A stretch of DNA of 34,248 nt, taken from Blautia sp. Lineage in GTDB: Bacteria; Bacillota; Clostridia; Lachnospirales; Lachnospiraceae. Each line of letters starts with the position of its first letter. Position 1 is the stretch's first letter. The stretch lies in NCBI GenBank assembly GCA_017475035.1, contig JAFVGK010000118.1:1-34248 (forward strand), given 5' to 3'. This document shows positions 1-34,248 of this stretch, piece after piece. The notes under the pieces were generated by a model that was not told the DNA's origin, did no database searches, and worked only from the letters and a program-made list of their open reading frames with translations. Position numbers and translations under genes: made by a program.

Positions 1-142
1 TAAATGGAACATCTTTCGCGTCTAAATCGTCGTCTGCTGCGTTGTCGTCAGTCGTCGATGCCCGCATCGACTCCATCCTCCGCCTTGCATACGGCGATTT
101 ATCCTGCGAAATCTTGTTCCATTTATTTACGTTGCAATCCTA
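1..142 (-). repeat. Near-palindromic dispersed repeat, left-end copy
   Basis: These bases are the reverse complement of 34089-34230 with only two mismatches (positions 36 and 94). The copy is cut by the window edge. Reading on the minus strand it starts with an AGGATTGCAAC-type end at 131-142 and GTAAATAAATGGAAC at 116-130, and it carries an apical hairpin GTCGATG-CCCG-CATCGAC at 54-71. The element's two ends are imperfect inverted repeats of each other, as expected of a MITE-like element or a very long hairpin. It ends about 28 bases before the yihY start codon. No convincing gene lies in it; the reading frame through it is low-complexity repeat sequence. Confidence 0.85.
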
Positions 143-170
143 AGCAATCCTTAAAAAGGAATTACATCAG

Positions 171-1118
171 ATGTGCAAGAAGAGTTTACGGAAGAAACCG
201 AAACAGGAGCAGGCAGGCTCCCGGGAAAAGAAATCCGGATCTAAAATCAATAAAAAAGAAATCATATTGGGCTTTATCACCAAAATAGAAGAGGATCATG
301 TTGGAGCATACGCCGCCCAGGCAGCGTACTTCATTATTATGGCCTTTATTCCGTTCATTTTATTTCTCACGACATTGATCCGGTATACGGATATCACATA
401 CAACATGCTCAGCGCTTCGATCAGGAGCTTTGTTCCTGTCAGTCTGCAGGGGTTTGTGATGGAACTGGTTTCTGAAGTGTATAACCGCAATACCGTGATC
501 ATGCCGATTACGGCATTATTGGCTTTATGGTCATCAGGAAAAGCGATTCAGGCTTTAATCAACGGTTTAAATACGATTTATCGTGTCAAAGAAACAAGAA
601 ACTGGCTTATTAACCGTATCTATGCCGTATTCTATACAATGCTGTTTGCCGTAGCGATTATCAGCAGTTTTCTTCTTCTTGTAGTAGGTGACCGGATAGA
701 GAAAGCTCTGAACCAGGTTCTCCCTGTTCCGCTTCGCTTTTTTGGCATGCTGATGGGCGGAAAGAATCTGATCGTCTTTGCGGCGTTGTTTTTGATTTTT
801 GTGTTTCTATACCGCGCCTTGCCGAACCGTCCCGCGACATTCCGCAGTCAGATGCCCGGCGCATTGATCATAGCGGTAGGCTGGTCGATTTTTTCCAGCC
901 TGTTTTCCCTTTACTTTGAGTTGTTTCCTGCCATGAACAATATGTATGGCAGTCTGACAGCTTTGATTATCCTGATGTTCTGGCTGTATTTCTGCATGAA
1001 TTTTGTACTGTACGGAGCAGCGATAAATGCTCATTTTGAAAAGCAGTTTCGACAGGCAAAGGATTCCGTAGTGGAATTGCTGCATACAAAAAGCGAAGAT
1101 TCCGGAGAAAACCCTTGA
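171..1118 (+). CDS. yihY: YihY/BrkB family integral membrane protein
   Basis: A 315-residue polytopic membrane protein. The first 35 residues are strongly basic and should lie in the cytoplasm. About six hydrophobic segments follow, near residues 48-70, 108-125, 150-172, 195-215, 226-250 and 258-285. The block around residues 48-62 (AAQAAYFIIMAFIPF) is the typical YihY/BrkB signature. The family was once called ribonuclease BN in error; its real role is poorly defined, with envelope or transport functions proposed. AAAAAGGA about ten bases upstream supports the ATG at 171. The TGA stop overlaps the -35 box of the promoter for the Phe T-box, so the two units are packed end to end. The family call is firm; the function is not known. 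Confidence 0.88.
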   Translation: MCKKSLRKKPKQEQAGSREKKSGSKINKKEIILGFITKIEEDHVGAYAAQAAYFIIMAFIPFILFLTTLIRYTDITYNMLSASIRSFVPVSLQGFVMELVSEVYNRNTVIMPITALLALWSSGKAIQALINGLNTIYRVKETRNWLINRIYAVFYTMLFAVAIISSFLLLVVGDRIEKALNQVLPVPLRFFGMLMGGKNLIVFAALFLIFVFLYRALPNRPATFRSQMPGALIIAVGWSIFSSLFSLYFELFPAMNNMYGSLTALIILMFWLYFCMNFVLYGAAINAHFEKQFRQAKDSVVELLHTKSEDSGENP

Positions 1119-1144
1119 CACGTTCCTGTTCTTGTGGCAAGATA
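1115..1144 (+). promoter_or_regulatory. Sigma-A promoter for the pheS T-box transcript
   Basis: A perfect TTGACA at 1115-1120 is followed by a 17-18 base spacer and a CAAGAT/AAGATA -10 region at 1138-1144. The -35 overlaps the stop codon of yihY. GACACGT and ACGTGTC (1117-1123 and 1149-1155) could also pair into a hairpin here. The -10 match is moderate. Confidence 0.55.
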
Positions 1145-1156
1145 AAGGACGTGTCA

Positions 1157-1494
1157 AAGGCCGGGATGTAAGTAGAAAAGCGTTTTCTGCCAGAGAGGAA
1201 GGGCCGCAGGCTGTAAACCCTTCTCAGTTCAGACGTTTTTTGAGGTTCGCATCCCGGGAGACGGAAAGCTTTTCATGTTGATTTACGGCTTTCCTTATCC
1301 GGGCCGCGCTTTTGAAGATGCCATGTTCCACATTCTCCCGAACTTCGCCGCAGGAGGGGAGAATGAAGGGCCGCATTGCGTAGGAAGCGACGTTGCTGCG
1401 CGTTAAGCAGGTTGAGTGCCCGTTTTTTTACGGGAATCTGGGTGGTACCGCGGTTATATTCCGTCCCTTATGCAGACTAAGGGACGGTTTTTTT
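1157..1494 (+). promoter_or_regulatory. T-box leader, phenylalanine-specific
   Basis: A tRNA-sensing leader that should let transcription continue into pheS-pheT when uncharged tRNA-Phe builds up. The base of stem I is CCGGGATG at 1161-1168 pairing perfectly with CATCCCGG at 1250-1257. The triplet TTC at 1246-1248, just inside that helix and followed by a purine, fits a Phe (UUC) specifier codon. AGTAGAAA and AGAGAGGAAG segments typical of stem I lie at about 1171-1200. The conserved T-box GGTGGTACCGCG is at 1441-1452. An intrinsic terminator follows at once. The leader type is certain; the specifier is read from position and agrees with the downstream genes. Confidence 0.93.
1461..1494 (+). 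terminator. T-box attenuator terminator
   Basis: CCGTCCCTTA and TAAGGGACGG pair around a short loop (1461-1487), followed by seven T residues. The 5' arm should alternatively pair with the T-box region to form the antiterminator. Confidence 0.92.
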
Positions 1495-1593
1495 GCGTGT
1501 ATCAAGGATTATTTATACAATCCAAAAGTCTTGTTGCGTAAAAAACGGCAGGAACAGCTGTTATTATTTACGCAGGAAAGGGGAATAATAGCT

Positions 1594-2619
1594 ATGGAAA
1601 TGAAGGACAGGCTGCAGGAGCTTGCGAATCGTGCAAAAAGGCTGATTGAAGAAGCAGAAAGCCCTGAAAAACTGAATGATGCCCGTGTCGCTTTTTTAGG
1701 AAAAAAGGGTGAGCTGACCGCAATGCTGAAAAGCCTCCGGGATGTTGCCCCGGAAGACCGCCCTGCCGTCGGACAGCTGGTCAATGAGACCAGGGAACGG
1801 ATCGAAGCCATGATGGAGGATTCCAGAAAGAACTTTGAAAAAAAGCTTCTGGAACAAAAGCTGAAGACAGAAGTGATTGATGTCACGCTTCCGGCAAAAA
1901 AGAGCCGGATCGGTCACAGACATCCGAATTCCATTGCCCTCGAAGAGGTAGAACGGATTTTTATCGGCATGGGCTATGAGGTGGTGGAAGGCCCTGAGGT
2001 AGAGTACGCGGATTATAACTTTACCAAGCTGAACATTCCGGAAGATCATCCTGCCCGGGATGAACAGGATACCTTCTTTATCAATGACAAGATCCTGCTC
2101 CGTTCCCAGACATCTCCTGTACAGGCCAGGACAATGGAAAAAGGTATACTTCCTATCCGGATGATTGCTCCCGGGAGAGTATTCCGGTCGGACGAAGTGG
2201 ATGCGACCCATTCTCCTTCCTTCCATCAGATTGAAGGACTGGTCATAGATAAGCATATTACGTTTGCCGATCTGAAGGGGACATTGGAAGAATTTGCAAG
2301 AGAGCTGTTCGGCCCGGAGACAAAGACGAAATTCCGTCCTCATCATTTCCCGTTTACCGAGCCCAGCGCGGAAGTTGATGTTTCCTGCTTTAAATGCGGA
2401 GGCAAAGGCTGCCGTTTCTGCAAAGGATCCGGCTGGATCGAGATTCTGGGCTGCGGCACCGTACATCCAAACGTCCTTCGGATGTGCGGAATTGATCCGG
2501 AAGAATATACCGGTTTTGCCTTTGGCGTAGGTCTGGAGAGAATCGCATTGCTGAAATATGAAATAGATGATATGCGGCTTCTTTACGAGAATGACGCAAG
2601 GTTCCTGAAACAGTTCTGA
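1594..2619 (+). CDS. pheS: Phenylalanyl-tRNA synthetase alpha subunit
   Basis: Cytoplasmic class II aminoacyl-tRNA synthetase subunit that carries the catalytic core and works as an alpha2-beta2 tetramer with PheT. The product is 341 residues, the usual length. An N-terminal coiled coil covers about residues 1-85 and the catalytic domain follows. Visible motifs are the motif 2 region FRSDEVDATHSPSFHQIEG, PHHFPFTEPSAEVDV, and motif 3 as GFAFGVGLERIALLKY. The CGGKGCRFCKGSGW stretch is a cysteine-rich insert often seen in Firmicute PheS. The ATG at 1594 follows GGAAAGGGG with good spacing. An upstream in-frame extension would run back through the T-box terminator and is rejected. pheT follows 19 bases later, so the two are one operon under the Phe T-box. 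Confidence 0.97.
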   Translation: MEMKDRLQELANRAKRLIEEAESPEKLNDARVAFLGKKGELTAMLKSLRDVAPEDRPAVGQLVNETRERIEAMMEDSRKNFEKKLLEQKLKTEVIDVTLPAKKSRIGHRHPNSIALEEVERIFIGMGYEVVEGPEVEYADYNFTKLNIPEDHPARDEQDTFFINDKILLRSQTSPVQARTMEKGILPIRMIAPGRVFRSDEVDATHSPSFHQIEGLVIDKHITFADLKGTLEEFARELFGPETKTKFRPHHFPFTEPSAEVDVSCFKCGGKGCRFCKGSGWIEILGCGTVHPNVLRMCGIDPEEYTGFAFGVGLERIALLKYEIDDMRLLYENDARFLKQF

Positions 2620-2638
2620 AAAGGGGGAAGGTAAAACA

Positions 2639-5056
2639 ATGAATACTTCAATGTCCTGGATCAAAAGATATGTGCCGGACCTCGATGTCACTGCACAGGA
2701 ATATACAGACGCGATGACGCTGTCCGGAACAAAGGTAGAAGGATTTGAAAAGCTGGACGCGGATCTTGACAGGATCGTCATCGGCCAGATCAGAAAGATC
2801 GAACGGCATCCGGATGCGGATAAGCTGCTGATCTGTCAGGTAGACGTAGGTACGGAAGTCACGCAGATCGTAACCGGGGCGCCGAACGTGAAAGAAGGCG
2901 ATAAGGTTCCGGTGGTTCTCGACGGAGGCAGGGTCGCAGGGGGACATGACGGAAAACTTACGCCGGGGGGTGTCGTGATCAAAAAAGGAATGCTCCGCGG
3001 GGTTGAATCCAACGGCATGCTTTGCTCGATTGAAGAGCTGGGCAGTTCTAAGGAAATGTTCCCGGACGCACCGGAATATGGCATCTACATTTTCCCGGAA
3101 GACGCAAAGGTCGGGGAGGACGCGATTGAAGCGCTTGGCCTTCATGATGTTATTTTTGAATATGAGATTACTTCCAACCGCGTCGACTGTTATGGGGTCA
3201 TCGGCATTGCGAGAGAAGCGGCGGCTACGTTTAACCTTCCCTTCCATCCCCCGGTGGTAACACAGACAGGGAATGATGAGGACGTAAATAACTATGTCAG
3301 GGTCACGGTAAAGGATACGGATCTTTGCCCGAGATATTGCGCAAGAGTGGTAAAAAACGTTAAGATCGGTCCTTCTCCTGTATGGATGCAGCGCTGCCTG
3401 GCGGCGAACGGGATCCGTCCGATCAATAATCTTGTTGATATTACAAATTATGTCATGGAAGAATTCGGACAGCCGATGCATGCCTTCGATCTGGATACCA
3501 TAGCAGGACATCACATCGTTGTCCGCCGTGCAGCTGACGGAGAGAAATTTGTTACCCTCGACGGACAGGAACGTATCATGGATCATGATGTGCTGATGAT
3601 CTGTGACGAAGAAAAGGCGGTCGGTATCGGCGGTATCATGGGTGGTGAAAATTCCATGATTACCGACCAGGTAAAAACCGTCCTTTTCGAAGCGGCTAAT
3701 TTCAACGGCGCGAATATCCGTCTTTCCGCTAAAAGAATCGGGCTGCGTACGGATGCTTCCGGAAAATTTGAAAAAGGTCTGGATCCGAATAATGCCGAAG
3801 CAGCCATTAATCGTGCCTGCCAGCTGATGGAAGAGCTGGGAGCCGGTGAAGTCGTCGGAGGCATGGTTGATGTCTGTACAAAGACCACCACGGAATCCCG
3901 GGTAAAATTTGATCCGGACCGCATCAACGGCTTGCTGGGTACCGATCTTTCCGCAGAGGAAATGCTCGGATATCTTGCAAGAGTGGAACTTACCTATGAT
4001 GAGGCGACAGGAGAAATCGTGGCTCCGACTTTCCGCCAGGATATCCACTGCATGGCTGATATTGCGGAAGAGGTGGCCAGATTTTACGGTTATGATAAGA
4101 TTCCGACGACACTTCCCACCGGCGAAGCCACGACGGGCAAAATGCCATTCAAGCTTCGTATCCAGAATGAGGCAAGGGATATTGCCGAATACTGTGGTTT
4201 TTCTGAAGGAATGACATATTCCTTCGAAAGCCCAAAGGTTTTTGACAAGCTTCTCCTTCCGGAAGACAGCCCGCTGCGCCAGGCTGTCACGATCAGTAAT
4301 CCGTTGGGCGAGGATTATTCCATCATGCGTACATCTACCCTGAACGGTATGCTGACTTCTCTTTCCACGAACTACAACCGCAGAAACAAAAATGTCCGGC
4401 TGTATGAAATGGGAAATATTTATCTTCCGAAATCGCTGCCGTTAACGGAACTGCCGGATGAAAAAACCATGTTCACCCTCGGTATGTACGGAGACGGAGA
4501 TTTCTTTGAAATGAAGGGTGTCTGCGAGGAGTTTCTGGAGAAAATCGGCATGAGGGAGAGAATCGTCTATGATCCCCTGGATAAAAAGCCGTTCCTGCAT
4601 CCCGGCAGACAGGCTGATATCATTTATGAAGGTACAAAGATCGGCTTCCTCGGTGAAGTGCATCCGGTTGTTTCCCTGACTTACGGTATCGCAACAAGGG
4701 CATATGTGGCAGTTCTGGATATATCAGAGCTCCTTCCCTTTGCCAGCTATGAACATAAATACACGGGAATTGCCCGCTTCCCGGCAGTTTCCAGAGACTT
4801 AAGCCTTGTGGTTCCGAAAAAGGTTACAGCCGGTGAAATTGAGGAAATTTTCCTGCAGCGCGGCGGCCACATTCTTGAGAGCGTGGAACTGTTCGATCTT
4901 TATGAAGGCAGCCAGATTCAGGAAGGCTTCAAGTCCATGGCCTATTCTCTTGTCTTCCGCGCGAAAGACCGCACCCTGGAGGAAAGTGATATAACAGCGG
5001 CTATGAAGAAAATCATGAATGGCCTTGCAGGGCTTGGGATTGAGTTGAGATCCTGA
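2639..5056 (+). CDS. pheT: Phenylalanyl-tRNA synthetase beta subunit
   Basis: The 805-residue partner of PheS, responsible for tRNA-Phe binding and for editing mischarged Tyr-tRNA. Domain order is the standard bacterial long form: an EMAP-like tRNA-binding domain at about 40-150, the B3/B4 editing domain at about 210-400, B5 at about 405-475, a catalytic-like core at about 480-680, and a C-terminal ferredoxin-fold anticodon-binding domain at about 710-805 (its end is recognisable as FKSMAYSLVFRAKDRTL). An AAGGGGGAAGG ribosome binding site lies just ahead of the ATG. The gene appears intact and ends in a cluster of hairpins including a strong terminator. Confidence 0.97.
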   Translation: MNTSMSWIKRYVPDLDVTAQEYTDAMTLSGTKVEGFEKLDADLDRIVIGQIRKIERHPDADKLLICQVDVGTEVTQIVTGAPNVKEGDKVPVVLDGGRVAGGHDGKLTPGGVVIKKGMLRGVESNGMLCSIEELGSSKEMFPDAPEYGIYIFPEDAKVGEDAIEALGLHDVIFEYEITSNRVDCYGVIGIAREAAATFNLPFHPPVVTQTGNDEDVNNYVRVTVKDTDLCPRYCARVVKNVKIGPSPVWMQRCLAANGIRPINNLVDITNYVMEEFGQPMHAFDLDTIAGHHIVVRRAADGEKFVTLDGQERIMDHDVLMICDEEKAVGIGGIMGGENSMITDQVKTVLFEAANFNGANIRLSAKRIGLRTDASGKFEKGLDPNNAEAAINRACQLMEELGAGEVVGGMVDVCTKTTTESRVKFDPDRINGLLGTDLSAEEMLGYLARVELTYDEATGEIVAPTFRQDIHCMADIAEEVARFYGYDKIPTTLPTGEATTGKMPFKLRIQNEARDIAEYCGFSEGMTYSFESPKVFDKLLLPEDSPLRQAVTISNPLGEDYSIMRTSTLNGMLTSLSTNYNRRNKNVRLYEMGNIYLPKSLPLTELPDEKTMFTLGMYGDGDFFEMKGVCEEFLEKIGMRERIVYDPLDKKPFLHPGRQADIIYEGTKIGFLGEVHPVVSLTYGIATRAYVAVLDISELLPFASYEHKYTGIARFPAVSRDLSLVVPKKVTAGEIEEIFLQRGGHILESVELFDLYEGSQIQEGFKSMAYSLVFRAKDRTLEESDITAAMKKIMNGLAGLGIELRS

Positions 5057-5071
5057 TTAAAAATTCAGAAA

Positions 5072-5101
5072 GGCAGAGAGAGGCAAAGCCTCCACTCTGC
5101 C
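5072..5101. other. Hairpin after pheT
   Basis: GGCAGAG at 5072-5078 pairs with CTCTGCC at 5095-5101, with AGGC-AAA-GCCT inside. No T-run follows, so it is not a stand-alone intrinsic terminator; it may protect the 3' end of the message. Confidence 0.5.
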
Positions 5102-5107
5102 CTCTCC

Positions 5108-5158
5108 CCCGAGCCGCCCGTCACCGGCAGATGACATCTTCCTTTGGGCGGCTCCGGG
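5108..5158 (-). repeat. Structured repeat with AAAGGAAGA bulge, copy A
   Basis: Read on the minus strand, an outer stem GAGCCGCCC/GGGCGGCTC (5146-5154 with 5111-5119) encloses a conserved AAAGGAAGA stretch and an inner hairpin GTCATC-TGCC-GGTGAC. A second copy is at 33955-34002 on the plus strand. The bulge and the inner-hairpin shape are kept while some stem bases differ in ways that preserve pairing. Confidence 0.7.
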
Positions 5159-5161
5159 ATA

Positions 5162-5216
5162 AAAACAGGGACGTTTTTCCTGGCGGCAGCCCGGGAAAAA
5201 CGTCCCTGTTTTATTC
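5162..5216. terminator. Bidirectional terminator after pheT
   Basis: AAAACAGGGACGTTTTTCC at 5162-5180 pairs perfectly with 5194-5212 (19 base pairs, loop of 13). A T-rich tract follows and an A-rich tract precedes it, so it could work on both strands. Confidence 0.85.
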
Positions 5217-5467
5217 CCTCAGAGCCTCCCGAAGGATTATGCCGGCTTCCGATAAAGGATGGTTTTATTCAGAAACAGGTTATTACCAGGTTATGAAACA
5301 CACTTCTTTTTTATTAAGATTATGTGAAAAGCAGAGACAAAAGGAAAGGAATGTGATAATATGAACCATCGGCTGAGATTCTGACGCTTTTATGCGCCGG
5401 ATTCTTCATTGAAAGTTTTTCTGGTAGGTATCGTTCGATGAGGTTTTTGCCTTCAATAAATGTTTTT
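5217..5467. other. Gene-free stretch
   Basis: No convincing gene. A seven-codon frame (5361-5384, ATG to TGA) has a good AAGGAAAGGA site ten bases upstream, but nothing else supports it. GATAAT at 5355-5360 could be a -10 box. No recognised RNA was found. Confidence 0.4.
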
Positions 5468-5580
5468 TATTATAGTAAACGGACAAAATGCCTGCGTTTT
5501 GATTCGTTTACTGCGCCGAATTTACCCCGCTGCAAGCGGCATGATTCCGCGGTTAATTCGTGCGCATACTATATAAATCA
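5468..5580. repeat. MITE-like element with terminal inverted repeats and two hairpins
   Basis: The ends TTATTATAGTA (5468-5478) and ATACTATATAA (about 5566-5577) are inverted repeats of each other. Inside are a hairpin AGTAAACG/CGTTTACT (5474-5481 with 5505-5512) with a nested AAAATG/CGTTTT stem, and a longer imperfect stem between 5513-5530 and about 5550-5566. It lies directly ahead of the MotA-like gene and may supply part of its leader or promoter (TACTAT at 5567-5572). There is only one copy in this window, so calling it mobile is an inference. Confidence 0.4.
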
Positions 5581-5599
5581 ATAATCGAGGAGGTATGCA

Positions 5600-7228
5600 A
5601 TGGGAAGAAAATTTTCAAGTTTTCTGTTTTTTCTTATGGTAACCGCTGCTGCTGTGGGCATTACGTATTATATCGGCCAGGAACAGCCGAATGTCATGCT
5701 GTATAACTTTGTTTTTCTTGGCATCATGGTTTTTGTCTATATGATCGCGCTTTTTGGCGGCATGTTCCGTCTTGATAATCTGGAGAAAGCGCTTCGCCGC
5801 GCATCTGAAGAGATTAAGACGATATTTAAAAAACCGGGCAAGGCAGATCTGAACCATCTTCAGGTACTGGACGGTGTATTTGACGAAAAATATCTGGACC
5901 GTAAGATGGATAATTTTACCAGCAGCATTGAAAATACTGTAGTCGGTCTTGGCGATATCGAAGATTACATCAATGAATCAGAAATAGATATTCATGTTCA
6001 TAAACGTCTCCTGGAGATGGTTCCGGATATATTTACAAGTCTTGGTATCCTTGGTACATTCGTAGGCCTGGTCTGGGGTCTGAAGGATTTTAATCCTACC
6101 GGCTATGAGGCAATGACCACTTCTGTGGCTTCCCTTGTTGACGGCATCAAGGTCGCCTTTCTGACGTCTATTTACGGTATTGCTTTTTCGATTGTCTATA
6201 CAATGGGGATGCGCACGGCCTACTCCGGTATGTCGGAAAGCCTGACGAATTTCCTGGAACGTTTTCATGCCTATGTGCTTCCCACAGCGGAAAATGAGTC
6301 ACGAAACCTGCTGGTTGCCACTCAGAAGCTGCAGACAAATGCTTTGAATCATATGACCTCGCAGGTAACGGCGCAATTAACGGAAAGCTTTGAAAAGGTC
6401 ATTACGCCTACCTTTGAAAAGATGAACGCGTCCCTGGATGCCCTGGTCCATACCGTTACGCAGGGACAGACGGAGGCGATTGCCCAGCTTCTCGCGGAAT
6501 TCCTGCGCCAGATGAACGAGTCCTTCCATCTCCAGTTTGAGGATTTCAACGAATCGCTGCTGGCGATGAATGAGGCGCAGCGCCAGATGACAGAGTATAG
6601 TCAGAAGCTTTATGAATCTCTGGCAGGATCCCTGACCGATTCCTACATGAAGCAGGAAAAGGAAATGAGAGAGATCATGGAAAGCCTTATTGCAGCTGAG
6701 ACCCGTTTTGCGGAGGCTTCCGATCGTATTCTTGCGGGAAATCAGGAGATACAGAAATCACAGCAAAAGGATTACGAGCATGTAGTGGAATATCTGAGAG
6801 ATTCAGAGAAATCCGCCGCAAAATTCTGGGTTGCCTGCAATCAGGCAATGCAGAAATATCTGGATTCCGCAGCGGCTTCCATGGAGGCGGCCGGACAGGC
6901 GACACAGAAGGGCGAAGAGCTGGTTGTGTCAAATCAGGAGATCGCAAAGACCTTCAGCGATAATCTGAAGGAATATTCTGAGGTTCAGGATCTTACCTAC
7001 AAGACGATGGAGAAGGTACGCGTTCTTCTCTCTGATATTTCCGTTGCGAAAGGAAACCAGGATGTTTATCTGGTGGGAAATTCCTCCAGAAATGAAGCTC
7101 TTGAAAGGATTGAACAGCTGATGACAGAGCAGTCGGAGGCCACCCAGCAGGTGTTGACGGAATTGTCCAAGACCATGCGTGACATGTCCAAGGGCACACA
7201 AAGAGGAAAATTCGGCCTGTTTAAATAA
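5600..7228 (+). CDS. MotA/TolQ/ExbB-type proton channel protein with long cytoplasmic tail (ZorA-like)
   Basis: A 542-residue membrane protein predicted to form the pentameric ring of an ion-driven motor. Hydrophobic segments lie at about residues 6-25, 36-54, 142-162 and 179-203. The third holds the family block FTSLGILGTFVGLVWGL, and the fourth continues with VDGIKVAFLTSIYGIAFSIVY, the MotA/ExbB core. Residues from about 210 to 542 are hydrophilic, rich in Glu, Gln and Ala, and probably coiled coil. That layout resembles ZorA of the Zorya anti-phage systems more than flagellar MotA or the short ExbB/TolQ. The next gene is a MotB/ZorB-like partner 31 bases away. No ZorC, ZorD, ZorE or flagellar gene is nearby. 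GAGGAGGT ahead of the ATG is a strong ribosome binding site. The channel family is firm; any defence role is inference. Confidence 0.85.
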   Translation: MGRKFSSFLFFLMVTAAAVGITYYIGQEQPNVMLYNFVFLGIMVFVYMIALFGGMFRLDNLEKALRRASEEIKTIFKKPGKADLNHLQVLDGVFDEKYLDRKMDNFTSSIENTVVGLGDIEDYINESEIDIHVHKRLLEMVPDIFTSLGILGTFVGLVWGLKDFNPTGYEAMTTSVASLVDGIKVAFLTSIYGIAFSIVYTMGMRTAYSGMSESLTNFLERFHAYVLPTAENESRNLLVATQKLQTNALNHMTSQVTAQLTESFEKVITPTFEKMNASLDALVHTVTQGQTEAIAQLLAEFLRQMNESFHLQFEDFNESLLAMNEAQRQMTEYSQKLYESLAGSLTDSYMKQEKEMREIMESLIAAETRFAEASDRILAGNQEIQKSQQKDYEHVVEYLRDSEKSAAKFWVACNQAMQKYLDSAAASMEAAGQATQKGEELVVSNQEIAKTFSDNLKEYSEVQDLTYKTMEKVRVLLSDISVAKGNQDVYLVGNSSRNEALERIEQLMTEQSEATQQVLTELSKTMRDMSKGTQRGKFGLFK

Positions 7229-7259
7229 CGGGCGTCCTATATGAGACAGGAGGGGAGAA

Positions 7260-8264
7260 ATGCGCAAAAACAGACAGTCGCAGGATAATGGATTTAATGT
7301 CTGGCGCTCCTACTCTGATATGATGGCCGGCGTTCTTCTGCTCTTCGTTCTGATCATGTGCGTAACTTTATTTCAGGCACAAAAGAGCTATGAAGAAGCA
7401 CAGGCAAACTATCAGGCTATCATAAAAGAACGTGACGAGAGGATCGAGATGCAGGAAAAGTTTACTGCAGAGCTTCTCGCCCAGCAGACTGAGCTGCAGG
7501 AGCAGGCAGATACCATAAAAGACCAGGATGAGCAGCTTTCGGAACAAAACAAGCTTCTTGCGGAAAGAGCTGCGGAACTGAGGGAGCTCCAGGAACAGCT
7601 GAATGCTCAGCTTGCTACGCTGAATCAGCAGGAAAGCACGCTGAAAAAGCAAAAAGCGGAACTAAGGACAGCGAAAAATGAGCTGGATGAGAAGACGAAT
7701 CTTCTTGCCCTTCAGCAGATCAAAATTGACAACATTATCGGTGTCAAAGCGGAAGTAATCGAATCTCTTCAGAAAGAGTTTCAGGCAAGAAGTGTTGCGG
7801 TGAATATTGACCGGACCAGCGGATCCCTGACTTTGGATGCCAATGTCATGTTCGGCTATAACGAGTCGGAGCTTACGGAGGAAGGAATGGACGCACTCTA
7901 TGAAGTGCTGCCGATTTATTGCCAGGTTCTTCTGTCTGAAGAATTCCGCCCTTATCTTGCCGAAATCATCATCGACGGGTATACGGATCCTTCCGGCGAT
8001 TACGCATACAACCTGGAGCTTTCCCAGCAGCGTTCCCTTGCCGTAGCCCAGTATCTTCTGGATATCCAATATGATTTCCTTTCATCACAGGAAAGCCTGG
8101 ATCTGGAAAGTTATCTTACCGTCAACGGCCATTCTTCCGCAAATCCGATTTATTTTGAAGACGGCAGCATCAACGATGACGCCTCCAGACGTGTTGAAGT
8201 CAAATTCCGTCTGAAGGATGATGAGATGATTCAGGAACTCAGCGAAATCCTTGCAGAAGAGTAG
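7260..8264 (+). CDS. MotB/ZorB-like stator protein with OmpA peptidoglycan-binding domain
   Basis: The 334-residue partner of the MotA-like channel. A short cytoplasmic N-terminus leads to SYSD (Asp20) at the start of a single membrane helix (about 21-40). This Asp sits where MotB and ZorB carry the proton-accepting residue. Residues 41-155 form a Gln/Glu/Leu-rich coiled coil. Residues about 170-320 are an OmpA-like domain with the peptidoglycan-binding signature DGYTDPSGDYAYNLELSQQR (239-258) and the terminal RRVEVKF. Its location in a presumed single-membrane Firmicute suggests the domain grips wall peptidoglycan outside the membrane. AGGAGGGGAG precedes the ATG. With the upstream gene it makes a complete two-part stator, but no effector is encoded next to it. 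Confidence 0.88.
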   Translation: MRKNRQSQDNGFNVWRSYSDMMAGVLLLFVLIMCVTLFQAQKSYEEAQANYQAIIKERDERIEMQEKFTAELLAQQTELQEQADTIKDQDEQLSEQNKLLAERAAELRELQEQLNAQLATLNQQESTLKKQKAELRTAKNELDEKTNLLALQQIKIDNIIGVKAEVIESLQKEFQARSVAVNIDRTSGSLTLDANVMFGYNESELTEEGMDALYEVLPIYCQVLLSEEFRPYLAEIIIDGYTDPSGDYAYNLELSQQRSLAVAQYLLDIQYDFLSSQESLDLESYLTVNGHSSANPIYFEDGSINDDASRRVEVKFRLKDDEMIQELSEILAEE

Positions 8265-8415
8265 GAACTTCGTACATGATACTTTGGCTGCGTTCGAAGC
8301 CGCCGGCGGCTGTGTTACGGAATCATCATCAGAACGGACAGAGTAAGAATTAAACATGGTTTACAGATGAGAAAGAGACATTGTTTCAACGTACAGAACT
8401 TCGTTTCGGAAGGAG
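8265..8415 (+). repeat. Structured leader repeat upstream of map
   Basis: The conserved tail is at 8375-8415: GACATTG, CAACGTACA, a short hairpin CAGAAC-TTC-GTTTCG at 8394-8408 (one pair broken), then GGAAGGAG as the ribosome binding site of map. Upstream, the segment ending AATCATCATC matches the end of the first hairpin in other copies, and a GC-rich inverted repeat GCCGCCGGCGGC lies near 8300. This copy is diverged relative to the folD and yraN copies. Confidence 0.6.
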
Positions 8416-8424
8416 AAAAGTCTG

Positions 8425-9300
8425 ATGTCAATCAGAATCGGAAGAAATGACCCTTGTTGGTGCGGGAGCGGACAGAAGTATAAGAAATGTCATGAAACCT
8501 TTGATTTAAAGCTGGAAGGACTGCGCCGGCAGGGTGTACCTCTTATTAATCACAGTCTGCTGAAATCCCCTCTGCAGGTTGAAAAGATCAAGGAAAGCTG
8601 CAGGATTAATGTTGGTATTCTGGATTATATCCAGGAACATATTCAGGCAGGTATTTCCACTGCGGAAATTGATCAGTGGGTGTATGACTACACAATCCGC
8701 CATCATGCGATTCCCGCGCCGTTGAATTACGAGGGGTTCCCAAAAAGCTGCTGCACCTCCATAGATGATGTGGTGTGCCATGGGATTCCCAAAGAAAGCG
8801 AGATTCTGAAAGACGGGGATATTATTAATGTCGATATCTCTACGATTTATCAGGGATGCTTCTCGGATTCGTCCAGGATGTTCTGCATCGGAAAAGTAAG
8901 TCCTGAAAAGGAACGGCTGGTAAAGGTCTGCAAGGAATGTGTAGAGATCGGGATCGCTGCCGTTCGTCCCTGGGAGCCCATCGGCAACATGGGGCATGCG
9001 GTCCATGAGCATGCGGCAAAAAACGGATATTCCGTTGTCAGGGATATCGGCGGACACGGTGTGGGATTTGAGTTTCATGAAGACCCATTTGTCAGCTATG
9101 TGGCGGAAGAAGGAACCGGAGTCCTCATGGTTCCCGGAATGATGTTTACAATTGAGCCGATGGTAAACATGGGAAGTGAAGATGTCTGGACAGACCAGGA
9201 TGACAACTGGACGGTGCGCACGGAGGATGGGCTTCCATCCGCGCAATGGGAAGTTACGGTCTATGTAACGGAAGACGGGTGCGAGGTCATCACATGGTAG
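8425..9300 (+). CDS. map: Type I methionine aminopeptidase with N-terminal SEC-C zinc motif
   Basis: Removes the initiator methionine from nascent proteins in the cytoplasm. The 291-residue product starts with a SEC-C motif (GRNDPCWCGSGQKYKKCH, residues 6-23; Cys11, Cys13, Cys22, His23) that should bind zinc and may help it dock at the ribosome. The pita-bread catalytic domain follows from about residue 45. Metal ligands are all visible: Asp137, Asp148, His211 (in GHGVG), Glu244 (in FTIEPMV) and Glu276 (in SAQWEVT), with His119 and His218 as the accessory histidines. GGAAGGAG ahead of the ATG fixes the start, and this site is part of the shared leader repeat. Many Firmicutes have map in the ribosomal protein cluster; this longer form sits before rplS. 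Confidence 0.95.
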   Translation: MSIRIGRNDPCWCGSGQKYKKCHETFDLKLEGLRRQGVPLINHSLLKSPLQVEKIKESCRINVGILDYIQEHIQAGISTAEIDQWVYDYTIRHHAIPAPLNYEGFPKSCCTSIDDVVCHGIPKESEILKDGDIINVDISTIYQGCFSDSSRMFCIGKVSPEKERLVKVCKECVEIGIAAVRPWEPIGNMGHAVHEHAAKNGYSVVRDIGGHGVGFEFHEDPFVSYVAEEGTGVLMVPGMMFTIEPMVNMGSEDVWTDQDDNWTVRTEDGLPSAQWEVTVYVTEDGCEVITW

Positions 9301-9317
9301 TTTCAAAAAAATATTTC

Positions 9318-9346
9318 TTGCTTTTGAATATAAGTTGTAGTATAAT
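9318..9346 (+). promoter_or_regulatory. rplS promoter
   Basis: TTGCTT at 9318-9323 and a perfect TATAAT at 9341-9346 with a 17-base spacer. Transcription would start near 9353, giving a leader of about 145 bases before rplS. Confidence 0.8.
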
Positions 9347-9355
9347 ATTTTGCGT

Positions 9356-9497
9356 TTGAATAAACGATGGTCCGCTGTTGTCGCAAAACGGTTGATCAGC
9401 CCGGAAGCAGGCTCTTTGTTTTGCCGTTTGGAGAGAAGGCCAGACTGTGCTTTCTTAAGACATTAAGAACATCCAAATCAGAAAAGGAGAGGATATC
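9356..9497 (+). promoter_or_regulatory. Long rplS leader, possible L19 autoregulatory RNA
   Basis: The leader can form exclusive pairings. GCAAAAC near 9384 can pair with GTTTTGC near 9418, while the overlapping AAACGG can pair with CCGTTT. An AGCC-loop-GGCT hairpin lies inside. L19 leaders are known in Firmicutes, but I cannot align this one to that family by eye, so the assignment is tentative. Confidence 0.4.
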
Positions 9498-9845
9498 ATG
9501 AACGACATCATCAAAAGCATCGAAGCAGAGCAGCTCAAGGCTGAGGTTCCGCAGTTCCGCGTTGGCGACACCGTGAGAGTGCATGCCCTCATCAAGGAAG
9601 GCAACCGTGAGAGGATCCAGATTTTCGAAGGCACTGTACTGAAACGTCAGGGCGGCGGCAATCGTGAGACTTTCACCGTCAGAAAAACTTCCAACGGTGT
9701 TGGCGTGGAGAAAACATGGCCGCTTCATTCCCCTCATGTCAAGGACATCGAGGTAGTGCGTCATGGTAAGGTCCGCCGCGCGAAATTATTCTACCTTAGA
9801 GATCGCGTCGGCAAGTCAGCCAAGGTCAAAGAGCGCATGAGATAA
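9498..9845 (+). CDS. rplS: 50S ribosomal protein L19
   Basis: A 115-residue ribosomal protein near the 30S/50S interface. The full family pattern is present: [20 protein letters not shown] near the N-terminus, then [40 protein letters not shown], and the basic C-terminus with [30 protein letters not shown] precedes the ATG. It has its own strong promoter and is closed off by a terminator. The usual neighbours rpsP, rimM and trmD are not present here. Confidence 0.98.
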
Positions 9846-9910
9846 AGTTTTTTATTTCATGACTGGCTTCATGTGGCCTGCGATAGAATGTTATATCCTG
9901 ATTCAGGAAG

Positions 9911-9950
9911 AGGAGGACAGCATGCTACCCACATGTGGTCCTCCTTTTTT
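9911..9950 (+). terminator. rplS terminator
   Basis: AGGAGGAC at 9911-9918 pairs with GTCCTCCT at 9938-9945, followed by a run of T residues to 9950. Confidence 0.85.
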
Positions 9951-9970
9951 CACTAGCTATGATATATGAT

Positions 9971-10044
9971 ATGATTCAGGCGGCAAAAGGTTCTGCAGAA
10001 AATGAGAGATTCAAGAATCAGGCCTTTGTCGATGCAATCATGAT
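9971..10044 (+). repeat. Intergenic inverted repeat holding TCAGGCYTTTGTCGATG motif (lepB copy)
   Basis: ATGATTCAGGCGGCAAAAGG at the left and CCTTTGTCGATGCAATCAT at about 10023-10041 form an imperfect hairpin. The right arm holds a variant (TCAGGCCTTTGTCGATG, 10018-10034) of a motif found in five other gaps of this window. It ends about 28 bases before the lepB start codon. Confidence 0.55.
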
Positions 10045-10061
10045 ATTTTGCAGAGGATAAG

Positions 10062-10646
10062 ATGAGAGATTCGATTTTAGACCGCGTAGATCTGTCAGGC
10101 GCGGTGATGAAGCTGGAGGACAGGGAAATCCGAAGCCGGATCAATTTTTTGATTGTTCTTGCAGCAACAGCGGTATTCGGTGCGCTCGTCGCGATTGCCA
10201 TGTTCCATACGGTGACGATCCAGGACAATTCCATGGAGCCGACGCTGCAGATCTCTGACACCTATTTTATTAATCAGGTAATTTACCGTGTCGGAGCCCC
10301 CAGACGGGGAGATATGATCGTTTATAAAGTAAACGGAAATGAGAACGCGGCATGGAGGGTCAGCCGGGTGATCGGGCTGCCGGGTGAGGATATTTATATC
10401 TATAATGGCAGGATTTACATTAACGGAGACATTTACGGGGAAAACGCAAGATATCCCGAGATCTCTAATCCCGGTCTGGCGGCAGATACCGTATCCTTGT
10501 CGAATGACGAGTATTTTGTTTTGGGAGATAATCGGAACAACAGTGAAGACAGCCGTTATTCCACCATCGGCAGTGTAAAAAAGGGACATATTATCGGTAA
10601 AATCTGGTTCCGGATCCTGCCCAGAAAGAATATCGGATTTGTCTGA
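10062..10646 (+). CDS. lepB: Signal peptidase I family protein with substituted catalytic lysine
   Basis: A 194-residue membrane-anchored protein of the S26 signal peptidase I family, which cleaves signal peptides outside the membrane. One membrane helix (about 28-49) follows a cytoplasmic N-terminus. Box B is present with the nucleophile Ser57 (DNSMEPTL), as are RRGDMIVYK and the box E block LGDNRNNSEDSRYSTIG. The box D segment reads WRVSRVIGLPGE, whereas the family has KRxIGLPGD with Lys as general base. Here that Lys is Ser101 (codon AGC). The protein may be a variant or inactive peptidase, or may use another residue such as Lys89. AGAGGA precedes the ATG. The site between rplS and rbgA is a common place for lepB in Firmicutes. 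Confidence 0.88.
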   Translation: MRDSILDRVDLSGAVMKLEDREIRSRINFLIVLAATAVFGALVAIAMFHTVTIQDNSMEPTLQISDTYFINQVIYRVGAPRRGDMIVYKVNGNENAAWRVSRVIGLPGEDIYIYNGRIYINGDIYGENARYPEISNPGLAADTVSLSNDEYFVLGDNRNNSEDSRYSTIGSVKKGHIIGKIWFRILPRKNIGFV

Positions 10647-10753
10647 CCGGGAGGCGTCAGAAGGTGCTCCCCCGCTGCGGGTAGGCCTGCAGTGGAATCC
10701 GCCTTTCCGGGGCCGGAATCATAGATTACAATTTTTGAAAATAAGGTGAGACA

Positions 10754-11605
10754 ATGAATATACAATGGTATCCGGGACACATGACAAAGGCGCGGCGTCA
10801 GATGCAGGAGGATATTCGCCTTGTGGATCTTGTTATCGAGCTGATCGATGCCAGAATACCGTTTTCCAGCCGAAATCCTGACATAGACCAGCTTTCTCAG
10901 GGAAAATACCGTCTGATTCTGATGAATAAGGCGGATCTGGCGGATGAAGAGCAAAACAGAAAGTGGATGACATACTTTCAGAATAAAGGCTTCAGCGTCA
11001 TTTGCCTGGATTCCCGGACCAAGGGAGAAATGAAAAGAATTTCCGGAGAGATTAAAAAGATCTGCATACAAAAAACGCTGCGCGATCAGGCGAGGGGAAT
11101 TAAAAACCGGCCGGTACGCGCTATGGTGGTCGGTATTCCGAATGTGGGGAAATCGACGTTTATCAACAGCTTTGCGGGCAGGGCTGCGGCAAAAACCGGT
11201 GACCGTCCCGGCGTCACGAAGGGAAAGCAATGGATCCGGCTGAACAAGGATGTGGAGCTTTTGGATACCCCGGGTATTCTGTGGCCGAAATTTGACGACG
11301 AAGAGGTTGGCACCAGGCTGGCCCTGATCGGATCTGTGAATGATGAAATTCTTAACAGGGAAGAGCTGGCTCTTCAGATGATTGCCTTTCTTCTCTCAGA
11401 GTATCCCCGGGCGCTTCGAGCCCGTTATGAAGACATCGTAGGCCCGGAGCCTCTGGCGGTATATGAACAGATCGCAAGAAAGCGCGGATGTCTGCGCAAG
11501 GGAGAAGAGCTGGATCTGGAAAAAGCCGCAAGATTGATTCTGGATGATTTCCGTCAGGGACGCTTTGGCAGGATTACGCTGGAGGAGGCTCCTGAACCGG
11601 ACTGA
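10754..11605 (+). CDS. rbgA: Ribosome biogenesis GTPase RbgA (YlqF)
   Basis: Cytoplasmic GTPase required for late assembly of the 50S subunit. The 283-residue protein has the circularly permuted GTPase order typical of the family: G4 NKAD at 58-61, then G1 GIPNVGKST at 127-135, G2 in GVTKG near 153-157, and G3 DTPG at 171-174. The N-terminal block IQWYPGHMTKAR is the RbgA signature. The C-terminal 100 residues form the RNA-binding tail. AAGGTGAG precedes the ATG. It is followed 76 bases later by rnhB, the same order as in many Firmicutes, so co-transcription is likely. Confidence 0.97.
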   Translation: MNIQWYPGHMTKARRQMQEDIRLVDLVIELIDARIPFSSRNPDIDQLSQGKYRLILMNKADLADEEQNRKWMTYFQNKGFSVICLDSRTKGEMKRISGEIKKICIQKTLRDQARGIKNRPVRAMVVGIPNVGKSTFINSFAGRAAAKTGDRPGVTKGKQWIRLNKDVELLDTPGILWPKFDDEEVGTRLALIGSVNDEILNREELALQMIAFLLSEYPRALRARYEDIVGPEPLAVYEQIARKRGCLRKGEELDLEKAARLILDDFRQGRFGRITLEEAPEPD

Positions 11606-11681
11606 GAATCGGTCTGTCAGGAACCTGGCTGAAATGGTTTTTTCTTGCCCGGAAACATGGAAATCACGAACAGGAAGAACA

Positions 11682-12452
11682 ATGAAAACGATTAAACAGA
11701 TACAACAGGAGTTTGCAGCGGCTTCACCGGAATCACGCAAGGAACTGGCTGCGCAATATCGGGATGATACAAGAACCGGTGTTCTCAGGCTGATAGAAAA
11801 ATATCAAAAAGAGGAAGAAGCGAAAGCCAAAGAGCAAAGACGCCTGGAAAATATGAGGGTCTTTGAAAAAGAATATGCCGGGATGGGTTGGATCTGCGGA
11901 ATTGACGAAGCAGGCCGGGGGCCGTTGGCCGGGCCGGTCGTCGCGGCAGCGGTGATTCTGCCTGAGGATTGCCTGATCCTCCATCTGGATGATTCCAAAA
12001 AGCTGACGCCAAAGCGCAGGGATGAGCTGTTTGACGTTATTAAAGAAAAGGCGCTGGGATTCGGCATCGGTCAGGCCAGTCATACCCGTATTGATGAGAT
12101 CAATATCCTGCAGGCTACGTATGAAGCAATGCGTATGGCCGTGGCACAGCTGCCTCTGAAGCCGGCTGTTTCCTTGAATGACGCCGTCACGATTCCGGGT
12201 CTGGATCTTTTCCAGGTACCGATTATAAAAGGCGATCAGAAGAGTGTTTCTATTGCGGCTGCGAGTATTCTCGCAAAGGTTTCCAGGGATCGCATGATGG
12301 AGGAATATGACCGGCTTTATCCCGGTTATGGTTTTGCCGTACATAAAGGCTATGGAACGACGGAGCACATGGCAGCCATACAAAGGCTGGGACCCTGCCC
12401 GATCCACAGGCGGAGTTTTTTAAAATTTTTACCCGGGCAGGAGGAAAACTGA
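11682..12452 (+). CDS. rnhB: Ribonuclease HII
   Basis: Cleaves the RNA strand of RNA-DNA hybrids and removes single ribonucleotides from DNA. The 256-residue product has an N-terminal helical extension (1-65, charged, as in Bacillus RnhB) and the type 2 RNase H core. Acidic catalytic residues are Asp75 and Glu76 in GIDEAGRGPLAGP, Asp167 in SLNDA and Asp203 in SRDRM. The ATG at 11682, with AGGAAG upstream, is preferred over a longer frame opening inside rbgA. The stop codon overlaps the first base pairs of a structured leader repeat that precedes yraN. Confidence 0.95.
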   Translation: MKTIKQIQQEFAAASPESRKELAAQYRDDTRTGVLRLIEKYQKEEEAKAKEQRRLENMRVFEKEYAGMGWICGIDEAGRGPLAGPVVAAAVILPEDCLILHLDDSKKLTPKRRDELFDVIKEKALGFGIGQASHTRIDEINILQATYEAMRMAVAQLPLKPAVSLNDAVTIPGLDLFQVPIIKGDQKSVSIAAASILAKVSRDRMMEEYDRLYPGYGFAVHKGYGTTEHMAAIQRLGPCPIHRRSFLKFLPGQEEN

Positions 12453-12540
12453 TCTTGTCTTCGGCAGCTTTTCTGCCGCAGCAGCAGAATCGTCGCCTGT
12501 AGACATTGCGTCAACGTACAAAACTGCGTTTTGGGAGGAG
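12451..12540 (+). repeat. Structured leader repeat upstream of yraN
   Basis: Hairpin I runs 12451-12490: outer GATCTTGT with GCAGAATC, inner CGGCAG-loop-CTGCCG. The linker GTCGCC...ACATTGCGTCAACGTA follows. Hairpin II is CAAAAC-TGC-GTTTTG at 12518-12532, and GGGAGGAGG (12532-12540) is the ribosome binding site. With the folD copy it is one of the two most complete copies. Confidence 0.75.
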
Positions 12541-12561
12541 GAAAGGCAGACGTCTGATCAT

Positions 12562-12915
12562 CTGAACCGACGGCAGCTTGGCAGCTTATATGAAGAAGAA
12601 GCCGCCAGGTACCTGTCTGCACAGGGAATGCGTATCCTGTGCCGCAATTATCGATGTCATTTCGGAGAAATCGACCTGATTGCAAAGGATGGAGAAACGA
12701 TTGTATTTGTTGAAGTAAAATATCGGCGTTCACCGGCAAGCGGAAGTCCTTTAGGAGCTGTAGGACTTCAGAAACAGCTCAGGATCAGTCGCTGCGCCGT
12801 TTTTTTTCTTACCGCAAAGTATCACAGGACAGATCTTCCGTGCCGCTTTGACGTGATCGGATTTGAAGGAGAATTGATTCATCATATTAAGGATGCTTTT
12901 TCATATAGACTGTAA
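12562..12915 (+). CDS. yraN: YraN family protein, apparent non-ATG start
   Basis: A small protein of the UPF0102 family with a Holliday-junction-resolvase-like endonuclease fold. Its role is not well established, and it usually lies beside rnhB as here. The conserved core is intact: FGEIDLIAKDGETIVFVEVK and, near the end, FDVIGFEGE. The conserved N-terminal helix NRRQLGSLYEEEAARYL is encoded upstream of the first ATG (12628), but no ATG, GTG or well-placed TTG opens it. I place the start at CTG 12562, which gives 117 residues and the usual family N-terminus. ACG at 12550 fits the spacing to GGGAGGAGG better, so the exact start is open. Starting at 12628 would delete a conserved helix. Confidence 0.8.
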   Translation: MNRRQLGSLYEEEAARYLSAQGMRILCRNYRCHFGEIDLIAKDGETIVFVEVKYRRSPASGSPLGAVGLQKQLRISRCAVFFLTAKYHRTDLPCRFDVIGFEGELIHHIKDAFSYRL

Positions 12916-12933
12916 AGATCCTGAAAACTCATG

Positions 12934-12958
12934 CAAAAAACCGCGTTTTGGGAGGAGG
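12934..12958 (+). repeat. Structured leader repeat, short copy ahead of prs
   Basis: Only hairpin II and the ribosome binding site are recognisable: CAAAA-loop-TTTTG within 12934-12950, then GGGAGGAGG. The position relative to the gene is as in the other copies. Hairpin I is missing; the yraN coding end occupies that space. Confidence 0.55.
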
Positions 12959-12960
12959 AG

Positions 12961-14157
12961 ATGACATTTATGCCAAACAATGACCCGATGGAACGTTCTG
13001 TTCCGATTGCACCGATTCGTATTGCGGCACTGGCCGGATGCAGGGAACTGGCTGAAGAAGTTGATAAAAAACTGGTCAAGCTTCGCAGGGAATCTCTCGT
13101 GGAACGAAAGGGTTCCATGCCTATGCCAAAAGGGTATGTGGAAAAGAGCTATCTCGTGGATTGCGAATGTCCCCGGTTTGGCACGGGAGAGGGAAGGGGA
13201 TATATCAATGAGTCTGTTCGAGGAACAGATCTGTATCTGATGGTTGATGTGACAAACTACAGTCTGACATATCAGGTATGCGATCATGAGAATCATATGT
13301 CCCCTGACAATCATTTCCAGGACTTAAAGCGCATTATTTCCGCTGCGAATGGAAAAGCCCATCGGATAAATGTTATCATGCCGTTCCTGTATGAAGGGCG
13401 GCAGCATCGCAGAACGAAACGGGAATCCCTGGATTGTGCGCTCGCTTTGGAAGAGCTTTCCAGAATGGGTGTCGGAAATATTATTACATTTGACGCGCAT
13501 GATCCCAGAGTGCAGAACTCCATTCCGTTGAATGGTTTCGATAATTTTTATCCGACCTATCAGTTCCTGAAGGCACTGGTGCGCAGTGTTTCTGATTTCC
13601 ACCTGGACAATGACCATCTGATGATTATCAGTCCGGATGAGGGGGCAATGTCTCGGGCGGTCTATTTTTCCAATATTCTTGGCGTGGATATGGGAATGTT
13701 TTATAAACGGCGGGATTATTCGACTGTAGTAAACGGAAAGAATCCGATTGTCGCTCATGAGTTTCTGGGAGACAGCGTTACTGGCAAGGATGTTGTCATC
13801 ATAGATGACATGATTTCTTCCGGTGAGAGTATGCTTGATGTGGCAAGACAGATCAAGGAACGGGGAGCGTCACGCGTTTTTATCTGTTGTACCTATGGCC
13901 TGTTTACTGAGGGTATGGATAAATTCGATGAGTATTATAAGAAAGGCCTGATTGATAAGGTAATCACTACCAACCTGAACTATCGGATCCCGGAGCTGCT
14001 GGAACGTCCTTATTACGTGGAGGCCAATATGAGCCGGTATCTGGCAAATATCATTGACCTGATCAATCATGATGAATCTGTAGATAAAGTGCGTTCCAGC
14101 AACGAAAAGATCATAGAGCTGAAAAAAAGGATCAGCCTGGGAGCTGCGCAAAAATAA
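12961..14157 (+). CDS. prs: Ribose-phosphate pyrophosphokinase, long divergent form
   Basis: Makes PRPP from ribose 5-phosphate and ATP for nucleotide, His and Trp synthesis. The product is about 398 residues, longer than the usual 310-320, with about 80 extra N-terminal residues and an insertion near 60-90. The active-site parts are visible: PFLYEGRQHRRTKRESLDC (141-159) and FDAHDPRVQ (177-185) for ATP and metal, YKRRDY near 248-253 for the flexible loop, and the PRPP-binding block VVIIDDMISSGES (278-290). The start is ATG 12961 or 12970; both lie behind GGGAGGAGG. An upstream ATG at 12931 precedes the ribosome binding site and is rejected. Confidence 0.9.
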   Translation: MTFMPNNDPMERSVPIAPIRIAALAGCRELAEEVDKKLVKLRRESLVERKGSMPMPKGYVEKSYLVDCECPRFGTGEGRGYINESVRGTDLYLMVDVTNYSLTYQVCDHENHMSPDNHFQDLKRIISAANGKAHRINVIMPFLYEGRQHRRTKRESLDCALALEELSRMGVGNIITFDAHDPRVQNSIPLNGFDNFYPTYQFLKALVRSVSDFHLDNDHLMIISPDEGAMSRAVYFSNILGVDMGMFYKRRDYSTVVNGKNPIVAHEFLGDSVTGKDVVIIDDMISSGESMLDVARQIKERGASRVFICCTYGLFTEGMDKFDEYYKKGLIDKVITTNLNYRIPELLERPYYVEANMSRYLANIIDLINHDESVDKVRSSNEKIIELKKRISLGAAQK

Positions 14158-14199
14158 CCTGATTTCGCAGGCGTTCCGTACAAATACGCTCCGCAGGAA

Positions 14200-15096
14200 T
14201 CATTGCGTATCACGAAGCCCCAGAAAGGCGGCAAGATTGCCTCTTCGGCCTTGTGAAGCACGATGAGAAAACAATACCTCCGGATTGCAGCAGGTACAGA
14301 TATTGGGCAGGAATATGTGGTCCTTTTGCAGGCCGGAAAGAAGAAAAAGCTGTCTGTTAGCTTCCCAGAGGTCAAGCTGGTATTTTCCTTTCCTTTTTCC
14401 GGTTTTCACAAAGGAGTCCATCCGGTCTGAGGGATAACTGCCGCGGAAAGCTTCGATAACCTCTTCGCTGACCTCATAACAATCCCGGCAGATCGAAGGA
14501 CCGATGCCGGCATAGAGTTCTGCCGGATCAGAGCCAAAGTGTTCCCGCATGCATTCGATCGTTACACGCCCCATCTGCGCAGCGGTTCCCTTCCATCCGG
14601 AATGTGATAACCCGATCGCATGGTGCACAGGATCGATCAGAAACAAGGGAACGCAGTCGGCGAAGAAAGCGGTTAGGATAACCCCGGGGGAGTCCGTAAT
14701 CAGGCCGTCCACATCATGAAAAGCCTGGGGACGTGCAAGACCGTTCCCACGGTCCGCGGCAGACACTTTTTTTACGTTTGTGGTGTGAGTCTGTACGGTA
14801 CAGACGACCTGGTCCGTCTGAAAACCTATGGCCTCAGCGACGCGCTGATAATTCGTCCGTACGTTCTCAGGCTTGTCACCTCTCGAAAAGCTTAGATTCA
14901 TGGATGAAAGGTCGCCTTCACTTACGCCGCCCAATCGGGTAGAAAAACCGTGGATGATTTCTTCTATTTCGCGAAAGGCTGGGAAATACAGATACGGACA
15001 CGTACCTTTTGTTTCCGGGAGCATTCCCCGGACACCGGTATTGTGATATCTGATTTCAGGAACTGAAAAAGGGGAAGAACTTCTTGATTGATTCAT
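14200..15096 (-). CDS. pgeF: YfiH/PgeF family purine nucleoside phosphorylase (laccase-domain protein)
   Basis: A 298-residue protein of the Cu-oxidase_4/LACC1 family. Members act on purine nucleosides and have been linked to peptidoglycan editing. Recognisable blocks are HGFSTRLGGVSEGDLSSMNL, the His-containing VQTHTTNV, FFADCVPLFLIDP, HSGWKGTAAQMG, AGIGPSICRDCYEVSEEV and the C-terminal CTCCNPEVLFSHRASQGRRG. The zinc-binding His/Cys/His set of the family is therefore retained. AAAGGAAAAATC precedes the ATG. It lies tail to tail with prs (42-base gap, no clear terminator) and diverges from the DUF512 gene. Confidence 0.92.
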   Translation of the reverse strand: MNQSRSSSPFSVPEIRYHNTGVRGMLPETKGTCPYLYFPAFREIEEIIHGFSTRLGGVSEGDLSSMNLSFSRGDKPENVRTNYQRVAEAIGFQTDQVVCTVQTHTTNVKKVSAADRGNGLARPQAFHDVDGLITDSPGVILTAFFADCVPLFLIDPVHHAIGLSHSGWKGTAAQMGRVTIECMREHFGSDPAELYAGIGPSICRDCYEVSEEVIEAFRGSYPSDRMDSFVKTGKRKGKYQLDLWEANRQLFLLSGLQKDHIFLPNICTCCNPEVLFSHRASQGRRGNLAAFLGLRDTQ

Positions 15097-15126
15097 GATT
15101 TTTCCTTTCTTTTTCTATGAAGCATC

Positions 15127-15174
15127 AATGACCGCATCGATAAAAGCCTGATTCTGCAAATCGATGAAATCATT
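15127..15174 (-). repeat. Hairpin holding TCAGGCTTTTATCGATG motif (pgeF copy)
   Basis: AATGA...CATCGAT (15127-15141) pairs with ATCGATG...TCATT (15160-15174). On the minus strand the loop side reads TCAGGCTTTTATCGATG, one base from the consensus, and points toward pgeF. A TATAAT for the minus strand overlaps its upstream edge (15172-15177). Confidence 0.55.
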
Positions 15175-15351
15175 ATAACGTATTTTATACACCCGTGACT
15201 ACAATGTTTCATAAATCTCAGTGATTTTCCGGATAATAAAGATAGAGTCAGAGCATGATTTTTGAAGTAAAGACAGGTAAATCGGGACAGTTATTTCTGA
15301 CTCAATCCTCAGGCTGCGTCAACAAAAGAAGCAAGGGGTAAACAAAAGCTG

Positions 15352-16788
15352 ATGGCAGAGGCAAAAAAACATACAATCACACAAGTGGCAGAAGGCAGCA
15401 TTGCCATGGAGTTAGAGATTGAGCCCGGAGATGTATTGCTTTCCGTCAACGGAGAACCAATTGAAGATATATTTGATTATCGCTTTCTCATCAATGATGA
15501 GTTCGTGACGATCATGATTGAAAAATCAGACGGTGACATCTGGGAACTGGAGGTAGAAAAGGAGGCTGACGAGGATATCGGTCTTGTTTTCAGCAACGGA
15601 CTGATGGACGAGTACCGGTCCTGCTGCAACCGCTGCGTTTTCTGTTTTATTGATCAGATGCCGCCCGGGATGCGGCAGACCTTGTATTTTAAGGATGATG
15701 ATTCCCGTCTCTCCTTTTTACAGGGTAATTATGTCACATTGACAAATATGAGTGAAGATGACATTTCCCGTATTATCCGCTATAGGCTGGAACCGATCAA
15801 TATCTCTGTCCAGACCACAAATCCATTGCTGCGGTGCAAGATGCTGCACAATCGTTTTGCAGGAGAGGCTTTAAAGAAAATTGACCGTCTTTATGAGGCC
15901 GGCATTGTGATGAACGGGCAGATCGTCCTGTGCAAGGGATTGAATGATGGGACGGAGCTTGAAAAGACATTGCAGGATCTGGCAGGCTATGCTCCCGTGA
16001 TGCAGAGCGTATCGATCGTTCCTGTGGGATTGACAAAATACCGGGAGGGTCTTTATCCCCTGGAGCCCTTTACCAGGGAGGACGCGGAAAATCTCATTTT
16101 CATGGTAGAACGTTTTCAGGAAAACATGACAGCGAAAAAGGGAATGCATTTCGTTCATGCATCCGATGAATGGTATATTCTTGCGGGCAAAGAGTTTCCC
16201 TGCGCGGCATCCTATGACGGGTATCCGCAGCTGGAGAACGGTGTCGGCATGCTGCGCCTTCTGGAAGAAGAGTTTGTGGATGCACTGCAAAAACAGGCGG
16301 GAGATGACGTGCAAAGAACAGCGACAATAGCCACGGGACGTCTCGCGGCACCGTTCATTGAGCGGTTTATGAACATGCTCTGTCGGAAATATCCCGGTAC
16401 CAGGATCCAAGTCACCGCAATTCGCAATGATTTTTTCGGTGAGTCCATTACGGTTTCCGGCTTGATCACAGGACAGGATCTTCACGCGCAGTTACGTGAT
16501 CAGGACCTGGGGGACTGCCTTCTGCTTCCCTGCAATATGCTTCGCAGTCAGGAAGACGTGTTTTTGGATGACATGACGGTGAGCGAGCTTTCTGACTGTC
16601 TTGGGATCCCCGTCGTGATCGTCGGAAGCAGCGGTGAGGATCTGCTGCATGCAGTATTGGCTGTTCCCGGAAGAAAAGAAGGAACGGGAGAAACCGCCCA
16701 TTTCGAGACAAAAAGGAGACAAATGTATGAGCAAACCAGTGGTGGCGATCGTGGGAAGGCCGAATGTAGGCAAGTCCACCTTGTTTAA
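15352..16788 (+). CDS. Radical SAM protein with PDZ-like N-terminus and DUF512 C-terminus
   Basis: A 478-residue cytoplasmic protein found beside der in many Clostridia; its reaction is not known. The N-terminus (about 5-70) is PDZ-like ([20 protein letters not shown]). A radical SAM cluster motif follows as Cys91-x3-Cys95-x2-Cys98, within [18 protein letters not shown], then [20 protein letters not shown]. The rest is DUF512. The AAGGGG ribosome binding site is about 13 bases from the ATG, a little far. The last 62 bases overlap the start of der, so the two genes are probably translationally coupled. The family call is firm. Confidence 0.93.
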
Positions 16789-18052
16789 CGCACTATCGGG
16801 CAGCAGGATCGCTATTATACAGGATACCCCCGGTGTGACCCGCGACCGCATTTATGCGGATGCAACATGGCTGAACAGAAGTTTTACGCTGGTGGACACA
16901 GGCGGCATAGAGCCTGACAGTAAGGATATTATCCTTTCCCGGATGAGGGAACAGGCGGAAATAGCGATTGAAACGGCGGATGTGATTCTTTTTATGACAG
17001 ACGTCCGTCAAGGACTGATCGATTCGGATGCAAAAGTAGCAGATATGCTCAGGAAAAGCAAAAAACCGGTTCTTCTGGTTGTAAACAAGGTAGACAGTGT
17101 AGACAAATTCATGATGGATGTCTATGAGTTTTATAACCTGGGCATCGGAGAGCCGATCCCCATCTCTTCCGCTAACCGTCAGGGACTGGGGGATCTGCTG
17201 GATGAGGTGATCCGGCTTTTGCCCGGAAAAGAGGAGGATGAAGAAGAGGAAGAGATTCCGAAGATTGCCATTATCGGAAAACCAAATGTAGGAAAATCCT
17301 CCCTGATCAACAGAATCCTTGGAGAAGAAAGGCTGATTGTCTCTGAGATAGCGGGAACTACCAGAGACGCCATTGATACCAGGGTGACGTATGAAGGACG
17401 GGAATATCGTTTTATTGATACGGCCGGTTTACGTCGAAAAGGTAAAATCAAAGAAGAAATCGAACGATACAGCGTGATTCGTACCTTGACTGCCGTCGAA
17501 AGGGCGGATGTTGCCGTCCTGGTCATAGACGCCACAAGCGGCATCACGGAGCAGGACGCCAAAATAGCCGGCATCGCCCACGAAGCCGGAAAAGGAGTTG
17601 TTGTCGCTGTCAATAAGTGGGATGCAAAAGAGAAAGACGATAAGACAATTTACCGCGAGTCCGAAAAAATACATCAGGTTTTGTCGTTTATGCCATATGC
17701 GGAGATTGTTTTTATTTCGGCCCTGACCGGTCAGAGAATCTGCCGTCTGTTTGAAACTCTGGACGCCGTGATTGAAAACCAGTCTCTTCGCATCGCGACG
17801 GGTGTATTAAATGAGATTCTTAGCGAGGCTGTGGCCATGCAGCAGCCGCCGGCAGACCGTGGCAAACGGCTTAAGATTTTTTATATGACCCAGGTATCTG
17901 TGAAACCGCCAACTTTTGTCATTTTTGTAAATGATAAAGAGCTGATGCATTTTTCCTATGTCCGTTATCTTGAGAATAAGCTTCGGGAAGCATTCGGCTT
18001 TGGAGGTACGCCCCTGAAGTTTATCATCAGGGAACGGAATGAACAGAATTGA
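16727..18052 (+). CDS. der: Ribosome-associated GTPase Der (EngA)
   Basis: A 441-residue double-GTPase needed for 50S subunit maturation. The first G domain has GRPNVGKST (10-18), DTGG (57-60) and NKVD (120-123). The second has GKPNVGKSS (184-192), DTAG and NKWD. An acidic linker (169-177) joins the two domains. The C-terminal KH-like domain ends in [15 protein letters not shown]. The start at 16727 ([18 protein letters not shown]) follows AAAAAGGAG by eight bases; a longer upstream frame is not credible. The gene is followed 36 bases later by plsY, making a der-plsY-gpsA operon. Confidence 0.97.
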
Positions 18053-18088
18053 AGTACAAAGGATTTTACCGAGAAAGGAAATGGGATT

Positions 18089-18778
18089 ATGGAGAGGTTT
18101 GTCAGTCTGGTGATCGGGTATGTATTTGGCCTGATTCAGACATCGTATATTATCGGAAAACAGCATCATGTCGATATCAGAACGATCGGAAGCGGAAACG
18201 CAGGCTCTTCTAATACACTTCGTGCCTTTGGCGTAAAGGCAGGGCTTACGAATCTGCTCGTAGATATGATGAAGTGCGTGCTTGCTGTCGGCGTTGTGAA
18301 TCTTCTTTTTGTAAAGAACGGGCACAATATGCTGCCGTTGCTCAAGATGTATGCCTCGGCGGGCTGCATTCTTGGACATAACTTTCCATTTTATCTGAAT
18401 TTCAAAGGCGGTAAGGGTATTGCGGCTTCCGCCGGGATGATTCTCGCCGTAGACTGGAAATTGTTTGTCACAGTCATGCCTTTGTTCTTCCTGTTGTTTT
18501 TTACCACGCACTATGTTTCACTTTCCTCTTTGATATCTTATGTTTTCGCGTTCTGTGTATTGGTGCTTTACGGTGCCCTCGGGTTTTATGGAATGAACCT
18601 GGCTCATACCATAGAGATGGACGCCGTTATGTTGTTTCTGGTTTTACTGGCCTTTTACAAACACAGGGAAAATATCAAGCGTCTGAAGGCCGGAACGGAA
18701 CGAAAAACCTATCTGAAAAAGAAAACAGAAGACAGGATTGAAGAGACGGCAGAAGAAAGGAGGAGCGAAAAGAAATGA
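18089..18778 (+). CDS. plsY: Glycerol-3-phosphate acyltransferase PlsY
   Basis: Membrane enzyme that transfers the acyl group of acyl-phosphate to glycerol 3-phosphate, the first step of phospholipid synthesis. Its three active-site loops are visible: GSGNAGSSN (34-42), GHNFPFYLNFKGGKG (96-110), and a third near residues 150-160. There are about five membrane helices. The 229-residue length exceeds the usual 200 because of a charged, Lys/Glu-rich C-terminal tail of about 35 residues. GAGAAAGG precedes the ATG. The last four bases overlap the start of gpsA (ATGA), so acylation and supply of its substrate are coupled. Confidence 0.96.
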   Translation: MERFVSLVIGYVFGLIQTSYIIGKQHHVDIRTIGSGNAGSSNTLRAFGVKAGLTNLLVDMMKCVLAVGVVNLLFVKNGHNMLPLLKMYASAGCILGHNFPFYLNFKGGKGIAASAGMILAVDWKLFVTVMPLFFLLFFTTHYVSLSSLISYVFAFCVLVLYGALGFYGMNLAHTIEMDAVMLFLVLLAFYKHRENIKRLKAGTERKTYLKKKTEDRIEETAEERRSEKK

Positions 18779-19776
18779 GTCAGATCAGTATCATGGGTTC
18801 CGGGAGCTGGGGAATGGCGCTGGCGATCCTTCTGAACAACAATGGCCATAGCGTTACCTTATGGTCTGCGCTTGCAGATGAGGTGGTCATGCTTGACACA
18901 ACCCGGGAAAGCCCGACCAAATTGCCGGGCGTCAGGCTTCCGGAAACGATTCATGTAACCGGTGACGCAAAAGAGGCTCTTACGGAAAAAGATGTAGTAG
19001 TGATGGCGGTTCCGTCCGTTTTTACCAGAAGCACATCCAGGCAGATCGCGCCTTTGGTCAGGGACGGCCAGATTATCGTCGATGTCGCAAAGGGCGTTGA
19101 AGAAACTACTTTGATGACCTTAAGCCAGATCATCAGACAGGAAATACCCAGCGCCGAGGTATGTGTCCTTTCCGGCCCCAGCCATGCTGAGGAGGTCAGC
19201 AGAGGGATTCCCACGACCTGCGTGATCAGCGCAAGAGAAAAAAAGACTGCGGAATATCTGCAGGAAATTTTCATGAGTCCCGTATTTCGTGTTTATACTA
19301 CCCCGGATATGCTTGGCGTTGAGCTGGGCGGATCCTTGAAAAATGTTATCGCTCTGGCTGCGGGAACCGCAGACGGGCTCGGATATGGGGATAATACGAA
19401 AGCAGCCTTAATCACCCGCGGTATTTCCGAAATTGCAAGGCTTGGTACCAGGATGGGGGCAAGGCAGGAAACCTTCTATGGATTATCCGGAATGGGAGAT
19501 CTGATCGTCACTTGCGCGAGCGTTCACAGCCGGAACCGCAAAGCAGGTTATCTGATCGGTCAGGGCAAAACCATGCAGCAGGCCATGGACGAAGTACAGA
19601 TGGTCGTGGAAGGCGTTTATTCCGCAAAAGCGGCAAAACAGCTGTCCGAAAAATATGAAGTGGAAATGCCTATCGTATCGGAGGTCAATAAGGTGCTTTT
19701 TGAAGATAAACCCGCCGCTGACGCGGTCAGGGATCTCATGATCCGTGACAGAAAAACGGAGGGAAAATGGGATTAA
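18775..19776 (+). CDS. gpsA: Glycerol-3-phosphate dehydrogenase (NAD(P)+)
   Basis: Reduces dihydroxyacetone phosphate to sn-glycerol 3-phosphate, the substrate of PlsY encoded just upstream. The 333-residue product has the nucleotide-binding GSGSWG (8-13), Lys106 in the VDVAKGVEE block, SGPSHAEEV (133-141) and the catalytic Lys189 in GGSLKN. AGGAGCG lies inside the end of plsY and serves as its ribosome binding site. The gene is complete and of normal length. Confidence 0.97.
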   Translation: MSQISIMGSGSWGMALAILLNNNGHSVTLWSALADEVVMLDTTRESPTKLPGVRLPETIHVTGDAKEALTEKDVVVMAVPSVFTRSTSRQIAPLVRDGQIIVDVAKGVEETTLMTLSQIIRQEIPSAEVCVLSGPSHAEEVSRGIPTTCVISAREKKTAEYLQEIFMSPVFRVYTTPDMLGVELGGSLKNVIALAAGTADGLGYGDNTKAALITRGISEIARLGTRMGARQETFYGLSGMGDLIVTCASVHSRNRKAGYLIGQGKTMQQAMDEVQMVVEGVYSAKAAKQLSEKYEVEMPIVSEVNKVLFEDKPAADAVRDLMIRDRKTEGKWD

Positions 19777-19865
19777 CTACGGCGGCTGACAGCAACGCGG
19801 CCTGGATGGATCCGGACGCGCCGGATGTAAAGATTATTTATGCACAGATCCTAAGCAGGAGATAG
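19767..19865 (+). CDS. Possible 32-residue small protein overlapping the end of gpsA
   Basis: An ATG at 19767 lies five bases after CGGAGGG and opens a 32-codon frame to TAG at 19863-19865, overlapping gpsA by ten bases. The peptide (MGLTTAADSNAAW... ending ILSRR) matches nothing I know. It could be a small gene, a remnant of a longer downstream gene, or chance. Part of its sequence (about 19832-19854) resembles the end of the terminal repeat of this window, which argues for a remnant. Confidence 0.2.
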   Translation: MGLTTAADSNAAWMDPDAPDVKIIYAQILSRR

Positions 19866-19879
19866 GAAAAAGGAAAAGA

Positions 19880-19936
19880 GAGGGGACAGAGTCTTGTGTC
19901 CAGGCTTTCGGCCGAAACATGGGACTCTGTCCCCTC
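19880..19936. repeat. REP-like palindrome, possible terminator for the minus strand
   Basis: GAGGGGACAGAGTC (19880-19893) pairs perfectly with GACTCTGTCCCCTC (19923-19936). The loop contains a 12-base palindrome TTTCGGCCGAAA at 19906-19917. On the minus strand a CT-rich, T-rich tract follows, so it could end transcription from the aldo/keto reductase gene. The GGGGACAGAGTC ends look like a repetitive extragenic palindrome. Confidence 0.6.
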
Positions 19937-20021
19937 CTCCCATAACGAAGTTTTGTACGCTGACTCAATGATCCGGATGACTATTTTGTTGCCTGTCGCG
20001 CTTCGCACGCCAGGACAAAAT
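19931..20021 (-). repeat. Structured leader repeat, orphan copy
   Basis: Read on the minus strand: hairpin I has outer ATTTTGT/ACAAAAT, CCTG/CAGG and an inner GCGT-GCGAA-GCGC (20021-19983). The linker GTCATCCGG...CATTGAGTCAGCGTA follows. Hairpin II is CAAAAC-TTC-GTTATG (19955-19941, one mismatch), then GGGAGGAGG. No gene follows on this strand; the Shine-Dalgarno part runs straight into the 19880-19936 palindrome. Confidence 0.7.
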
Positions 20022-20103
20022 ATGTCTCCTCTCATAATGCAGTTTGTTGTCTCAATACTTTCGGATGACGATTTTTCCGACCCGGGCTTTGACATTGCCG
20101 TTC

Positions 20104-20946
20104 TCAGCGTGTCAGGTCCGCATAGGTAATGACATCCTGCAGATCCTCAGGAATAGAAGCAGTATGATAATCTTCGTTTAGTTTGTCCAGCAAAGCCATG
20201 TCTTCCGGATCTATGGAAAAATCGAAGATCCGCGCGTTTGTTCTGATATGTTCCTTGTTTTTCGACTTTGGAATGACGGCAATCCCTTTTTGAACCGCCC
20301 AGCGCAGACCGATCTGAGCCGGGGTCTTCGCGTATTTTATCCCCATTACGCATAAAACGTCGTGATCAAGATATGCGCCCCTCCCTAATGGCGCATAGGC
20401 CTGAACGGCGATCCCGTTTGACTGACAAAACTCGATGAGGTGTCGGGGATAGCATAGAGGATGTACCTCCATCTGGTTGACTGCAGGATAAATACCGAAG
20501 GACTCTTTTATTTCCTTTAATTGATGGCTGTTAAAGTTGCTTACTCCGATGGACCTTACATAGCCTTTTTCCTGAAGCTTCATCATTGCTTCCCAAGTAT
20601 TCAGATAACAGCCGGGTACGGGCCAATGGATCAGGAAAAGATCGAGATAACTCAGCCGCAATCTTTCTAAAGTCCGTTCTAAAGCGCCTTCCACATCGCC
20701 GAGACGCTGCGCGTTATTCCAGACTTTACTTGTAATGAATAACTTGCCGCGCGGGATCTTACAGCGAGAGACAGCTCTTCCGATATATTCTTCATTTTTA
20801 TAGACAGGAGCAGTATCAAACAGCCTGTATCCGGAGGAAACAGCTGTCTCTACGGCTGCCGGCGCATCCTGTTCTCCGATCCGATACCCCCCCAATCCAA
20901 GGAGAGGCATTTCCATACTGTTATTAAGAATAATTGTCTGATTCAA
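20104..20946 (-). CDS. Aldo/keto reductase, TTG start
   Basis: A 280-residue NADPH-dependent oxidoreductase of the AKR superfamily with a TIM-barrel fold; the substrate cannot be told from sequence. The catalytic tetrad is visible: Asp44 and Tyr49 (LFDTAPVYKNEEYIG), Lys74 (FITSKVWN) and His107 (LIHWPVPG). VSNFN and IPKSKNKEHIRTN are further family blocks. The start is taken as TTG at 20946, because AAGGAGG lies six bases upstream and the protein then begins at the usual place. The ATG 16 codons earlier has no ribosome binding site. It diverges from fchA and ends before the palindrome at 19880-19936. Confidence 0.92.
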   Translation of the reverse strand: MNQTIILNNSMEMPLLGLGGYRIGEQDAPAAVETAVSSGYRLFDTAPVYKNEEYIGRAVSRCKIPRGKLFITSKVWNNAQRLGDVEGALERTLERLRLSYLDLFLIHWPVPGCYLNTWEAMMKLQEKGYVRSIGVSNFNSHQLKEIKESFGIYPAVNQMEVHPLCYPRHLIEFCQSNGIAVQAYAPLGRGAYLDHDVLCVMGIKYAKTPAQIGLRWAVQKGIAVIPKSKNKEHIRTNARIFDFSIDPEDMALLDKLNEDYHTASIPEDLQDVITYADLTR

Positions 20947-21131
20947 TGAAAACCTCCTTGAAACATCAGGTTTGTTCGTAAATAGAAAAACCAACCATAC
21001 GGATTGATTCTAGCATATAAATATGAATATCCCTCTTCGTTTGTTTTAAATTTATATAAAATAATAGTATCAAGAACTGTCCGGGGTATAGGATTTATTC
21101 AATCAGAAAGAGAATAACTGATAAAAAAAGC

Positions 21132-21161
21132 TTGCTTTCTTATGCTTGCGGAATCTATACT
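21132..21161 (+). promoter_or_regulatory. fchA promoter
   Basis: TTGCTT at 21132-21137, an 18-base spacer, and TATACT at 21156-21161. Transcription would start near 21168, just before hairpin II of the shared leader, which explains why hairpin I is absent in this copy. Confidence 0.5.
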
Positions 21162-21193
21162 GACAATGTACAACACTTCGTTTTGGGAGGAGG
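21161..21193 (+). repeat. Structured leader repeat, short copy ahead of fchA
   Basis: TGACAATGTA precedes hairpin II CAACAC-TTC-GTTTTG (21171-21185, five of six pairs) and GGGAGGAGG. It keeps the linker end, the hairpin and the ribosome binding site but not hairpin I. Confidence 0.6.
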
Positions 21194-21203
21194 AAAGGAA
21201 AAA

Positions 21204-21842
21204 ATGCCTTTTTCAGATTATACATGTGAAGAATTTGTGGAGGTTCTGGCAAGCAGGGAGCCTGTTCCCGGAGGCGGCGGGGCTTCAGCCCTCGTGGGCG
21301 CTCTCGGGATTGCCCTCGGCAATATGGTAGGGAGCCTGACTCTGGGCAAAAAAAAATATCAGGCGGTGGAAGAGGAAATGCTGCAGCTGAAAGAAAAATG
21401 TAAGCGGCTGCAGCAGGATTTTCTATATCTGATGGAACGGGATGCCGAAGTTTTTGAACCTCTTGCGAAAGCATATAAAATGCCGAAAGAAACCAGGGAG
21501 CAGCAGGAAGAAAAAGCCCGGGTGATGGAAGATGTTTTAATGGATGCCTGTATGGTGCCATTGGAGATTATGGAGAAGTGCTGTGAAGCGATTGAGCTGA
21601 TTGCAGAATTCGCCGCAAAGGGTTCTTCTCTTGCTGTCAGCGACGCCGGTGCCGCAGCCGCATTCTGCAGGGCTGCTCTTATGGGAGCCAGTCTGAATGT
21701 ATTTATTAACACAAAAGCAATGATAGACCGCGAACAGGCCGCATTCCTGAACCGCCGGGCGGACGAAATGCTGGAAGAATACATAAAAACCGCAGATGAA
21801 ATCTTTGAAAGCGTACAGGCAAGGCTTCGAGGGGAGCTGTGA
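21204..21842 (+). CDS. fchA: Cyclodeaminase/cyclohydrolase family protein, likely methenyl-THF cyclohydrolase
   Basis: A 212-residue, largely helical cytoplasmic protein of the formiminotransferase-cyclodeaminase C-terminal family, the size of stand-alone FchA of clostridia and acetogens. FchA converts 5,10-methenyl-THF to 10-formyl-THF. The family signature PVPGGGGASALVGALGIAL lies at about 21-39, followed by MVGSLTLGKKKY and, later, AVSDAGAAAAFCRAALMGA. The ATG at 21204 follows GGGAGGAGGAAAGG. No formiminotransferase or histidine-degradation gene is nearby, whereas folD follows, so a cyclohydrolase role fits better than cyclodeaminase. The substrate choice is inference. Confidence 0.88.
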   Translation: MPFSDYTCEEFVEVLASREPVPGGGGASALVGALGIALGNMVGSLTLGKKKYQAVEEEMLQLKEKCKRLQQDFLYLMERDAEVFEPLAKAYKMPKETREQQEEKARVMEDVLMDACMVPLEIMEKCCEAIELIAEFAAKGSSLAVSDAGAAAAFCRAALMGASLNVFINTKAMIDREQAAFLNRRADEMLEEYIKTADEIFESVQARLRGEL

Positions 21843-21882
21843 CATTCTCCGCTGTGTGGTCCCGGGATAAAAGATAAGGGCT

Positions 21883-21972
21883 GATTTTGTCTTCGGCAGC
21901 TCAACAGCCGAAGCAGCAAAATCGTCATCCGAAGAGATTGAGTCAACGAACAGAACTTCGTTCTGAGAGGAG
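21883..21972 (+). repeat. Structured leader repeat upstream of folD
   Basis: Hairpin I at 21883-21923: outer GATTTTGT/GCAAAATC, inner CTTCGGC/GCCGAAG. The linker GTCATCCGAAGAG-ATTGAGTCAACGA follows. Hairpin II is CAGAAC-TTC-GTTCTG (21951-21965), with a compensatory A-to-G and T-to-C change relative to CAAAAC/GTTTTG of other copies. GAGAGGAGG follows as the ribosome binding site of folD. Confidence 0.78.
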
Positions 21973-21978
21973 GCAGCG

Positions 21979-22848
21979 ATGGCTGAACTGATGCTGGGAA
22001 AGGAAGTAAACGCTTCTTTAAATGAAAAAATAAAAGCGAATGTTGAAGCTTTAAAACAGAAGGGTGTGGTGCCTGGACTGGGTATTGTCCGCGTCGGAGA
22101 GAATCCCGGGGATCTTTCCTATGAAAAAGGCGCAGTCAGAAAATGCGAAACCCTTGGAATATCCTGCAGACGATTTCTTTTACCCAAGGATGTGTCTGAA
22201 AAAGAGCTTCTGGCTGTGATCGAAATGTTGAACAATGATGACCTCATCCATGGCGTTCTCTTATTTCGTCCCCTGCCAAAGCATTTACGTTCGTCGGTGA
22301 TTGAAAATGCCCTGGCGCCTGAGAAGGATGTCGACTGCATGACGGAACTATCCATGGCAGGAGTTTTTACCGGCAAGAAGATCGGATTTCCGCCCTGTAC
22401 CCCACAAGGCTGTATGGAGATCCTGGATTATTACGGAGTGGATTGTACCGGAAAAAAAGCGGTTGTGATCGGACGCAGCCTTGTCGTGGGCAGACCTGCC
22501 GCAATGATGCTGATGGATAAAAATGCTACGGTAACGATCTGCCATTCCCGCACCGTCGATCTGCCTTCCGTTACCCGCGAAGCTGATATTCTGATTGTCG
22601 CGGCAGGGCAGGCAGGAATGATCGGAGCGGATCATGTAAGAAAAGGACAGGTTGTGATTGATGTGGGAATCAATGTCACCGGGGAAGGCATGCTCTGCGG
22701 GGATGTCGACTATCAGGCGGTGGAACCGATTGTCTCGGCTATTACGCCTGTGCCGGGCGGAGCGGGAAGTGTAACGACTACGGTTCTGGCAGGGCATGTT
22801 GTGGAAGCAGCCATGCGGCGGGAAGAATCTGCCCTTAAAGAAAAATAA
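21979..22848 (+). CDS. folD: FolD-family methylene-THF dehydrogenase, cyclohydrolase lysine missing
   Basis: A 289-residue FolD family protein acting on methylene-THF with NAD(P). The Rossmann half is clear, with the VVIGRSLVVGRPAAMML nucleotide-binding block (162-178) and PVPGGAGSVTT near the C-terminus. The N-terminal active site is unusual. Canonical FolD has Tyr-x3-Lys, the Lys being needed for cyclohydrolase activity. Here Tyr48 is followed four residues later by Ala52 (GENPGDLSYEKGAVRKC). Asp119 in KDVD is kept, but the usual DGFHPxNxG region reads DCMTELSMAG. This suggests dehydrogenase activity only, with FchA, encoded 136 bases upstream, doing the hydrolysis. AGAGGAGG precedes the ATG. 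Confidence 0.93.
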   Translation: MAELMLGKEVNASLNEKIKANVEALKQKGVVPGLGIVRVGENPGDLSYEKGAVRKCETLGISCRRFLLPKDVSEKELLAVIEMLNNDDLIHGVLLFRPLPKHLRSSVIENALAPEKDVDCMTELSMAGVFTGKKIGFPPCTPQGCMEILDYYGVDCTGKKAVVIGRSLVVGRPAAMMLMDKNATVTICHSRTVDLPSVTREADILIVAAGQAGMIGADHVRKGQVVIDVGINVTGEGMLCGDVDYQAVEPIVSAITPVPGGAGSVTTTVLAGHVVEAAMRREESALKEK

Positions 22849-22860
22849 AAAAACTCAGGC

Positions 22861-22912
22861 AAAAAAGGTCATGCAAAAAATGAGCTTTCTCATTCCATGC
22901 ATGGCCTTTTTT
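22861..22912. terminator. Bidirectional terminator between folD and metH
   Basis: AAAAAAGGTCATGCA (22861-22875) pairs with TGCATGGCCTTTTTT (22898-22912), and ATGAG-CTTT-CTCAT forms an inner stem. A-tract and T-tract flanks allow use from both converging genes. Confidence 0.9.
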
Positions 22913-22950
22913 ATTCTCGCAGAGCGCGAGGCTTTGCCTTCCTGAATTTT

Positions 22951-25395
22951 TTATTGCAAAAAAACCTGATCCGCATAACGGACCGTGGCCATAGCGTCCT
23001 GCGCATAGCAGTCCGCCCCGATTCGATCAGCATACTCCCTGGTCAGAACGGCTCCGCCCACGACGGTTTTCGTATCCGGTTTTTTCTCACGCAGCAGGCG
23101 GATCGTTTCTTCCATACTGGGAACCGTTGTGGTCATCAGAGCAGAAAGACCTACCAGCCGGATGTTCTTTTCGATGGCAGTTTCCAGAATGGTTTCCGGC
23201 GCTACATCCTTTCCCAGATCTATGACTTCATAACCATAATTCTCCAACATCACTTTTACGATATTTTTCCCGATATCATGGATATCTCCTTTTACGGTGG
23301 CAAGAATCAACGTTCCTTTCTTTTCCTGAGGGGTGTTTGCAAGTCTCTCTTTAACGATCTCAAAAGCACTTCTTGCAGCCTGCGCGCTCATTAATAACTG
23401 AGGAAGGAAAAGCGTTCCCTTTTCAAAGCCTTTCCCGACCTGGTCAAGGGCCGGTACAATCTGTTTGTTGATTACCTCCAGCGGGTCAGAGACAGACAAA
23501 GCTTTTGCGGCTTCCGTGCCGGCTGCTGATTCGAGGCCTTTTAAAATAGCCGAAAAGAGAGGAGATGGACCGATCCCTGTATCTGGGGAAAGGGCTCCGC
23601 TCTCATGATCCTTCGTTTTCTGCATGGGAGAATCCGCCTGTATTGCGCCGGCTGCCTGCAGCAAAGGCTGATAATCCTGATAGGCACTGATGTAGCCGGT
23701 GAAATTCGGATCCTTATCCGCAAGAGCCAGATATGCACGGAAAGACTGCATCATGGCTTCATTCAAAGGATTGATGATCGCCAGGGAAAGCCCATGGGAA
23801 AGCGCCATGGTGAAAAAGCCCGCGTTCAGAATACTCCTTGCAGGAAGTCCAAAGGAAATATTGGATACGCCCAGAATCGTATGCACACCGGTTTCCGTGC
23901 GCAGGCGCCGTATCGTGTCTAATGTAACGAGAGCGCCTTTCGGGTCTGAGGAAACGGTCATGGCAAGACCGTCTATTACGATATCTTTTTTTGAAATTCC
24001 ATAAGACGCGGCAGTATCGATGATTTTCTTTGCCACGGCAAGACGTCCGTCCGCGGTTTCAGGGATTCCGCTTTCATCCAGAGGAAGTCCGACAATGACG
24101 CCGCCATATTTTTTTACCAGAGGGAATATGGCTTCCATGTTTTCCTTTTTCCCGTTGACAGAATTGATCAGCGCTTTTCCGTTGTATATTCTAAGAGCCT
24201 TCTCCATCGCAGCGGCGTCGGAAGTATCGATCTGGAGAGGCAGAGGAGTCACGGACTGGAGAAGCTGGACGGCTTCCGTCAGAAGGGAAGCTTCATCGAC
24301 CCCCGGCATACCAAGGTTTACGTCCAGAATATGCGCTCCGGCTTCTTCCTGTCGCAGGCCTTCCTGCAGCAGATAATCCATGTCATGGTTGCGGAGGGCG
24401 GACTGGAATTTTTTCTTCCCGGTAGGATTAATGCGTTCGCCGATCAAAAAAGGTCCGTTTTCTACGTCCAGACATTGGCAGAAAGAGGAAATACAGGTAC
24501 TGGTTTTTGGTATCGGCGGTTGGAACGGAAGTCTTCTGACTTTTTGTATGGTTTTTGAGATATATTCCGGGGTAGTTCCGCAGCAGCCGCCGCAGGCGTG
24601 TATTCCCAGGGAAGCGATTTGTTCCATAATGGAAGAGAATTCCTCTGCATCCACATTATAGGTTGTTTTTCCATCCTGAACAACAGGAAGCCCGGCATTT
24701 GGATTTACAATAACGGGAACGGAGGCTGCTGCCAAAAGTCTTTTTGCGATAGGAATCATCTGGGAAGGCCCTAAGGAACAGTTGACTCCGAGAGCGTCTG
24801 CGCCGAGTCCCTCCAGCATGGCCGCCATCGATTCCGGCGTGCCGCCGGTAAGCATTTTCCCGTTTTCGTCAAAAACCATGGTCAGAAATACAGGCAGGCC
24901 GCAGTTTTCCTTTGCGGCAATGACGGCTGCTTTTGCCTCATAGCTGTCATTCATGGTTTCGATCAGAACAAGATCAGCGCCTGCCCGGGCGCCGATCCGG
25001 ACGGTATCTGCGAAAAGCTTTACCGCATCTTCAAAAGCAAGATCCCCCATCGGTTTCAATAGTCTGCCCGAAGGCCCGATATCCAGAGCGATAAAGGCAT
25101 CCGGCCTGCCGGCACGTATCCTGGCCTCTTTGGCAAGACAGACGGCAGCGTTGACGATTTCTTCGAGTTGGTCGGGATACTTTAACCGGTTTGCGCCAAA
25201 GGTATTTGTGTTGAATACATCACAGCCGGCGTCCAGATATCCTTGATAGAGACGCAGGATTTCATCCGGATGAGTGAGATTCCAGGTTTCAGGCAATTCT
25301 CCCGGAAGGAGTCCCATTGCCTGCAGAATCGTACCGGTCCCGCCGTCGAAAAATACCCATTCTTTCCCGATTTTGTCTAAGATATTGTGTGACAT
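22951..25395 (-). CDS. metH: Cobalamin-dependent methionine synthase lacking the reactivation domain
   Basis: Transfers a methyl group from methyl-THF to homocysteine through cobalamin. The 814-residue protein has a homocysteine-binding barrel at about 8-295 (GVNCSLG and GGCCGTTP supply the zinc-binding cysteines), a pterin-binding barrel at about 315-575 (LIGERINPTGKKKF, DVNLGMPG, QIDTSD), a helical cap, and a B12-binding domain with Asp704-x-His706-xx-Gly709 (GDIHDIGKN). Full-length MetH (about 1200 residues) also has a C-terminal SAM-binding activation domain. Here that domain is the separate gene upstream at 25580-26308. AGGAGG precedes the ATG. The gene converges on folD, which feeds the same folate pool. 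Confidence 0.95.
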   Translation of the reverse strand: MSHNILDKIGKEWVFFDGGTGTILQAMGLLPGELPETWNLTHPDEILRLYQGYLDAGCDVFNTNTFGANRLKYPDQLEEIVNAAVCLAKEARIRAGRPDAFIALDIGPSGRLLKPMGDLAFEDAVKLFADTVRIGARAGADLVLIETMNDSYEAKAAVIAAKENCGLPVFLTMVFDENGKMLTGGTPESMAAMLEGLGADALGVNCSLGPSQMIPIAKRLLAAASVPVIVNPNAGLPVVQDGKTTYNVDAEEFSSIMEQIASLGIHACGGCCGTTPEYISKTIQKVRRLPFQPPIPKTSTCISSFCQCLDVENGPFLIGERINPTGKKKFQSALRNHDMDYLLQEGLRQEEAGAHILDVNLGMPGVDEASLLTEAVQLLQSVTPLPLQIDTSDAAAMEKALRIYNGKALINSVNGKKENMEAIFPLVKKYGGVIVGLPLDESGIPETADGRLAVAKKIIDTAASYGISKKDIVIDGLAMTVSSDPKGALVTLDTIRRLRTETGVHTILGVSNISFGLPARSILNAGFFTMALSHGLSLAIINPLNEAMMQSFRAYLALADKDPNFTGYISAYQDYQPLLQAAGAIQADSPMQKTKDHESGALSPDTGIGPSPLFSAILKGLESAAGTEAAKALSVSDPLEVINKQIVPALDQVGKGFEKGTLFLPQLLMSAQAARSAFEIVKERLANTPQEKKGTLILATVKGDIHDIGKNIVKVMLENYGYEVIDLGKDVAPETILETAIEKNIRLVGLSALMTTTVPSMEETIRLLREKKPDTKTVVGGAVLTREYADRIGADCYAQDAMATVRYADQVFLQ

Positions 25396-25403
25396 GGCAT
25401 TTT

Positions 25404-25493
25404 CTCCTCCTCTTACAATGATAATTGTAAGCCGACATAGCGTCTTGAAGACAATTTTGTTTCCTGTCGCGGTTCATGCTCCAGGACAGAATC
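25404..25493 (-). repeat. Structured leader repeat upstream of metH, hairpin II replaced
   Basis: On the minus strand, hairpin I (25493-25451) has GATTCTGT with ACAAAATT outside and TCCTG/CAGGA inside. After GTCTTCAAGACGCTATGTC comes a different hairpin II, CTTACAAT-TATC-ATTGTAAG (25431-25412), abutting GAGGAGGAG. The shape of the leader is kept while the hairpin II sequence is unrelated to the other copies. Confidence 0.65.
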
Positions 25494-25510
25494 AGTCTCC
25501 ATTCATATTT

Positions 25511-25546
25511 ATGGCTGCATCGACAAAAGCCTGATCTGCGGATCAT
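25511..25546 (-). repeat. TCAGGCTTTTGTCGATG motif (metH copy)
   Basis: An exact copy of the consensus on the minus strand (25534-25518), in the gap between the reactivation-domain gene and metH and pointing toward metH. A GATC-TGCG-GATC mini-stem follows on the plus strand. Confidence 0.55.
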
Positions 25547-25579
25547 TTCTAAGAAGTATCCGCCAGGCATCGGAAACGG

Positions 25580-26308
25580 TCACAGCTTTCCGCCTGACTC
25601 AGGCGCATGGAGGGATTTCCGGAAAAGGCAGTCATGCGCGCCGCAGGAGACACAGCCCGCAGAAGGAAACACCGGTTCAGTGACGCCGCAGGCTTTGGAT
25701 TCCTTTCTCATCTCTTCTTGGGATCTGGCGGAAATACCGATGAAGGCAGTTACTGATTTCGTAGGCATCATCAGAAGTGTTTCCGTAAGACAGACACCGA
25801 TAGTTTTAGGCATTGCCAGGATTTCGCTGATTTCTTTCTGTGTTTCCAGCGGACAATCGCCATACCCCGGGGAATATCGCGGACGAAGGAACAGGCCTTC
25901 TGCCATTACCTGTTTTTTCAGTTCATAGTTCTTTTCGCTGCACCAGGCCTCTATCATTTCAGCTGAAGCTGCCTGATAGATCGCGGCATCCGCCATGGAT
26001 GTTACCTCTGCCCTGCGGATCAGCCGGTCAGGACCCATTCCCAGAGTAGCGGCAAAAAGAAATACTTCATTGCAGCCCGTGAGATTCCGGGCAAGGTCTT
26101 TGCTTGTCAGCGTAAGTGTTCCGATATGAAGTTCAGCAGGGTTTTCAAGAGTGCGGCACACCTCCAGTCTGCGGCAGACAAAGCGTGGATCTGCGGCTTT
26201 GTGAAGGTCTTTTATGCATTGATCGACCCGTTGTATGACTTCTTCGGAAGGAGACTGTCCATGATAGCCGAGATATCGGTAAACCTCTCTGATCCTGATT
26301 TTAATCAT
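25580..26308 (-). CDS. Methionine synthase reactivation (SAM-binding) domain protein
   Basis: A 242-residue stand-alone version of the MetH C-terminal activation domain, which uses SAM to re-methylate oxidised cobalamin. The signature RPRYSPGYGD (142-151) matches the RxxxGY SAM-binding motif. An Ala-rich helix near 105-122 and FLFAATLGMGPDRLIRRAEV near 83-102 are also typical. The C-terminus has a cysteine cluster (Cys207, Cys219, Cys222, Cys227) absent from MetH itself, which could bind metal or iron-sulfur. AAGGAG precedes the ATG. It has its own strong promoter and is followed by metH on the same strand, so the two form an operon. Confidence 0.9.
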   Translation of the reverse strand: MIKIRIREVYRYLGYHGQSPSEEVIQRVDQCIKDLHKAADPRFVCRRLEVCRTLENPAELHIGTLTLTSKDLARNLTGCNEVFLFAATLGMGPDRLIRRAEVTSMADAAIYQAASAEMIEAWCSEKNYELKKQVMAEGLFLRPRYSPGYGDCPLETQKEISEILAMPKTIGVCLTETLLMMPTKSVTAFIGISARSQEEMRKESKACGVTEPVFPSAGCVSCGAHDCLFRKSLHAPESGGKL

Positions 26309-26335
26309 ATGTCTGTGCTCCTTTTATGTGAGGTC

Positions 26336-26365
26336 ATTATAATCCAATGGTAAAGGAGGTGTCAA
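26336..26365 (-). promoter_or_regulatory. Promoter of the methionine synthase operon
   Basis: On the minus strand, TTGACA (26365-26360), an 18-base spacer and TATAAT (26341-26336). The leader to the first gene is under 30 bases, so no SAM or cobalamin riboswitch fits here. Confidence 0.8.
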
Positions 26366-26401
26366 CGTTCCGATAAGACGTTTCGATTTTCTAAAAAACA
26401 G

Positions 26402-26467
26402 TTGACAGAAGAACAGCGCTGTGATAACATAAACATATGAACATATATAAATATGTTTATTCATATA
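26402..26467 (+). promoter_or_regulatory. Promoter and ArsR-type operator of the metal efflux operon
   Basis: TTGACA (26402-26407), a 17-base spacer and TAACAT (26425-26430). The -10 runs into nested palindromes: ATAAACATAT with ATATGTTTAT, AACATAT-ATAA-ATATGTT, and outer ATATGAA/TTCATAT, over about 26429-26467. AT-rich palindromes with TGAA/TTCA half-sites are typical ArsR/SmtB operators. Repressor bound here would block the promoter until zinc or a similar metal is in excess. Confidence 0.75.
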
Positions 26468-26629
26468 TTGTGCTTATTGTATCCATGCCGCGCACGCCTG
26501 GCACCATCATAAATAAGAAGAAGGGCATGGGTGCAGGCTTCACCCCTCTCGGGGCGGACAACTGTTCACAGAACAGGCTTTTGTTGATGTAATCATCTGA
26601 TTTATCATTTTTTGAAAAGGAGAGCAGAA
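26468..26629 (+). other. Leader of the metal efflux operon with hairpins and TCAGGCTTTTGTCGATG-like motif
   Basis: No gene. GCCTGGCACC near 26489 can pair with GGGTGCAGGC near 26530. CTGTTC-ACA-GAACAG forms a hairpin near 26561-26575. ACAGGCTTTTGTTGATG (about 26573-26589) is a variant of the motif seen in five other gaps. It ends about 40 bases before the HMA gene. Confidence 0.45.
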
Positions 26630-26851
26630 ATGAAGAAGACCTATAAGATCGATGTGGACTGTGCGGCATGTGCTGAAAAGATGCAGGAGGCGGCAAAAAA
26701 GACAGAAGGCGTAAAAGATGCGACGGTAAGCTTTATGACTCTCAAGATGAAGGTCGAGTTTGAGGAAGGAGCCGACCCGGCAGGTGTGATGCAGAAGGTG
26801 CGGGAAAACTGCAGAAAGGTCGAGGCAGACTGCGAGGTTTTCCTGGATTGA
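26630..26851 (+). CDS. Small heavy-metal-associated (HMA) domain protein
   Basis: A 73-residue ferredoxin-like HMA domain of the kind that carries soft metals to P-type ATPases. The metal-binding loop reads DVDCAACAEKM, with CxxC at residues 11-14. AAAAGGAG precedes the ATG at 26630. Many Zn/Cd ATPases carry this domain fused at the N-terminus; here the ATPase 65 bases downstream begins without one, so this gene supplies it in trans. The gene order and shared promoter support a metallochaperone role. Confidence 0.88.
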   Translation: MKKTYKIDVDCAACAEKMQEAAKKTEGVKDATVSFMTLKMKVEFEEGADPAGVMQKVRENCRKVEADCEVFLD

Positions 26852-26915
26852 TATATTTACGGGTGGATCCTTAGGATCGCTGAATCCTGATGAACAGCAA
26901 AGAAGGATTGTCTGT
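26852..26915. other. HMA-ATPase gap with terminal-repeat remnant
   Basis: ATATTTACGGGTGGATCCTTA just after the HMA stop closely matches the outer end of the right-hand terminal repeat (34226-34248). It continues as a GGATCCTTAGGATC inverted repeat. AGAAGGA at 26901 is the ribosome binding site of the ATPase. Confidence 0.35.
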
Positions 26916-28820
26916 ATGAATAAAAAACAAAAAAACCTGTTGATTCGTATTTTGACGGCTGTTGTATGTGTGATTTTGCTTCAGCTTTTTGATCGGGTTA
27001 TTCCTTCCTGGGTTTTCCGGCTTTTGCTTTATATGGTGCCGTATCTGATTGTCGGTCATGATATTTTGCGGAAAGCCTGGCACGGCATTCGCAACGGGCA
27101 GGTATTTGATGAAAATTTCCTGATGACGATTGCTACGATCGGCGCGATCGGTGTCGGTATTTATAACGCTACCCACGGAGGAGATGACGATTATCTGGAA
27201 GCCGTTGCCGTTATGCTTCTTTATCAGGTGGGAGAGCTTTTTCAGAGCTATGCGGTCGGAAAGTCCCGCAAGAACATCACCGAGCTGATGGACATCCGTC
27301 CGGATTATGCCAATGTTGAAGAAAACGGAGAGCTTGTCCGGGTTGACCCGGATGAAGTCGAAATCGGTACCGTGATTGTAGTGCAGCCCGGTGAAAAGAT
27401 CCCTCTGGATGGCATCGTGGAAGAGGGGTCATCCTCCCTGGATACCGCTGCCTTGACAGGAGAGAGCATTCCGAGAGGCGTTTCAGAGGGAAGCGAGGTT
27501 CTGAGCGGCTGCATCAATCTTTCAGGACTGCTTAAGATCCGTACGACAAAAGAGTATGATGAATCAACTGCGTCAAAGATTCTCGATCTGGTGGAGAATG
27601 CCGCGTCACGAAAATCCCATTCGGAAAACTTTATATCCCGATTTGCAAAATACTATACTCCTATTGTCTGTTATGCGGCCCTGGCATTAGCGGTTCTTCC
27701 TCCTTTGATATTGGCCGTGATCGGAAAACCACCGATGACGGTTCAGTGGATTTACAGAGCATGCACGTTTCTTGTCATCAGCTGCCCCTGTGCTGTAGTC
27801 ATCAGCGTCCCGCTCAGTTTTTTTGCCGGACTTGGCGGGGCAGGCAATCAGGGAATCCTGATTAAGGGGAGCAATTTCCTGGAAGCCATGGCAGATGTAA
27901 GATACGTGGTATTCGACAAAACAGGCACGATTACGAAGGGGAATTTTGAAGTTTCCGCAGTTCATCACAGTCCTCTGGAGGATGAGAAGCTGCTGGAATA
28001 TGCCGCTTTGATCGAAAGCTATTCTTCCCATCCCATCAGCCTGAGTTTAAAAACCGCTTATGGAAAACATCTGGATACGGAAAGGGTGACAGATGTCAGA
28101 GAAATAGGAGGTCATGGGATTACAGGCAAAATCGACCGGGTAGAAGTTGCCGCCGGGAATGAACGGCTTATGAAGATGCTTGGGATCAGATATATAAACT
28201 GTCATCATGCCGGAACCATCGTTCATATGGCGATAGACGGAGAATACGCAGGGCATATCGTGATTTCGGATCAGATAAAGTCATCCAGTGCGGAAGCAAT
28301 CAGGGAACTGAAAAAAGCCGGCATTGAGAAGACCGTCATGCTGACAGGTGATACGGAAGCAGCAGCGAAAGCCGTCGCGTCAGAGGTAAAGATCGATGAA
28401 TATCACGCCGGATTGCTTCCGGCTGACAAGGTAGCAATGGTAGAGGAGCTACTTGAAGAAAAAAGAACGAAGTCAAAGCTTGCCTTTATCGGAGACGGCA
28501 TCAATGACGCCCCTGTGCTTTCACGGGCGGACATCGGGGTAGCTATGGGTGCTCTCGGTTCCGACGCCGCGATTGAAGCGGCCGATGTGGTTCTTATGGA
28601 TGATGATCCCATGAAGCTGGTCAAAGCGATCCGGATATCAAAGAAATGCATCCGTATCGTTCATCAGAATATTGCCTTCGCACTTGGGATCAAAATTCTT
28701 TGCCTGATTCTGGGAGCATTTGGCATTGCGAACATGTGGGCTGCGATTATCTCTGACGTAGGCGTCATGATTCTTGCCGTCTTGAATGCAATGCGCGCGT
28801 TGTTTGTAAAGAAACTGTAA
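26916..28820 (+). CDS. cadA: P1B-2 type zinc/cadmium/lead-exporting ATPase
   Basis: A 634-residue membrane pump that exports Zn(II), Cd(II) or Pb(II) using ATP. Motifs in order: TGES (181-184), the transmembrane Cys-Pro-Cys (290-292, VISCPCAVV), DKTGT with phosphorylated Asp334, the SHP block (371-373), TGDT (477-480) and GDGIND (526-531). Lys593 in helix 7 and Asp614 in helix 8 (SDVGVMILAVLNAMR) match the Lys/Asp pair that defines the Zn/Cd subgroup. The N-terminal metal-binding domain is missing, with about ten residues before the first helix; the upstream HMA gene probably replaces it. The arsR gene follows 31 bases after the stop. Confidence 0.95.
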   Translation: MNKKQKNLLIRILTAVVCVILLQLFDRVIPSWVFRLLLYMVPYLIVGHDILRKAWHGIRNGQVFDENFLMTIATIGAIGVGIYNATHGGDDDYLEAVAVMLLYQVGELFQSYAVGKSRKNITELMDIRPDYANVEENGELVRVDPDEVEIGTVIVVQPGEKIPLDGIVEEGSSSLDTAALTGESIPRGVSEGSEVLSGCINLSGLLKIRTTKEYDESTASKILDLVENAASRKSHSENFISRFAKYYTPIVCYAALALAVLPPLILAVIGKPPMTVQWIYRACTFLVISCPCAVVISVPLSFFAGLGGAGNQGILIKGSNFLEAMADVRYVVFDKTGTITKGNFEVSAVHHSPLEDEKLLEYAALIESYSSHPISLSLKTAYGKHLDTERVTDVREIGGHGITGKIDRVEVAAGNERLMKMLGIRYINCHHAGTIVHMAIDGEYAGHIVISDQIKSSSAEAIRELKKAGIEKTVMLTGDTEAAAKAVASEVKIDEYHAGLLPADKVAMVEELLEEKRTKSKLAFIGDGINDAPVLSRADIGVAMGALGSDAAIEAADVVLMDDDPMKLVKAIRISKKCIRIVHQNIAFALGIKILCLILGAFGIANMWAAIISDVGVMILAVLNAMRALFVKKL

Positions 28821-28851
28821 ATACCCTTGCCGTCAGTGCAGCGCACGGGGC

Positions 28852-29223
28852 ATGATCGAGGAAAGTTTGGTGAGATTCATGGAGCAGGTAAGACCGAAGG
28901 AAATCGGGCTGATGAACACTCAGGATCATTCCGGCGTTGTTGCTGAGGAATTAGCGGAGCTGTTTCGAACCTTTGCGGACGCAACCCGGATCAGGATATT
29001 GGAAGTCCTTTCCCGGGGAGAAATCTGTGTGAATGATCTTGCGGATAAAATAGAACTGACGCAGCCTGCAGTTTCTCATCAGCTTCGGATTCTGAAGCAG
29101 AACAGGCTTGTAAAAAGCCGGAGAGACGGAAAGCAGATTCTGTACAGTCTGGATGACGAGCATGTTCATCTGATCCTGAAGACCGGAGCAGAACATATTC
29201 AGGAGCGTTTCCAGGAAACATAA
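28852..29223 (+). CDS. ArsR/SmtB family metal-sensing repressor
   Basis: A 123-residue winged-helix repressor, expected to bind the palindromic operator at 26429-26467 and to release on metal binding. The recognition region is LTQPAVSHQLRILKQNRLVK (69-88), followed by the wing RRDGKQILYSL. The alpha-5 zinc site is complete with SmtB spacing: Asp102, His104, His115 and Glu118. Only one Cys (Cys59, in EICVNDL) is in the alpha-3 region, so the cadmium/lead thiolate site of CadC is absent and zinc is the most likely signal. The start is uncertain: ATG 28852 has a weak ribosome binding site, and ATG 28879 or 28912 is possible. Confidence 0.92.
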   Translation: MIEESLVRFMEQVRPKEIGLMNTQDHSGVVAEELAELFRTFADATRIRILEVLSRGEICVNDLADKIELTQPAVSHQLRILKQNRLVKSRRDGKQILYSLDDEHVHLILKTGAEHIQERFQET

Positions 29224-29225
29224 AC

Positions 29226-29262
29226 ATATGACTGCATCGACAAAAGGTCATGCGGTCATCAT
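29226..29262 (-). repeat. Hairpin holding a CCTTTTGTCGATG motif
   Basis: ATGACTGCA (about 29228-29236) pairs with TGCGGTCAT (about 29251-29259). The loop side reads CCTTTTGTCGATG on the minus strand, a shortened form of the six-copy motif. It follows arsR and, unlike the other copies, points back toward arsR rather than toward a downstream start. Confidence 0.45.
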
Positions 29263-29280
29263 ATTTGCGCTATGATATGA

Positions 29281-29323
29281 AAGGATGTTATTGCTGTGTA
29301 TAACAGAAATAACATCCTTTTAA
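29281..29323 (+). terminator. Terminator of the metal efflux operon
   Basis: AAGGATGTTATT (29281-29292) pairs with AATAACATCCTT, followed by TTTTA. Confidence 0.75.
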
Positions 29324-29325
29324 AG

Positions 29326-29450
29326 TCAGGCTTTTGCCGATGTATACTCGTGAACGCATTTAACTGCCGCTTTCGGATTGAAAAGGGAGCGCGTTCACTC
29401 GTTATACGTTGGGCAGATCGGCAGACATTTCCGTTACCGAGTATAATTTA
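29326..29450 (+). promoter_or_regulatory. Aminopeptidase upstream region: 17-base motif, inverted repeat, -10 box
   Basis: TCAGGCTTTTGCCGATG lies at 29326-29342. GTATA...GTGAACGC and GCGTTCAC...TATAC (about 29341-29406) form an imperfect hairpin. TATAAT at 29442-29447 is a good -10, but I see no convincing -35. Confidence 0.4.
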
Positions 29451-29501
29451 TGGTTCTTACGATCCGGCTGTCACGGACAGGATCGTGAAAAGGAGAATTT
29501 T

Positions 29502-30824
29502 ATGAGTTCTGAAAATATTAAAACAGAGAAGACAAAAGAGTCAGATATTAAGAATGCCAGGAAATTTTTTCAATTTATCGCGGCGTCACCTACTGCTTTT
29601 CAGGCCTGTCAGACCATCAGCGGATGTCTTTCGTCGGCAGGGTTTGAAGAATTGTCTGAAACAAGCAGGTGGAATCTAAGAAAAGGCGGAAAATATTTTA
29701 TTGCCCGGAATCATTCGGCATTGCTTGCCTTCTCGATTCCGGAAAACCCTTCTTTTACCGGTCATTTTCATATTATTGCAAGTCATGGGGATTCACCGAT
29801 GCTGAAAATCAAATATGAACCTGAACTGGGTATGGAAGGCGCATATGTAAGGCTGAACGTGGAAAAGTATGGGGGATTGCTGATGGCACCATGGTTTGAT
29901 CGCCCCCTTTCCATCGCAGGCCGGGTGATTATCTGTGACGGAAAAGAAACCAAAGAAGTGCTGCTGGATTTTGGGAGGGATCTTGTTTTAATTCCAAGCC
30001 TGGCTATTCATATGGACAGAGAGGTGAATAACGGGCATACATACAAAATGCAAAAAGAACTGCTGCCGGTTTTTGCCCTGGGAAAACCGCAGGATTCCTT
30101 TCTTACTTTGCTGCAGAAGGAGCTGGGAGAAATGGGTCTTGCAAAAGCGGAAATTTTGGATTATGATCTTTTCGTCTATAATCGCATGGCAGGTTCTGTC
30201 TGGGGAGCAGATAATGAGTTCCTCTCGGCGCCGAGACTGGATGATCTGATGTGTGTCTATGGTTCCCTTGAGGGCTTTCTGACTGCCGAAAAGCAGGAGA
30301 GCATCTGTGTCTACGCAATGCTTGATAACGAAGAGGTGGGAAGCCTCACAAGGCAGGGAGCCGATTCCGGTTTTCTTCATGATACGCTCCGAAGGATCGT
30401 TGCCGGCCTTGGAGGAGATGAGGAGGACTTTTATATTTCTCTCGCCAAAAGCTTTTTGCTTTCGGCAGACAATGCGCATGCTTTGCATCCTGCATTCCCG
30501 GATACAGCGGATCCGGTACAGCGTCCGTTGATGAACGGAGGAATTGTAATCAAGTATCATGCGGGACAAAAATACTGCACGGATGCGGTTTCCGGAGCTT
30601 TTGTGAGAATGTTGTGCAAAACAGCAGACGTTCCGTATCAGGTTTATGTTAATCATTCTGATATCGCCGGAGGCTCTACGCTGGGCAACATTTCTACCAG
30701 CCAGGCAGCAATCCGGGCTGCCGATATCGGTTTGGCACAATTGGCAATGCATTCCTGCTATGAAACGGCAGGCACAGCGGATCTGGGATATCTGTCCCGG
30801 TTATCGAAGGAGTTTTTCCGATAA
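29502..30824 (+). CDS. apeB: M18 family aspartyl aminopeptidase
   Basis: A 440-residue cytosolic zinc aminopeptidase that releases acidic N-terminal residues; M18 enzymes form large tetrahedral dodecamers. Visible metal and active-site blocks are SHGDSP (His95), DNEEVGS, SADNAHALHP, YVNHSDIAGGSTLGN and, near the C-terminus, AMHSCYE. AAAAGGAG precedes the ATG at 29502; an earlier frame opening is not supported. The stop lies 33 bases before the start of the phosphatase gene, so they may be co-transcribed. Confidence 0.94.
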   Translation: MSSENIKTEKTKESDIKNARKFFQFIAASPTAFQACQTISGCLSSAGFEELSETSRWNLRKGGKYFIARNHSALLAFSIPENPSFTGHFHIIASHGDSPMLKIKYEPELGMEGAYVRLNVEKYGGLLMAPWFDRPLSIAGRVIICDGKETKEVLLDFGRDLVLIPSLAIHMDREVNNGHTYKMQKELLPVFALGKPQDSFLTLLQKELGEMGLAKAEILDYDLFVYNRMAGSVWGADNEFLSAPRLDDLMCVYGSLEGFLTAEKQESICVYAMLDNEEVGSLTRQGADSGFLHDTLRRIVAGLGGDEEDFYISLAKSFLLSADNAHALHPAFPDTADPVQRPLMNGGIVIKYHAGQKYCTDAVSGAFVRMLCKTADVPYQVYVNHSDIAGGSTLGNISTSQAAIRAADIGLAQLAMHSCYETAGTADLGYLSRLSKEFFR

Positions 30825-30857
30825 GTCATGCTTTTGTGTGCCGGGAAAGGGGAAAGT

Positions 30858-31913
30858 TTGAAATACGGAAAGATACATATTGAAGATGGGATGATTTTTT
30901 ATTCCTCACATATGATCACAAACACGATACCCTGCAAGGATATCATATGGGCATATCATTTTCGGGAAAATGCAAAAGCATCTTCCGCGGACCGCTCCCT
31001 GGTATCGAATTATCTTGTTGTCCTGACGAATCGTGGAAGATCTTATCAGTTTTCAATGTCCGAAAGAGAAGCCGGGGAATGTCTGAAGGCTTTGCAGATG
31101 CTGCAGCCCGACATGGCTTTTGGATATCCCTGCGGGAGCCGTATCGATTTACAGAACCTTTCCAACACAAGAGATCTTGGCGCTCTGGAAACAAAGGAGG
31201 GGAAGCACATCCTGCCCTGCCGTCTGATCAGAAGCGGAGAATTATATCATGTTTCCGCTACAGACAGGCTGACTCTGGAGCGAAATTATCATGTAAGAAC
31301 GATTATTGATCTTCGTTCAAACAAGGAAAGGCGGAAAAAGCCGGATGATATTCTCTCTAATGTCGAATACCACCATATTCCGCTTCTGGAGGAAGGAAGC
31401 AAAAGTGTTTTTCTGGATACCGGTTTAATGGACATGATCTCTTCCATGGAGCACAGCCCACAGGAAATCATTCGAAGTGAATATGAAAAATTCATTCGGG
31501 ATCCCTACACGGTAGGGCAGCTTGCCCTGGTCCTGGAGGTGATCCGTAAGGCGGACAAAGGAGCGGTGCTTTGGCACTGTACACTGGGGAAGGACCGGAC
31601 GGATCTTGTCACCATGATTTTGCTCAGCATCCTTGGCGTAGAAAAAGAGATTATCCGTGAAGATTTTATGCGGAGCAATCTCTATCTTGGACTGGAGAAA
31701 AATTACCAGCTTCAGCTTGCTGAGATGAGAGGTTTTGAGAGACGAATCGTGGAAAGGCGGATCTGCTCCCTTTACGAAGTCCGCGTCGTATATATGGATG
31801 CTTTATTTAAAGCGATCGACCAGGTCTATCAGGGAATGGACAATTTCCTGCATAAAGCTCTTTATCTGAATTCCAGGGCACTGGATGATTTCAGAGAGAA
31901 ATTTCTGGTATGA
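30858..31913 (+). CDS. Tyrosine phosphatase family protein with extra N-terminal domain, probable TTG start
   Basis: The C-terminal 250 residues match bacterial Y_phosphatase3-type enzymes: LSNTRDLGALETKEG, LIRSGELYHVS, TIIDLRSNKERRKKPD, and the P-loop HCTLGKDRT with nucleophile Cys241 and Arg247 (counted from the TTG). The usual Gly after the P-loop Thr is Asp. The first 95 residues (beginning KYGKIHIEDGMIFYSSH) look like a small beta-rich, PH-like domain that I cannot name. The start at TTG 30858 follows AAAGGGGAAAG; the ATG at 30828 is in frame but its AAGGAG is 15 bases away. Substrate unknown. Confidence 0.85.
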   Translation: MKYGKIHIEDGMIFYSSHMITNTIPCKDIIWAYHFRENAKASSADRSLVSNYLVVLTNRGRSYQFSMSEREAGECLKALQMLQPDMAFGYPCGSRIDLQNLSNTRDLGALETKEGKHILPCRLIRSGELYHVSATDRLTLERNYHVRTIIDLRSNKERRKKPDDILSNVEYHHIPLLEEGSKSVFLDTGLMDMISSMEHSPQEIIRSEYEKFIRDPYTVGQLALVLEVIRKADKGAVLWHCTLGKDRTDLVTMILLSILGVEKEIIREDFMRSNLYLGLEKNYQLQLAEMRGFERRIVERRICSLYEVRVVYMDALFKAIDQVYQGMDNFLHKALYLNSRALDDFREKFLV

Positions 31914-31993
31914 TACATGAAATTTACAGGCAAAATTCGGATTTTACGAATCGCTCTGAGTCGGAGCGAAGAAGTAAAGCTTTATCGGTTTAC

Positions 31994-32023
31994 TTGACAA
32001 AAGCATTCAAATAGGGGTATAGT
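31994..32023 (+). promoter_or_regulatory. ilvN promoter
   Basis: TTGACA at 31994-31999, an 18-base spacer, and TATAGT at 32018-32023. The leader is only about 30 bases, so no T-box or leader peptide controls ilvN from this promoter. Confidence 0.75.
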
Positions 32024-32057
32024 ACTTTCAGTAAAATGATAGAAAGGTGTCGGAAAG

Positions 32058-32555
32058 ATGCAAAAAAGAATTCTATCCCTGCTGGTGGATAATAATCCCG
32101 GTGTCACCAGCCGTGTATCAGGGCTTTTCAGCAGGAGGGGATATAATATAGACAGCTTCAGCTCAGGGGTCACGACAGATGAACGTTATACAAGGATCAC
32201 GATTGTCTGCAGCGGGGACGCGATTATTCTGGAGCAGATCTTCAAACAGCTGGAAAAGCTTGTTGATGTTCGGGATATCAAAGTCTTAAAGCCGGAAGAA
32301 AGTGTGATCCGTGAGCTTGTTTTAGTTAAAGTGGCTGTAAAGCCGGAGCAAAGGCAAGGCGTGATCTCTACCGCTGAAATCTTTCGCGCGAACATCGTTG
32401 ATGTCAGCGCGGATTCCCTGGTTATCGAAATGACGGGAAGCAAGAGCAAGGTAGAGGCTTTTATCAACCTGATGCTTGATTATAATGTTCTGGAGCTTGC
32501 AAGGACCGGCGTGACAGGTCTTTCCAGGGGCTCTTCCGACGTAAAGTACCTGTAA
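32058..32555 (+). CDS. ilvN: Acetolactate synthase small (regulatory) subunit
   Basis: The 165-residue regulatory subunit of acetohydroxyacid synthase, which confers valine feedback control and raises activity of the large subunit. The N-terminal ACT domain (about 3-75) has the effector-site block NNPGVTSRVSGLFSRRGYNI. The C-terminal domain includes RELVLVKV and ends LARTGVTGLSRGS. GAAAGGTG precedes the ATG. The large subunit ilvB is not adjacent, unlike the common ilvB-ilvN-ilvC order. Confidence 0.96.
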   Translation: MQKRILSLLVDNNPGVTSRVSGLFSRRGYNIDSFSSGVTTDERYTRITIVCSGDAIILEQIFKQLEKLVDVRDIKVLKPEESVIRELVLVKVAVKPEQRQGVISTAEIFRANIVDVSADSLVIEMTGSKSKVEAFINLMLDYNVLELARTGVTGLSRGSSDVKYL

Positions 32556-33683
<1,128 letters not shown>

Positions 33684-33714
33684 TCCGGAAGGCTCAGACA
33701 GAAAACATAAAAAA

Positions 33715-33757
33715 GCCGGAATGTCTCCCGTATTTTCGGAGACATCCCGGCCTTTGG
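33715..33757. terminator. Hairpin terminator after ilvC
   Basis: GCCGGAATGTCTCC (33715-33728) pairs with GGAGACATCCCGGC, followed only by CTTTGGG on the plus strand. The A-run ahead of it would give a T-run on the minus strand. It is probably a 3' end for ilvC but not a perfect intrinsic terminator. Confidence 0.6.
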
Positions 33758-33797
33758 GCATCCTGCGTCATTATTATGAAAAAAATTGAAAAAGTCC

Positions 33798-33826
33798 TTG
33801 ATTTCGGTGTGCTTCTGTGTTATCAT
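33798..33826 (+). promoter_or_regulatory. tRNA-Pro promoter
   Basis: TTGATT at 33798-33803, a 17-base spacer and TATCAT at 33821-33826. The mature tRNA begins 12 bases after the -10. Confidence 0.8.
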
Positions 33827-33837
33827 AGCACTCGTTC

Positions 33838-33911
33838 CGGGGTATGGCGTAGCTTGGTAGCGCGCTCGGCTGGGGGCCGAGAGGTCGCAGGTTCAAATCC
33901 TGTTGCCCCGA
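33838..33911 (+). tRNA. tRNA-Pro (anticodon GGG)
   Basis: A 74-base cloverleaf. The acceptor stem CGGGGTA pairs with TGCCCCG (one G-T pair), and the discriminator is A. The D arm is GCGTAGCTTGGTAGCGC. The anticodon stem is CTCGG/CCGAG around loop CTGGGGG, giving anticodon GGG. The T arm is GCAGG-TTCAAAT-CCTGT. CCA is not encoded. Confidence 0.96.
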
Positions 33912-33921
33912 TTGTATGATT

Positions 33922-33951
33922 GCTTCTGCAGTTTCTGCAGGAGCTTTTTTT
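33922..33951 (+). terminator. tRNA-Pro terminator
   Basis: GCTTCTGCAG-TTT-CTGCAGGAGC followed by seven T residues. Confidence 0.9.
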
Positions 33952-33954
33952 ATC

Positions 33955-34002
33955 CCCGAACCGCCCAAAGGAAGAGTCGCCTGTCGGTGACGTGCGGCTT
34001 TA
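33955..34002 (+). repeat. Structured repeat with AAAGGAAGA bulge, copy B
   Basis: CCGCCC-AAAGGAAGA, inner hairpin GTCGCC-TGTC-GGTGAC, then GTGCGGCTT. It matches copy A (5108-5158, opposite strand). The inner stem keeps its shape with a base change compensated by a G-T pair. The outer stem is weaker than in copy A. It follows the tRNA-Pro terminator. Confidence 0.68.
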
Positions 34003-34053
34003 CCGTTAATCGTAACCAGACGAAGCGGAATGTAATATATTTGTAACTCAATC

Positions 34054-34082
34054 TTGACATTTACGTCATCTTTTTTTATAAT
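34054..34082 (+). promoter_or_regulatory. Consensus sigma-A promoter facing the terminal repeat
   Basis: Perfect TTGACA (34054-34059), a 17-base spacer and perfect TATAAT (34077-34082). Transcription would start near 34089, exactly where similarity to the left-end repeat begins. What it transcribes lies beyond the window, or is the repeat itself. Confidence 0.8.
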
Positions 34083-34088
34083 GACCCC

Positions 34089-34248
34089 TAGGATTGCAAC
34101 GTAAATAAATGGAACAAGATTTCGCAGGATAAATCGTCGTATGCAAGGCGGAGGATGGAGTCGATGCGGGCATCGACGACTGACGACAACGCAGTAGACG
34201 ACGATTTAGACGCGAAAGATGTTCCATTTATTTACGGGGCGATCCTTA
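34089..34248 (+). repeat. Near-palindromic dispersed repeat, right-end copy
   Basis: Bases 34089-34230 match the reverse complement of 1-142 at 140 of 142 positions. The full element is about 34090-34248. GTAAATAAATGGAAC at 34101-34115 is mirrored by GTTCCATTTATTTAC at 34221-34235. Similarity between the arms extends inward (TTTCGC, TAAATCGTCG) and outward (AGGATTGC against the complement of GCGATCCT). The centre holds GTCGATG-CGGG-CATCGAC at 34160-34177. The whole could fold into one long hairpin. No transposase is present, so MITE-like is the best description. Confidence 0.85.

Follow-up and report, generated by a model that had tools for sequence, protein, structure and literature searches.

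In the window, i.e., the whole 34,248-nt stretch of Blautia sp. DNA analysed here, a leader with two hairpins and its own Shine-Dalgarno (SD) sequence had been predicted in seven copies, six of them ahead of map, yraN, prs, fchA, folD, and metH and one without a gene. The question is whether these copies represent a selected RNA leader that controls the adjacent genes or belong to a family of repeats by which ribosome-binding sites are spread. The genes downstream of the copies are unrelated in function, and therefore a ligand riboswitch or a folate regulon is unlikely. Both were set aside, since in addition no leader matched an Rfam 15 family at the gathering threshold or at E ≤ 1 (two weak matches of the latter search lie elsewhere or below threshold), and no known riboswitch had been recognised in the prediction either.

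Copies in the window

Positions 8000-26000 were scanned with covariance model R1, filters off. The alignment of R1 comprises 67 copies, among them those of yraN and metH, with the other copies of the window excluded. The following features were obtained:

21877..21972, plus strand: full copy, type A, directly before folD (ATG 21979), R1 E 9e-25
21883-21889/21917-21923, plus strand: outer stem of hairpin I of the folD copy
21924-21931, plus strand: GTCATCCG box of the folD copy
21951-21965, plus strand: hairpin II of the folD copy
21966-21973, plus strand: SD AGAGGAGG of the folD copy
12445..12540, plus strand: full copy, type A, before yraN, R1 E 2e-22
25407..25500 (R1 25407-25499), minus strand: full copy, diverged type D, before metH, R1 E 3e-12
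19934..20028, minus strand: full copy, no gene start found, R1 E 3e-24
20026..20086 (R1 20029-20105), minus strand: partial copy, head to tail into 19934-20028, nhmmer, R1 E 0.011
8320-8415 (R1), plus strand: copy before map (ATG 8425), E 1e-4; nhmmer finds only the 3' part, 8376-8415
21162..21193 (R1 21110-21192), plus strand: 3' end of the copy before fchA, nhmmer, R1 E 2e-4
12931..12958 (R1 12869-12957), plus strand: possible 3' end of a copy before prs, unconfirmed, E 0.09

Except for the site ahead of prs, all predicted copies were confirmed with R1. The prs candidate (AAAAC-CGC-GTTTT, then GGGAGGAGG) scores below two unexplained matches of the same scan, namely 21847-21929 on the minus strand (E 0.0055), which is the antisense of the folD palindrome, and 17148-17236 on the plus strand (E 0.0088). 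In case of the copy without a gene, the 5' half resembles types C and D and the 3' half type A; the partial copy in tandem with it had not been predicted. Hairpin II of the metH copy is CTTACAAT-TATC-ATTGTAAG. An NCBIfam check was consistent with the gene names map, YraN, prs, FchA, FolD, and MetH, although FchA, FolD, and MetH score lower than the curated cut-offs given for the models shown. YraN lacks a standard start codon in the vicinity of its copy.

Repeat family in the source genome

The element is a foldable repeat of ~97 nt, and its recurrence before unrelated genes extends well beyond the window. In a 1.21-Mb sample of the source genome 179 copies were found, which scales up to ~360 copies genome-wide. 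Searches with a 24-nt core, tolerating ≤3 mismatches, gave 177 matches in the source genome compared to none with the reversed control, and five in the window compared to 0.00 expected. Judged by their mean column identity of 68%, the copies are old and have diverged, and no recent insertion was seen.

The repeat starts right after (AAA)GGAG, with the four letters of this left-boundary GGAG occurring at 79, 85, 94, and 88% in an A-rich flank (109 copies), and on the right it closes with a hairpin that directly adjoins GGAGGAG. Beyond GGAG, left and right flanks are uncorrelated at -5 and -6 and weakly correlated at -7 (p 0.047; 64 copies). Copies are also arranged head to tail, the GGAG being common to both neighbours. 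Of the 153 copies with a right end, 96 (63%) have a start codon 3-14 nt past the GGAG there, compared to 14% of random positions. In 22 of the 153 the right end leads into another copy. For the last GGAG, a higher conservation was observed with a gene downstream (AGGAG in 80/103 versus 26/43 copies).

In relatives, nhmmer found the element at none of 116 orthologous loci of adk, folD, glyA, and gltX; the 115 loci shown mostly carry a plain SD at its place. A polymorphic site for the element was not seen. R1 matches occur in 4 of 61 genomes, i.e., the family is lineage-specific, and diverged families with the same architecture are present in seven genomes (G032, G018, G014, G002, G073, G085, and G086). 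Neither the folD copy nor the G014 copy matched phages or plasmids in INPHARED and PLSDB, and two exact element patterns occurred in no viral contig. One exact 25-nt pattern was absent from 84,980 named genomes, a set that may omit the source genome and those near to it.

We consider it probable that the family consists of small non-autonomous mobile repeats, similar to REP and IS200/IS605 elements, which insert at SDs and restore them. This is the second alternative of the original prediction, in which repeats of one family distribute ribosome-binding sites.

Pairing and covariation

Between subfamilies, stem sequences change while pairing stays, which bears out the compensatory changes noted before. 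The stem of hairpin II is found in 20 of 28 chosen representatives, compared to 11% of 700 other GAGGAG sites. Folding suggests more than the two predicted hairpins, with an additional helix GGAGNC/GNCATCC at the base and a small hairpin in the linker. The left-boundary GGAGAC has its complement in GTCATCC, a conserved box at the hairpin I foot, and in related species GGAGAC/GTCATCC is changed to GGAGCC/GGCATCC. Across species the basal helix pairs fully in 36 of 40 rows (two of the 40 are duplicates), with GAC/GTC in 22 and GCC/GGC in 7 rows; within the source genome, its covariation did not exceed shuffles. In alignment A1 (67 copies), double-change cells, percentage paired, and covariation score do exceed shuffles, whereas pairs with a double change (10 versus 9.8 shuffled) are not outstanding and further pair types (35 versus 31.4 shuffled) were as numerous in 47 of 500 shuffles.

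Pairing of this kind could also reflect a structured RNA leader family controlling translation, which would owe its spread as a repeat to its usefulness, and in which the 5' arm of hairpin I can pair with its own 3' arm or with the linker and a TCATCC box could pair with an SD. Location just before start codons, orientation, and the pairing kept across subfamilies agree with such a leader, as does an alternative pairing of the hairpin I 5' arm with the linker, seen by eye in several subfamilies (e.g., GTCTTCGG with CCGAAGAC). We nevertheless regard it as unlikely, given the unrelated downstream genes, the lack of an Rfam family, and the absence of the element at all 116 orthologous loci of the four genes. 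Furthermore, 32 of the 153 right-ended copies have neither gene start nor tandem copy, and some full copies are among those without a gene start. Stems before genes are no better kept than elsewhere: in gene-linked and other copies, respectively, hairpin I is paired to 77.5% and 79.4% and hairpin II to 76.9% and 75.2%, albeit with small numbers.

Presumed specificity for Shine-Dalgarno sites

An insertion element might be specific for any GGAG, the gene link arising only from loss of intragenic copies and from noncoding GGAG often being an SD. This fits the 132 of 179 copies that lie wholly outside the ORFs called in this analysis, and a start codon is indeed preceded by 205 of 550 noncoding AGGAG sites (37%). 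The corresponding 63% of element right ends, and a left flank more A-rich than that of ordinary SDs (58/50/50% versus 42/44/36%), render this explanation quite unlikely. Since 37% of the noncoding AGGAG sites represent SDs in any case, SDs are only modestly preferred to noncoding GGAG of any kind; SDs in particular are the presumed targets. An assembly or binning artefact is most improbable: the assembly consists of 200 contigs (93.6% complete, contamination estimate 5%) and a repeat could break contigs, but the copies differ mutually, are located inside contigs beside ordinary genes, and have diverged relatives in seven other genomes.

Proposed insertion and search for a mobilising enzyme

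If the family is mobile and inserts at SDs, as its sequences suggest, a copy would enter right after (AAA)GGAG and end in a hairpin plus GGAG(GAG), and a gene struck at its SD would retain an SD at the usual distance. Later copies may re-enter the same GGAG and form head-to-tail arrays. The opposite strand of the repeat reads GGATGAC - palindrome - GTCTCC; because this resembles IS200/IS605 ends, with their guide, hairpin, and cleavage site, and REPs, with their motif and palindrome, we presume that the repeat moves in single-stranded form through a Y1 (HUH) transposase provided in trans. Many unrelated genes seem to start translation from this putative mobile element. A family that lands on a ribosome-binding site and returns a usable one would illustrate how hundreds of expressed genes can be occupied by a mobile element without being inactivated, and it would be a natural experiment on 5' leader structure versus translation.

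It is conceivable, though on balance doubtful, that the element guides itself, with the GTCATCC box pairing with the SD, insertion as single-stranded DNA, and the SD rebuilt behind the element's own hairpin. Then the ribosome-binding sites of ~200 genes of one bacterium (scaled from 96 in the sample) would be transposable, and the box would co-evolve with the boundary from species to species. The family would also be a compact substrate for studying how single-strand transposases of Clostridia recognise their targets in a guide-like manner.

In the source genome, a search for an intact Y1 transposase yielded nothing more than a match of 49 residues at the edge of a contig, and a TnpA_REP was not found. 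RAYT-sized Y1 genes occur in G032, G086, G002, G010, G063, and G027; those of G010, G063, G032, and G086 have no adjoining R1 match below E 0.1. An IS200-type fragment at C146 was rejected as mobiliser, as no element was present in the 900 bases read and no R1 match at the locus. Likewise, 15 left partial copies and 32 right ones include no pair on the same strand within 5 kb that encloses a gene in the manner of an autonomous copy with separated halves.

Comparison with known repeats

Guides of IS200/IS605 elements serve both ends, whereas the guide-like pairing GGAGNC/GNCATCC, kept across species, was identified at one end of this element only. Similar to non-autonomous IS200/IS605 derivatives, presumably those called PATE-like, it has no inverted ends, its orientation relative to a short target is fixed, a hairpin lies close to either end, a target-complementary box is located at a hairpin foot, and the target is not duplicated outside the recognised site. 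Unlike these, an intact tnpA-bearing relative was not found, and the target reads as an SD. Classical MITEs have terminal inverted repeats and target duplications; this class was rejected, as the ends GGAGAC.../...GGAGGAG are not inverted and the flanks show at most a weak correlation beyond GGAG.

REP elements (TnpA_REP/RAYT, REPtrons) form lineage-specific families with many intergenic copies and a palindrome preceded by a motif (PMC8266576). High copy number, mostly intergenic location, and lineage-specific families are shared with the present repeat, whose palindrome likewise has, on one strand, a conserved motif directly on its 5' side, CGGATG(A/C)C. Differences are the motif itself (GGATGAC/GGATGCC instead of GTAG), the ~97-nt unit, which includes an SD and a further hairpin, direct tandems instead of inverted pairs, and, compared to REPtrons, a source genome without detected TnpA_REP.

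An earlier description of the repeat was not seen in the literature searched, which is no proof of absence. The pneumococcal BOX, RUP, and SPRITE repeats are likewise small, interspersed, and structured, likely affect co-transcribed genes, and proliferated long ago with slow current insertion (PMC3049150). BOX and RUP differ by inverted ends and target duplications. All three are over-represented between convergent genes and are usually found at a distance from gene starts, whereas the present family is located at gene starts and carries the SD.

Abundance and anatomy of the repeat

The element is a real and abundant repeat of about 97 nt in its source genome (5.08 Mb in 200 contigs, 93.6% complete, contamination estimated at 5.0%), of which the window is contig C91. 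FolD of this genome is about 76-78% identical to its best species-named relatives in the named genome set, which are Blautia species, and this places the source as a Blautia-like member of the Lachnospiraceae. With up to three mismatches allowed, a 24-nt core gave 177 matches in the genome versus none for the reversed control. A sample of 1,210,517 bases was made up of the window and 60 further stretches (1.18 Mb). In it, two iterated nhmmer profiles (E<1e-3) called 179 non-overlapping copies, i.e., 121 full, 21 left-only, 32 right-only, and 5 other copies, at a density that is not unbiased since the contigs were chosen among those with core matches. Due to the fact that 88 of the 177 core matches fall inside the sample, approximately 360 copies are expected genome-wide. 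Except for the copy at prs, which was not confirmed, all window copies of the original prediction (ahead of map, yraN, fchA, folD, and metH, and one without a gene) are real; a partial copy at 20026-20086 (minus strand), in tandem with the copy without a gene, had been missed.

No match to the repeat was present in Rfam and no description of it was found in the literature searched. It represents a new form of small interspersed mobile repeat, whose mobility we infer and whose special trait among such repeats is that it carries a ribosome-binding site.

Type A copies have the order GGAGAC-TGATTTTG-TCTTCGGCAG...CTGCCGAAG-CAGCAAAATC-GTCATCCG-AAGACATTGAGTCAACGTA-CAAAACTTCGTTTTG-GGAGGAG, and types B, C, and D differ from it in their stem sequences. 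For 67 aligned copies and 22 pairs, paired cells (86.4% vs. 77.8% shuffled), cells with a double change (124 vs. 52), and the covariation score (0.263 vs. 0.125) were each reached by none of 500 shuffles. In the same alignment, pairs showing a double change are as numerous as in the shuffles (10 vs. 9.8), and the 35 further pair types were matched in 47 of 500 shuffles. The covariation signal is one between subfamilies. Broken pairs are frequent in single copies (19% of the cells of hairpin II do not pair), as would be expected of a repeat in decay.

Downstream genes and the Shine-Dalgarno sequence

In 96 of 153 right-ended copies, the terminal GGAG is followed 3-14 nt on by an ATG, GTG, or TTG that begins an ORF of 50 codons or more. 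Such a start is present at 14.2% of 20,000 random positions, at 710 of 2,902 GGAGG sites (24.5%, element copies included), and at 37% (205 of 550) of the noncoding AGGAG sites lying outside elements. Under a looser limit, a start follows 101 of the 153 right ends, 22 lead straight into the next copy (two do both), and 32 do neither; as ORF calls were simple and made without a gene finder, some of the copies scored as lacking a start may in fact precede real genes. The downstream genes are unrelated to one another and include, outside the window, adk, glyA, gltX, purE, ung, hslO, argC, and cbiD as well as acetolactate synthase and thymidylate synthase genes. Genes for an RtcB-like ligase, a DltB-like protein, an Opp-type ATPase, and an ABC permease were also found, with scores under the curated cut-offs.

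Among 150 aligned copies, pairing of hairpins I/II amounts to 77.5/76.9% in 103 gene-linked copies vs. 79.4/75.2% in 43 other copies; 80 of the 103 and 26 of the 43, respectively, have retained the terminal AGGAG. Due to the equal retention of the stems and the better retention of AGGAG, selection seems to act on the 3' Shine-Dalgarno sequence (SD) of copies followed by a gene but not on their stems, with the reservation that numbers are small and the alignment is imperfect.

In case of yraN, no ATG, GTG, or TTG occurs from the element to 12628 (window 12541-12630), yet the YraN match begins upstream of 12628; an ACG at 12550 occupies the expected start position. The metH product (22954-25395, minus strand; 814 aa) aligns with positions 42-856 of a MetH model that has 1182 positions and therefore lacks the C-terminal part.

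Occurrence and structure in related genomes

The covariance model R1, built from 67 source-genome copies, matched in 4 of 61 genomes, with at least 68 copies in the source genome (a lower bound, as 68 candidates were scored per genome), 11 in G032, and one each in G018 and G014 (the latter with E 8e-4). A looser pattern, GNCATCCG followed by GAGGAG 26-50 nt on, was applied to 64 same-genus genomes with a backward control and gave 125 vs. 2 matches in the source genome, 35 vs. 2 in G073, 15 vs. 0 in G085, 14 vs. 2 in G032, and 13 vs. 0 in G086. These matches are partly coding; by eye, about 23 of 35 (G073), 6 of 15 (G085), and 9 of 13 (G086) are elements. The control was also exceeded in G031 (21 vs. 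7), G002 (18 vs. 6), and G076 (15 vs. 6), where the matches listed look coding except for two of G002. The relatives' copies that were read form species-specific families with the parts in the same order. In 35 of 39, a start codon follows 2-17 nt past GAGGAG, a count that is not independent since the pattern requires the SD.

A stricter three-part pattern, searched in 397 genomes of the family, gave 67 vs. 0 matches in the source genome and 0-5 elsewhere; 71 of the 397 genomes have any match, and most of those listed look coding. Recognisable copies of a GGAGCC...GGCATCC subfamily were observed in G327 (2), G222 (1), and G255 (1).

Copies of the GGAGCC...GGCATCC subfamily (genome:contig:positions)
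G327:C105:6-102
G327:C113:20044-20140
G222:C34:8912-9009
G255:C27:11825-11920

In these other genera of the family, the sequence is nearly the same as in G014 and G002, which may reflect horizontal transfer.

Folding of 25 representatives suggests that GGAGAC pairs with GTC-A-TCC as a basal helix in many of them, and that the linker forms a small hairpin in some. In a script tally of other-species rows, 22 have GAC/GTC and 7 GCC/GGC, and 36 of 40 pair fully, two rows being duplicates from overlapping loci and at least three left triplets (L381, L394, L397) having been misplaced by the script, as judged by eye. In the source genome, covariation of this helix does not exceed that of shuffles (85/90/83% vs. 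85/89/83%). A hairpin II stem with a score of at least 5 (G-U counted as half), ending no more than 4 nt from the SD, occurs in 20 of 28 hand-chosen representatives vs. 11% of 700 other GAGGAG sites; three representatives have no stem and five score 3.5-4. Of 12 different inner arm pairs, every one pairs. By eye, the 5' arm of hairpin I appears complementary to the linker.

Insertion sites and proposed mobility

In 109 copies without a preceding copy, the four bases before the element body are GGAG at 79/85/94/88%. A is found ahead of this GGAG at 58/50/50%, compared to 42/44/36% at 427 ordinary SDs, and composition is flatter farther out. For 64 copies, no correlation between left and right flanks beyond GGAG was observed at -5 and -6 (p 1.0 and 0.66), and a marginal one at -7 (p 0.047).

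At 29 same-genus loci for each of adk, folD, glyA, and gltX, the element was detected in 0 of 116 (nhmmer, E 0.1; profiles of types A and B, which other subfamilies could escape). The 115 loci displayed mostly have a plain SD with the usual spacing, one folD locus being too short. The source glyA reads AACAAAGGAG[element]AAGAGGAGGAATAATATCGT-ATG vs. ATAACAGGAGGATGAATC-ATG in a relative, and adk reads AAAGGAG[element]GAGAGGAGTATATT-ATG vs. AACGGAGGGTATATCTT-ATG. At folD of G014 (locus L165), a possible distant remnant of the element was noted by eye. Just ahead of folD in G021 (L157), the direct repeat GCGGCACAGGAGGAA occurs twice, possibly an SD-containing duplication of another kind.

The best-supported statement is that the element inserts at an SD or GGAG. 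It would enter such a site by single-strand transposition, as its layout suggests: on the opposite strand, GGATGAC lies ahead of the palindrome and can pair with the GTCTCC behind it, an arrangement that resembles guide sequence and cleavage site at the ends of IS200/IS605 elements (PMC8266576). In the 93.6% complete source genome, only a fragment of a Y1 (HUH class) transposase gene was found. Y1 genes that we label RAYT-sized from their length are present in G010, G063, G032, G086, G002, and G027.

RAYT-sized Y1 genes
L434, L435, L436, and L438, in G010, G063, G032, and G086: open frames of 217-277 aa

These four frames exceed the usual IS200 TnpA size of the genus. No R1 match below E 0.1 lies beside the Y1 genes of these four genomes, where R1 could miss diverged families.

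Other repeats in the window

A second interspersed repeat around ATCAGGCTTTTGTCGATGCAATCAT has 47 matches with up to three mismatches in the 1.21 Mb sample. At metH and glyA, it immediately precedes the element.

Window copies of the second repeat
10017-10041, plus strand
25511-25538, minus strand
26569-26596 and 29227-29246

The contig ends (window 1-142 and 34089-34230) are inverted copies of 142 nt with 99% complementarity.
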